Shown one piece after another: positions 1-64,000 of a stretch of DNA of 64,000 nt. Origin of the DNA: Branchiostoma floridae (lineage: Eukaryota; Chordata; Leptocardii; Amphioxiformes; Branchiostomatidae); contig NW_023365773.1 in assembly GCF_000003815.2 (NCBI RefSeq), positions 192,882-256,881 of the forward strand, given 5' to 3'. The notes beneath the pieces were generated by a model. It did no database searches and was not told where the DNA came from. It worked only from the letters and a program-made list of their open reading frames with translations. Made by a program: the position numbers and the translations under genes. Each line of letters starts with the position of its first letter. Within the stretch, counting starts at the first letter, position 1.

Positions 1-93
1 TCAGACGACGTATGCCAGCTATGGACTATGCCACTGGCAAGGGGGTGTTGGACTGCAACCTGCAATACGCGAAAAGGCTGACGGGCGCCGAAT

Positions 94-160
94 AAGTCTC
101 TACCAGTCTCCGGGTCGCTGGAAAACCGTAGAAATTGAACAAATAGAGGAGTAACGCCAC
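94..160. repeat. Half of a MITE (family B)
   Basis: The stretch around AGTCTCTACCAGTCTCCGGG and the following TAGAAATTGAACAAATAGAG matches the left arm of the complete palindromic element at 25512-25706. The right arm is missing here, so this is a truncated copy. The window edge may have removed context on the left. Confidence 0.6.
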
Positions 161-1600
161 GTTTGTCGGAACTTCAAAGACTAGCCACATATCTATATTC
201 GTACCATTCCAGCAGCAGTAGCTTATAGCATTAATTGAAGGTGTAAATTTATACACACAACCGAAGATAGCCTCTCCTGTTGGAAGGAAATATGTAATGA
301 TTTTCCTTCTAAAGAAGGCAGGAAAACGCCAACCGTGTTATACATGTAGTACGTTCATCTTCGAAAGAAAAAAAACTCATGTATATTGAATATTTCTTTG
401 TTGTATTTGCACATTTCCATACGTACTTACATGTACATATTCATATTTGTTTGGAATTTTCTGCATGTGTACAGTAGTTAGCTGTATAAATACATACACA
501 TGTATAAATATCTAAGGTATAAACGTACAAAAAATACATTGATAATCGTGAAAATCCTAAAAGGATATCTGCAATGCTCTGCTGTACTAGAAAACTGTCC
601 TTTTCTATATTCGCAAGAACATGACAATATCATACTCCAGAGTACTATTTCACCAAATATACTTTGCTCCGCCAGCAATACCACAAAATTCGTTACTAGG
701 GAAAAGGACTTTACATACCGCCACATCTGTCATCTTAGATTGCTATAATTCTGTTCGATTCTAACATTTCTGATAGTGATAAAATGTTGTCTCTGTACTA
801 TCAGCGAAACTTAATGTTGCAAATGTGACAGCATTTCTTCAGTAGAATGTTTAAAATCAATTTCAAATCTCCTCTGTTAGAACGATTTATAGGGGTATTC
901 GTGAAATATTTTACCTAGATAAACATGGGTGTTATTATCTAACATTAGCAGGTTTGACTTCACCGATTATAACGTTTATATGGCTTCTTTACCTTCAGGT
1001 TAGAAATAAACTGGTTAGAAATACATGGCTATGAGTTATGAGGTAATAGTAGCAATATTAAATGCTAATATCCATGTTAAACATTGCAATATATACAATA
1101 TATTCGTCGCCAGGCAAGAATTCATGTATTCCTGCAGCTCCAAAAGCTATCGCCATGTGGCGCTTTGGATCCATGGTGACTGGCCAATATTAGTACAGTT
1201 CTTTAGACCCCACTGTTAGGTTATGCCCGACCTAGTATTAATCTATAATGTCAAGAACCTTGACAAAATATATAGCTTATATACAACTTTCAAAATGATA
1301 TCAACCTTATCAACAATGTGATAATACAAAATATACAGGTATATGTAACAGTTGCAATCTTATCAACGTACTGTTTCTTCATTTTTTATACAACATCATT
1401 TTGTTGTAACACTGTCACAATATGGGACACTTTGTTTCAGTCTTATCCCAAGAATGTTCATAACGTTTGTTTCTAGGCTTCAATACAGTCTGCTACAACC
1501 ATGTCTTGTCTCCATTGTGAATTAATTCCCCTGAGTCCGCCCGTTTCATGACGTATTTTCAAGAATTCAAGAGATGTTAGAAGTTGTTCACGTCCGAATT
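161..1600. other. AT-rich flank, no gene seen
   Basis: Short open frames on both strands lack coding character and splice context. No RNA gene or clear repeat was recognised. It lies downstream of the membrane-protein gene at 1782-5921, so part may be its 3' untranslated region; no convincing poly(A) signal could be assigned. Confidence 0.4.
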
Positions 1601-1604
1601 AAAA

Positions 1605-1628
1605 TCAGATGTCGTCCAGCATCATGAA
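1605..1628 (-). other. Possible alternative terminal exon or duplicated 3' end of the upstream gene
   Basis: On the minus strand these 24 bases read F-M-M-L-D-D-I-stop, directly after a TCTGTTCAG acceptor-like sequence. The main gene ends F-A-M-L-D-D-I-stop about 180 bases upstream. The match of tail residues plus stop suggests either an alternative last exon or a small duplication. No strong in-phase donor was found in the main reading frame, so splicing to this exon is not shown. Confidence 0.3.
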
Positions 1629-1781
1629 CTGAACAGACGTGGAGACAGTCCATTTGTATAGTAACCATTTCTTGTCTTAGTCGCGGATTCCTTTGAGTCT
1701 GACCATTAAAACCTATCAGCTTTTCGTTACATCTTCTAAGGAATGCAACCAAGGCTATCCTTCTTTACGTCCACTTATAGA

Positions 1782-4700
1782 TCAGATGTCGTCCAACATC
1801 GCGAACGCGTCGTCCAGAGCGACCGACACGGCCTCGCCGTACTCCGAACCGTCCTCGGAAGCCCTCGACACCGACGACGGCGTCCGAAGCAGCGCCAAGT
1901 CCTTCCGACCGTCCTTCGGGAGAGCCGAAGCAGGCTGCTGTTGAGATGTCCCGTTTGTGGAAGGGTCTGAACCACGCGATCTTCTTGGAGGAGCTTTCAC
2001 GCCTTCACTTTCCGTCTTAGGGGATGTTGAAGGTTTGGAAGATTGTTCTTGAGGTGCTGGACTGGTCTTGACACTTGGAGACGAACTTCTTCCGTTTCTA
2101 AGACCCCCGTTTTCGGTCATCTTTTGTTCAGCCGGAGGAGAGGCGTTCTTCTTATTCTCCTCGTCGGTCAGCAACATGGCGGCATGGAACAGCGGGTTCG
2201 AACTGGAGTTCATGAACCTGGCGACCCCCCGCGGCCGCCTGCCCTTCGCCACCCCGGCGCTAGGCGGCGTTGTGGTAGAGGTTGGCGACGTGTGACGGTC
2301 CCTGTTGAAAGGCATGGGTGTGTACGGAGACAACCTCGCCGGGGAGAGCTTGGACACAGTTGGTTTGTCTCGTGTTCTACCAGGGAGTTTTCGTGCTTCG
2401 CTGGTTTTTGGCGTCGTCTGGGATACTTTCGGGGTTGAGTCGGGAACCTTCGGCGTCGTTTCGGCCTGAATTTTCGGTGTCGTCTCGGGCACTTTCGGTG
2501 TCGTTACGGGCACCTTCGGTGTTACCTCGGCCACTTTCGGCGCGGACGTGTCGGGAGTCCTTGGCGTGGAGTCGGGAATATTCGGTGGTGTGTCGGCAAC
2601 TTTCGGTGTTTCGGCCACTTTTGGCGTTGTCTCAGTAACTTTCGGTGTGCCGTTTTCGACTTCAGCTTTTACCGTTCTCGACGTCGGTGTGGATTTGGCG
2701 GATATGATTTCACTCTGCTGCTCCGGGGTTAACGCTTTGTAACTCTCCGTGCGGCTGAGGTTAGGCGTGCTCGGTAGAGGGGGGCGGCCAGGGGCGGCGG
2801 GGGGCGCGGAGTCCTGCTGAGCGAGCTGTCTCTGGGAGGCGGTGAGCTGGTCGGGACTGGGCAGGGGCGGACGGGACGGGGTCTCGCTTGCTGCCGGCAC
2901 ATGCTCTGGTCTAGGAGACTGGTCAACTGATGAGTTTTGTTTGTCAGGACGATTGTTTAGGTGTTGTATGATGTCGTCTATGTTTCTCATTGGTGGAGTA
3001 TCTGTCACTTGGTCTTTTTGTGCTGTCGTACTCACCGACGGCCCGTTAAACTGTCCCGTCTTTCTTGCTGGTGCCTCGAAACTCGACGATTCGGAAAGTT
3101 TTTCTTCGATTTCGTTTGACGACGATTTCTCCTGTGATTCTTCTCTCTGTGACTCGATGTCCGTTTTGGCCTCGGGAGATGAAAAGCTATCACCTTTTCT
3201 GTCCTCATCTTCATCATCTTCATACGTTTTTAGAAAGCCCTTGTACTTAAAGCGAGGCGTTCTTGAGTCACTCCTTGCAACCTCCGTCCTTTTTTTATCA
3301 CTCCTTATGCCCTTTATCGTGTCCTCCTTAGTAGAACCAAGTAGACTCGAGAAAAACGAGGCGTCTTTCGTCTTCTCGGACTCCGGTGTGGACCGGCCGC
3401 TGCTGCTGTCGTCATCAAACCGAGCCCCGCGCGTGCGCCATGGCTTCCGGGTCCTCCATGACGTCAGAGCTGACCCCACGGACGACACGACGTCATCGGT
3501 GGGGTCACCGCCGATACCGACGCTCGGGGTCACTGCAGTAGGCTCTGACGCTTTCTTCTGCATACTTGGGCTGTCTAAGATGGACTCAAACGTCTTGGAC
3601 TCTTGAACGACCGTTGGCTCCACTTGTTTCTGTGGCGTCACCGGTACCTCTTCTTCTTTCTCTGTTTTTAAAGGAGTTTCTATGGATGCCGTTTGTGTTG
3701 ATGTGTCGCTATCAACGTTTGACTTCTCTGACTCCGAACTACTAGACTCAGACGACGCAGATTCTGTAATCCTGTAAGTTTCTTCTGGTTTTGCAAACGT
3801 CAGAGCTTTTTCCTCAAACTGTTCGTCAATTTTAACAACCTCTGGTTCTGACAGGGTTTCTATGGTAACCGGTGACGATACCTCGTCGACTTTCGCGACT
3901 GATTCGAGTTCTGAGCTCATCTCTTTCTTTGAGGTTGGCGACAAATCGAACGATTTCCAAGGTGGCTCCGTGTCTGTCACTGTCCTGGCTTCTCCCGTTT
4001 CCGGCTCGAGGTGCAGAGGAGAGCTGGTGACCTGTGTGGATGGTACTCCGATCTCCGGAGTATCGGAGAAAAATCTCTTCCTGAGCGGAGTGATGGGACT
4101 GAAGGGCGGGCTGTGCGGCTCCTCCACCGCCAGGCTCTCCTTTAGAACGTCGCCCTTTGACCCCTCAGAGGAACCTGATGACGCGGACGATATGGAGACG
4201 CTGTCATCATCGACGCCATCTTTGCTCCTGAAGGACAAGACCGTGACCTCCGGCTCCCCGTTCAAAGATGGCTGCTCCGTATTCAGTTTCGGAACACCGG
4301 AGGAGTCGAGAGTGGAGAAAATACTCTTCTCAAAACTGTCCCCCATGATAGTCGGTGGAGGTTTGTCGAGAGAGAAGAAAGTGTCCGAATCGTTGACCTT
4401 GTCGTCCGACACAGAAATCCGTTCCGGGATCTGCACGGAGACGGTTCCGTCGTTCTCCCCGGCGGAGGCGTCGGTGCTGCTGGAGTCCTCCGCCGGCATG
4501 GAGATGGAGCAGGTCGGCGCGTCCGACCCCGAGTCCGAGTCACTGATCATCTCTACTCCCAGCGTCATCGGCGCCACGTCATGCCCGTTTGGTATGACGC
4601 CATCGGGAGGGAGGTCGGACTGATCCACTTCCACTGGTTTGTCTATCTGGATTTCTACTTTCGGTTCTATCTGGATTTCTACTTCCGGTTCAACTTTCGT

Positions 4701-5921
4701 TTTCGTAACCTGATCTTCTTCAGGTTTTTCTTCAGGTTTTTCTGTTACCTCTACTTGTGAGATTTGAGCTCTCTGTAGGTCGGGCTGGTTCACTTCCATT
4801 GCCTTCTCTATCTGAATGGCTACGTCCGGTGCTACATTTAGTTCCTCGGCCGTTTCTTCTTCAGGCTCGTCTGCTACGTCTACTTGTGAGATTTGAGCTT
4901 TCTGTACCACCGTGTGTGGTTTGATTGACTCCATGGTCGGCTGTTCGCTCTCTAAGGTGTTTAGATCTTCCTCAAGGTCACTCAAGGTCAGTTCTTCTTC
5001 TAATGTCGTGTCACCTTGGAATACGTTCTGCTCCATGTTGGGCGACATGTCCTTCTGCAAGTACCCGGGCATTTCTATAATAGTCTCCTTTGAACTTGCC
5101 GAACTCAGGGAAAGGCTGTCGCTCCTTTCGAGATCAAAGGAGATATTCTCCTTAGGTGCAAGGTCATTTCCGGGAATGTCCGACACTTGATACAGCTTGC
5201 TCCTGTCCTCCGGAATGTTTGAATTTTCAGGTGTAACTTTAGGCACCTCTTTGTTTTCTAATAGTTTCGCGTCCTTTCCGAGACTGTCAAAATCGAACAT
5301 TCGATTAGATTCGTCCTTGCCCCCAGGTGTGACCTCTGTGTCCTTGATGACGTTTTCCTCATCAAAGTTGAAGGGACTTTTGACCGACATGACAGACGTC
5401 AGGATGTCGTCTGTGTCCCCGAGTCCTCTCATTTTCAACGAGATGTTGTCCAGGTCAATGTCAGAGTTCAGCGAAAACCGCGAAAGAGAGTCACTGTCCC
5501 GTCGTACATCCGGGGCCTTTGACGCATTCGATTCCTCCTCAGGAATGTCCAGCGTGATTTCTTCCGGTTTCTCTGCGACGCTTTTCTGCGGAGTTTCTAT
5601 TTCTATCTTTGTGGGACTTTCCGCAACGTCCACCGCGACTGGCCCGTTGGTTTGGACAACGCCGTTGTCCGGATTCTTCCCGTGATTCACCGCGCCGTTG
5701 ACCTCCTCCCCGATCTCGTACCCAGGGTTCTCTGTGCCCTCCTTCTCGGATGGGGGAGGGGGGCTGGTGGAGGGCTGGCCGTCTTCCTCAGATTCATACC
5801 CGGCCTCCCGTCGCCGTTTCTTATACACGAAGTAACAATACAGCGGCACGCATATCAAAAACACCACAACGAGTATCACGCCGACACAAATCCCCGCGAT
5901 CTGGCCGTTCGTCAGCGCCAT
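1782..5921 (-). CDS. Intronless 1379-aa single-pass membrane protein with long acidic cytoplasmic tail; family unknown
   Basis: One uninterrupted frame from ATG at 5921-5919 to TGA at 1784-1782. The start was chosen because the ATG sits in a good Kozak context (CCAAGATGG); the frame is also open a little upstream but only from a TTG. A seven-residue N-terminus is followed by one hydrophobic segment (residues 8-33, Val/Ile/Leu/Cys rich) and a KKRRR stop-transfer run at 34-38. This predicts N-outside, C-inside topology with about 1340 cytoplasmic residues. An NPGY motif at about 65-68 fits the NPxY pattern used for PTB binding or clathrin sorting. The tail is rich in Ser, Thr, Glu, Asp and Pro. 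It carries a repeat around AQISQVDV/AQISQVEV (about residues 350-450) and a degenerate TTPKVPETTPKI-type repeat (about 1080-1165), and ends MLDDI. No enzymatic domain was recognised. It could be a cytoskeletal or signalling scaffold anchored in the membrane, which is inference only. Confidence 0.75.
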   Translation of the reverse strand: MALTNGQIAGICVGVILVVVFLICVPLYCYFVYKKRRREAGYESEEDGQPSTSPPPPSEKEGTENPGYEIGEEVNGAVNHGKNPDNGVVQTNGPVAVDVAESPTKIEIETPQKSVAEKPEEITLDIPEEESNASKAPDVRRDSDSLSRFSLNSDIDLDNISLKMRGLGDTDDILTSVMSVKSPFNFDEENVIKDTEVTPGGKDESNRMFDFDSLGKDAKLLENKEVPKVTPENSNIPEDRSKLYQVSDIPGNDLAPKENISFDLERSDSLSLSSASSKETIIEMPGYLQKDMSPNMEQNVFQGDTTLEEELTLSDLEEDLNTLESEQPTMESIKPHTVVQKAQISQVDVADEPEEETAEELNVAPDVAIQIEKAMEVNQPDLQRAQISQVEVTEKPEEKPEEDQVTKTKVEPEVEIQIEPKVEIQIDKPVEVDQSDLPPDGVIPNGHDVAPMTLGVEMISDSDSGSDAPTCSISMPAEDSSSTDASAGENDGTVSVQIPERISVSDDKVNDSDTFFSLDKPPPTIMGDSFEKSIFSTLDSSGVPKLNTEQPSLNGEPEVTVLSFRSKDGVDDDSVSISSASSGSSEGSKGDVLKESLAVEEPHSPPFSPITPLRKRFFSDTPEIGVPSTQVTSSPLHLEPETGEARTVTDTEPPWKSFDLSPTSKKEMSSELESVAKVDEVSSPVTIETLSEPEVVKIDEQFEEKALTFAKPEETYRITESASSESSSSESEKSNVDSDTSTQTASIETPLKTEKEEEVPVTPQKQVEPTVVQESKTFESILDSPSMQKKASEPTAVTPSVGIGGDPTDDVVSSVGSALTSWRTRKPWRTRGARFDDDSSSGRSTPESEKTKDASFFSSLLGSTKEDTIKGIRSDKKRTEVARSDSRTPRFKYKGFLKTYEDDEDEDRKGDSFSSPEAKTDIESQREESQEKSSSNEIEEKLSESSSFEAPARKTGQFNGPSVSTTAQKDQVTDTPPMRNIDDIIQHLNNRPDKQNSSVDQSPRPEHVPAASETPSRPPLPSPDQLTASQRQLAQQDSAPPAAPGRPPLPSTPNLSRTESYKALTPEQQSEIISAKSTPTSRTVKAEVENGTPKVTETTPKVAETPKVADTPPNIPDSTPRTPDTSAPKVAEVTPKVPVTTPKVPETTPKIQAETTPKVPDSTPKVSQTTPKTSEARKLPGRTRDKPTVSKLSPARLSPYTPMPFNRDRHTSPTSTTTPPSAGVAKGRRPRGVARFMNSSSNPLFHAAMLLTDEENKKNASPPAEQKMTENGGLRNGRSSSPSVKTSPAPQEQSSKPSTSPKTESEGVKAPPRRSRGSDPSTNGTSQQQPASALPKDGRKDLALLRTPSSVSRASEDGSEYGEAVSVALDDAFAMLDDI

Positions 5922-6825
5922 CTTGGATTCAGGTCCGACCCGCGAAAGTCTCAACAAAAGAACATCAAGAAAAGCGTTCCGTTGTTACTCCACTGGTTGG
6001 TAGGAATTGTTCCCGTTGTAGGTTCACGATGTAACTTGTTTAAGACAGACTGTATTCACATCAGCGCCGGAGGATAACTTTTTATGGAGTTTCTTTGGTT
6101 ACGTCCTACAGAAAGGTCGTCCCATGGTGCGGTTCAGTGGCCACAGGAGCAGCATAATCTGTAACATAAACAGGGTGTATTAGAATACCTCACATAGATT
6201 ACATCGTTATAACGTGTTGTCAAAACGTGTGCAGTAACTCAGGACGGTTGGCATCAAAGCACTGTGTGAGTTATTCTCATTGACAACCCCAAACAGATAC
6301 TGAGCTACTGAATACAAGTCAACCAAATACCTCTCTGTACAATACACACGGATGGCCTCAATACTGCTGTAAACGACTTTTAAGTAGCTTAAAAGCTACA
6401 GTACGGTCCAAACTAGAACTTTAAGTATATGTCAGACTCTATAGGTTTCAACTGAAGAGAGAATGTTACTGGTCATTTCGGCAGGTTTCAACTGACGGGG
6501 AAATTTTGACAAGTATGATCAAAAGAAGACTGTAGTGGCCTTGGTACTGAAACCATTCTAAGTAGCCGATGTAAGCTTAAGAACAGGACTTTTTTGACTC
6601 AAAAGCAGGTGGCTACCACAAGACCACGGATACTATAAAATTTTATCTTCTGAAATTCGTCTTTTCACCTACACCGGGAACCCAAAAGTGTGTACACACA
6701 TTCAGGGAGGGAGGGAGGGCGGTCTGTTCCGTGATAAACAATGGCGCCGCGGCAGCACATAAACACAGACCCTGCCCCGGTATGTCCTGAATGCGGTCCG
6801 ACAGCTCCGGCAGAACAACGATTAG
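5922..6825. other. 5' flank of the membrane-protein gene
   Basis: Upstream side of the minus-strand gene; it should hold its 5' UTR and promoter. I see no TATA box that I would defend and no further coding exon. A non-coding 5' exon cannot be excluded. Confidence 0.3.
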
Positions 6826-7068
6826 CCCCCCTTTTCACTAGACGGCGATCGCGCTGCGCTCTCAATGCGACCTAAATAGGATATTTGTAATCTTCGCTTT
6901 CACACTGGATACATCACCAAAAAAAAACGCAAAATTGTGACTGACAAGACAACAAAACACACAAAGTGTACAAATATTCTTTTCTTTTCTTTATAATAGG
7001 TTAAGCGATATGTCAAATTTGAGTCGCACAGAGAGCGCGGCGAGGGCGCCATCCTAGTGGAAAGGGGG
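6826..7068. mobile_element. Short DNA transposon with GAGAGCGC-rich inverted ends (family G)
   Basis: The left end CCCCCCTTTTCACTAGACGG and the right end ATCCTAGTGGAAAGGGGG are inverted copies, followed inward by GCGCTCTC / GAGAGCGC blocks. The length is about 243 bp with no coding capacity. A 1.04-kb relative lies at 22946-23987. Superfamily not assigned. Confidence 0.65.
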
Positions 7069-8055
7069 TTTAACAGCACGTACGCACTTTGGCGGCAATT
7101 ATGGGTAATACTCATTTAATGTTGTTGTTTATCGTTGGAGCCATTTAGACACAGAACGCGGAACAATGTTGAAATTATTTGCATAGATAAGAGTTACAAA
7201 GTTAGTTTTCAATGTTGAACATTATTTTGAGTCATCTGAACAATCTTTTAAATTTACTAAGGTGTCAATAACCAACTTATCATTCTGTTGTTCTATCACT
7301 TGTGTTCTTTTCATAACAATTGTTACTTAGCACGGTAACGCACGGTTACATACAAAACACGAATTACTCGTCGATTTTGAAACAAAAATGCTTTTGCTTG
7401 GGAATGAATTCCAGTCGATGCTAAACCACATTCTAAAACCGTTATGGCATAAAAGCGTGTTTCCAGTGCAAAGGGTACCTTGTTCATTTCTGGGTGCGTT
7501 TTGCAAACATCTGAACTTATTCATAAAGATATGGACAGAGATACTTAACATTTCTGGACAGATGACACTTTTGATTTAAGAAAAAAAACGCACTTTAAAA
7601 CCGCAGTACGATACTTATAAGTTGAGTTATAATTTGTATATATAGAGTCAGTGTAAAGGTGTAAATCTATTGTAAAGGACGCCCTTGCACGTTCCTAACA
7701 ACATTCTTGGTGCATTTTGTAAACAGCCGACCAGAGGCCACGGCAGAGCGCCGCGGGCCAGGTGAGTCACACAGACATTCCTCGGGACGTCGCCTGCTCA
7801 CCTGGACGGAAACTCAGGTGAGAAACAATGGCGCAAGGTCACCACCAGTCACGACGGTTCAGCCTCCTCAAGGACAAATATGTTTAGAAAATTCTATAAT
7901 CTGTTTTAATCGCATACTTTGACAGCGTGGCAGCTATACTAATGTAAATTTAGATAGAGAAAGATAGACATAGGTGGGAATATAGACATACAGATAGATA
8001 GATGACATGTATGCATGCATACTCGTTTCATTGATATTTTGTACTTGGTATTTCT
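7069..8055. other. No gene seen; E-box rich patch near 7740-7830
   Basis: Unique-looking AT-rich DNA. Around 7761-7821 there are several CAGGTGAG / CACCTG sequences close together. No coding exon or RNA gene recognised. Confidence 0.3.
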
Positions 8056-8180
8056 TTGCAAAGCTTGAACCTTTATTTATTCATGAAAGCTCAAATCAGC
8101 TTTTAATTGAGGTCATGAGGGAAGAGGCAAGGATCAGACAAAGTATACAACAGAGATAGAGTTTACATCGTTTAAAGTCC
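8056..8180 (+). repeat. Fragment of a dispersed repeat, LINE-tail-like
   Basis: The order TTATTCATGAAAGCTCAA, TTGAGGTCATGAGGGA, AACAGAGATAGAGTTTACAT matches, with divergence, the sequence at 52415-52520 and its inverted copy at 51190-51300. A shorter relative is at about 18060-18110. A family present in several places without ends visible here; possibly the 3' part of a LINE or SINE. Confidence 0.45.
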
Positions 8181-9259
8181 TTATGAGTCTTATAATGAAA
8201 TATGTGTTGCTTTTTGTAATGCTTTTTCCAAACCCCTTAGACTAAAAGTAGTAAAACGACCCAAGCCCCACATTTTAACTATGCCGCGCGCCTATTGTTA
8301 TAGTAACTAATGTACATACATTCCCAAAATACTTGCTGCTTCGCTACTTCTGTTATAGGCTGGTAGAAATGGAAACAAACACTAGAACATCTCCATACCA
8401 GCCCTGCCAGGCATGTAGCGGATTGTTGTGGAATCTGCTACACTTTTGTCGCTACTGAAGTCTGGTGTGTAGCAGAAAATGGTTCAGATTCCTGTGGGCA
8501 TAGCTTCGCCATAGGTAACTAACATCGCCTGTTTTTATAATATTATGTGCTCTTTTCTAGTATATCCCTAGGAGAAGGCGAAGCGTTAAAGACACAAAAC
8601 GAGATGAATTTATATCATACGGGACATTTCAGCCAAAATCATTAATTGAAACACATAAATTTAACACATACGGAAAATTAAAAAAAAAAGATTTGGAGAG
8701 CATACATATTTTTCAAAGTTTATTTAGTCATTAACGTAAAAGTTTTACTATGATTTTACGTAATCTGTATGTTGGTTGTAATTCTATGTTATCCATGTAT
8801 TGTATTATCCTGTCTCCTTGCAGTAGACAACTCAAGAACAGTCGAGACAGATTTGTGTTGCATTTACAGATGTAGATGTATCGCAAATGTATATGTAGAT
8901 ATAGAAAAACAGGAGTGTTACTCCGAGAATTGGACGAGTCCTTACATCTGCTTGGAGATAACAAGTTACCCTCGTGAGGGATTGTGGGGAGGGGTAGGAA
9001 CGTGCCTTAGCCATGATGTCATCCTTTATTATGACGTCACACCGATTATGACGTTTCACAGGTGTACAGCAGGTCACTTATACCAGGCGTACCTGCAGCT
9101 TCGTCCTTCAAAAAAGTTTCAGTCAAACGTTGTAATTTGACAAAATTTTGTGTTGCTGTTGTTAGTTTTAATATTTTCTTTCCATTTTCACATTTTATGT
9201 TAAACCTACCGCGTCAATGCATGATGTGCAAAACCAGAACGCGAAAACCTTGCAAATTG
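8181..9259. other. No gene seen
   Basis: Open frames near 8770-9140 exist on both strands but show no domain, splice pattern or codon character that would support a gene. Confidence 0.3.
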
Positions 9260-9475
9260 TCTACTCTAGAGCCTGGCTGAAGAAAAAATATTAGAATTTA
9301 ACAGAATAGGGAGAATAATTTGCCGGGGGAGTTTGACCACTTTAATGTTTTATTTGCCCAAAAAGTTAGGGTAAAGTTACCCTTCCCGTGGACTGACCCT
9401 CCTGGAGTCCTGGTCAGTCATTCACCCATTTTTTGCCAAATTCCATAACCACTTAGGAAGGCCTGGTAGAGGCTA
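9260..9475. mobile_element. MITE, family C (diverged)
   Basis: It contains the family order GAGAATAATTTGCCGG near the left, TTTTTTGCCAAATTCC near the right and an end GGCCTGGTAGAGGCTA. The same order is seen at 19271-19466 and 24807-25025. The left end is poorly preserved, so that coordinate is approximate. Confidence 0.5.
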
Positions 9476-11099
9476 CAAAACAACAGAAACGTCACAATTT
9501 TGTTACCACAAAAAAGACGAAGCCAATAGTTAATAAGTAGGTGAGTTCTGAAGCCACCTTCCAGCCCGGTAGTCAGGAAAAGTGTTTCTGCACTAGTAAC
9601 GGTAACTCACTAATAACGGGTAATAACTGTACTTACCGTATTAGTCATTAATCTACCAGTAAAGCCGCCGCAGCTTGTATGTTTGAAGTCACTCTACCCA
9701 AGGACAACGTATAAACATGTTTGTTTGAAGGTTTAGTGCCTACTAGACTCATTTGGGGATTGAGAAAGTATTAAAAAATTGCTAAAAACGGGTGATTATT
9801 TGCTAGTAGGCTTAATTTTAGGAGTCAGAATTGTCTGTTTCTGGCCAGCCGACTGATAAGTAAGCCACCCTATCTTACAAACCTTTTATTACTATCTTTT
9901 ATCCCGATAAAACAAACCTGGTGGAAGGTAGTTGGACGAAGCCTGCGGGGTAGCGACCTTCGGGAGCGGACCAAAGCTAACAGGGCTGGACATTGAGGGA
10001 CAAACACGAGAAATGACATGTTATGTTGGCTAAGTGGTGGACAACAAATTAAGAACAGGTCTCCTATTGCACCGTCTGGACCATCAAATAAACTACTCCA
10101 AGAATACCAGTCTTACATTGTTTAAACTGTAACGAAAACAGTCCTGTGTTTGGTAAAAGTAAGTGTAATATCCGTTCAATAGTACATTGCTTGTACAATA
10201 CTTTTTACAGCTACGTAGAGAGAAGTTTTCCCCACGTTAACATTCATCAACATTTTATAGTCTCGGTCTTACAGTCTTTCATTTTCTTTAGTCAAATATC
10301 CCCACGCACGACAGAAAATCATTCTTATCTTCTGAAGTTAGTTTGAATTTTATCTATTCATTCATTTGTAAATTTTACAAATTGAAATTGTATATTTGAA
10401 TAGGGGATTGTATAATTGAATAGGGGATTTTAATTTCGACAGGAAAATGTCCTGAGCAGTCTCGTCTGTTAATGTTGTCTTAACCGTCCCTGAGTGATCT
10501 TAAGAATTACCCGTTTCTCATTAGTGTAAATGTATAGGCGAGATGAAGGATAGATAAGACTTAATTGCCCCGGCCCGGGGGCTGATTACATGATAACATG
10601 GCGTATGGATTACTCAACTTGTTTATACATATCGAAGTATTTACAAGGAAACAGGTGGAGTAATTTCATCAGGTAGAAAGGACAAAGAATATATTGGAGC
10701 TAAAAATGTATTTTGCACAGCCAGCAATGTCTCTCACCCACTCATGTGAAGAGGGGCCAGGGTAATAGACAAAGAAGACAACAGGTGTATTCGAATCAAA
10801 GAGGCGATCTGGATAAGAAAGTCAACCCCAGTGATGAACCGGGACAAGGGGGAATACAAACATAGCTACGTTTGGGATTGTGTTCTCAGCCCCCAAAATC
10901 GCCGCCTACATCGGCTACATATAGCGGCGAGAGACATCACTCCAGTCATAAGCTCTGACATGTAACGGAACGTCAGCATGTGAGAGACATACACTGAGAT
11001 GGGCCACCTTGGTTAAATGAAGCAGAAATAGATAAATAAATAGATAAACCGTGTGTATGCCAGGCTTTTGTTTGTTTGTTTGTTTTTTATTCATTTGTT
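9476..11099. other. No gene seen
   Basis: No exon, RNA gene or complete mobile element recognised. A short local duplication (TTGAATAGGGGATT twice) lies at about 10395-10430. Confidence 0.3.
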
Positions 11100-11545
11100 T
11101 CACATAACCTGTAAGCCCTCTGAAAGTACCAGCTTCCGTGTGTTTTGATCCCGTGTGAGATCTGATTATTTATCACTTTCATTTAGCTCTGAAAAGTATT
11201 TAAAATAAATATCGTGATAACTGAAAAAGTTGTGATGATAGAGCTTGGGTTTAATGTCTCATTAATTCACCAATTGAGAGGTATAAGTATCTTCTACTGG
11301 AGAATTAATGTGATAGCAACCCCTTTATCACATTAATTCTCCAAAGAGAGATCCACATAACCTGTAAGCCCTCTGAAAATACCAGCTTCCGTGTGTTTTG
11401 ATCCCGTGTGCATGTGGCTAACCAGAAGTGTTAAAAGTAAATTTAACACAGTTTTTATGCTAGAGACTTTTGTGTGTTAGTTTGTTTCACATAAACGATA
11501 ACTGAAAATAACAGGTTTCGTGTGTTTTCCTGCCGTGTGTATGTG
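11100..11545. repeat. Three dispersed copies of a roughly 57-bp repeat with an intervening hairpin
   Basis: CACATAACCTGTAAGCCCTC...TGTTTTGATCCCGTGTG occurs at about 11101-11157 and 11353-11411, with a weaker third copy at about 11487-11540. Between the first two, 11299-11342 is an inverted repeat: GGAGAATTAATGTGATA and its reverse complement, separated by about 9 bases. Confidence 0.6.
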
Positions 11546-11696
11546 GCACACCAGAAGTGTTAACCCCTGATGATCACGTGAGATAGCACCCATAAGTCGG
11601 CCCGTGTGAACCTTCACTCTAACCAGGCTGTCCGACAGCTCTGGTTATCACCTGGATCACTCCACTGCCGGATGGAGGGGGGGGGGGGGGTGTGCT

Positions 11697-11796
11697 NNNN
11701 NNNNNNNNNNNNNNNNNNNNNNNNNNNNNNNNNNNNNNNNNNNNNNNNNNNNNNNNNNNNNNNNNNNNNNNNNNNNNNNNNNNNNNNNNNNNNNNN
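11697..11796. other. Assembly gap (100 N)
   Basis: Run of 100 N, preceded by a long poly-G tract that probably stopped sequencing. True length unknown. Confidence 0.95.
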
Positions 11797-12381
11797 CTCT
11801 GCTTGGAGAGTAGGGGGCTGCGTCATTAAAAAAATAATTAAGTCAGCAACTTTTTGTATATTCAAGGTCGTTTATATTGTCGTTGGTTTGATTTTTTTGT
11901 AGTTAACCTTAAGAGGTAACCGTTTTTAAGAGAAAAATGTTATTTGCATGAGAGAAGTTGTAAATATGTAAAACAGATTCACCAAAGTGGAAAATATCAT
12001 AAAATTGTACTTCCTCCTAGATAATCGTACTCAAGATTATTCTCTTTACGTCTTATGTAGTCTGGTGTCTTTTATATCATACTTTTCGTTCCTGAAAACT
12101 GCCCGGCCGGGACCCGGTTTGGAAATGTGACGTAGGGCTGAATATTATCCATATGGCCATCGTTTAGTCGTAGAATCTACCCAGATACACAAAACTGCCT
12201 TCCGTGTGCCCACCTTTCCCAGGTAAACACGTCTTATCTCCCTCAGGTGTGCACAGGTAAACTCACTGTGGACTTAAGGAGAATCTTAACCTGTTCTTAT
12301 ACAGATCATCACATCTTATCAATTATTCAACAAACATCGTATCACTATAATGGGCGCAAATATGCCACCGCAGATGAAAGC

Positions 12382-12582
12382 TAGCCTCTACTAGACTTCA
12401 CAGATCGGTGGTCTAATATTGTAGAAATTGGACAAATAGAGTCAATAGTACGCTAGGGGAGTCGGCCGGTCAGAGGAGTATTTTCCTCACCGTCGGCCAG
12501 CCGACTCCTCTAGCGTACTATAGACTCTATTTGTCCAATTTCTACAATTAGACCACTGATCCGTGGAGCCTGGTAGAGGCTA
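12382..12582. mobile_element. Palindromic MITE, family B-like
   Basis: Near-complete inverted repeat starting TAGCCTCTACTAG and ending CTGGTAGAGGCTA. The arm sequence TAGAAATTGGACAAATAGAG on the left is mirrored by CTCTATTTGTCCAATTTCTA on the right. No coding capacity. Confidence 0.75.
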
Positions 12583-12641
12583 GATCAAAGTGTTGTTGGG
12601 ATACGAAAAGCCGACTGGACTCTTGTGGCGTCTCCTTGTTA

Positions 12642-13009
12642 TTCTCTACCAGACTATTTATAATGGCTATAGGGGGAATATTTAGGCTAACATCACATGT
12701 CCAAACCGACGTCAGGACAGGTTGCTTGCGGAAACGAAAAATAGAAATGTTCACGTGAAAATATACACACATAATTCCCATGACTATTCTTTTAACGTCT
12801 TGTGTACTGTTTGGTGTCGCTTCTATCATATGCATATTTTTTGTGACCAAAAGCTGCCCGACCGGGCCCCGGTTTGGAAATATGCCGTAGTTTTAACTAA
12901 GAACCCATCGTAATACTAACATTTATGTTAATCTCCTTGACAATTCGACCCCCCCTTACCTAATTGTAGGTACGATTCATACCCCCGTAGGAGGGCCTGG
13001 AGCAGGCTA
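12642..13009. mobile_element. Diverged MITE-like element, C-related ends
   Basis: Left end TTCTCTACCAGACT and right end GGAGGGCCTGGAGCAGGCTA resemble family C. The interior at 12780-12890 is a diverged duplicate of 12015-12145 (shared TTTACGTCTT..., GCCCGGCCGGGACCCGGTTT-like block). Confidence 0.4.
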
Positions 13010-14405
13010 TTTCTGTGTGTATTTGTGTACGGGTCAGTTCTGTCCGTGAGTAAGCCTTAAGACGAGAGATCTTTAAGAAAAATACGGGAGAAGGAGGTGA
13101 TCAGGACGTCTTTACTTGAAGACGACCCGAGACGAGAGGATAATCCTCAAGACGGAAGGAAGAAGCAGAGGTTAAGTGGATACCACATGCAAGACGACAG
13201 TTCATCGAGCCAGTTAATTTTTTTTCACAAAGCATTTAAATTTCATGTATTGAAATTAAAAATGACAGATACGTAATTTTAAACACGTTTTCTGGTGACG
13301 TCTATGATTTGTTATGTGTACTTATCGTACTTGTTTATGTTTATTTATTCGCCATGGGCTCGAATTAAACGAATAAGGAAAGGAAGTTAATGTAAGTACT
13401 ACAAGTACAAACATGTTAGATGCTGGACAACTTACGTAATTACGTTGGGGTCAGATGCAACATGGACAGATGTATTGGTTTTACCTAGATTATCCGCTAA
13501 GCAGCTATTGTTCAAAATAGTATTCAGACTATTACACTGATAGCACTTTGATTACCATAATGAGTTTGAACACTTCAGGGGAGAGGTTACGATTTAGAGT
13601 TTTATACGATAGCAGAGCGGCAGAAATTTGTAAGGAAAAAGAACAACTATTGTAGATATAATAAATCAAATCAAATCAAATGAACTATTCATTCATTCAT
13701 TCATTCATTCATTCATTCATATACTAGTACAAGTATAAGACAGCGTAAAATATGGTTATAGATTCTATCGTCGGACTAGGTCGGAATGAACAACTCAAAT
13801 CAATATAATTAGCTTGTCAAACCCACCCGGACACCACAAATTCACGGTAAGACAGGTTTAAAGATGATCAGATAAAGGAGACTTCAACTTTAAGATAAGA
13901 TCTACAGAAGGACAGAAATAGCGTGGGACAATTCTAGAGGTCACACCTCTAAAGGTCACCGTGGCCTCGGCTGTTCAGTACGCATCCCCGAAGGGAATAA
14001 TTTCAAAACACTGATGTACTAGTATACAGGACGACATAGATGGAGAGAAAAGTTTCATTTGAAAACAAATGCCGTTTCTTAATATCAAACTATTCAAGTG
14101 TGACTTTGACAGTTAGTTTATCTTGTGATCTATGTTATATGGTTCTTCATTCACTGTTTCTACTGGCCTGTAACTTGTGCTTAGCCCTCGACTGACAATA
14201 AGCTTATTATGAACCTATTATGATTATTATCTAGACTTCTTTTTCACTACGCGCACAATTCTTACTCTGCAATTTCTGGGGATAAAAGTACACGACATAA
14301 AGGTCTCTGAATATACTAGTTCTTATTCACGTGATTTTCATAACCAATATCTCAACGGAACACGTTTTGCTGGTATGACATTATCATAGCAAAACGAACC
14401 GAAAC
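13010..14405. other. No gene seen; CATT microsatellite at about 13687-13720
   Basis: The only clear feature is an (ATTC)n run of about 34 bases. The remainder is AT-rich with no supported exon. Confidence 0.35.
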
Positions 14406-15660
14406 TTGGAAACCTGCAAGTACCTCACAATCTGTTCAACTACCTGCGTGTGTTTGTTGTCGCTGCATAAAAGTATAAGAATCATTGTATCACATACCAA
14501 TAACATCTGCGAACCTTCCTCAAAGGTTTTTTCTACTTTACTTAAAAAACTTAATATTCAAGATAACTTTCCAGCTACCATTCGAAAAACCACCTCTTCT
14601 GCATTGAATACTACTTATGTTGTATGTTTGGAAAGAAATACAGATAAAGAAATACTATTGCGTCATGCCAATAGCCATATTTTACGAGATAACGGTTTCC
14701 AAATTATAAACCTAGACTCAAATCAACAAATTCCAGAATTTGACATCATTGACATGCGCTTCCAAAAATTTCTGTTAGGCATTCATGCCAAAGCCTCAAA
14801 CGATGGTGTCAGGGGAGAATTGGGAACTTTCCCAGCTAGGATTGATGCAGAAATGCAACTTGTGAAATATTGGCATCGTTTAGTTAATCTGCCCGAAGAT
14901 GCCCTTCTTCGTGAGGCATACAATACTGTTTCATTCGGAGAACATGATTGGATTGTCCACGAAAAAATATCCTCAACTACCAAGGCTTTGGACACATATG
15001 GCTGAACCCGAGGTCATACCACATAGACACAATCACCACTCAGTTACGACAACGTTTACAAGATATATACGTGCAAAATTGGCATTCCTCTATTCGAAAC
15101 AATTCCAAACTCTCCTCTCTTTCTACATTGAACAAGCATTACAAGCAAGAAAATTACATTTCAACCATAAAGAGCCTTGACGTTCGTAGGGCAATTACAC
15201 AACTCAGAATTGGCTGTCACAAATTAAATATAGAAACCGGAAGATTCCAAAAAATCCCTATCGACCAGAGGGTTTGTCCATTCTGTCCAGAGCTAATCGA
15301 AGACGAATATCACTTTATGGTTGTATGTCCCAAATATTCCGATATACGCAATTCTCTATACAGAAGGCTGTCATTCTGTACACAAGGATTTATCCAAATG
15401 GACCTGAAGTGCAAATTCAGATACATAATGACATGTGACAATCCCTGCATGGCAGATATAGGAAAATATATCAAAGAAGGTTTTGACATTAGAAATTCCC
15501 CAAATGATTGTAAAAGCCTCCAATGATTGTAAGAAACTTATCCCATACTACAACTCCTGTATTAGTTAGATAAGCCATAAGTTAAGTTATAGCACTGTAG
15601 TTATGTTGATGCCATACTTTGTACCTCGTACAATTGTTGTGCAATAAAGTTATATATGTT
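14406..15660 (+). pseudogene. 5'-truncated, frameshifted non-LTR retrotransposon (LINE) ORF2 C-terminus
   Basis: Two overlapping frames (14406-15005 and about 14960-15526) together look like the C-terminal part of a LINE ORF2, downstream of reverse transcriptase. The upstream part has a segment KFLLGIHAKASNDGVRGELG, common in this region of CR1/RTE-type elements. The downstream part has GFGHIWLNP and a terminal zinc-knuckle pattern C-P-F-C ... H-F ... C (CX2CX8HX4C). The frame changes near 14970-14990, so this copy is not functional. A 3' tail with AATAAA lies at about 15643. Endonuclease and reverse-transcriptase regions are absent. Confidence 0.75.
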
Positions 15661-16041
15661 CCACCCTGATATACAGCGTATGGGTACTTTAGCTCTGCTA
15701 TGCTCTCTGGCGGCTACCACCAGATTTAATTCAATAAGTATGTTGCCAAGTTGACTTACCCTAGGAGCTTTATGTTGACTTACTTTATTTCTTTCCTATT
15801 TGTATCGATGTTAGGATTTCGGTATGGCGGCCTTGAAAAGGAACACTTGTTCTGCTATACCTTCCACTTTAGGGGAGAATTGTAATAGATAAATATATAA
15901 ATAGAATACAACCTCTTCCCGCAAACTTTACCTGAACCAAAAGAATGTCAATATGCGCCTCATACGGACATGTATATAAATGTACCTACTCCTGTGATCG
16001 CTCATTTAAGACTTAATGGTCGTGGGTTTATCTTAGTGGTG

Positions 16042-17476
16042 ATACAAGGGAACACATAATGGGGCTTAAGAGAGACGACGTTTATATATAAATAGATTTT
16101 ACACGTCACAGGTATCTCCAATGTTGTCTCACTGGTACATTGTACAAGAGAACAGCATTAGGGCCGGGTTTTAGAGATGCAAATTTGAATATAGATACGT
16201 CTATACGATACAGGAACCCTCCAATGTTTTGCTGTAGATCCCTTTTAAGAAATGGGGTTTTAGAGAGACAAATTTAGATATAAATACGTGTTATACGATA
16301 CAGGAATCCTCCAATGTTCTGCTGTTAGAAATAGTGTTTTAGAGAGGCAGAGTTTATATATAAATAGGTTTTACACGAATAAGGCATCCCCAATGTTGTC
16401 TCATACACTAAGGTACATACCAGAAGAGAACAGCAATGGAGTTTTAGAGAGACAGATTTGAATATCTATAAATACGTTCTAAACGATACAGGAATCCGCT
16501 ATGTTCTGTTGTAGATCAGTTGTAAGAAATGGGATTTACAGAGGCAGAGTTTATATATAAATAGGTTTTACACGACTCAGGCATCCCCAGTGTTGTCTCA
16601 CACACTAAGGTACATACTACAAGAGAACAGCAATGGAGTTTTAGAGAGACAGATTTGAATATTTATAAATACGTTCTAAACGATACAGGAATCCGCTATG
16701 TTCTGTTGTAGATCAGTTGTAAGAAATGGGATTTGCAGAGGCAGAGTTTATATATAAACAGGTTTTACACGACACAGGCATTCCCAATGTTGTCTCTCAG
16801 GTAATTCTACAAGAGAACGGCAAAGGGGTTTTAAAGACACAAATTTAAATATAAATACGTGCTATACGATACAGGAATGTTCTACTGTAGATTCGTTGTA
16901 AGAAATGGGGTTTTAGAGAGACAGAGAGTTTATATATAAACATGTTTTACACGAAACAGGAATCGAATCCCCAATGTTGTCTCAGAGGTAATTCTACAAG
17001 AGAACAGCACAAGGAGTTTTAGGGAGACAAATTGGAATATAAATACGTGCTACACGATACAGGAATCCCCCAATGTTCTACTGTAGATCCGTTGTACGAA
17101 ATGGAGTTTTAGAGAGGCAGAGTTTATATATAAATAGGTTTTACACGATACAGGTATCCCCAATGTTGTCTCAGAGGTAATTCCACAGGAGAACGACAAA
17201 GGGGTTTTGGAGACGCAAATTAAAATATAGATACGTGCTATAGGATACAGGAACCCCCAATGTTCTACTGTAGATCCGTTGTAAGAAATGGGGTTTTACT
17301 GAGAGGCAGAGTTTATATATATACAGGGTTTACACGATACAGGCATCCCCAATGTTGTATCATAAATACATTCTACAGGAGAACGACAAATGGGTTTTAG
17401 AGAGGCACATTTAAATATAAATACGTGCTATACGATACCGGAATCCCCCAGTGTTCCGCTGTAGATCCGTTGTAAA
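16042..17476. repeat. Dimeric tandem repeat, period about 190 bp, roughly seven copies
   Basis: Two related halves of about 95 bp alternate. One half carries GAGAGACAAATTT...AATACGTGCTATACGATACAGG. The other carries GAGAGGCAGAGTTTATATAT...GTTTTACACGATACAGGCA. Copies of the second half recur near 16567, 16762, 16946, 17139 and 17330 (spacing 184-195). The halves resemble each other, so an ancestral monomer of about 95 bp duplicated and the dimer then amplified. Confidence 0.8.
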
Positions 17477-19015
17477 GACGCGTTTGAAAGCCGGTTTAAT
17501 TCCGCTACATAAAAAGCTACACGGTAACACTGAGACCGCATACCGACGTGAGTCACTGATACACAGGTATGTCTGCCTGGGGTTTGGGGGTGAGCCACAA
17601 ACGAGTTCTTTTTTTTTTCGAGGATTAAAAAGAATTAAAGCATGCACAAATTCAGTTTTAGCCGTCTATTATAAAAATAGGTTCCTTTAGACACAGAAAT
17701 ATGTGTGTGTAAAGGAAACAGGGATCTCGATCTTGTAATGGATTGATTATAGATATTTAGGTCATATCAAAAGCAGGCAAAACCAAGAGAAAATATAATT
17801 TAAAGATCAAACAGAGGCAAAACTACGCTTATTAAGGTAAAAAAAAAGGATTGTTGTCTTCCACTGTTTCAGGAAAAAAAGTCGAACCCAACGAGTCACA
17901 GTTTAGAGTTAGCTTTTAGACTAGAGTAGACATATTCTATACTGCTCTAAACTATTTGTTTCATGTTAGATGCAGTTAGCCCTCTGGCAAGAATTTGCAG
18001 TAAACTATTATTGCTTAATATGCTCGAGAGATGTGTCTCCCCGAAGTTTTACAGCAGAGCAACTTATTTAACAGAGATACAGTTTACATTATCTAAAGTC
18101 CTAATAATTCTTTCAGACCAGAGTGACGAGAACCCAGTGTTTGATTCCCGCCTGCCCGCCCTACAGGTAAAGCTAGGTCATTCCGTACATACCTCCGCTC
18201 GCGTACAAACACACGCCTCACCCCGCAACTACCCCGCTTCTGCTGACAAAAACACCCTAAACTCGCACCTCGGGTCCTCTGGGTAATTAAATCTACGGTA
18301 AGAACTAATTAGCAACGTTTTAATTGGCCTGGATGACGTTTTGAGTGAGTAATTATGCCCAGCAATGTTAACAAGGCGAGTTGAAAAACGGGATGACACA
18401 AAACCGCCGGAGGGTGAATCCTTGTCACTACCGGGGCGATCTCTCCCCCCCCCCTCAAATTACAACATAATAACAACATACACACTACTGCCGTCCTGTA
18501 ATCATCCTGTTTTACACATGTAGCACATCTTCGTGTACTGTTTTGTGTATGCAGGATATGATATCAGTACAGAAGTAGGATGCATGGTGTTGTTTCTGCG
18601 CTATTTTCCGTCCCGTGCGGGTTGAGTTCGTGTGATTTACCCGCGGTTCTGTTTGCCTGTCCTATTTTCCCAGCTCATGTTGACTAAACTTCTTACTCCG
18701 ACCCTCCTGTATAAAAACTTTCCCTAAAAAATCATCCACCAAATCTGAGACAGAAAAAATCCCCCAAACGTCACCATACCGATGTCCCTATTGTATCCAG
18801 GTGAGCATACCTGGCTGCCTGACATACCTGCGGTAGGAAGGGGACATTTTTTACCTGTGGTTTCCACCTGAGTGAGTTGTACAGGTATAATCCGGTATCA
18901 CGCACCAAGGCCCGGCATGACAACATACCTACACCCGACTGTGCCCTGCACGGGACCCTATCGCAATCGTCGTGCGACAAGTCTACGACATTTATAAGAC
19001 AGTCTCCCATGTGTC
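17477..19015. other. No gene seen
   Basis: It contains a partial match to the dispersed repeat of 8056-8180 (around 18060-18110: AACAGAGATACAGTTTACAT). No supported exon. Confidence 0.3.
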
Positions 19016-19218
19016 GTAGCCAAGACCGAATAAACTACACTGGCTATAAGAAGAAAATTTTGCCAGGGGAGTTTTTGCCCACCGACTGAGGGTTTCTTTT
19101 GGAAGGGGAGATGATCATACTCTTACCGCTGACTGACTTTCCTGGAGAGTTATTCGCCCGATATTTTTCTGCCGAATTCTACTCTCTATAACTCCGTAGG
19201 AAGGACTGTTAGAGGCTA
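19016..19218. mobile_element. MITE, family C
   Basis: ACTACACTGGCTATAAGAAG..., TTTTGCCAGGGGAGTTTTTG near the left and TTTTTCTGCCGAATTCTACT near the right, ending AGAGGCTA. Same order as 19271-19466. Left boundary approximate. Confidence 0.6.
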
Positions 19219-19270
19219 GATATGTTGTGCAAAATCTAGCCTTGGGTTTTTCTAGAATTGGGACAGATGC

Positions 19271-19466
19271 TAGTCTCTACCAGACTGACTACGCTGGCTA
19301 TTATATTAGAGGGAATGATTTGCCAGAGGAGTTTTGCTACCAGAGTTTTCCGGTTGGGAAACATGAAACTATTTAAAGCGGGGACTGACTCCCCTGGCCA
19401 ATTTCCCGATTTTTTTGCCGAATTCTACGATCCCCGTACCCCCGAAGGAAGGCCTGGTGGAGGCTA
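19271..19466. mobile_element. MITE, family C, best preserved copy
   Basis: Starts TAGTCTCTACCAGACTGACT and ends GGCCTGGTGGAGGCTA. The interior reads TTTGCCAGAGGAGTTTTGCT ... GACTCCCCTGGCCAATTTCC, partly mirrored. About 196 bp with no coding capacity. Confidence 0.75.
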
Positions 19467-21110
19467 GACAAAAACGGTTGTCATAGAAACTTGTCAATCT
19501 TCGCTCCTAGTATAACGTCACTAGAAATCGTGCCACGAAAAATAAATATCACGACTTCTGTGATTGCTGCAAGCCTGGCTTGCATGTAAACATCCTACTG
19601 TATTTACCGCCGTGTGGAAACTATAATTGGCTTAGGCTGTAAAGCCATTATAGTGTAAGTAATGGTATCATGGAGGATTAGGTGTTGGCAGAATAGAAAG
19701 TATAGAAAATATATTAGCGTAAGACTTCCGGCCTGCCGATTGTTGTTGTTTCTTCTGTACAACAACCAAGACGTGGGAAAAATCTCGTATTTTTGTTGAC
19801 GTTGTGTGAAAGGGGTGGTCAGTTATGAAAAATCACACCTGAAAACGTCTCCAAACTGGCTGATTTAACACACCTGGCGCAGGTAAACACGCAGGTACAA
19901 CTCGGAGAAAGTTTCCCGTGTCTTGTGACATATGTAACCCTTATTTCTTCCCTTCCCTACATGTATAACTACTCACCTGCCCAACACTTCAGACTACCTG
20001 TATGTACAACACGTATCACAACACAGGTGAGACATCATACCTGCCAGGTAACAACAAGAAAGGGAACACCGCCAGGTAAGTCTCACCTTTCCCTGTCACA
20101 ACCAAGACGCAAGAAACGTGCCCTGCCTACCTGAGGAGTTCCTCGCGTCGTCACGACGTCTTGAAGAAGTTTCCGGCCGCCTCAAGACGTTGGTAAGAAA
20201 GTCCGATAGCTAAGAAACAGCAGGAATCCTTCCATGTGTGTTTGGTCGACACTTGGCGACTTGGTGTTAATATAATTACCGATTCAGGGCGGGGGAAGGT
20301 GGAACTACCTGTTGGTCACGTGGTGTGTGACGTCAGGGGACAAGAAAAGTGGGGCGATGGGTGTGCCCCGTGTTGTCTGAATCCTTTAAAGAAAAGACGA
20401 GGACAATAAGGTTTAAAATCTTTAACTCTAAGGAGCGACGAACGAGAGAAAAAGACAATTTCTCTCCAAGCAGACGTTTGAGGCCGATTTGTTTTTGACA
20501 ACTTTTAAGGCGTTTATAGGCTGACAATTTTCCTTTCTTTCAGTCCGCCAGGCAAATTTACTTCTAAAACAAGCCGGGGCTTAACCACTGTTTGGAGAGT
20601 AGAATGCATGTTCTACATGAAGATACTTCCAATAAAGTGCGAAAATTAATCGATTAATTCATCGATTACGTCTGCATTTTTTTCTTTATAATTAGACAAA
20701 TTCACATTTCTAACACAGCTTGACAAATCTTCCATCCCAAAACATACCTCTGATAAGGTTGGAAGTTGAATGCATTTTGTGTCTATCAACTTTGAACTTG
20801 CTTTGTTATTACCTGCACTAAAGCCCAGTGTGGCGAAAATCGTTCTGAGAAAGTATGACAAACCTTCAATGGCAAAACATATTTCTAATTTGACTAAAAA
20901 TCGATAAGTTGAATCTATTCAATATTAGCCAGTGTACCTTATATTCAGTAACTTTAAATTGGTATGTTGCTATCTGTACATAGCCCAGTGTGGCAAACCA
21001 TAAAGGTCTTCGTTCATTCAGAACGTTGGAATGAGACTACAATAGGATGGTAGAAAGAAGATATAAAAGGACAAAAACCATGCAGGACTTTGGTTCATCA
21101 CCATGAAAAC
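19467..21110. other. No gene seen; E-box cluster at 19868-20130
   Basis: Within about 260 bases there are many CACCTG, CAGGTG, CAGGTA and TACCTG sequences on both strands. This could be a regulatory cluster for E-protein/Snail/ZEB-type factors or only a low-complexity bias. No exon recognised. Confidence 0.3.
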
Positions 21111-21119
21111 AAATAAAAA

Positions 21120-21715
21120 ATGCCTTTAAGTTCACGGGATCTAATTTCGCGTTAGGAGTGTTCGCGGTGGTTTTGAGTTCGCGGTAGCGCCATTCCGTGT
21201 CTTCGCAGTGGAATTTCATTTTAATACCGTGAAAATGTATAGTAATAATAGAACGTACATGTAGCGAGAAGATGGTACCGTAGGTGTCGCGAGCAGAAGA
21301 CAGATGGGGAATGTTCGCGGTAGATTAAGTTTGCGGTGAAGCTGTCACGGTGAAAACCACCGCGAAAGTTTCTACTTTTACAGCATGCGGCAGACATTCC
21401 TCTCCCTCTCTCAGTGCCCACCCGACCAGCGGAGAATGGTGACCAGGATAACCCTAACTACGAAGCAGACATCCTCACTGTCCATCCGCCCATTATTATT
21501 ATTCCTGTGTCTTCCCCGTGGCAAGTGCCTTAAACGTTTCATTTTGATACCGTGACAATGTATACTACGTACATGTAGAGAAGGGAGTGCTATAGGCGGC
21601 GCGAGCAGAAGACAGACGGGAAAATGTTCGCGGTACGTAGTTTTGAGTTCGCGGTGAAGTAGCCACCGTAAAAACACAAAACCACCGCGAAACCACTGCT
21701 TTTACAGTATGCAGC
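21120..21715. mobile_element. Two diverged elements of the TTCGCGG family (family D)
   Basis: Repeated GTTCGCGGT and GTTTTGAGTTCGCGGT blocks, a shared middle (GTAGCGAGAAGATGG / GTAGAGAAGGGAGTG and CGCGAGCAGAAGACAGA) and TTTTACAGCATG / TTTTACAGTATG at the right ends. Copies run about 21120-21385 and 21535-21710. Relatives with clean ends lie at 61172-61383 and in the array. Confidence 0.6.
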
Positions 21716-22945
21716 AGAAATTCTTCCTCCTTCCCTGTCCATCCGCCCTTTTCTATCCCTGTAAACTGCGCTTTCCGCGGCCCTGCGTCCGGACAGTTGA
21801 AAGCGGCTCCGCCACAGGTAAGCACACAAGAAGAGGATGTCTTGGCTTTAGGTTTATCCAGGTGAGAAACAGGTAAGGTCCGGGTAGTGGGGGCGGGCAA
21901 CACCTGGTCACATTCCTCACATTTTCACTTGTGGCAGGTGAGCTCCAAGCAGAGGTTAGGGGTAACATTTCTCTTACAGTTCAAACATTTGCTACTGACA
22001 GGATCATTCTATATTGTACGGAGCTTTTGACAGATCACGCACTATTGACACATTTACGCTTATGTCCGCATCTTCAAGAAGATGTGGGGAGGATGTCTCG
22101 TTTCTTGACTGTTCTCACTTGAAATGAAAAAAAAAAAGATAACAACAGCCAAAAATGTATCGTTTAGACATACAGGTAGAACATCATGTAATACAAAATC
22201 TTTAATTAGTCACTGACGAAAGGTAATGGATGCTCCCTGTAATGTTTGACTCTTCAGAGAATTTATCCACTTGCTCGATTTATTTTGAAATATGCACATC
22301 GCAACTGCACCAAATGACAGAATATGTTCGTTACAAATATGCCAAAACGAAAGGGCCACGTGTGTCGTAAATGTAATGCCTAACCCTCATTTTCTCGCAT
22401 CAAATTTCAGGGTTTTTTTCCAGACGACGTGATCCACAGAATGGAGCTAGTTTTGCCCCACTGTCCGGAATCTGGAATTCAAGGACACGAAGTTCTGTGT
22501 TTATAAAACTCGGGCAGGCGGCCCGGCAAAGCGCCCGCACGGCATTTGTCGTGTTGGCAGGAGAGACGCATAATTCTGCCGTTTCTCTTCTCCTGTTTGT
22601 CGTGTGGAATTCTGCAGACACGTCCCGACGGAGCGTCTTTAAAACAACAACATTCTGTTCCCACCGTTAGCGCGCCAATAAAAATCAAAAGGTACTATGT
22701 GTGTACATTCCAGATGATGCATAGGACGGCGCCTATCTCCGTTTCTATAGCTTTGGGCCACACAACTTTGTGCAATCCCAACCACTAGCAGGGGGCCAGT
22801 TCACTGGTAGTGGTCTGTGTGTTCAACTTCCATACTCTTCCCCAAATGTTGAATGATAATTAGAGAAAGCAGTATGTACCAGTTTAAAAAAAGTCTTTGG
22901 AATGACTCTGCCGGGGATGGAACTCTCAGCCTACAGTATGTAAGG
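21716..22945. other. No gene seen
   Basis: CAGGTG/CACCTG motifs recur at 21815-21940. No exon, RNA gene or complete element was recognised in the rest. Confidence 0.3.
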
Positions 22946-23987
22946 CCCCCTTTCCACTTGACGGCGCTCTCACGGCGCTCTCGCTGCGATGGAAAATTGG
23001 CCAGAGCGCCATGAGAGCGCCGCGACGCCGGAAAAAGCTGCTCTAGTGGAATCTCTCCGGCGACCCCAGCGCGCTCTCACCGCGACAAAAACTAAAATGT
23101 CAGCATCTTTTTATGAGCTAGCAAAGATTCGAAAGATTACTCAACGAATTTCAGAGATAAAGAACGAATCCTTTGACGTATAGTGTATTTTGGTATCTTT
23201 GAAGTCATCCTTTTACGTCTTACATAACATTCAAAGTATAAAATCAAGGCTGTAAACAAATCCAATTTTGGTCACTTTACAGTCACTCAGACTGAAATAT
23301 ACACGTTTCTCTTGCTGTTTTTTCTTAAATCTGTCATGTAGCTTGTTCACCATAAATTTATTTATCATACAACACTGAAACACTTCGATCTAAATGAAAA
23401 TGGGACTTCAATAGTCTAAATGTACAGATGAAGAACAAGAGAACCTAATGTCATCATATTGAAATTAAAAAATAAGTTGAGAAATGATAAACCTTTCTTT
23501 TCAAACCTTGCTTATTCCATCTCAGTTTGTTTAATTGTTCATCACCGGTACATTTTGGACATTTCTCCGGGTTCTGTCTATGTCAAATATATACTTCTTC
23601 ACAAACCGCAGTTGAGAGCGCAGAGAGAGCGCGGTGAGAGCGCCGTCCTAGCTAAATTGGCATCATAAACCACTGTTGAGACCTATTGCGCTCGCCGCGC
23701 TCGCTGTGCGCTCTCTTGGCGCTCACGGCGCTCACTGCGCGCTCTCTTGGCGCTCTCTCTGCGCTCATAGTTGGATCGCCGTCCACGGCGCTCTCACGGC
23801 GACTGTTTTGAGCAGGTTCAAAACAGTCGCGGAGGTGATGGCGACCATGGCGACCATGGCGCTCCCACCGCGCTCTCTTCGCGCCCTCATGGCGACCTTG
23901 GCGATCCCACCGCGCTCTCACCGCGCTCTTCCAAATTTGAGGTCGCAGAGAGAGCGCCGCGAGAGCGCCGTCCTAGTGGAAAGGGGG
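22946..23987. mobile_element. 1.04-kb non-autonomous DNA transposon, family G, with internal GAGAGCGC arrays
   Basis: Left end CCCCCTTTCCACTTGACGGC mirrors right end GCCGTCCTAGTGGAAAGGGGG. TAAGGC occurs at both flanks (22941-22946 and 23990-23995), a possible target duplication. The right third (23610-23960) is filled with degenerate GAGAGCGC / GCGCTCTC copies in both orientations. Open frames there are by-products of that repeat, and no transposase motif was seen. Confidence 0.65.
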
Positions 23988-24065
23988 TATAAGGCATGAG
24001 AAGCTCGGCCATTGCACAAGAGGCGGAGTATAAATGTTTAAGAAGTCTTGCGTCTTATTTTCACC

Positions 24066-24223
24066 ACCACGGTATAAGATAGTATTAAACTGGCCAAGGA
24101 GTGCAGTCAGCCAAGAGATGTACATTTGCCATGTAGGTAGCCAAACACACTCCTAAGCCGGCTTCACTCCTCTGCCAGCTTTTGATACTATCTTATGCTA
24201 CCGGAGGATCTGCTTGGAGATTA
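24066..24223. mobile_element. MITE family A, left end missing
   Basis: From GGTATAAGATAGTATTAAAC through GCTTTTGATACTATCTTATG to GGATCTGCTTGGAGATTA, matching the complete copies at 46392-46563 and 51713-51884. The left TAATCTCCAAGCAGATCC end is absent. Confidence 0.7.
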
Positions 24224-24537
24224 CTCAAGAGACACACTTCTCAGCTGAGTACTGACTTCAGTGTCATCACAGACCTGCCCGAACTCACGGTTACTCACAC
24301 AGACTTCTACAGTCATGACGTCAGGCCTGCAATTTTCGGACTCACATAATTGTGGGGACTTCTATTGTAACAACAAGGCAGCACCGACTTAACGACCTTG
24401 TCTCTAACAGACTTACTACTCTGTACTGGCTGTTATAGGGAGAATAGGTGTCAGTCCAAGGTTAATGTTACACCTCTGGAGGGGTGCACGTGGCACGGGT
24501 GTGAGCATCGTAGAGTTTTGAAAACATCCTCACCCTG

Positions 24538-24842
24538 AAAATTTTAAAATCTGTTATCATCGGAAACACTTTTTCCTGCATTTTCAGTAGTCTCTATCAG
24601 ACTGACTAGTGACTACGCTGGCTATTATAACAAAAGCTGGACTTACACCTCTATTCATAACCGATAAAGGAGTCCGGCAAGGGTGTAATCTTAGCCCGAC
24701 CCTTTTTAATATGTTTATTAATGACTTAGTTAATGACCTAGACGACACCGATGTTAAAAATTTTAAAATCTGTGATCATCAGAAACACTTTTTCCTGCAT
24801 TTTCAGTAGTCTCTATCAGACTGACTACGCTGGCTATTATAA
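24538..24842. repeat. Direct repeats of about 90 bp bracketing a reverse-transcriptase fragment
   Basis: 24538-24630 and 24757-24842 are near-identical (AAACACTTTTTCCTGCATTT, TAGTCTCTATCAGACTGACT). Between them, 24631-24756 encodes on the plus strand a piece of LINE reverse transcriptase including GVRQGCNLSP and FINDL, the conserved region before the catalytic YxDD block. The fragment is 126 bp and lacks the rest of the enzyme. Confidence 0.65.
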
Positions 24843-25025
24843 GAAGAAGAATTTCATGAGGGGAGTTTTGCTACCAGAGGAGTAGGTCGGCCGCGTAGGG
24901 GAAACATGATTCTAAGGCTGGGCTGACTCCCATGGCCAAATTCTTGCGATTTTTTGCCGAATTCTACTACATGTGTTGTGTATCCCCGTTCCCTTGCAGG
25001 AACCGAAGGCCTGGTGTTAAGGCTA
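24807..25025. mobile_element. MITE family C
   Basis: Starts TAGTCTCTATCAGACTGACT (inside the right direct repeat) and continues with GAGGGGAGTTTTGCTACC and TTTTTTGCCGAATTCTAC, ending GGCCTGGTGTTAAGGCTA. Confidence 0.6.
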
Positions 25026-25511
25026 TTAGCGACCAACCAGGACCCGCCCTGTTACTATTAGAGTTAATAACAGTGCATGGAACAACTTCTTTTGTAGGTT
25101 TTACTTAAGGAAAGAGCACCGGTATACGACCTAAGCCTAAATAAATGACTTTGACAATGTGAGATTAAAGTGTTCAGAAATAGCGTATTCAAGTTCAAGG
25201 TGGCGAGCTTGCGCGTTACACTGGTTAGTTTGAGAAAGTAACGTAGCCACTTGAGATGTTTATGATGCTTATTTACTGTCTTTACTTCAAGAGGCATAAT
25301 GATAGAGGTTGGCAAGACACTCGCGTAAGGAGACCCGAGGCAAAACTTTCTGCGTAAAAGACATGATGAGTAATTATTGAGTTACTTAATTTGACGGACT
25401 GAACGAACTGATGAAAGAACGAGTGAATTAGTGAGCGAGTGGATGGGTGAACAAATGAGTGGATAAATGACTGAATGGGTGAATATTAGCGCGCGAGTGA
25501 ACGGATTGAAG
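25026..25511. other. No gene seen; degenerate TGAA/GAGT repeats at 25390-25505
   Basis: A low-complexity stretch of TGAACGAACTGA/GAGTGAAT type, resumed at about 25710-25738 after the MITE. The MITE therefore inserted into a tetranucleotide-like tract. Confidence 0.4.
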
Positions 25512-25706
25512 TAGTCTCTACCAGACTCCGGGTCGCTGGAAAACCGTAGAAATGGAACAAATAGAGGAGTAAGCCGGCCAGAGGAGTATAGCCGGCTAGG
25601 GAACAGCGAACGATCCACGGATCCGGCTATAGTTCTTTGGCCGTCTTACTTCTCTATTTGTTCCATTTCTAAGGTTTTCCAGCGACCCGGAGTCTGGTAG
25701 AGACTA
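25512..25706. mobile_element. Palindromic MITE family B, complete
   Basis: Starts TAGTCTCTACCAGACTCCGG and ends with the reverse complement (CCGGAGTCTGGTAGAGACTA). The arms run GGTCGCTGGAAAACC and TAGAAATGGAACAAATAGAG, mirrored on the right. About 195 bp. Confidence 0.85.
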
Positions 25707-27358
25707 GGATTGAAGGCTGAATGAATGAATAAATGAATCTAGAATTTAATCAAATTGCTGTGCAAGAAGGCGTTAAGGGTGATGCCTGGTACCACTGCCC
25801 CTGGAGAGTTCGGAGACGTCCCAAAGTCTCCAACTGTCGTCTGAAACGGAAGGGGCAACTTCCTGTGGGTCTGACAGACGGTCGGACAGTTGGAATTTTA
25901 TTCTAAGATGTCGTCTACAGAGTATATGTCTTCATATTGTCAAAGTCTTGATCCGAGACCTTGAACTGCTTTTATCCCTTCAAAACTGGTAAACATTGCA
26001 GCCTCGGAATTTCAAAATTGCTGACACTAGACTAATTCAATGTTATTTGAATTTTTCTTTGAGTTTAATACATACATGTACATGTACTATTAGACAAACA
26101 GACATATTCATAGGAGAAGTTTAGTTTTGAAATGTTTCAATCTATGCTCGATACGAAAGTTACTCTTTCAACTTGCCCAAGTTATTAAAACGTGCTTGAG
26201 TAATTTTGATATCAAGTAACTCATTTCCTGGATATCTAACCTATCTATGATTTACGTTAATTACATTGATCGTTGTAACACCTTACTTACTAACTTAGCT
26301 ATAGTGTTCGCTTTTCGACTGTCGTCGCTTCTTTGTGTGTGGCCTAGTAGAAACTGTTTTGGCTCAAACAAAAGCCAGTAAAGCTGTAAATATTAAAACA
26401 ACAATTTTTGTCATTCCCCACATAGTTAAAGCTTACCGTCCCATTAAACGCTATGGGAGTGACGAATATGTAGAATATTTCAGCAATATTTGCCGCACAC
26501 TAAATCCATTGCTCAAAACAACCGGATAATACTTTAAGAAGAGAGATTTCAAGAAAAGACGTGACGGGATATTAAGATGTTACCTGTTGCTTCACCTGTG
26601 CTGTGGGGACGCCAACACACCTGGCGACGCTCAGGTGTCCTTGCCGTGTCAGACGTGCGGTACATCAAAGACTGGGTGTGTCCACAGGTGCGGCTACCTG
26701 TTGTATATCATAAGATTGTACTTTCTGTATATTCAACGTGTAAAGATTCAAGGAAAATTGTCGTGTTTTGTGGCATACCCTTATTCTTTCCATCGTTCTT
26801 TATTTGAACGCATTCTATCTGGCTTGTTTTTTACCTTCGCCAAGAAGGTTATATTTTGGGTAGAGTTTGTATGATTGTATGGTTTGTATGTATGTATGTA
26901 TGTGTGTGGGTGGGTGTGGAAGACCAGCATAACTCGAGAACGCTTAGGTGGATTGTTTCATATTTGGTATGTAGGTAGGTCTTGATGAGACCTGGAAACG
27001 ATTAGCTTTTGGGCCTCCTAGCGACTACATTCTTTCTTCAGGTAGGAAAAAAATGTTTCTATAAAGGGCTCCGTTTTGTCTCGACAGCCATCTCTACCTT
27101 CCTGCATCTCCTCGGAGAATAGTCGACAGTTGCAATGGTAAATAGAGGAAGGCGATTCCAGCAAGGAGGTTAACCTTCTTAATTCCAGTGAGAAGTAAGA
27201 AACGACGATTCTATTGTTCTCTTTGGCGCAAGGCACTAAAGCAAGGGTCAGACTGCAATAGAATGATGTTCTATCCGAGAAAAAATAGACCTGACTTCAG
27301 TTCAGCCTGCTACGGAACCTACCGTGTGATGATCTATGATTGATATTCGCGAGTTAAC
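25707..27358. other. No gene seen
   Basis: It contains a GTAT/GTGG microsatellite at about 26880-26920 and a CACCTG/CAGGTG-rich patch at about 26595-26705. No supported exon. Confidence 0.3.
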
Positions 27359-27712
27359 TAATCTCCAAGCAGATCCTACGGTGCCATATGATTGTACCAA
27401 AGCTGGCCAAGGAGTATAGCACAGAGGTCGAGCTTTTCCTACAAGCATACAACAGCAAAGAAACTCCAGGAGCTAAGGAAGCTTGCAGGATGCAGAGTAC
27501 AGTGGAAAAGGATGAAGAAAGACTGAATGCAGCTATAGGACTTTCCAGACTATTGATGCAGAACCCAGTGACTGATGACGGAGTATAGCCGGCCAAAGGG
27601 AGTCAATAGGGCACCGGTAGCGTAACACCCCTATAGCTAGCCTAAGCCGGCTTCACTCCTCTGCCAGCTTTTGATACTATCTTATGCTACCGTAGGATCT
27701 GCTTGGAGATTA
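27359..27712. mobile_element. MITE family A with a 159-bp coding-like insert
   Basis: TIRs TAATCTCCAAGCAGATCC and GGATCTGCTTGGAGATTA. At 27421-27579 it carries extra DNA bounded by the 10-mer GGAGTATAGC on each side (27411-27420 and 27580-27589). The copy at 59983-60157 has the uninterrupted site, so this is an insertion with target duplication. The insert is exactly 53 codons, open on the plus strand, with protein-like composition (TEVELFLQAYNSKETPG...). Source gene not recognised. Confidence 0.7.
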
Positions 27713-27908
27713 GCATTTTGCCTCTATCGGACGCTATCACTGGTACTCAGTGGTAGAGCTATTTGAGTCTTGTCTATATCTGGACATTATGAATCATTGA
27801 AAAGACAAACTATTCTGATGAGAATCGGAAGTATCTATTCCCAGTTTATTGCAAAAACAGCAGCCAGCATCCCTTCCTATGAGTCACAGTGTAAGTAGTA
27901 TCTATTCC

Positions 27909-28090
27909 TTGCCTCTACCAGGCCTTCCTATTAAAGTGGTTACGGACTAGTACTGTAGAATTCGGGGAAAGCGGGGTGAATTATTGGGGGCAAAAAAAGT
28001 CAGCCCCCGTTAAAGTAAGGCTTGCATTTTCCCTTTGCGCTGGCAAATGTGGCCAAACTTCCATGGCAAATTACCCTGCTATTTGAGCAA
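27909..28090 (-). mobile_element. MITE family C fragment, reversed
   Basis: TGCCTCTACCAGGCCTTCCT followed by GTAGAATTCGGGG and later TGGCAAATTACC is family C read in the opposite direction. The right end is not preserved. Confidence 0.4.
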
Positions 28091-28288
28091 ATTTACTTCT
28101 TTTTTTTCAGCCCAGTGTAGTTAATCTATTCCTGTTCTCAATGAAGTACGAAGTCAACAATATTGGCCCCTATGAAATATCTAATTAAGGCTAGCAACAA
28201 ATATCTACGTTTCTGAGTCAAGTGCTTAGTCGCTGTCAATGACTAATATTTGAAAGCAAGTTCTCTAGTATTCTTACCTCCTTTCCAG

Positions 28289-28402
28289 CACAAGTGGACG
28301 GGATCCCACGGAATACCCGACTTGTCGTCCGACGCACTTGTCCATCACTGGGGTATTTCTGTCAGCGATGACGTCACGATCCCGCTGAAATGTCAGCCAT
28401 GA
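28289..28402 (+). other. Exon-like open segment, strand ambiguous
   Basis: On the plus strand a good acceptor (TTCTTACCTCCTTTCCAG) is followed by 37 open codons and TGA. On the minus strand nearly the same DNA (28278-28384) is open between an acceptor CATTTCAG and a donor GGAG|GTAAGAAT. Both look like exons and neither product was recognised, so this is only a candidate. Confidence 0.25.
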
Positions 28403-30690
28403 CGGGCGTTGCCATGGAGATCAGACGACTGCTAGGACAGCATTTTTGGCCACTTCCTGGTGGAAACTGAGACTTCATTCTTCGGGATGGTCCAGTTCTT
28501 GGTTATTTACGTCATAGAGCCAAAACAAATCAATTGGCCGTTTGAAGACACCTTCAGATCATGTTAACTATAGTCTGCGGGACCTCCATTAATAAAAAAT
28601 TGAAATTACCAATTGGAAAAAGTAAAAGAGAAGTATCTGCAATACATATTTTCCCTGTCCTTTAAATTAAATGGCTATCTTCATGACTAACTGCAAAAAC
28701 TTGATAAATCAAAAATTGAAATCACCAAACAATTCGAAAAATTAAAAGACCAGTTTCTGCTAGACATTTTTCCTGTCATTCAAACTAAAGGGCTATCTTT
28801 ATAACTAACTGCAAATGCTATTTTTAACCCTTAACTCCTTTAAACACCCCTAGATGGAGCTAAGAAATCTTGAAACTCACTGTTCTACCTTAAGGTACTG
28901 AGGAGTGGTGACTGAGCATATCTTAACTTAAAAACAAAATTATCAAATTTGTTTTGTTTTGTGTTAAAAGTCAGGCCTGGATAAAAAGAAGAAACACTTC
29001 TTGCCAGGTTTACATGCAGACATCCACTATGTTATCCTAAACATGATTCAAAACTGCTTTTGAAGCACCCCTCCCCAAATCAGTTTCATAAAGGTATCTT
29101 TACTTTCCTTGCTTACCAAGTTCTTCCAATACATTTGAATAAGAAACAAGAAATCCTTTCTATATAAAGTAATGCTTTATTCGTTAATAGTGACAAAAAG
29201 AATATAAAACAAGAAATAATTTCACCTCTATTAACCATCACACTCTGCTAGCTAGATCACTATGCTTCGAGATTTCAATTTTGTTCGACAAGTGTTCTGT
29301 ACAGCGGATTATCAAAAAGAAGGAATGCAAGTAACAAATAAAACCAGTTAACATATGAGCAGTGTATTTGTTCCCTACATAATGGAAATATTATTACAGA
29401 TATACAATGATTCTTATACAAATTGAATACTGGATACTGACTGAATACAAGGTTTCTCACAAGAAAAAAAAGTTCTTGTAAGTCTTTGTAACTTTATGTC
29501 TTGTGAAGTGACGTCATCAGACATTGTGTGACTCACTTTCTTTGTTCAAAAAATAAAAAACGTTTATGCGATTATGAAGCTGACAAAACTGAACAGTGAA
29601 GAGTATAACAAAAATGCAGCAATTCCAGATGATATCTTAGAATGTAAGAGTAACTTAAAATTCTCTCAAATGTAAACATAATGTTCTACAAACTTTCCAA
29701 AATATTTCAATGTGTATGAGGACACTTATGCAAGTTTATGTCCGCAATTTTTTTCACCTCGAAGCTCGTCTAAACAGAGAATGGAGTGTTCCTTTGAATT
29801 AGCACTCCCCCAAGAATAAGCGCTAGTGCTAGTGGAAGGCTGCAAAGGTGGCTAAAGGGGATATTATGAGAGTCACAAGAAAACATTTTGTTAACATTTG
29901 TCTTGCACAAGATACTATGAAATAAATACAGTTCTATGCTTATATACAATGTTTCATGCAAACGTGTTATCTTTTGTTTACTAATTTCTATTACTGTTTG
30001 TCTATTTAGACGATATTGAAGATAACTTTGGATTATTGAAGGTTACATTTCACAAGCAGGCATGCCTTAATCAATGTAGTATGTATCATATATGTAACTT
30101 TTTTTAAACATGGTGAAGATGATACACATGACAACGTTACATTATCTAACAATGCTGTTGAAGGAAGGTGTAGTTGACACTGAACAATATTTTGCTGAGG
30201 ACACCATTTAACACAGCATTGTTGTTTCCTACATGCAACATTGTCAAAATTGCATGCAAGATAATATAGTTTTGGATTGAACATATGAAGTTGGATGAAT
30301 TTTGCTATCTTTTAGGGTATGCTCATAGGGTACCAGTTGGTACATTTGTATTATGAGGGTTAAAGGCAACCTAAGCAATATTAGCCCAAGTCAGGGTTGT
30401 AGAACTTCAATTATCAAAGTCAATTTTGGGGGCACTTTTCTACATAATAAGATGAAGCAACTCTATTCCATTCCATACCAACATTCAAGGAGCAAGTATT
30501 TGGCACAGTCTTATTTCCCTGGATTACAATTAGGGAATCCTTGAGCAGCTTCTTTCTGTGCCGTTTTTAACCACTTAAAGTATGAAATAATGATGTAAAT
30601 GTGGGAATAAAGTGTAGTACAGATTGCCTCATCCAGAGTTTTTCCACTTTTAACGCTCTAACATTGCTTAGGTTGCCTTTAAGGTTCCTT
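28403..30690. other. No gene seen
   Basis: AT-rich sequence with a local duplication near 28600-28830 (AAATTGAAAT...ACCAA...AAAAGAGAAG and its diverged repeat). No supported exon or RNA gene. Confidence 0.3.
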
Positions 30691-31795
30691 GTATTTGCTA
30701 TTTGTTGTGCCAGTCACCGTACGCCCAGACAGAAGGCAAGGTCTGCAGGAGGCACGCTAGTCAGGAGTCCGCGTTTTCTCGCTCCTCGCTTGGCAAAGAC
30801 TTCTTTAGATTCACCATTCACCTTCTTCTACCTGCTGCCTAACCCTTAGTAGACTGAAGGTTAATGTGGCGTTCTTAGGGTACCTGGTGGCATTAAGAGG
30901 GTTAAGGTTACTTGGGCCAAAAAATAAATACTCCAGCAACTAGATATCATCTTGCACTGGATATGATTTTCATGAGTCATATCCAGTTGCTGGAGTAATT
31001 GTTTTTTGACTTAGTATATAAACTGAAGGGTAATGTGGTGTTCTTAGGGTACCTGGTGGCATTAAGAGAGTTAAGGTTACTTGGGCCAAAAAACAGATAC
31101 TCCAGCAACTGGATATGATTTTGCACTGGATATGATTTTCATAAGTCATATCCAGTTGCTTGAGTAATTGTTTTTTGACTTAGTATATAAACTGAAGGTT
31201 AATGTGGCATTCTTAGTGTACCCGGTGGCACTAAGAGAGTTAAGGTTACTTGGGCCCCAAAACAGATACTCCAGCAACTGGACATGATTTTGCAATATGA
31301 TTTTCATTAGTTATAGAAATGGGAAGTCTTCATACAGATAAAGGCACTGTGAAGGCAGTGCCGGTAGCAGTCACCAACGAACAGCCGGTAGTGTCTAGGG
31401 CTTCGCTGACTTGCGGGTGCGGAAGGTAGGGTCCGGCCATTGAGGCAAATCATGAAGTTGAAGCCCAGAGCTGGACTCACTGGACAGACCAGCCGCATGG
31501 AAGCACAGTGTGACGACTATTGGACTGCTGCCTACCCCTGTGTCAGGGATCCCAGCAGCAGTGAAATAAAAAATGGATACTACTACTGTTACTACAGCAT
31601 ATCCAGTTGCTGGAGTACCTGCTTTTTGACACATCTTATTTCCTGGATGTCTATTCATCGACGTATCATTGTTAACGTTAATGTATTTGCTATTTGCTGT
31701 GCCAGTCCCCGTACGCCCAGACTGAGGGCGAGGTCTGCACAAGACACGCTAGTCAGGAGTCCGGGTTCTGTCGCTCCTCACTTGTCATTGGTTCC
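30691..31795. repeat. Composite repeat: three 170-bp tandem copies between two copies of a 100-bp flank
   Basis: Units beginning ACTGAAGGTTAATGTGGC recur at about 30852, 31022 and 31192. Each contains ACTCCAGCAACTGGATATGA and, in the first two, its mirror CATATCCAGTTGCTGGAGTA, so each unit folds on itself. The outer flank (GTGCCAGTCACCGTACGCCC...) occurs at about 30690-30795 and 31684-31780 in the same orientation. Confidence 0.75.
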
Positions 31796-31879
31796 TCATC
31801 CGAGTCCACCACGCTGTGACAGGGGGCGCCGTTCAGTCGGAGCTGCGCGCCGGTTACCGTCGCCTCACGCATCACTTCC

Positions 31880-32345
31880 TCCTCCTCCGGGCTGGGGATC
31901 GAACTGATACGCTAAGGGGGAGGGAGGGTGAGGGATGAGTCAGTAACAATGGACCGATCCTGATCAAATGCTAATCTCCAAGCAGATTCCTCCGTGGCAT
32001 GACAGTAACAGAAGCTGGGGAAGGACTTTAGCCGGCAGAGGAGTTAATTGGCCAATTTACTCCTCTGCTGGCTAAACTCCTTCCCAAGCTTCTGTTACTG
32101 TCTTATGCTATGGAGGAATCTGCTTGGAGATTAATCGAATGCCATATCAAACATATAGCACCAGGTGGAACCCCCTATTCTATTTCGAACTCCTCCGTCA
32201 AAAACAGCCCCAGTGGGACAGAAATGGCCAAATGAAAAATGCTATGCTATTCTTTGCTGAAGACTTTCTCCTCCTTGGGGCTGGGGATCGATCAGATACA
32301 CTATGGGGGAGGGAGGAGTGGTAAGGGAGGAGTCAGTAAGGATTG
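31880..32345. repeat. Direct repeats of about 80 bp on both sides of a MITE
   Basis: CTCCGGGCTGGGGATCGAACTGATACG...GGGGGAGGGAGGG...GAGTCAGTAA at about 31884-31947 is repeated at about 32270-32342. The family A MITE 31972-32133 lies between. This looks like a short duplication that preceded or accompanied the insertion. Confidence 0.6.
31972..32133. mobile_element. MITE family A
   Basis: TIRs TAATCTCCAAGCAGATTCC and GGAATCTGCTTGGAGATTA. The interior is strongly palindromic (AGCCGGCAGAGGAGTTAATT mirrored by TTTACTCCTCTGCTGGCT). Confidence 0.85.
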
Positions 32346-32375
32346 AGGGTGGGTGGTGCAAAAATCCATGGTGTT

Positions 32376-32468
32376 CATAGTACAATGGTAAACTTTCTTC
32401 CAACACAAACATATAGACGGTTCAAGTTTTCAACAACCACTGTTGCCTTCTTCAGGAATTGTACTATG
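32376..32468 (-). ncRNA. Hammerhead-ribozyme-like repeat, copy 1 (probably decayed)
   Basis: On the minus strand the core reads CTGAAGA, a hairpin (GGCAAC...GTTGTT), then GAAA (32455-32428). Next come AAACTT and a downstream AAGTTT that can form a further stem, all enclosed by 11-bp inverted ends CATAGTACAAT / ATTGTACTATG. This is the arrangement CUGAUGA-stem II-GAAA-stem III-stem I of hammerheads found in Penelope-like elements. The core has A where U is normal (CTGAAGA), so activity is doubtful. Confidence 0.4.
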
Positions 32469-33216
32469 ATTACTGCAACACACATGAACAGTCAGAGGTG
32501 CTTTTTATTTCTGTGCTTTTCTTTGAACTGCAAATAATAGATAATCATTGTTCTGTATGAAAATAGAATACGACAGTATGTTTGTTTTAGATATGTAGAA
32601 AACTGTCTACTGTTACAAACTTCTAACCTTCTTCCACTCGTGACGTAACAAATAAAGAATTTTCAATCACTTGTTCTTTTTCTAACCAAACGCATATCCC
32701 CTGTAGGCGTTAAACTTTGCTAAATTCATCTTCCTTCAACCACATTTGATGTTATCTATAACTAATGTTAATTATCATATAGCCAGGGGACGTGGGCCAA
32801 TCAGAAGGCCCCATTTCATGCTGGTTATGACGCCGTAACAGCCATGCATTAAATTTTTGATTATCACATATGTGATAATGACTTTTGAAAGTTTAAACCA
32901 ATCAGGAGGACAGACAAAGATGACGCTGGCCAATCAGAATGAGATATCCAGGAATCGTCCATCTGCCAAGATAGGGGAATAAGTACAGGCATGGCAGGGG
33001 GGATGGCTCCCTCTATTAACATCGGTAGTGCGTGTTTCTTTGTTCAAAGAAAACATTTGCCGTCTTAAAACAACATTGAATTACCTATAATATTTAAGAC
33101 AATAAAATCTATTACAAGTCATGTCCAATTTAAACTGCAAATGGAAAATAAAATTATTTGCACCCCCGCCCATTCAAGTTCAGACGACAATAACACCACG
33201 GTCCGCCATTGAGTAG
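32469..33216. other. No gene seen
   Basis: AT-rich sequence. The right edge (33185-33235) contains a CCGCCATT motif upstream of the small open frame at 33241, which may be promoter-like. Confidence 0.3.
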
Positions 33217-33240
33217 CGGTCATGGCGCTGGAGGACCAAA

Positions 33241-33351
33241 ATGCTACCTTTCTTCGGAGAAGACGTGTCTGAGTTCGTAGTGAACGAGATTCTCAAGAGC
33301 TGTGAAGCACAGGGATCCCGGAATACCCCAGGAAAGCCGGCAGAGATTTAG
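33241..33351 (+). CDS. Small open frame, 36 aa, protein-like composition, unknown
   Basis: ATG at 33241 opens 36 codons (begins MLPFFGEDVSEFVVNEILKS) ending in TAG at 33349. The same frame resumes after the stop with another 22 protein-like codons to TAA at about 33424, and an AATAAA lies at about 33527. An earlier ATG at 33222 in a better context reads another frame. It may be a real short gene or terminal exon, a pseudogene with a premature stop, or chance. No homologue recognised. Confidence 0.3.
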   Translation: MLPFFGEDVSEFVVNEILKSCEAQGSRNTPGKPAEI

Positions 33352-33629
33352 CGCCTGATGCGAACGAACGACAAACTGGAGAATGGGCGAGTGGAGAAAT
33401 ACGGAGCGTGCAACAGTTTGTAACATAATGAATCGACTTTGTTCTTATTTTAAGCCTTGGAACAGAAATACATTTCACGTACAAGTTTTATGTTGTTCAA
33501 ATTCACTGTTCAAATGTATGTACTGAATAAAAGATGTATGTTTTAGAAATGAATTTGTCGCTCCCACTCATCTGGAAACTCTACTCTACTCTAATCTACT
33601 CTTAAATGGGTCAGTGTGGGTAGGCTATA

Positions 33630-33782
33630 TGATAATAGGGTTAATGACCCACCTGTTCCTCGGTACATATGGTGTCATATGAGTCTTCGCTCACTCGGTG
33701 GTTTTATTCGGTGGTTATAGCAAAGGACCAGGCGTTATGACACCATATACACCTCGGGGCGGGTCATTAACCCTTAATTATC
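33630..33782. mobile_element. Palindromic MITE
   Basis: Left end TGATAATAGGGTTAATGACCC mirrors right end GGGTCATTAACCCTTAATTATCA. Inner CATATGGTGTCATA / TATGACACCATAT also pair. No coding capacity. Confidence 0.75.
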
Positions 33783-33861
33783 ACCCCTTTAAGCACAGGC
33801 TGTTCATCACATAGGTAAAACAAACAAACAAACAAACAAACGAACGAACAAACAAACTCAC

Positions 33862-36800
33862 CCTCCTGTCACCAGCTGAGCATGTAGGAGGGGCGTGCAT
33901 GTGGTACTCTGGACACTCCACCTTCAGGGGCTGACCTGGAGAGGGGGGGCACAGGAAACAGTTTAACAGGGCTGCACTAAATGAGGTTTGGCATGCAGAT
34001 GAAGAAGAAATTTATTAGCCTGGAGTGCAACCTTGTTCGTGGGGTAGCAACCTTCGTGGACCAAAGAGAACAAGGCTGGAAATTTATCACATTGTACAGA
34101 CGATATGATGAGATGAGAGCTTTATTTGGTTTTCGCAGTTAAAACAAAAAACTGAAATTTCAAACCAAATTACATAGTGGACGTACGTTCGCCCGAAGAG
34201 TTTCATCATAAAAGTTTTATCGATAAAAGATTCATCTTAAAATAGAGTTATGTATAATACAAGAGAGTTCCAGTCTGACAGAAAACAAACAGACACTTGT
34301 CACAAAATGGATGTCTACAGAGTCTTGTTGTATAAGGATGTCGCCTGGTATAGAAAAGATTTTCTTAGTCTCTCAGTTGGACAAGCTGGCAGTGTGAGGT
34401 GGTTATATATACATGTCTGTACACATGTAACACCATCTAGATCCAACCTGTTTTTAAGTAGTGCAATGCGACAAAATCATTGTCGCACAATGCCACCCCT
34501 ATATTTTCCACATGGTACATGCCACAGCATCTAGATGCACGTGAGTTTGGACTGTCCCACCTGTTTTTAGGTAGTGCATGGTGAAGTATCCCCTCATGGT
34601 GCCGGTGGGTGTGTTAAAGGTGGTGCAGCTTGTCCACTCGTACGTCGTGCCTGGTCTCAGGATGGGAAACTCACCTAAACAAACAAACAAAGAAACAAAG
34701 AAACAAACAATTAGAAAAGCAAAACACCAAGGAAGTGCATTCCACTACATCCTAGTGTGAAGAAAGTGATTTGAAACTTGTTATATTTTTTGTGGGGAAT
34801 CCGATTTAATTTCGAAGTAAAGGGATTTTTGCAGTGTAGTAATATAATGGAAACACAAATTTGTGATACAGTAAAAGCCGCTTAATTGCACGGACTATTT
34901 GCCAGGCGAATTTGGTGCAATTATCTGGCTGGTGCAATTATGCGAAGTTATCTAGCTGGACCGCACCGGTTTGGGATTTTGTGATTCCGTGCAGTTAACA
35001 GAAGTGTGCGTTAATCTGATGTGCAATTAACTGGCTTCCACTGTATTATGATTTTGCAATGGAAATTTCATCACAAAAATGAAACAACCTAACATATTCT
35101 AAAATTGATGGAAGAATGAAAAGTCCCGCAGATACAGAAACACTGCCGATTACAGCCACGCGGACCGCTGATCTACAGTCCGGCACGCATTTGGCCATAC
35201 AGCGGCCGTATCGTCACCCTAGGCCGGATTTAAAACCAGAGCTCTTTATTTTCAAAACAAAACTGCCTTACCGCCGACAAACGAGGTCATATATGGTTAA
35301 CAGACGACACCACATTACAGTACTGTATTATGTGAATAAAGATCAATGGGTACTAAAACCATGTGTAACTTATTGCGTGTGGTCAATTAATCAGCATTTT
35401 CTCTACAGTGGCCACCTCTCTATAGTGGCCAATTTTGACCAGTCCCTTCAGTGGCCGCTATAGACAGGTTTGACTCTACTGAGTATATGCTACAACAATG
35501 GGTTCAAAATGTGTAATTCCGTATCTTTGAATGGGTAAGAATCTTTACACACTTTAACACTTCATCTATCTTCAAGTCCGACAATATCTAACTCAACAAA
35601 CAATAGTTTACATTGATATTGCCCCACAAAGCTTCAGTGGATTTCAAAACACCAGTGAAAGGTTTCCAGCTTGCTGTCAAACGTACCTGCCTTACAGCTA
35701 TCCCACCTATGTTCCTCCTTCTTTTGTTTACCTTTGCAAAATATGCAGGTGTCAAGACCTCCCCACTTAAGAATGCGTGGCATTCTTGGAGGAACACAAT
35801 AAACGTCCTTTGTGAAAAACAAGTCTTCCTTCCTTGGGACTAAGTGTTTTGGTGAGTGACAGATAAGAGCTGAGCTGGGAAAAAAGCCTTTTCAGTTTTG
35901 CTGATTTTTCACTTCAGATATTGATGCTTGGAATGTCAGGCTGTGAATTTGCACAGAAATGTTTGAAATTTGCAGAACAACATGTAAAACATGTGAAATT
36001 TTGTGTGAATAATACAAATTTTTGCTAGCAACATTTTGTTACTATTTGGGAGTGAAGAAGAGGGTAAGGCTCTGTCCATACTTGTGCATTTATTCAAGTG
36101 CAGATGAGTTGCGTATTGATTTTGGGGGGGCTTAGCTAAAGTTTGCATGAAGCTATTTTGTTACTTTGACCAAAGACATTATATATTCTTTAATTTGACC
36201 CACTGTTGTGCAGCCCCAAAGTACTTAAACTTTACCTAAGCCAAAATAATTCAAATGCACAGCTCATACAGACCTTAATATATGCACAAAGGTGAACGGA
36301 GCCTGAGGCTTTGTTCTACTATATGAGGCCAAAACAAATCTATTTTATGGGTCTCAGATTTATTCGCCCATTTAAAGTAAAAAGATGATCAGTCATCTCA
36401 CATAATACTACAAACTGCACAGAAATCATTACAGAGTTTCAGGAACTGATGAGAGCAAATCTGGACAGCAATTCTAACTAACAATCAAACAAACAAACAA
36501 ACAAACAAACAAACAACCGTACCTACGACACCCGGCCCCTCCACCTGATCGACCCAGCCATCAGCATTGGTGATGAGCCAGTACCTCCTGTCCAGCTGAC
36601 ACGCTTCTGTGGGGGCAGGCACTGGTCAGTAATACTTATGGTACAGGGATTGGTCAGTAATAGTCAGTAATACTCACAGGGGTGAGGGGTACAGGGACTG
36701 GTCAGTAGTACTCACAGGCAAGGGGGGGTACAGGGACTGGTCAGTGATACTCACGGGGGTGAGGGGCACAAGAACTGGTCAGTATTAAAGTATCATAGGG

Positions 36801-39800
36801 AATGGGGTGTTGGAAGCAGGCTGAATAAAAATTCTAAGTGGAATCTATGTGACTCCACTACCCACCCCAAAAAGTCTAGGGTTGGCAGGTTTTTCTAGGG
36901 TAGGAAGGGAAACAGGAAACACAACATTTTTTTTCTAGGCCTTACATATTTTTTGTTGGGGGGGGGGGACTGCCCGTTGTCATATATACTAATGCCACTG
37001 AGTATGGTGTGGTTATCCTCAAACACATGACTTCTGGCTGTCCCAAAATAACCAAAAAAAAACTATATGTAAACTTAAAACAACACAACAAAAACATCTG
37101 CTTACCCTCTGGTGAAACGCTCTTGTCCATGGACATCCTGTGGACAGATGAACACAACACACATTTCAGTCCAGCGCTAACGTCAACAGCAAGTTTTCAA
37201 ATTGCTAGCAAGATTCTGATCCCCGAGCAGCTTTCTTCAGTACTCAGATCTTATATCCTTGGTAGAATGAATTCAATAAGAGGTTGCAATGGACTTAAAT
37301 CTGACCATATTGACTCCTTAAAACTCTGTGTACCAAGTTGCAGACTTTCAGACTATTTTGATGTTTACATGTAACTTTCAATTCAGCATTATGCTCTGAC
37401 ATCCGAGGATTCAAACTGTAGAGGCATTGAACTTAAGTTAGGGGTGCTGCCCATCTATGTTTCTAAACAAAAGGTCTTTGGCACAGGTAGTAGTGAAATC
37501 CCATACACTTTCCCATACTCAACCCCTTCTTCGCCTATTGAGTCAGTGAAGTCAAGCTTGCCGAAGCTTGATGTTTCTGACTTAGGGAGAAGAGATGCTG
37601 CTACAGTTATCGCTATGGGGCATTCTTCATCTTCATGATGTCAACATTAGGCCCTACGAACCTGATTAAAAAAACAAAAAAACGCTGAGTGCTAGGTAGA
37701 GAGAATACTATGAACCCTCTGCCTTCTGAATGGAAGTAAGAAGCCTTGATGGAAGGCAGGTCGACACTACATAATCAAACTCCCACCTTATTCTGTAAGT
37801 GAAGAAGTAGTGTGGGGGGTTGACTGTGCTGAGTTCTGGGCAGAACGACGTTCCCACGGTAACGGTGACGTTATTGGTGACGGCTATGCAGTCAGGATCC
37901 CGCAGGTACCTGCGAATGATGTACAAAAATGGAATCTGAAATCTTTCGGTACCCAACTTTAACTTTGGCTTTATTCAGATTGTAAACAGTACAATACACG
38001 TGAGTCACACAGCGATTTTTGGCGATGTGACCCACGTTGTAACACATATATAGACATAGCAGTTATACACTGAAAACATTAAATACAATCAATCAATCAA
38101 TAAATACAGTCTAAAATAGCAAATACTATGTATTACTAAGATACTCATGAAGATACTCATATTTGTCATGCAGTCCAACTGGAAAACTCTCAGGCTCGGC
38201 ACAAGTATGCAAGAGAGACTTATACATGTAATAAGGACTTTATGAATATAACTGTATCTCTCTTACAAAGTCCTTATATAGTCTATATACACAATTTTTA
38301 CATACATGGTACAACAATTTTATTGGAGTCATACATTTCTACACTAACCCTCAAAATTTACAGTCGACTGGCGTGGACGACTCTTTCAGACAAGTATAAC
38401 ATACAACCGCACCGACCAACTTCCAACCAAGGTCTGGTCAAGGTCGGGAGACTGGACATCATCTGGATCAGTCCATTCGGCATAAGGGGTGTTCAGGATG
38501 ACAACAGGGACCACTTACTTGTATATTCTCTCCTGTATGATGGGGTAGTCACCCTGCACCACCCTCTGTACATGTGTAGTGAACCAGTCCGTGAAGTTGT
38601 TTCCTAATAAGGTAAAAAAACATGTTTCCTGTAAGTGAAAACAACAATGCTAAACTTTATTCCAACACAAATGTAAACACGGATCAAATTCTTAACGACC
38701 ACTGTCGCTTTCTTCAGGATCAACACTGATGACCAATCATTTCAGAACGTAAACTCGCGAGAGTTAAAGACACGTGATCTTATTATCATGTGATCTTATG
38801 GATACATGATGTCAGCAATTGGTCAGATGTGCCAGGAACAGGGTTGTAGCCAGCCTGAAATCATTTTCAGTCCCCTTGATTTCGAATGGGACTCCTATCG
38901 AGCACCGAAGGCATGGCGCGCGTTATTTCTAGGGGGTCTAGGTCCCAGAAAATTTGTAAATCAAGGCCCTCGGAAACACTATTTCCTGCATTTTGAGGTG
39001 CAAATTTTGCTTGTAGACTAAGCTGTTCAATGGCATCTGTTTTGGTGAAGAAGAACACATGGGTTTCAGTTTTTTTATATCGTTACATATCAATTTTGTC
39101 TGTCCCAGGGGACGGAATGGGGAAAACTTTTTTCAGTCCCCAGATGCAAAATTCCTTCAAAGGACTGAAGGACAGGTGCTGGCTACAACCCTGGCCAGGA
39201 AGTTTATCATAATATCCACCATTTCTGTTCAGTGATGGCTGGAGTGATCTGATGTATATGGTCTCCTTTATTAATTGGGCCTGTACAGTGACTTATGATT
39301 TGTTACTCCATTAAAATTCATTTCTCTATCTTGCAGCATCTTGATTGGGAAAATCTGGGAGAAAGGACAATGAAAAGGCCACCATAAATTTAAATATACT
39401 GAAGCAGGGCTCTAGCCAGCATCCAATTTTCCGTCAATTGACGGAAATTTTCTGCGTGTGACGGAAATTTTTTTAAACCAATCCATCAACCTTGACGGAC
39501 AAAAATTCTTGGTGGAAGCTACAGGCGGCTTGGGGACGCTGTCCACGGCTGTAAAAGCCACACACTGTTTGTTTTGCTATTGTTATGATTGTTGACAATG
39601 TGTGTCGGCGCCCTTTCGCATACGATAATCTCATTAAAACCCGTTTTTCAAGGTCTCAGTTCAGTCCTTCTAATTCATTTTCGCGGTTTTCGCGACGATT
39701 GTAATTGGCTGACGGAAAAAAATTTCGAGCTGGCTAAAGCCCTGGGCTGGAGTGATCTAATGTTTATGGTCTCCTTTATAAATTGGGCCTGTACTGTGAC

Positions 39801-40206
39801 TTGTGATTTGTTATTTCTTTAAAGTTCATTTCTCTGTTTTGCACTTCAGGAAAAGGGCAATGAAAAGGCCACCATAAAAATACCGAAGCATCTGTCTAAG
39901 GATGGACAAGGCAGAAGGAAAAGTGTTCTAGAAACTGCGAAGAGATCACCCTTAAGTGGCCAGTTCTGTCCTTTTTCTGTGCTGTGACATATGAATTTCT
40001 ATTTTTTTTTTTTTAAATTGGAAAGTTCATTTCTCAGTGTCTTGCAGCATATTGATTTGGAAAATTTGGGGAGAGATCTAGAGAAGATATAAAGGCCACC
40101 ATAAAAATACTGAAGGCATCTGTCTGAGGAGGGACAAGGTAAAGTGTCTCCTGCACTCACCGGAAACAAATTGGTCGATGGATGCAGGGCCCATCACAAC
40201 ATGATC
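33862..40206 (-). CDS. FBXO3: FBXO3, seven internal exons (ApaG-domain F-box protein), partial
   Basis: FBXO3 is a substrate adaptor of SCF (SKP1-CUL1-F-box) ubiquitin ligases. It has an N-terminal F-box, a SMI1/KNR4-like region and a C-terminal ApaG (DUF525) domain. Exons in transcript order: 40206-40161, 38603-38519, 37909-37787, 37137-37106 (32 bp), 36606-36523, 34674-34561, 33935-33862. Every junction has AG acceptor and GT donor, and phases agree throughout, giving 558 nt or 186 codons. Recognisable segments: ASIDQF and FTDWF; PDC...TSFCPELSTVNPPHYFFTY; ACQLDRRYWLITNADGWVD; VEGPGVVGEFPILRPG; YEWTSCTTF, GTMRGYFTMHYL and EYHMHAP of the ApaG fold. Missing: F-box and N-terminal exons (expected to the right, past the hairpin array or outside the window) and the acidic/basic C-terminal end (left of 33862, not found). 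The last donor GTGAGT at 33861 implies at least one more exon. Confidence 0.88.
34869..35043. mobile_element. pogo-like MITE (family E)
   Basis: Starts CAGTAAAAGCCGCTTAATTGC, ends GGCTTCCACTG, and is flanked by TA on both sides. The ends and TA target match the pogo/Tigger pattern. It lies inside FBXO3 intronic DNA and has no coding capacity. Confidence 0.65.
35044..36522. other. FBXO3 intron; repeat fragments, no exon seen
   Basis: 35395-35482 (CTACAGTGGCCACCTCTCTA ... GTTTGACTCTACTG) looks like the end of another DNA transposon. An (AAAC)n run at about 36487-36515 abuts the downstream splice donor of the 36523 exon. Confidence 0.35.
36618..36790. repeat. Intronic minisatellite of about 57 bp, three to four copies
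   Basis: GGTACAGGGACTGGTCAGT...ACTCACAGGGG recurs four times with variation just upstream (in transcript sense) of the 36523-36606 exon. On the minus strand several copies carry TGTGAGTA, a splice-donor-like string. Confidence 0.7.
38645..38730 (-). ncRNA. Hammerhead-ribozyme-like repeat, copy 2 (decayed)
   Basis: Minus strand: CTGAAGA at 38717-38711, hairpin GCGAC...GTCG, then AAGA in place of GAAA. The tail TGTGTTGGAATAAAGTTTAGC is shared with the other two copies. Core changes argue against activity. Confidence 0.35.
38839..39193. mobile_element. hAT-type MITE with perfect 8-bp target duplication
   Basis: Inverted ends CAGGGTTGTAGCCAGC and GCTGGCTACAACCCTG; flanking GCCAGGAA at 38831-38838 and 39194-39201. 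The CAGGG terminus and 8-bp duplication fit the hAT superfamily. Sits in an FBXO3 intron. Confidence 0.85.
39230..40136. repeat. Three diverged intronic tandem copies of about 170 bp, one split by a hAT-like MITE
   Basis: GGCTGGAGTGATCTGATG...TGAAAAGGCCACCATAAA occurs at 39237-39404 and 39746-39890, with a weaker third copy at about 39960-40128. The element at 39405-39744 sits between copies. Confidence 0.65.
39405..39744. mobile_element. hAT-like MITE with CAGGGCTCTAGCCAGC ends
   Basis: CAGGGCTCTAGCCAGC at the left and GAGCTGGCTAAAGCCCTG at the right, related to the element at 38839-39193. No intact 8-bp duplication was seen. Inner blocks CGTCAATTGACGGAAATTTT are locally palindromic. Confidence 0.7.
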
Positions 40207-40852
40207 CTACAGAAAAACAAACAAACAAACAAACATGTTTAGTCTTCTGTTGGACAGTATGGGTACTCATTGGTATACAGCATAAGGGGTAGCTGTGAAC
40301 ATAACGTAATAAAAATCAAGAAAAAGACATGCTAGAAATAAAGCTAGTTTTACACACTGCCAATTAGAAATGACATTTTTCGTTTTTGAGTTGTTATTTA
40401 AGAGAACTATTGGCAATTGGAACAAGAACTGAACTAAAAACTTTTTGCAAATACTGTATGGGGTATTAGAATTCAATACAGGAAGGCACTGTAGTATTCT
40501 CTGTTCAAACCAGGAAGTTATAACCTTGGTTGAAAAAAGGAGTTGAAAGCAGCACAGTTAAAAGCCTGCAGCAGGCTTATTAACATAATTTATCCAATTT
40601 TTTGTTATTCACTTGAAAAATCCATGTTTCAATTCAGCTGTTTCAAATTAAGGTAGCTAAATACAAAAGTGTAGAATACTTTTCTTTGTTCTTTGTAACT
40701 GATATGATGAAATGAAACATATCCACCTAAATTGATATATTTTGTCAGAAATTTACCACAAACAGTGGGTACTTTCAAACCTTATTTGAGAATCATTCAT
40801 ATCAAAGGAAAATTTAACCAATACAGGGCATATATTCAACCCATTTTTTGGA

Positions 40853-40899
40853 CACCCCTACAATGAGCACTACACAATGTGTCAGCAGCTCAAGGGGTG
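40853..40899 (+). other. Hairpin copy, variant CACCCC:GGGGTG with GAGC:GCTC
   Basis: Outer stem six pairs and inner stem GAGC:GCTC around ACTACACAATGTGTCAGCA. The inner pair differs from the common AAGC:GCTT by a compensatory A-U to G-C change. The outer stem gains one C and one G together. Confidence 0.6.
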
Positions 40900-41043
40900 A
40901 GAAAAATCCAAGAAAAGTACTGTTGAGGAAACCTTTGAAGCCTTAACTTACAGTACATTAGGACACCCTGTATTAAGTGCTAGAATTCAAGAAAGGAAGG
41001 CAATGTAGTATGTCCACTTTTCTCTGTTGAAACCAGGAGGATA

Positions 41044-41188
41044 TACTGTAAATGCAGAAATGTTCATGGTGGTTTGATTTTTCCATTATAGTATACTATG
41101 AGAATACAGTCTATGGCGCTACCACGAAATCTCCATTTTCCTGCTACTGCGAAATTAAATCTCCGCAAACTTAAATGCATTTACAGTA
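41044..41188. mobile_element. Family D MITE in the array
   Basis: Starts TACTGTAAATGCAGAAATG and ends TTAAATGCATTTACAGTA. The interior has CATGGTGGTTTGA and CTACCACGAAATCTCC blocks typical of the family. Confidence 0.7.
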
Positions 41189-42583
41189 TCCCTCTTGGTT
41201 GAAAACAGCACAGTTTAAATGCCTCCAGTGGCCTCATTATCATAATTTATCCAATTATTTGTCATTCATAAGAAAATCCATGTTTCAATCCAGCTGTTTC
41301 AAATTAAGGTAGCTAAGACACAAGGGTGTATGACAGTGTCTTATTTCGGTAATTGGTGAGATGAAATGGAGCATATTTACCTAAATTGATATCTTTGGTC
41401 AAAAATTGACCACAAACAGTGGTTACGTCCAAATCTTTGGGAACATATGCCATTTTCCCATGAAGTTTTACATCGGTAGCTACTTTTCTAAGCTAGATAT
41501 TTTTTGGACACCCCTACATGAGCACTACACAATGTGTCAGCAGCTCAAGGGGTGAGAAAAATACAAGGTACTGTTGTGGAAAACTTTATAACTTTAATTC
41601 ACAGTACTTTTGGACTTCAGAATTCAAGAATTAGAATTCAAGAAAGGAAGGCACTGTAGAATGTCCACTTTTCTCTGTTGAAACCAGGAGGATATAACAC
41701 CACATATTAAATGCCTCCAACAAGCCTCATTATCATAATTTATCCATTTATTTGTCATTTACACAAAAATCCATGTTTCAATCCAGCTGTTTCAAATTAA
41801 GGTAGCTAAGACACAAAGGTGTAGGACAGTTTCTTATTTTGATAAATGATGAAATGAAATGAAGCATATCCCCCTAAATTGATATATTCAGTCAGAAATC
41901 GACCACAAACAGTGGTTACTTCCAAATCTTTTGGAACATATGCCATTTTCCCATGCAGTTTCACATCGGTAGCTACTTTTCTAAGCTAGATATTTTTTGG
42001 ACACCCCTACATGAGCACTACACAATGTGTCAGCAGCTCAAGGGGTGAGAAAAATACAAGGAAGCATTTAGACATTGAAACTCTTTTTGCTCCACAAAGA
42101 GTAATGTTACAGAAACCTGAACTCAACCAAGTGAGATATGTATGTATGTCGTCCTATGGTTGAAAGTATGGCATGGGTATTCATTAGTATACATGTAAAG
42201 GGTAAGACATAGCTGTGAAAATCACATAAGTGTGAACAAGATAGGGGTAAAAATCAAACAAATTTGAACGATATGAAAGAGGTGAGAAACTCCCAGCTTG
42301 CTTCTGTCCCGACCTCATTAACATAATTTATCCAATAATTTGTTATTTACCTCAAAATCTATTTTTCAATTCAGCTTTTCCAAAACAATGTGGCTAAAAT
42401 ATAAAAATGCAAACAGATTTTTTGTTGAGGACAATTACTTTGCTTAAAACAAAATCTACTCAACTCAAGCTTAACTTTTGTTAAACCTGACCACAAATAG
42501 TTGGCGTATCCAAACTATTTAGACCTTGTCATTAACTCTACTCAGGCGAGATATTGTGATTTCGCATATTTGACATTTTTTGG

Positions 42584-42625
42584 GCCCCATGAGCACTGCA
42601 CAATGTGTAAGCAGCTCAAGAGGGC
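42584..42625 (+). other. Hairpin copy, variant GCCC:GGGC
   Basis: Outer stem GCCC:GGGC replaces CACCC:GGGTG, both sides changed together. The inner stem is GAGC:GCTC. Confidence 0.55.
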
Positions 42626-43306
42626 GACAATAAATGAAGAAAATACATACATGTATGTACCATGATGCATGTGAATGCACTTAAATGCATTGCACTACAA
42701 TTGTACATGGTACAATGTATGGCAATGACTCTTACACAAAGTACAAAATAAAGGTATAGACTAATGATAGAGTAAAGCTTAATTAACACCCTAATTACTA
42801 CAGTAATAAGGGTTCAGTATAACTTTTGATATGTATATGTTATGTATGACAATGTGTACTAGATATATGTATGGGCGAAAAAACCTGAACACTGTGATGT
42901 TTCAGACCTCTAAGATCATTAACATAATTTATTCACAATTACAAAACCAAAGCAAACGATGTCTTTCCAACTGTTAAGGAGAGAAAGTTATAGCAGAATG
43001 AAAATTTTGAAAAATTCATTTTAGTGTAACAATCCATTTATTAAGAAATCCAGCTGTTAATATGAGCTTCACTGGTTTGGAAGTCACTTATGTCACCACA
43101 AACATTTAAGATGAACATAAAGACTTGCTGAATGGCAGGCATGATTGCACCATACCTTGAGGATACCTTGATGATATCTCTATTTTTGGGCATCCAGACA
43201 AGCTTTAAGTAGCTGTCAAGGGTGATAACAGTGATGAAAGATATGACAAAGTAGTCTCAGGCTGAGAAAATTGCAAAACAGGCTATACTGTATACATGAA
43301 ATATGA

Positions 43307-43466
43307 TACTGTAAATGCAGAAACTTAAAAACCACCACAAACATTTTTCCATGGCAGTAAGACACTACAGTGCATGGTGCTACTGTGAACTTAAAACCAC
43401 CGCGAAATGTCCCTTTTCCCAATACCGCAAAATTGAATCCCAGCGAACTTAAATGCTTTTACAGTA
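43307..43466. mobile_element. Family D MITE in the array
   Basis: TACTGTAAATGCAGAAAC at the left, CTTAAATGCTTTTACAGTA at the right. Interior CATGGCAGTAAGACACTACA is shared with 47548-47740. Confidence 0.7.
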
Positions 43467-46391
43467 ACTGTTGGGAACAGCCCTTAAAGCCAGGTCAAAA
43501 GCTCATTAACATAATTTATGCACAAATTCAAAACTCACTTAAAATCTATGTCAGCCTTCACACATTCAAAAACTGTAGGCAGTTAAACGAGCAATAGTGC
43601 TACATAGTATCTTTCTGAGTTATAAACTCAAGCACCACATGACAGTATCACTTGGAAATAGCTTTGAACCATAATCATCCCACAAGACCATATTGTAACA
43701 TAGACATATAAAATTATCTTATATCCAGTTTTGATTACTCTCATATTTTTGGAGACCCTTGTAAGCACTACACAAAGTGTCAGCAGCTGAAGGGGTGCAA
43801 TAAAGTAAAAGCAGAGCCTCATTAACATAATTTATGCATTATTGACATATATGCACAAAACACAATTTTATTCATAGATACAATGTTCTGCAAGTAAAGT
43901 GACACTAGTGTTAGAGGTTTCTTTGCTAGAGTAACAATTATGATAACATGAAAGACTTTTACTACCTTACACCTCTTCCCAACTATGAAAACTTGGGTCT
44001 TATATACATGTACCTCTATTGACATGGGGTAACCTAGCTGGAATTGTACCCACAAAGAGAATAAAGGTAATAAAAATGATGTATAATTAAGTATATGCTA
44101 CCTAAGATGTCATTCTTAACAGAACTTATTTGGCTGCTTGCTTTATTTGCAAGTAATGTAATAGGAATGATGACACTGCACTAAATTGTCAGTAAATGAA
44201 GAGGTGTATGAATTCAAAGCAAAGCCCATACCATACCTCATTAACATAATTTATGTAGCATGGAAATTTTAGCACAGAAGACCATTTTAGAATTGTGCTG
44301 TTCATAATTTATGGAAAGCAAAGAGACAATAGTATTATGGGGTTTCATTGCTAGAATAAGTCTTAGTCTGAAATGAAACATATTGACTACAAAATACATT
44401 TCAACTGTTATCAAACCACAAATGCACATGGTCATTTAACTCCATTCGGTGAGGGGTAAAGTCAGCTACATTGAAGTATGTTGAAATTGATCAAAGTGAA
44501 TTTTTGCGGACCCTTGCACTGGCACAAGTGTCAGTAGCAAAAAGGGGTGATGAGAAGCAAAGGAAAATTTATTCTAGTGGTTGTCTGAAATGTGCCACAA
44601 TTTACTTTATATTACTAGTACATGACATTCTATGGTTTTACCACCTATGGGAATGCCTACATTGCCTCACTAGGAAGTGTTAATTGTTTATTGTTCATTG
44701 ACTCCTTTAGTGTTGCTAATTAATTACTGACATCCTTGATTTGTCAATTCAATTTTAGAAACATTCATGGTAACTAGTCAACTTCCCATCAACCCAATTA
44801 TTTGATAACTCTTCTGCCCCCCTTCTTGCTTCAATACCATGAAATACCCCCCCCCCCCCTTTCTGCCAACAGCTAGAATTACCAACCGCAATATTAAATG
44901 GACTTACAGTTGCTAATTTTTGCATACCTTACAATATTCAGTAGCTTTCTAGGGTAATGATTATATTCGAGATTGAAGAATTAGCGGTGGTATAAAATGT
45001 GAAAACTGTGGTATCACATGGCTTCTTTCCCTCATTAACATAATTTATGTACGCTTAGAAAACCTAAGTAAAATGCAATTTCACTGCTTCCATGATCATA
45101 GTCTAGATGCATACAGCAATGTTGGTGCTATAACATATAATTTTCATCACATGAATATAACCATCAACAAGTCAATTGAGCAGAGCTTGTTCAGGAACCA
45201 AACAAAAACCACAAAAAAGTAGGTCATGTATGTCCGATACTAATGCACAGGTTGTTGTTTGATCTTTACTTACTTACTTACTTAGCTATTTTTGGGCACC
45301 CCAGCATTCTTTAAGTAGATGTGTGGGGTGACGATATAAATTTCAAAAGAAGACTAACAATGGCACAACTGAAAGAATTATGATCACATACACTTATAGC
45401 TACTGTGTGCCGTCTACCTCATTAACATAATTTATGCAACAGAGTAAGATTCGTGTCAAAATCATAACCAAAATCAGCTCCTTTTAAGGAAGACAATCAA
45501 CATAATTTGTATATCACAAACCGTCCTTTGTACCATGATTATAACTGTCAAGTCATACGGTCACTAATCTTAATCTTGACGTATTAACGTCATGACCACA
45601 AATACTTATCTAATATAACTCCAAAGGCTGCATTTGAGGACAATTTAACATTATACGCAACATTTCTAATATGTGATTTTTTGGATCACCCACAAGCACT
45701 GCACAATGTGCTAGCAGCTTCATAAGGGTGATAAAAAAGAAAAAAAAGGCAAACAAACGTGAACCAAGAACAATTTCATGCTACTTTAAGAAGTACTACC
45801 TTTCTTTCTTTGTCACTGAAAATCACTATGGTTTTGTGTGTATCCTGCTAAAATTGCCATTGCAGGGCCCTAGGCAAAGGAAGTCTTTGCTGTAATATAA
45901 TGCAGTACAGTAATAAAACAGAAAGCATTTTCGTGGAGTCAAGATTTTTCTGAGCCATTCAGAAAAGCAGCTTCCATACAGTCATACCACAATTGAAAGA
46001 ATTATGATTACAAAAACCTGTAGCTACAGTCAAACTGCACAATTGTATGGCTTCTACCTTCATTAAGATAATCTATGCTGCACAGCAAAATTCATGTCAA
46101 AAATCACTATCAAGATCAGCTCCTTTACAGTAACACATTCAGAGTAATTCGTCATCCACAAACCGTCCATTGTACCATGATTATAAATGTCAAGTCATAC
46201 GGTCACTAATCGTAATCTTCATCTAATACGTCATGACCACAAATGATTATCTGATATAACTCTAGAGTATCATATAATATAACTGATAGAGCGATACATA
46301 ACATGTGCTTTTTTTGGACACCCTCAAGCACTGCACAATGTGTCAGCAGCTTACTTAAAAGGGTGATAAAAAATCAAAAGAGGGCTCAGGG

Positions 46392-46563
46392 TAATCTCCA
46401 AGCAGATCCTACAATGGCATAAGATAGTACCAAACTGGCCAAGGAGTGTAGTCAGCCAAGAGGTGTCCATTTGCCATGTAGCGAAACACACTCCTAAGCC
46501 GGCTTCACTCCTCTGCCAGCTTTTGATACTATCTTATGCTACCGTAGGATCTGCTTGGAGATA
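46392..46563. mobile_element. MITE family A (copy sharing its site with 51713-51884)
   Basis: TIRs TAATCTCCAAGCAGATCCTAC and GTAGGATCTGCTTGGAGATAA. It follows the hairpin tail GGGTGATAAAAAATCAAAAG by a few bases. The 51.7-kb copy sits at the same place in its unit, so the pair probably arose by unit duplication rather than two insertions. Confidence 0.8.
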
Positions 46564-46620
46564 AGGGAAACACTACCTTTCTTTCTTTATGTCACTGAAA
46601 ATGGTTATGTTTTTATCCAA

Positions 46621-46770
46621 ATGAAAGATTCGCTGCTACCTGACGTCATCCGACGACTTCCGGATTAGTGCAGCGAATCATTTCATCTGAAGAAGGTCGG
46701 AGTGCTCGACCGAAAATTTATGGTGAGTCCCTTCTTTGTGTTGGAACAAAGTTTAAACTTTTTCAATATG
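46621..46770 (+). ncRNA. Hammerhead-ribozyme-like repeat, copy 3 (best core)
   Basis: CTGAAGA at 46687-46693, hairpin GGTCG...CGACC, GAAA at 46712-46715. Upstream GATTCGCTGC (about 46628) pairs with GCAGCGAATC (about 46670), closing a long stem immediately before the core. The tail TGTGTTGGAACAAAGTTTAAAC is shared with copies 1 and 2. Stem II bases differ between the three copies but still pair. Penelope-like retroelements carry hammerheads of this kind; the A in CTGAAGA departs from the consensus. Confidence 0.45.
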
Positions 46771-46841
46771 GTTATGTTTTTGTGTGTATTGGGCTCAGGG
46801 CCCTAAAGAAAAGAAGTTTTTGCTGTTGTAGTACAGCAATA

Positions 46842-47014
46842 CAGTAGAAGCGCTTAATTGCACACCCCATTTGCCAGTGCATTTCATGCAAGTATCCAAA
46901 TCGTGCAACAAAGCGAAGTTGTCAAGCTGGGCTGCACCACCATGGGATTTGGGGATTTCGTGCAATTAACAGAAGTGTGTGATTATCCGTTGTGCAATTA
47001 ATTGTCTTCTACTG
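46842..47014. mobile_element. pogo-like MITE (family E) in the array
   Basis: Starts CAGTAGAAGCGCTTAATTGC, ends AATTGTCTTCTACTG, flanked by TA on both sides. The interior matches 34869-35043. Confidence 0.75.
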
Positions 47015-47423
47015 TACAACAGAAAGCAAAGTTGTGGAGTTAAGATATTTTTGTTGAGCCATCCAAAAAAGCAGCTTGCCTACACATTACCAGAAAGACC
47101 TAAGGGGTATCCAGGCCCTACAGGACTCATTGTCTGTTGCCTTACCCTCATTAACATAATTTATGCACAGTTGCAAAATCCATGAAAAAACAAAAAATAT
47201 GGCCTGTCTATAGACAAATAGGTGCAGTGAAACCAAAGGGATATTACACCGTGTATTTAGAGAGAGTTTAAAAGTATCTATGGTATAACACAACAATGTA
47301 TAAATAATGTACAATGACAAAAGGACCACGTCCATCAATTGTTACATATCATATCAAAGACCTACAGTTATACTTTCATGCCTAACCGCGATGCCGCGGA
47401 TGTCAATCAAATTGAATTTTTGA

Positions 47424-47471
47424 GGCCCAACCAGCGAGCACTGCACAAAGTGTCAGCAGCTTGCAGTGGCC
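47424..47471 (+). other. Hairpin copy, variant GGCC:GGCC with CGAGC:GCTTG
   Basis: Outer stem GGCC pairs with GGCC. The inner stem is extended by one pair and includes one G-U wobble. The loop core CACTGCACAAAGTGTCAGCA is kept. Confidence 0.55.
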
Positions 47472-47547
47472 ATGTCAAAGAAAAAAAAAGAATTATCATT
47501 ATTAATATCTGGTGTATATGCAGCCAGTAGGTGAGGCTGATCAACGT

Positions 47548-47740
47548 TACTCTAAATGCAGAAATGTTCGCGGTTTTCGCGGTGACCGCTTCACCACGAA
47601 CTTCAAACCACCACGAACATTTTTCCATGGCAGTAAGAGACTACAGTGCATAGTGCTACCACCAACTTAAAACCACCGCAAAAAATTTGTTTCCCGCTAC
47701 CCAAAATCAAATACCCGTGAACTTAAATGCATCTACAGTA
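47548..47740. mobile_element. Family D MITE in the array
   Basis: TACTCTAAATGCAGAAATGT at the left, CTTAAATGCATCTACAGTA at the right; GTTCGCGGTTTTCGCGGTGA inside. Confidence 0.7.
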
Positions 47741-50423
47741 TTGGGTGGGCCGACTACTCTCTCATCGCAGCCAGGGGCTGAATTTCGGGGAGCTTACAGT
47801 CGAGCTGAAATTCGGCGCCACTCAGGTGACCTAAATACGACAGTAGGACTGAGGGGGTTGGGCTATACATTGTCTTCACCTCCTTAAGATGAATAGGTAG
47901 GGTATTAAAGCTATAGATTTCCTCAGTGTCACTGGCTAAAGAAAGGGGCCAATATGGCTTGTACCCTCATTAACATAATTTATGCAGCAGTGCAAAAGCC
48001 ACTTCAAAAACCATATTAATGCTCAGCTCAGTCACTTTTGGACATTCAGAGCAATTTGCCTTCCACAGACTGTCTTTTCTGTGATAACTACATAAGTAAA
48101 ATCATACAGTCACTCTTGTTATGCTTCACCTAATAGAGCCACACCACAAAGAATCATCCACTATGACTCCAGTGGATGGGATAATGCTGTGAGCTTCTGT
48201 GTTAGTTACGCCAACATAACTTTGAACGTTTTTTTTGGACACCCAACAAGCACTGCACAAAGTGTCAGCAGCTTAAAGGGTGACAAATGTAAACACAAGG
48301 AAAACAGACACCCAAAATGAAATCAGGAGATTTATCACAGAATTGATGCTGTTGAATAATATCCATGTCCAAAATCATAGCTATGCCCAGCAGAATTACA
48401 AGTAGACATCCAGAGCAATAGGTCTTTCACAGACTGCATTTTTGTGACAATTATAAATGTAACATCATACGGTCACTCATCCTCTGCTTCACCTAGTATG
48501 TCAGCACCACAAATACTCGCATATGAAAACTCGTCTGTATAAGTTCATGCTGATGAAAACAGTGTTACTGCTTCTAGTAACGTTAACTGAATGATAAAAG
48601 AAAACAGACATTCTCCAGTGTCATCATTAACATAATTTATGCAGTAGTGCAAAAGCCACCTCAAAAACCATATCAATGCTCAGCTGAGTCATTCTTGGAT
48701 ATTCAGAGCAATTCAAATTCTACAGACTGTCTGTTCTGTGACAATGATATATGTAACATCATACAGTCACTCTTCTTATGCTTCAGCTAACAGGCCACCA
48801 CCACAAATAATCATCTACTACAACACCAATGGATGGGATAATGCCCTCTGCTTCTGTGTTACTTTGAAACCAATTTTTTGGACACCCCAGAAGCACTGCA
48901 CAATGTGTCAGCAGCTTAAAAGGGTGACAAAAGTTAACACAAAGAAAACAGACACCCAACATGAAATCAGGAAAAATGACCTCATTAAAATAATTTATGC
49001 TGTTGAATAATATCCATGTCCAAAATCATAGCTATGATCAGCAGATGTACAATTCAACATTCAGAGCGAACAATCTTTCACAGACTGCTTTTTTGCGATA
49101 ATTACATATGTAATATCATACGTTCACTCATGATATGCTCCAGCTAGTGTGTAAGCACCATAAATACTTACATGTCAAAACTTCACTGTATGAGTTTATA
49201 TTGATAAAACACTGTGCTACTGCTTCTAGTAACGTTAACTGAATGATCTTTTGGGGCACCCAGAAAACTGACACTCAACAGTTGGCTCATTAACATAATT
49301 TATGCAGTAGTGAAAAAAACCCTCAAAAATCATATCTATACTCAGTTGAGTCACACTTGAACATTCATAGCAATTTGTCTTCCACAGACAGTCATCTTAG
49401 TGATAGTTATAAACGTATCATCATACAGACAGTCATGTTATGCTTCAACTAGTACATCAACACCACAAACAATTATCCGTTCTAACTTCAATAGTCTATA
49501 TTGGTTTCGTACGGTTTCTTTGTTATTCAAACGTTAAAACAACTATTTTTGGACACCCACAAGCACTGCACAATGTGTCAGCAGCTTATAAGGGTGACAA
49601 AAGTAAACACAAAGAAAACAGACACCCAAAATGAAATCAGGAGATTTATCACAGAATTTATGCTGTTGAATAATAACCATGTCCAAAATCATAGCTATGC
49701 CCAGCAGAATTACAAGTAGACATCCAGAGCAATAGGTCTTTCACAGACTGCATTTTTGTGACAATTATAAATGTAACATCATACGGTCACTCATCCTCTG
49801 CTTCACCTAGTATGTCAGCACCACAAATACTCGCATATGAAAACTCGTCTGTATAAGTTCATGCTGATGAAAACAGTGTTACTGCTTCTAGTAACGTTAA
49901 CTGAATGATAAAAGAAAACAGACATTCTCCAGTGTCATCATTAACATAATTTATGCAGTAGTGCAAAAGCCACCTCAAAAACCATATCAACGCTCAGCTG
50001 AGTCATTCTTGGATATTCAGAGCAATTCAAATTCTACAGACTGTCTGTTCTGTGACAATGATATATGTAACATCATACAGTCACTCTTCTTATGCTTCAC
50101 CTAACAGGCCACCACCACAAATAATCATCTACTACAACACCAATGAATGGGATAATGCCCTCTGCTTCTGTGTTACTTTGAAACCGATTTTTTGGACACC
50201 CCAGAAGCACTGCACAATGTGTCAGCAGCTTAAAGGGTGACAAAAGTAAACACAAAGAAAACAGACACCCAACATGAAATCAGGAGATATGACATGTGCC
50301 CTCATTAACATAATTTATGCTGTTGAATAATATCCATGTCCAAATTCCTAGCCATGATCAGCAGACTTACAAAAACACATTCAGAGCGAACAATCTTTCA
50401 CAGACTGCTTTTTTGCGATAATT

Positions 50424-50926
50424 TTTTTTTTTTTGGTTTCTCCTGTTGATTGGACAGATGAGGAGGCAGACAGGCTTTTTGCCTGTTTGCCTGACCTGCA
50501 CATGACTTTTTATGGTGAAGGAGGGGTGTGCAATTCCTTCTCCACCCTCTCGTCTACTGGAGCACTAAGTCTCACAGTATGCAACGTGTGAGGCAGCTCC
50601 AGCAGATGCAGATTTGTTGTTCGGAGTATCCGTCTCCTAGGAGGACTTCCAACCAAGGATGTAAGGGGTTCCTCTTACCCCCGACTCGTGTGCCATGGCG
50701 GGTGCTGCTCATGCCCAAACATGCCCCTAAGGCCTGTCTCGGCCACATAGCCCCACCAAGCCACACAAGGCCACTAGATACTCATTTACACCTGAGTTAA
50801 GTGAGGAAAGTCGTGTAAAGTGCATTTCCCAAGGGCACAAGATCGGTGACACAGCAGCTGGATTCGAACCCGCAACCTCTCGGTCTCGAGCCGCAAATGC
50901 CGTCACTGCGCCACACGGTCCCACAA
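50424..50926 (-). mobile_element. tRNA-derived SINE with 12-bp target duplication
   Basis: Read on the minus strand it begins GGGACCGTGTGGCGCAGTGA, with an A-box-like TGGCGCAGTG and a B-box GGTTGCGGGTTCGAATCC, and ends in a poly-A tract (poly-T at 50422-50434 on plus). TTTGCGATAATT flanks both sides (50412-50423, 50927-50938). The paralogous site near 49095 is empty, which confirms the boundaries. RNA polymerase III promoter elements are visible; the tRNA of origin is not settled. Confidence 0.9.
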
Positions 50927-51035
50927 TTTGCGATAATTATATATGTAATATCATACGTTCACTCATGATATGCTCCAGCTAGTGTGTGAGCACCATAAAT
51001 ACTTGCATGTCAAAACTTCACTGCATGAGTTTATA

Positions 51036-51068
51036 TAGCCTGGTATATTACGGCTGGATACCAGGCTA
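51036..51068. mobile_element. 33-bp micro-palindrome insertion with 9-bp target duplication
   Basis: TAGCCTGGTAT and ATACCAGGCTA, perfect 11-bp inverted arms around an 11-base centre. GAGTTTATA flanks both sides (51027-51035, 51069-51077). The duplicate copy near 49190 lacks it. Confidence 0.75.
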
Positions 51069-51104
51069 GAGTTTATATGGAGTAACACAGTGCTACTGCT
51101 TCTA

Positions 51105-51498
51105 GTAAAATGCAAATGAACAGAGATGTAAAGGACTATGAATGCTGAACTTTTGCTGTACTATATGTTTTTGTACCATGTATATGTTGATAGATTCATC
51201 AGGACTTGATGTAATCTGTATCTCTGTTATATTTCATCTGACCGTTACCTCCCTCATGACCTCAATGAAAAGCGGCCTGCTGACCGATTGAGCTTCTCAT
51301 GAATAAACAAAAACAAGCAAACAAATTGCTTAGAATGTCTAAGTGTAAATCTGATATACATATACATACACAAAGTTTATTTTGACTGGATGGCCATGAT
51401 GATATTTGGCATAAGCACAGGTCAATATTATTTCTTGCTAGGTGTTTGTTTTCTTTGTTTTATCTTTTATCACCCTTATAAGCTGCTGACACATTGTG
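51105..51498. repeat. Left arm of 394-bp inverted duplication
   Basis: Reverse complement of 52223-52616 with equal length and no difference noticed on reading. It ends at the assembly gap within a hairpin copy (CTGCTGACACATTGTG). Confidence 0.85.
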
Positions 51499-51598
51499 NN
51501 NNNNNNNNNNNNNNNNNNNNNNNNNNNNNNNNNNNNNNNNNNNNNNNNNNNNNNNNNNNNNNNNNNNNNNNNNNNNNNNNNNNNNNNNNNNNNNNNNN
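51499..51598. other. Assembly gap (100 N)
   Basis: The gap abuts the inner end of an inverted repeat arm. Palindromic structure is a likely reason for the break. Confidence 0.95.
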
Positions 51599-51712
51599 GG
51601 TTCTTCGTTTCTTGTTGTCTTTGTTTAAAACACTATTTTTGGACACCCACAAGCACTGCACTATGTGTCAGCAGCTTATAAGGGTGATAAAAATCAAAAG
51701 AGGGCAAACACT

Positions 51713-51884
51713 TATCTCCAAGCAGATCCTACAATGACATAAGGTAGTACCAAACTGGCCAAGGAGTGTAGTCAGCCAAGAGGTGTCCATTTGCCATGTA
51801 GCAAAACACACTCCTAAGCCGGCTTCACTCCTCTGCCAGCTTTTGATAATATCTTATGCTACCGTAGGATCTGCTTGGAAATTA
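51713..51884. mobile_element. MITE family A
   Basis: TTATCTCCAAGCAGATCCTAC ... GTAGGATCTGCTTGGAAATTA, very close to 46392-46563 and at the same place relative to the preceding hairpin. Confidence 0.8.
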
Positions 51885-52222
51885 AAAACAGGCACCAATC
51901 AAGAAATCAGGCCAATAGGGCTTGTGTCCTCATTAACATAATTTATGCAGTAAGGCACTATCCATGGGAAAAATCATAGTTAATGTCAGCTGATTTGCAA
52001 TTAGACATTTACAGCAATCAGTCTTTCACGGATTGCAATTTTTGCGTGCAAATTATAAACGTAACAAGATATGATCACTCGTGGCTATGCTTTATCTTTA
52101 TAAGAAAACCACAAATACTTGCCTGTTAAAATTCCATCGGATGAGATTATACTCCACGCCACATTGCCGATTCATTGCCGAGTCGAAAACTGAAACATTT
52201 TTTTTGGCACCCACAAGCACTG

Positions 52223-52616
52223 CACAATGTGTCAGCAGCTTATAAGGGTGATAAAAGATAAAACAAAGAAAACAAACACCTAGCAAGAAATAATATTGAC
52301 CTGTGCTTATGCCAAATATCATCATGGCCATCCAGTCAAAATAAACTTTGTGTATGTATATGTATATCAGATTTACACTTAGACATTCTAAGCAATTTGT
52401 TTGCTTGTTTTTGTTTATTCATGAGAAGCTCAATCGGTCAGCAGGCCGCTTTTCATTGAGGTCATGAGGGAGGTAACGGTCAGATGAAATATAACAGAGA
52501 TACAGATTACATCAAGTCCTGATGAATCTATCAACATATACATGGTACAAAAACATATAGTACAGCAAAAGTTCAGCATTCATAGTCCTTTACATCTCTG
52601 TTCATTTGCATTTTAC
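52223..52616. repeat. Right arm of 394-bp inverted duplication
   Basis: It carries the hairpin tail and then the dispersed repeat (TTCATGAGAAGCTCAATCGG, GAGGTCATGAGGGAGGTAAC) also seen at 8056-8180. Confidence 0.85.
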
Positions 52617-53170
52617 ACACTGCCTTTTCTGTGTGATTATTATAACTGAAACATAATATGGCACTTGTCTTATGACTCTGCTAAAAGTTCACAAAATAAA
52701 TTACAAAGAAAGCACATGTACACATGAAGCTACCTAATCAGAGAAAAACTCAAAGTGTTTTTGGGGCTGCATGTTACTTAGGTTCTGTATTATGATGATA
52801 ATGCGATGGAAAAGCATATTTACAGTGTCTAGTTTTGCTGCGACCTGTAGCAAAGAAGGTTGCCTATACCTAAGGGGTGTGTCTCCTGTTGCCTCATTAA
52901 CATAATATATGCACACACGAAAATCCATCAAAGAACACAAAATATGGGTCGTGTATCAGCAAACCAATGCAGTGATATCACTAGAGATGTTATACAGTGT
53001 GTTTTGAGAGGGCTTCAATGTCTATGTGGTATTGATAGATGCATAAAAGGATGTATTAATAATTTGTAATGACTAAGACACCACAACCAGTAAGTGATAA
53101 CTTAAACATCTAATCTCTTTCTTTGCTATACCTCATTTGTCAATCATTTAGTAATCATGAAATTTTTGAA

Positions 53171-53215
53171 GTCCCGCCCAACGAGCACTGCACCATGTGT
53201 AGCAGCTTGTGGGAC
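53171..53215 (+). other. Hairpin copy, variant GTCCC:GGGAC
   Basis: Outer stem GTCCC:GGGAC and inner CGAGC:GCTTG. It lies just left of the hAT-like element that holds the LTR retrotransposon. Confidence 0.55.
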
Positions 53216-53544
53216 GATTTAGTAAACAAAGAAGGAAAACATATTGTCAACATGTGTCCAGCACAGGCACATTGTATTATATATCAGGGCTCGAAATACT
53301 GGGTGCATGTGCACCCAGGTGCACCCAAAATTGGACCTGTGCACCCAATTATTTTTTGTGGGTGCACCCAGATATTTTTTGACACATGTATGTAAAGATA
53401 TCAAAGTAGACTAAGTATACATCATATTCTTGACATCTAAGTGTTAGAAAGATATTAAAAATGTTTGTCATGGTACTTGTTTAAGGATTTGATAGCCTGT
53501 AGTTTTAGTTATAAGTTTTATTATTAGTTTATTACTTAGATTTA

Positions 53545-53761
53545 AGTAAGAATAGAGCTAACACCCCTACCCATTGTAATAGAATAGCCCATCATGCATA
53601 TTCAGAAGCAAGCCACCAAGAGAAGCTGAGACCTGAGATTCTCTCTCTTTGCCATCTGGACTGCATTGAGCATATACACGCTTTGTACGTACTAACCATA
53701 AGTAGAATAAAACCATGGAAATGCAGTGAATCTGTGGTAATTCATGACGTACAAAGTAACA
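53545..53761 (+). repeat. 5' LTR, missing its first 10 bases
   Basis: 217 bp with no difference noticed from 58404-58620. The 3' LTR starts TGTTACACAG ten bases earlier, but the corresponding bases here are unrelated. It contains the AATAAA-like GTAGAATAAAACC and ends AAAGTAACA. Confidence 0.85.
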
Positions 53762-53775
53762 TGGTGTCAGAAGTG
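53762..53775 (+). other. Primer-binding site, tRNA-Leu type
   Basis: TGGTGTCAGAAGTG directly follows the LTR end and is complementary to the 3' end of metazoan tRNA-Leu(CAA) including CCA. SURL-type Ty3/gypsy elements use tRNA-Leu. Confidence 0.7.
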
Positions 53776-54266
53776 CCCTTCAGCAAGTTCAGGAGAAACT
53801 GAGAAAAAAAGGAGCAGAAGACAGAAGAAGAAGACAGAAGAAGACAGTCTCAAGTCAAGACGGAAGGACAGAGAGAGCCAAAGTCGACTGCTAAGGAGGC
53901 AGCTAAGTCTAATGTCTTTCTTCAAAGATAGCATCCAAAGAATGCTAGTCTAAGGAGCTCCAGAGAACTTGAATGTGAAGAATTGTGAAGAATTTCCATT
54001 GTGAAATTGTGAAGAATTTCTAGACAGTCTGAGCCAGGCATGTGCGCAGGCATAACGGCTCCATTGTCTTAGCGTGTCCTAGTTCCAAGGACAAATTCCT
54101 TACCGTCTGGAAAGTTGACAGGTAGGAACTCTGCTAAAGAGCATGATCTAAGGTCAGAGGTGCCAGGAACAAGCATATGTCAATGTCTAGTTACCGTGCC
54201 GGCAAGTGACAGCATCAAAACAAGCACAGGCGGCAGGTCAGGCAAAGGACATTTGTTGAAGTAAAC

Positions 54267-57200
54267 ATGGCAGATAGTCGTCTATTACCGGTGCCCAAAC
54301 CTGTAGAACTGACAGGAGATGTATCAGAAAATTGGGAAATTTTCAAAGATGAATGGGCCAGCTATGAGATTGCTACAGAGAAGAACAAGAAACCAAAGGA
54401 AATCCGAGTAGCAACACTGAAGACCGTAATTGGTAGAGATTGCCTGGACATTCTAAGGAACTTAGATATTCCAGCAGACCCTGGTCAGCCAGATGCAGAC
54501 CCCAGGCAAGACCCAGATAAGATTATAGACGCCTTAGATAAGCACTTCAAGCCTCTGAAGAACACTGTATACGAGAGATACAAGTTCAATACCTGTGAAC
54601 AAGCACCAGGAGAAAGTATTGAAGTGTACGTGGCTCGCTTGAGGAAACTAGTGTCTACATGTGAGTATGGCGCTCTGAAAGAGGAGATGCTGCGCGATAG
54701 AATCGTGCTCGGAATCTGCGATAACAAGGTGAGAATGCGACTGTTAAAGCAGAAAAACCTCACATTGCAAGCAGCACTAGAAGAGTGCAAGACAAGTGAG
54801 ACAACAAACAAACAGATCAAGGCAATGCAGACTGCAGAGACAGTGCATTATGCCAAGACAAAGCCAAATCCAAGTCAAGGCAAAGCAAAGACAAAGTTCC
54901 AGCAGCCACACAGAAGGATGCAACCACAAGTTAACAACTGCAGTTACTGTGGAAGAGCCCATGCTAGAGACAAGGGTAAATGCCCAGCATTTGGAAAGAA
55001 ATGCGCGAAGTGCGAAAGGCCCAACCACTTCGCCCGGGTTTGCAAAGCATCCAGCAAGAAGATAAACATGGTACAAGACAACGTGGCAGAAGATGACGAA
55101 GAAGTGTACACTGTAGGCTCTGTGTCAAGCAATAACAAGAAATGGTACATAGACCTGAAGATGAGTGATGGAAAATCTCTAAGCTGTCAGATTGACACAG
55201 GAGCTACATGCAATGTGATTAGCGAAGATGACTTCCGGAAGTTCGGGCACAAGATGAAACCAAGTAAAGCCAGATTGAAGCTATATGATGGTTCTATCCT
55301 TAAGCCAGTAGGGCAAGGCATCTTGAAGACGAGACATCAAGACAGTATCATAGATCTGGAATTCCAGATTGTCAAGACACGTCAGAATCCTCTACTGTCA
55401 GCTGAAACATGTACCAAATTAGGACTGATCACCCTAAACACGGTCAACCAAGTCAACAACAGCAAGACAGAACAGATAGTTGAGGAGTACGCAGACGTCT
55501 TTGAAGGATTGGGATGCCTCCCAGGAGAATATCACATTGAGATTGACAAAGAAGCAAAACCAGTACAGCATCTACCACGACGGGTACCTGTTCCTTTGAA
55601 AGCGGAACTGAAGAAGAAAATCGACGAACTAGAGAAGAAACAAGTGATTGCCAGAGTCACGAAACCGACGGAGTGGATCTCAAGTATGGTTGTCGTAAAG
55701 AAACCAGGCAAGATGAGAATATGCCTAGACCCCAAGGATCTTAACATGGCACTACACCGACCGAAGTACCAGATCCCCACCCTTGATGAAGTCCTACCAA
55801 GGCTTGCCAAGGCCAAAGTGTTCTCAGTGCTAGATGCCAAAGACGGATTTTGGCAGGTCAAGTTAGATGAGGAGAGCAGCTATCTAACCACATTTTGGAC
55901 GCCGTTCGGCCGATTCCGGTGGTGTCGCATGCCCTTTGGGATTTCCACCGCTCCTGAAGAATACCAAAGAAGACAGCACGAGGTACTGGAAGGTCTACAG
56001 GGAGTTGACGTCATCGCTGATGACATACTGGTCTTCGGATGTGGTGAAACTGAAGAGGAAGCTGACAGAGACCACGATGAAAATCTGCGTAACCTGCTCA
56101 AACGCGCACGAGAGAAGAATCTGAAACTAAACAAGCGAAAATTGAGGCTCAAGTTAAAGCAAGTGCCATACATGGGACAGCTACTAACGGCAGATGGCCT
56201 GAAACCAGACCCAGAAAAGGTCAAGGCTATCACAGAGATGAAGACGCCAGATGATCTCCGATCTCTACAGAGGTTCCTCGGAATGGTCAATTACCTCGCT
56301 AAGTTCTTGCCACACCTGTCTGATGTGTGCGAACCACTGAGACGGCTAACAGACAAAGACGCAGTCTGGGTATGGCTTGAAACACATGACCAAGCAGTGA
56401 AAGAGGTCAAGAAGCTGGTGACAGCACAGCCAGTACTACAATACTACGACGTAGAGAAAGAGGTGACCATACAGGGAGATGCAAGCGACAAGGGACTTGG
56501 AGCGGCGCTCCTGCAGGAAGGACGCCCGGTAGCGTATGCTTCGCGAGCTCTAACCCCGACAGAACAGAACTATGCGCAGATCGAGAAAGAGTGCTTAGCA
56601 ATTGTCTTTGCAGCACAGAAGTTCAACCAGTACATCCACGGCCGAGAAGTGGTAACTGTACAATCAGATCACAAGCCTTTGGAAGTGATTTTTAAGAAGC
56701 CTCTCCTCGACGCACCGAAGAGGCTACAAAGAATGATGCTCCGTCTGCAGAAATACCACCTAAAGGTGACGTACCGTAAAGGTTCAGAAATGTATATCGC
56801 AGACACTCTCTCAAGAGCCTACCTGACGAGGACCATGAACGAGACTAGGCGAGACGAGTATGAGATACTCAAGATCCAGGAAGCAAAGAAAGAGGATCAA
56901 GAAATCGAACAAGTAACACCCGCTGAGTACATCCAAGTGTCCGATATGACGATAGACAGGGTACGTCGACACACTCAGCAAGATGAAGTCATGAGAGAAT
57001 TGATGAAGACAATAAAGAAAGGATGGCCAGAAAACAAGACGCAGCTTAAGAAAGAAGTCCGTGACTATTGGACATTCAGGGACGAAGTCAGCATGCACGA
57101 TGGCATTGTATACAAGGGACAAGCGATAGTCGTCCCAGCAGAGCTGCGAGAAGAGATGATACAGAAGACACATGCCAGCCACCAAGGAGCAGAAGCATGT

Positions 57201-58231
57201 ATCAGACGAGCCAGAGAAACCANNNNNNNNNNNNNNNNNNNNNNNNNNNNNNNNNNNNNNNNNNNNNNNNNNNNNNNNNNNNNNNNNNNNNNNNNNNNNN
57301 NNNNNNNNNNNNNNNNNNNNNNNNNNNNNNNNNNNNNNNNNNNNNNNNNNNNNNNNNNNNNNNNNNNNNNNNNNNNNNNNNNNNNNNNNNNNNNNNNNNN
57401 NNNNNNNNNNNNNNNNNNNNNNNNNNNNNNNNNNNNGCTTCACCAGAATAGCGCCTAGCCAAGAATGTGATACACAAGACCAAGCAGACTTTCAGCAGAC
57501 ATGGAATACCCATGGAAGTTGTCACCGACAACGGACCCCAGTTTGCATCAGAGGAGTTCAAGCAATTCGCAAAGATGTGGAACTTTCGACATGTGACAAC
57601 ATCACCGTATCACAGTCAAGCCAACGGCAAAGCAGAATCGGCAGTAAAGATTGCCAAGAACCTGCTTAAGAAAGCAGCAGCAGATGGACAGGACCCCTGG
57701 GTCTCCATCTTGGCATGGAGGAACACTCCAACCCAAGGACAAGGCAGCAGTCCTACGCAACGACTAATGTCAAGAAGGACGCGAACGCAAGTGCCAATCA
57801 ACACACAAGCACTAGAGCCAAAGGTAGTACCGAACGTCCACAATAACATCAACAAGAGAAAGGCCAGAGCGAAGAGGTATTACGACAAAGGCACGAGAAG
57901 TCTTCCACCAATACAACCAGGACAACAAGTGCGTGTAGAGTTAACACCACAGAAAGCAGCACAGTGGAAATATGGCACGTGTGTGCAACGTGTAGCACCA
58001 AAGTCGTACGAAGTAGAAGTCGACGGAGCCAAGTACAGGAGAAACCGAAAGCACATACGCGACACAACAGAAGAACAGAAACCATCCACAGATGTAGATG
58101 AGACAACAACAGCTCCAGCAACTGCAACACCAGAGTCGACAGCAGAAACAACGACAACTACGACTGAACCAACGCCGTATGTCACACGGTCAGGCCGAAC
58201 TGTAAAAGCGCCAGACCGTATGGACTTGTAA
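54267..58231 (+). CDS. Ty3/gypsy-like Gag-Pol polyprotein, interrupted by an assembly gap
   Basis: ATG at 54267 opens one fused frame to the gap at 57223. Residues about 1-270 are Gag, with two zinc knuckles (CX2CX3HX6C at about 224 and CX2CX4HX4C at about 245). Protease follows with DTGA near 308. Reverse transcriptase has LDAKDGFWQ near 521 and the catalytic block IADDILVF near 582. RNase H begins near 735 (GDASDKGLGA). The integrase zinc region (H-A-S-H) lies near 968. After the gap another frame (57437-58231) holds DNGPQF and SPYHSQANGKAE, the second Asp region and Glu of the DDE integrase, then a basic C-terminal domain. The frame differs across the gap because the N count is nominal. 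A TAG at 57449 in the downstream frame is either a real defect or a gap-edge error. Similar to the Mag/SURL group, which is inference from domain order and primer site. Confidence 0.88.
57223..57436. other. Assembly gap (214 N) within integrase
   Basis: The integrase core including the first catalytic Asp falls in this gap. Not a multiple of three. Confidence 0.95.
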
Positions 58232-58380
58232 AATGAACTGGAAACAAAACTATGATCATGGACTGTGAATGGACAACGAATATGGACACTGGACTCTGAT
58301 AGATTTCAAGTTTAGTGATAATGCATGCCAGCTAAAGATAATGCATGAAAGTTCAAGAGAAAGGAACTAACATATTTTGT

Positions 58381-58393
58381 AAAGAAAAGGGGA
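58381..58393 (+). other. Polypurine tract
   Basis: AAAGAAAAGGGGA immediately precedes TGTTACA of the 3' LTR, the expected plus-strand primer site. Confidence 0.8.
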
Positions 58394-58620
58394 TGTTACA
58401 CAGAGTAAGAATAGAGCTAACACCCCTACCCATTGTAATAGAATAGCCCATCATGCATATTCAGAAGCAAGCCACCAAGAGAAGCTGAGACCTGAGATTC
58501 TCTCTCTTTGCCATCTGGACTGCATTGAGCATATACACGCTTTGTACGTACTAACCATAAGTAGAATAAAACCATGGAAATGCAGTGAATCTGTGGTAAT
58601 TCATGACGTACAAAGTAACA
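58394..58620 (+). repeat. 3' LTR, complete (227 bp)
   Basis: TGTTACACAG...AAAGTAACA with TG/CA ends inside a short inverted repeat (TGTTAC/GTAACA). No difference from the 5' LTR over 217 bases was noticed, so insertion was recent. Confidence 0.88.
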
Positions 58621-59425
58621 GTGCACCCAAAAAATTTTCGGTGCACCCAATTTTTCAAGCTGGGTGCACCAGTGCACCTAATCCCAAAAATGAATTTCGA
58701 GTCCTGTATTGTCAACATGTGTTCACCATAGACACATTGTATTATGTATAAATGTTCCAGTAGACCAAGGACGTTATAGACACATACATTTTTGTTACAA
58801 GAACATACTAGTAGTAATCAATATTTGAATAAAAGGACCATAACTAGTTTAAGATCCAAGAAACAACCACGAAGTATGATTAAACACCGCTGTAGGCTTG
58901 TGCAAACGATGAAACAATGGCCCAATTTGCACACTGTACACACATTCTTGCATAGACTTGGTGTTAACTTGGTGACTAAGTAATACTTGTGTAAATCGGG
59001 ACAAAGTGGTTTGTACCTTCATAACTACAATTCATGCAGAAGGAAAAAATTCATGTCGAAAATCTGTGTCTAGAAAAGTACTACATGTACTGTAGTATCT
59101 TACCTAATACAGGTCATGCAAGCCCATATTAGGCAGGTCTGTCTACTGCATCCTCATTAACATAATATATGCAGAAAGGAAAAAGTTGTAAAAAAAACAC
59201 AAAATATGGTTTCTTTTTCAGCAAATCAATGAAGTGAAATCTAGGTGGGCATCACACAGCATATTTTCAGAGGCTTTGATGTTTCTATGACATAACAAAA
59301 CAAGTTATTACATATTTACAATGACAAAAGCACCACACCAATTAAGTGATATCGTACACACTTAATGATTTTCTTTCCCGTAAACTTTAATTCAAGTGAC
59401 AAAACGAATTTTGAAAATTTTTGAA

Positions 59426-59476
59426 GTCCCCACCTCACGAGCACTGCACAATGTGTTAGCAGCTTGTAATGGGGAC
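59426..59476 (+). other. Hairpin copy, variant GTCCCC:GGGGAC
   Basis: Six-pair outer stem and inner CGAGC:GCTTG around ACTGCACAATGTGTTAGCA. Close relative of the 53171 copy but with one extra compensating pair. Confidence 0.55.
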
Positions 59477-59524
59477 AACCATGCAAATCAAAGGAAGGAT
59501 CCAAGAGACACACTGAGTAAAGTG

Positions 59525-59965
59525 CAGGGCTCGAAATACTTTTTTCTGCATGCCCGCACTGGTGCAGGTAACATTGAAAATTACCTGCACCAGACAGATT
59601 TTACCTGCACCACTCTGAATTCAGGATGTATGGATCATACTAAAACTTCAAAAACTATTGCTATTTTTTCTTTAATTCATACTTAATGAGTAGTAACAGT
59701 TTATGCAGCTGATAAAAATCCATATACACCAACATCATATTACATCTATCATATCTATGTATAAAACCCAGTACATAGACCAGTGCAGGTTAGGTGCAGG
59801 TAGATACCAGAAATACCTGCACAGTTCCAATTTTACCTGCACTAACCTGCATATACCCAGTACATGGACCAGTGCAGGTTAGGTGCAGGTAGACACCAGA
59901 AATACCTGCACAGCTCCAGTTTTACCTGCACTAACCTGCATGTGCAGGTGGTATTTTGAGCCCTG
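59525..59965. mobile_element. hAT-like foldback element rich in GTGCAGGTA
   Basis: Ends CAGGGCTCGAAATAC and GTATTTTGAGCCCTG. The interior has an 87-bp tandem duplication (CCAGTACATAGACCAGTGCAGG... at about 59767 and 59853) and many ACCTGCAC / GTGCAGGT motifs. Same end family as 53285-58706. Flanks share AAGTG, but no clean 8-bp duplication remains. Confidence 0.75.
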
Positions 59966-59982
59966 AAGTGGCAGTAGATATG

Positions 59983-60157
59983 TAATCTCCAGGTAGATTT
60001 ACCAGTGGCATAAGATAGTATCAAAGCTGGCTAAAGAGTACAGCTGGCCAAAGGGAGTCATCGGCCACTGGGAGCCAAACACACTCCTAAGCCGGCTTCA
60101 CTCCTCTGGCAGCTTTTGATACTATCTTATGCTACCGGAGGATCTGCTTGGAGATTA
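59983..60157. mobile_element. MITE family A, diverged left end
   Basis: TAATCTCCAGGTAGATTTACC ... GGATCTGCTTGGAGATTA. It retains the uninterrupted site AAAGAGTACAGCTGGCCAAAG used to define the insertion in 27359-27712. It lies 17 bases after the hAT-like element. Confidence 0.75.
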
Positions 60158-61010
60158 GTAGACAAACGTAAGGTAAAAATGATATCTATGCTTAACTATT
60201 TCACAGTAAAACATTAAGACCAATTCATTTTTTATCTGTCTTTTCTGTGATAATCATGAACATAATGTCATACAGTCATTCAATTTTGTTATGCTTAAAG
60301 TTATAAATAAATAAATAAACCTACAAGCACAAAACCACAACTAATTACCTCATATACTGGGTATCTTAAATGGATATGCTTATGCAAACTTGTTAGAACT
60401 TGTATGTTTCATCTCATGATTCATTTTTGTACACCCACAAGCACAGCAAAATGTGCCAGCAGCTTAAAGAGTGACAAAATCAAAACAAATGGGAAACATA
60501 TGCTATCCCAATAGGAAGCATATCAGTAGTGTTTTGATTGCTGTAGCCTCACGAAGTTTTCCACGAAATCGTCTTCCGGGAGGGACGTAAAACGGGGGTC
60601 CCGTGCTCGAGGAGGTGCCTCGACCACGTTAAACAGCCTCATTACTCATACTTTGGGTACCTACTGGCTGGCAAAATACACCAGATGATTATTATTATTA
60701 TATCATTCAGACTTCTGTGGCTGTGCCTTAACCTCATTAACATAATCTATGCACAACTGAAAAATCCACAACAGAACACAAATTAGTGTTTAATCATTGG
60801 CAAATTTAGGCAGTCAGACCAATATAAGTATTACTCAGTGTATTTTGAGAGGGTTCCAATGTATCTATGGTGTAATTTGATGATATGTGGGCAGGTTGAA
60901 ATGAAAGAAAGACCATGACCATACACTTATACATATTGGTATAAAGACCTACAGTTATTTCTTTTCTGCACAACGGAAATCAACATGTTTTGAGTTGATC
61001 AATTTTTGTG

Positions 61011-61038
61011 GCCCCCAGCAAGCGACCACCTTGGGGGC
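61011..61038 (+). other. Hairpin copy, variant GCCCCC:GGGGGC with shortened loop
   Basis: The conserved apical part has been lost but the base is still a perfect six-pair stem, in the normal position after TTTTTGTG. Confidence 0.45.
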
Positions 61039-61171
61039 GATTTAAGTCAAAGGAAACAAACATAGAGTAGTACACAACACATTTGTAGAAGCAGTGTAAC
61101 ATTACATTAGGTCACACTGACTTCATTCTAAGATGCCATCCGCGTTCGCATTGAATGACCACATATCACCC

Positions 61172-61383
61172 TACTGTAAATGCATTTAAGTTCGCGGGGA
61201 TTTAATTTCGCGGTAGCAGGAAAAAGGACTTTTCGCGGTGGATTTAATTTCGCAGTAACACCATTGATTGCAGTCTAATACCATTATAGAAAAATATTGT
61301 CGGTGGTTTTAAGTTCGCGGTGAAGTGGTCACCGCGAAAACCGCAAACATTAATCCACCGCGAACATTTCTGCATTTACAGTA
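61172..61383. mobile_element. Family D MITE, best preserved
   Basis: TACTGTAAATGCATTTAAGT at the left and CGAACATTTCTGCATTTACAGTA at the right. The interior is nearly palindromic with TTCGCGGT repeated on both strands. About 212 bp. Confidence 0.8.
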
Positions 61384-61407
61384 TATCAATCATAATTTCA
61401 TGCTTAC

Positions 61408-61478
61408 CGGAGGACCTGCTCTCCAGGGTAGGGGTGCACATGATCAGGGCATGGGGCCACTGCGCCCTTGTGCTCCCT
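61408..61478 (-). other. Exon-like segment, product unknown
   Basis: On the minus strand 71 bases between TTTAAAG and a strong donor GTAAGC are GC-richer than the surroundings and open in one frame (REHKGAVAPCPDHVHPYPGE). It does not match the FBXO3 segment expected here. It could be an exon of an unrecognised gene or of a nested transcript. Confidence 0.25.
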
Positions 61479-62238
61479 CTTTAAACATTGAATGGCAATA
61501 CAAACATGATTGAAATGGCAGCAATTGTCTCTTACAGTCTTACTGGAGGTGAACAAGACAAAGTAAGCCTTGGAAAAACGGTCTGGATGTTTAATCCTGT
61601 GGTTTAACAGCACTTTTTATTTTTGCTGGATTTTTCTTTTTTTCCCCCTATTCTTTAGTTTTGTAGTCTCCAAAGGATGTCATCCATAAATTCAAGTCGG
61701 TGTGGCCTTATAATATTAGATAAATAAACTCTGTTCTATCATCGCATGGAAACAGCCAGACTGCAAGAGATCCTACCTGTACCCGCAGAATACAATGTAT
61801 TATATTCTCTCTCTATATATATACATGACTTACCCGTTTGTCCCAATGCTATATTTCTCCCAGAACCTTGCCAAAAGGCTTGCTGGCTCAGCCTTATTAA
61901 CATAATTTATGCCCAAATAGAAAATCGATGTACAACACATTACTTGTCCAATTAGCAACGAATATATGTGATTGAACAAGTAAATGTGTCATATTGAGTG
62001 CCTTGGGAGACTTTCATTGTATGTTTAGAGTAAACAATAATATATAACTAGTTTGTAATAGTACAAAGACCACATCTATGTGATGCTGTTACTGAAGCTA
62101 ACAAGTGTAATGCCCCTAATATGCTTGTTCTTGTGATCTTATAATATATCTGATTAGTATCACTTATTTTTGGTACCCAACAAGCACTGTCACCATGTGT
62201 CAGCAGCTTAAGGGGTGATGAACAATCAAATGTAAATA

Positions 62239-63351
62239 CAGTAGAAGTCGCTTATTAGGGAAGGCCATTTGCCAGCTAAATTTTCCCGACTAACCGGCGT
62301 TCCCGATTAAAAGATGTTGCTCGAAATGACCCGAGTGGGGATGGGGGAGGGGGGCATCGGTGAACGCATCGCACGCATTGACACAAAGAATACAACACAA
62401 TCATTTCTACCACAAATAATCAAGTCCATAATTTCATTAAACTCCACAAATATACTTATTAGCCACTTTCAGCTTAAAATTTATCTTTTATCGGTAATTG
62501 TGATATTGTTATCACATTTTAGTGTCGAAGAACGAATCGCGATGCATCAAAAGATCTGTTACGTTTCGTCTATAGTATCGGCTTGAAGAAAACAAAGAAA
62601 TTAACACTGCTAAAACACGTTAAGCTACCGAAAAAAACGAGGTACATATGCAAACGTATTCTAAATTTGCCAAATGAACAATTGTTTTGATTCATAGAGG
62701 ACTGATCAAGGGTACAGTGCACGCGCTTACTACGTAAGATTTGTTGTCGACATGTGATACACAGACGAAAAACATCGCTACGTTGTAGGACGAAAACGCT
62801 CTTGGTTTTCAGACAAACTTTATGTACTAGGCGAAAATACTCATGACTAACGCATAAATAAACTGTTAATCTTCATATCTACAAATTTTCCAGTTACGAT
62901 GTCCACAGATTACACTGAAATTTTGCCACAGTCAACAGCGTCATTTTCAAAACATTTCCATCACGAAAACAAAGATGGCGGACGCGGCGTCATGTGTAGT
63001 ATCCCATGATTCTCTGCGGCAACCGCCGGGCCGCGCGCTAGCGACGTAAATTGAATAGAAATCGCGGCCTTTTCGGACTCAAAACAGGCAGTTTTGATAC
63101 TTTTGACGATCTGATATCTTTATACGGGAAAATTTTGGTTCATTCCTGCTGATTCTGGTGATTTGTTTGGCATATTTCGGGGTTAACATGCGTTGTAACT
63201 TGAATTTTTTTCCCGATTAGCCGATTTGGGCTTTGCAAATATGGGGTGCTGTAAACAATAGCGCCAATGGGAAATGGTTTTGGATTTCAAAATTCTTTGC
63301 AACTAACCGATTTTTGCGACTAAGCGTATTGCAAATAGCTGGCTTCCACTG
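62239..63351. mobile_element. 1.1-kb pogo-like element (family E) with a CpG-rich promoter-like core
   Basis: CAGTAGAAGTCGCTTATTAG at the left and TAGCTGGCTTCCACTG at the right, TA on both sides. It is much longer than the 175-bp relatives at 34869 and 46842. No transposase frame was seen. The core at 62968-63060 is GC-rich and contains AAGATGGCGGACGCGG (YY1-like) and CCCATGATTCTCTGCGG, which resemble promoter motifs. Confidence 0.6.
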
Positions 63352-63805
63352 TATTTGCAAACTAATATAATGTTTTTCTTCACATGATGCAGTCTTGATC
63401 TACCACTAACAGATAGTGTAAATGTTTTTGAACAAGTCAAATCGTTTAGATACTTGGGGGTCTTCCTAATTTCCTTCAGAACTATTCTGAGTATGTGACA
63501 TGCCTTGTCCAATCAAAGGGCTTTCTGACTTGACCTCATTAACATAATTTATGTACAATTGCAAAAGTCATGTAAAGACTTTTTATCACTTAGCTTTACA
63601 CGAATGTAGGCAGTGAAACAGATAAATTAAAGCAATTTATAGTTTTTTTCTGAGGTTGATGTTTACAAGAATAGATTATTAAGATCAGTTCTACAAAACA
63701 CTACCGAAGACACCCACAACACAAAAACATTCAGTAGATGGATTTATCTTTTACATTGACAAGAATTGCTTTGTAACGAAATGTAACGAAACAAATTTTT
63801 GGTTG

Positions 63806-63846
63806 CACCCTAAGGCACTGCACAATGTGTCAGCAGCCTAAGGGTG
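63806..63846 (+). other. Hairpin copy, variant AGGC:GCCT
   Basis: Outer CACCC:GGGTG kept; inner stem AGGC:GCCT, a compensatory change from AAGC:GCTT. Loop CACTGCACAATGTGTCAGCA unchanged. Confidence 0.55.
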
Positions 63847-64000
63847 GCAATGATAAACTAAAAGTCAGTAAGACATCTGGAGTACATATACAGTACAGTA
63901 GAACACTCTTTCGTTGACTTCAAAAAGGCTTCCAGACTCAACCTCCAAGCATGATTAATGTAAAATTGCAAAAGCCATGACAAAAACAACATTTTATAGT

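What the first reader, a model, noticed from the sequence alone, without database searches (positions are those of the whole stretch)
40578..63850. A tandem array carries a hairpin preserved by compensatory base changes
Seen directly: about 20 copies of a stem-loop with loop core CACTGCACAATGTGTCAGCA. Outer stems vary as CACCC:GGGTG, CACCCC:GGGGTG, TCACCC:GGGTGA, GCCC:GGGC, GGCC:GGCC, GTCCC:GGGAC, GTCCCC:GGGGAC and GCCCCC:GGGGGC. Inner stems vary as AAGC:GCTT, GAGC:GCTC, CGAGC:GCTTG and AGGC:GCCT. Many independent double changes keep pairing while the flanks have diverged, which random satellite decay does not predict. It could be a structured RNA family, an RNA-processing signal or a DNA hairpin used in amplification. 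I do not recognise it as a known class.
Basis: seen in the sequence. Interest (0 to 1): 0.92.

Follow-up and report, generated by a model that had tools for sequence, protein, structure and literature searches.

The report
Clustered genes for small Sm-class RNAs
The repeated hairpin looks like the 3' end of a small RNA made by a tandem cluster of genes built like spliceosomal snRNA genes, an apparently undescribed family of predicted Sm-binding RNAs whose job is still unknown.

Summary
In detail: a one-strand array of the hairpin fills 40.6-63.9 kb and runs on past the window to about C215:281.9 kb. The hairpin is one part of a small gene. A unit has a 19-base box (CATTAACATAATTTATGCA), ACCACAAA about 175 bases later, a variable 5' arm, an Sm-like site (mostly ATTTTTG), the hairpin and a 3'-box-like tail. 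The two boxes are snRNA promoter elements of this genome: the U12 gene has the first box exactly at -248 and ACCACACA at -59, U11 has both at the array's spacing, and part of the U1 and U5 loci have one or the other. The U11 start puts the array RNAs at about 80 nt. I found 76 units with the full layout: 41 in this array, 35 elsewhere. A covariance model trained only on the others found 28 of the 41 here and nothing in the first 40 kb. Pairing is kept by independent double changes (at least 9 at one pair, at least 3 in the window). No Rfam family matches the units. Best reading: a lineage-specific family of Pol II, Sm-class snRNA-type genes. Transcription, Sm binding and function are not shown; the 5' arms diverge like spacer, so a guide role is conjecture.

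The parts
40578..40899 (+). unit 1: DSE 40578-40596, PSE 40755-40762, predicted RNA 40812-40899, Sm-like site 40843-40849, hairpin 40853-40899
41235..41554 (+). unit 2: DSE 41235-41253, PSE 41409-41416, RNA 41466-41554, Sm 41499-41505, hairpin 41509-41554
41728..42047 (+). unit 3: DSE 41728-41746, PSE 41902-41909, RNA 41959-42047, Sm 41992-41998, hairpin 42002-42047
42316..42625 (+). unit 4: PSE 42490-42497, RNA 42547-42625, Sm 42575-42581, hairpin 42584-42625 (G:C closing variant)
42917..43224 (+). unit 5: PSE 43095-43102, RNA 43152-43224, Sm 43182-43187, hairpin 43191-43224 (different apical loop)
43504..43796 (+). unit 6: PSE 43679-43686, RNA 43736-43796, Sm 43745-43750, hairpin 43755-43796 (arm only 9 nt)
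43820..43838 (+). DSE without a recognised PSE or Sm-like site (relic?)
44239..44546 (+). unit 7: PSE 44415-44422, RNA 44472-44546, Sm 44500-44505, hairpin 44511-44546
45033..45330 (+). unit 8: PSE 45208-45215, RNA 45265-45330, Sm 45288-45293, hairpin 45297-45330 (different apical loop)
45420..45732 (+). unit 9: PSE 45595-45602, RNA 45652-45732, Sm 45676-45682, hairpin 45685-45732
46061..46365 (+). unit 10: PSE 46236-46243, RNA 46293-46365, Sm 46308-46315, hairpin 46319-46365 (end set by eye; the script ran on to 46384)
47149..47471 (+). unit 11: PSE 47325-47332, RNA 47382-47471, Sm 47416-47421, hairpin 47424-47471 (GGCC:GGCC)
47968..48282 (+). unit 12: PSE 48143-48150, RNA 48200-48282, Sm 48228-48236, hairpin 48240-48282
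48625..48926 (+). unit 13: PSE 48800-48807, RNA 48857-48926, Sm 48873-48879, hairpin 48883-48926
48983..49001 (+). DSE-like box of a degenerate unit without a proper 3' hairpin
49288..49596 (+). unit 14: PSE 49462-49469, RNA 49519-49596, Sm 49545-49550, hairpin 49554-49596
49939..50239 (+). unit 15 (near copy of unit 13): PSE 50114-50121, RNA 50171-50239, Sm 50187-50193, hairpin 50197-50239
50303..50321 (+). DSE of a unit interrupted downstream (no PSE or Sm-like site found)
51633..51708 (+). 3' part of a unit next to an N gap: Sm-like site and hairpin, found by a model trained on other chromosomes (27.2 bits, E 0.047)
51931..52250 (+). unit 16: PSE 52108-52115, RNA 52165-52250, Sm 52197-52205, hairpin 52208-52250
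52895..53215 (+). unit 17: PSE 53080-53087, RNA 53137-53215, Sm 53162-53167, hairpin 53171-53215 (GTCCC:GGGAC)
59155..59476 (+). unit 18: PSE 59332-59339, RNA 59389-59476, Sm 59417-59422, hairpin 59426-59476 (GTCCCC:GGGGAC)
60334..60473 (+). partial unit read by eye: ACCACAAC, TTTTTG and hairpin with core 60442-60461; no DSE found
60735..61041 (+). unit 19: PSE about 60918-60925 (poor match), RNA about 60975-61041, Sm 61002-61007, hairpin about 61008-61041
61895..62217 (+). unit 20: PSE 62069-62076, RNA 62126-62217, Sm 62166-62171, hairpin 62174-62217
63537..63851 (+). unit 21: PSE 63713-63720, RNA 63770-63851, Sm 63795-63800, hairpin 63802-63851. The array continues beyond 64000 (20 more full-layout units, to C215:281899).

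Best explanation
The array is a cluster of RNA polymerase II snRNA-type genes for a family of small Sm-class RNAs. Shown by sequence: an enhancer-like distal element (DSE) at about -232, a proximal element (PSE) at about -57, a variable 5' arm (9-63 nt, median 29), an Sm-like site, a 3' terminal hairpin kept by compensatory change, and a 3'-box-like tail. Inferred from how snRNA genes of this kind work (recalled): SNAPc and an Oct-type factor start the RNA, Integrator cuts it after the hairpin, the SMN complex loads an Sm ring on the U-run, and the hairpin shields the end of an RNA of about 80 nt. Conjectured, about one in three: the free 5' arm pairs with targets, as in U7 or HSUR RNPs, so the cluster makes a set of Sm RNPs with different arms.
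For: Fixed layout: the PSE lies 174-179 bases from the DSE start in 49 of 59 deduplicated units (searched between 160 and 196 with a slight pull to 175). Same elements at real snRNA genes: U12 (found by its RNA family) has the exact DSE, reversed, at -248..-230 and ACCACACA at -59. U11, picked up by the box pattern but named by Rfam, has the DSE at -233 and ACCACAAA at -57, a 176-base spacing. U1 loci L014-L017 have the box reversed at -268/-266 (shuffle p 0.003 or less), and U2 L023 has it at -319. A PSE-like site lies at -56 to -59 in 14 of 16 U5 loci, 8 of them with shuffle p below 0.05. Two-box pattern: 31 genome hits, 0 with the pattern reversed. PSE, T-run, CACCC-like and GGGTG pattern without the DSE: 13 hits, 0 reversed, all in the C5, C19 and C215 clusters. 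Sm-like site: AATTTTTG in 30 of 59 units; of the other 29, 25 have at least five T followed by G. 3' hairpin z -18.4, spacer controls within about 1 sd; 5' strands against own rather than other units' 3' strands z -9.5, 0 of 5000 permutations; at least 9 double changes at one pair. Model R1, from 24 units off this contig, gave 30 hits at E up to 1 in 93.7 kb: 29 on the + strand, namely 28 of the 41 full-layout units and the partial one at 51633, none in window 1-40000; the 30th, on the minus strand of L011, is no unit. Controls: 2 hits in 121 kb; L001 is an array locus that I included by mistake, L056 lies in the 3' part of a U5 locus. 3' box: AAAGNAG in 17 of 59, shuffles mean 2.9, max 8.
Against: No RNA data exist here: transcription, 5' ends, cap and Sm binding are untested. 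E-values are weak (best 0.0035) and 13 of 41 units were missed. The 5' arms evolve like length-matched spacer. Arms show no excess pairing to U1, U2, U5, U11 or U12. The boxes are not universal at snRNA genes: L013 and L018-L020 of U1 and 5 of 6 distinct U2 upstream rows have no strong DSE match, the U2 rows have no significant PSE match, and the U5 loci have at best a weak DSE match. Units were chosen by the boxes, so box conservation is partly by selection (the invariant CCA wholly). Of the 54 hits of the box-to-ATTTTTG pattern, at least 12 bear box variants (ATTATC or ATTAGC) that I do not count as units. Pair statistics are mixed: pairing at the second-outermost pair does not exceed every shuffle (0.65, max 0.72); own 3' strand is the single best partner in only 9 of 59; on A2 two of five measures are no better than shuffles.
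Confidence: 0.84

Rival explanations
1. A relic array: snRNA-type promoters and hairpins that were duplicated but whose RNAs no longer do anything, or act only as a passive store of Sm protein.
For: 5' arms diverge like spacer; several units in the window are broken or partial (43820, 48983, 50303, 60442).
Against: In 32 disjoint pairs the hairpin (0.72) keeps more identity than the arm (0.54) and the stretch after the gene (0.54); DSE and Sm-like site stand at 0.94 and PSE at 0.86, though units were chosen by those motifs. Hairpins are kept by double changes, so selection acted until recently.
Confidence: 0.12
2. Spliced-leader RNA genes: the arm is a leader exon followed by a splice donor.
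For: Sm-like site, 3' hairpin, snRNA promoter, short RNA and tandem copies fit.
Against: Arms are not conserved between units; no AGGT[AG] and no GT[AG]AG in 59 arms.
Confidence: 0.04
3. Divergent members of a named Sm-RNA family (SmY or U7).
For: SmY-like layout; one unit (L031, minus strand, 3592-3666) gets 23.5 bits to SmY at E 0.58. 5' arms as a group fold a little better than shuffles (z -4.4, 6 of 58 singly).
Against: Below the SmY gathering score of 39; genome-wide SmY and U7 searches gave 0 hits, though both carry a tool warning that nothing rang anywhere. The 5' part is not conserved. The Sm-like site is of the canonical type (recalled).
Confidence: 0.04
4. A mobile element or plain satellite with a chance hairpin.
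For: Tandem, single-strand layout; a box relative (CCTCATTATCATAATTTATGCA) is dispersed in the genome; L043 and L044 are lone close relatives of C15 units.
Against: Most units lie in clusters with set internal spacing, and the same boxes lie at similar places upstream of U11 and U12. The one dispersed CATTATC copy that I read lacks PSE and a believable hairpin (L047).
Confidence: 0.02
5. Pol III genes of the U6 kind.
For: PSE-like element present.
Against: A run of five or more T, a Pol III stop (recalled), sits before the hairpin in 58 of 59 units.
Confidence: 0.02

Closest known systems
Sm-class spliceosomal snRNA genes (U1, U2, U4, U5, U11, U12)
   Same: DSE and PSE, including the exact DSE word of the U12 gene and the DSE-PSE spacing of U11 in this genome; Sm-like site followed by a 3' hairpin; 3'-box-like tail. 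U4 was not looked at
   Different: RNA is only about 80 nt, no Rfam snRNA match, 5' part not conserved, tens of diverged copies in tandem
Nematode SmY RNAs (RF01844; PMC11229312, passages read)
   Same: small multi-copy Sm RNA outside the spliceosome set; 3' hairpin after the Sm site
   Different: SmY has two stem-loops with a conserved first one and is nematode-specific in that paper; here the first part is variable and the Rfam score is below cut-off
U7 snRNA (recalled)
   Same: short 5' arm, Sm site, one 3' hairpin
   Different: U7 has an odd Sm site and a fixed histone-pairing arm; here the site is canonical and the arms vary
HSUR RNAs of herpesvirus saimiri (PMC13158664, only the listing and the start of its abstract seen)
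   Same: small Sm-class RNAs; HSUR1 is said to interact with hundreds of cellular mRNAs
   Different: viral and few in number (recalled); targets of the present RNAs are unknown

Membership tests
Pol II Sm-class snRNA-type gene | PSE near -55/-60 | tested here: met
   ACCACAAA-like element; U11 start is 57 bases after it; U12 at -59, U5 at -56..-59 in 14 of 16, U1 at -56..-59 though weak in part; U2 rows not significant
Pol II Sm-class snRNA-type gene | DSE near -220/-270 | tested here: met
   box identical to the U12 DSE word, close to those of U11, four U1 loci and one U2 row; other U1 and U2 rows lack it
Pol II Sm-class snRNA-type gene | Sm-like site followed by a 3' hairpin | tested here: met
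Pol II Sm-class snRNA-type gene | 3' box | tested here: met
   AAAGNAG in 17 of 59 downstream stretches, shuffles at most 8; a looser form, [AC]AAAAG, 15 of 59, is no better than shuffles. A statistical match to a motif recalled from vertebrates
Pol II Sm-class snRNA-type gene | transcript with TMG cap bound by Sm proteins | not testable with these tools
   no RNA or protein data
SmY RNA | two stem-loops flanking the Sm site, the first with conserved sequence (PMC11229312) | tested here: not met
   arms not conserved; only a weak group signal for a 5' fold
SmY RNA | Rfam RF01844 gathering score 39 | tested here: not met
   best 23.5 bits; genome-wide 0 hits with a tool warning
U7 snRNA | Rfam RF00066 | tested here: inconclusive
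   0 hits, but the tool warns this does not show absence
Spliced-leader RNA | shared leader with splice donor | tested here: not met
   0 of 59 arms with AGGT[AG]; arms not shared
Spliceosomal snRNAs as RNAs | match to the Rfam family | tested here: not met
   window: 0 at gathering score; 40400-64000 up to E 3 only bxd_1 at E 2. Fetched cluster loci up to E 1: only the separate U11 gene reached its cut-off; sub-threshold MIR396, SmY, SNORA51, MIR7993, SNORD46

The most novel reading that the evidence does not exclude
A lineage-specific system of dozens of Sm RNPs with different, freely changing 5' arms that act as guides against many RNA targets, and that arose by multiplying a minor-spliceosome-type (U11/U12) snRNA promoter unit.
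Probability: 0.22. Interest if true: 0.92.

Novelty: new variant of a known kind. Interest (0 to 1): 0.72.

Why it matters
Known cellular Sm-class RNAs are few (from recall: the spliceosomal set, U7, SmY, spliced leaders). A family of at least 76 predicted genes on several chromosomes of one genome (unnamed; probably an animal), sharing promoter words with U11 and U12 but with free-running 5' arms, would be a large addition. It gives ready predictions (RNA ends to within a few bases, Sm pulldown, shared promoter factors) and a setting in which to ask whether Sm RNPs can diversify into guides.

Tried and rejected
Satellite or DNA-hairpin reading: dropped once the boxes were found at U11 and U12 genes. 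Rfam: window 0 families at gathering score; 40400-64000 up to E 3 only bxd_1 at E 2; cluster loci only sub-threshold matches besides U11 (L033, L035, L029-L031 in the first, L009-L011, L032, L034, L037 in the second). tRNA scan: 0. Accelerated evolution of the 5' arm: suggested and by the 40-base spacer (p 0.005), but gone with length-matched controls. Arm pairing to snRNAs: none. A GCGC loop motif (15 of 59; shuffles mean 6.1, max 13) recurs on several chromosomes but I made nothing of it. Inner-stem covariation: the pattern matched only 2 rows, so no result. MAFFT alignment of window hairpins (A1) put the outer stems out of register and was not used for counts. The shuffle test was circular (helices chosen by folding) and was replaced. 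Organism: 513 Mb and chromosome-size contigs made me think of a lancelet (recalled), but a GFP family search meant to support that gave 0 hits, with a tool warning, so the organism stays open. Rows dropped: 109 box-like places gave 94 with a candidate Sm site, 90 with a closed hairpin, 76 after removing by hand or by score those without a believable layout, and 59 after removing near-duplicates (18 in the window, 15 further in this array, 26 elsewhere). Of these, 57 could be anchored for pair counts; 24 of the 26 deduplicated off-contig units went into model R1.


Full report
What is there. In the whole genome (513 Mb, 431 contigs) the 16 matches found with up to 2 mismatches all lie in this stretch (the tool calls such counts lower bounds). 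Reading around the copies showed a second conserved element, CCTCATTAACATAATTTATGCA, about 290 bases upstream of the core. Fetching the neighbouring 30 kb showed that the array goes on: 49 such boxes with up to 4 mismatches, all of them on the same strand in that scan, between 40578 and 88681 in window numbering (one search scanned both strands and found minus-strand look-alikes only at 4 or 5 mismatches), often with different hairpin loops downstream.

Anatomy. A unit reads: box A (CATTAACATAATTTATGCA); box B (ACCACAAA) 174-179 bases after the start of box A in 49 of 59 deduplicated units; a variable stretch; an Sm-like T-run (AATTTTTG in 30 of 59, at least five T then G in 25 of the other 29); a hairpin most often closed by CACCC/GGGTG or a variant; then an A-rich tail. 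A T-run followed by G and then a stable hairpin is the look of an snRNA Sm site and 3' stem-loop (recalled), so I tested the promoter.

Promoter test. I located U1 (23 hits), U2 (30), U5 (16) and U12 (1) in the same genome and read upstream DNA of the loci that came back (8, 8, 16 and 1; near-identical upstream stretches were counted once). U12 has box A letter for letter, reversed, at -248 to -230 and ACCACACA at -59. A pattern of the two boxes at the array spacing gave 31 hits and none when reversed: 18 in this array, 9 in the C5 and C19 clusters and 4 lone ones. One of the lone ones is the U11 gene (Rfam 94.1 bits), with box A at -233 and ACCACAAA at -57. Four U1 loci (L014-L017) carry box A reversed at -268/-266; L013 has only a weak match there and L018-L020 (near-identical) none; one of 6 distinct U2 rows carries it, at -319, and the U2 rows show no significant PSE. 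A PSE-like site lies at -56 to -59 in 14 of 16 U5 loci, 8 with shuffle p below 0.05; their DSE matches are weak at best. So box A serves as a DSE word and box B as a PSE in part of this genome's snRNA-type genes, most clearly U11 and U12, and U11 sets the start 57 bases after the A of ACCACAAA. That gives array RNAs of median 81 nt (range 50-114 over 59 units; the over-long hairpin call at 46061 was corrected by eye in the parts list).

Extent. The same layout occurs on C5 (15.64 Mb), C15 (17.37 Mb) and C19 (9.53 and 9.85 Mb), with single units elsewhere. Altogether 76 units passed my filters: 21 in the window, 20 in the rest of this array, 35 elsewhere. The clusters' outer flanks could not be fetched, so the count is a minimum. 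A covariance model from 24 of the others found 30 places at E up to 1 in 93.7 kb of this contig: 28 of the 41 full-layout units, the partial one at 51633, and one minus-strand place that is no unit; none in window 1-40000. Two hits came up in 121 kb of controls, one of them an array locus included by mistake and the other in the 3' part of a U5 locus. A pattern of PSE, T-run and stem without the DSE gave 13 hits and 0 reversed, all within the C5, C19 and C215 clusters.

Structure. The 3' hairpin is much more stable than dinucleotide shuffles, while spacer controls are not. 5' strands pair better with their own 3' strands than with those of other units (z -9.5), though the own strand is the single best in only 9 of 59. 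At the pair next to CCC/GGG the types are AT 30, GC 7, TA 5, TG 5, GT 3 and 7 unpaired of 57: 88% paired against 56% expected if the sides were independent, and at most 72% in 2000 shuffles; the next two pairs inwards of CCC also exceed every shuffle, the second pair outwards does not, the third is at chance. On a tree made from promoter sequence only, the pair next to CCC/GGG needs at least 9 double changes overall and at least 3 in the window (paired tips only). On the alignment of the 24 off-contig units the outer helix has 80% standard pairs against 75% in shuffles (2 of 500 as high) and a covariation score above every slide by 1 to 3 columns, while the numbers of pairs with double changes and of pair types are no better than shuffles.

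Constraint. In 32 disjoint pairs of related units, mean identity is 0.94 for the DSE and the Sm-like site, 0.86 for the PSE, 0.72 for the hairpin, 0.69 for the 3' box stretch and 0.54 for both the 5' arm and the stretch beyond the gene (pairs were chosen on the DSE-PSE spacer, and units by the boxes, so the box values are partly by selection). With length-matched spacers the arm is neither slower nor faster. As a group the arms fold slightly better than shuffles (z -4.4) but only 6 of 58 do so singly. They show no excess pairing to U1, U2, U5, U11 or U12.

What it is and how it may work. The sequence shows snRNA-type genes with an Sm-like site and a terminal hairpin. That they are transcribed by Pol II, cut by Integrator and loaded with Sm proteins follows from knowledge of such genes (recalled) and is not shown. 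That the arms pair with targets is conjecture; the passive or relic reading is the main rival.

Novelty. Rfam 15 has no family that the units match at its cut-off. Paper searches for amphioxus with snRNA genes and Sm site, Branchiostoma with spliced leader (34), SmY/Sm-class/snRNA (52), amphioxus with snRNA, noncoding RNA and tandem (53), Branchiostoma floridae with U12 snRNA (64), PSE with DSE and Branchiostoma (67), snRNA-like with Sm-class and gene cluster (68) and evolution of spliceosomal snRNA with Branchiostoma floridae (70) listed no paper that, by its title or the start of its abstract, describes such a family; two searches listed only 20 of 91 and 20 of 1,610 papers. Most of these searches assume an organism I could not confirm, and subscription papers are mostly missing from the library.

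Noticed in passing
window 53515-58750: A retroelement-like insertion splits the array between units 17 and 18: a long gag-pol-like open frame (54210-57458) with a repeated flank (the same translated stretch near 53515 and 58383). Observed only.
   Followed up: no
window 51300-51598 and 52100-52420: An inverted copy of the unit 16 region lies against a 100-base N run (51499-51598); it may be an assembly artefact or a real inverted duplication.
   Followed up: no
L023, L039, L064, L014-L017: The U11 and U12 genes, four U1 loci and one U2 locus of this genome share one DSE word, in either orientation.
   Followed up: yes
L040 and L041 (C15:5647900, C16:4085000): DSE-PSE pairs at the array spacing with no Rfam match up to E 1 and no believable Sm site plus hairpin: possible other snRNA-type genes.
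   Followed up: partly
genome-wide; L047: A box relative, CCTCATTATCATAATTTATGCA, is dispersed (2442 places within 3 mismatches of the box, all variants together); the single copy read shows no PSE or believable hairpin.
   Followed up: partly
hairpins in L029, L031, L032, L034, L035 and C215 units 68816-70328, 86812: GCGC(T/A) recurs in the hairpin in 15 of 59 units over several chromosomes (shuffles mean 6.1, max 13).
   Followed up: partly
window 16323-17475: A separate tandem repeat of 197-base units, 6 copies.
   Followed up: no
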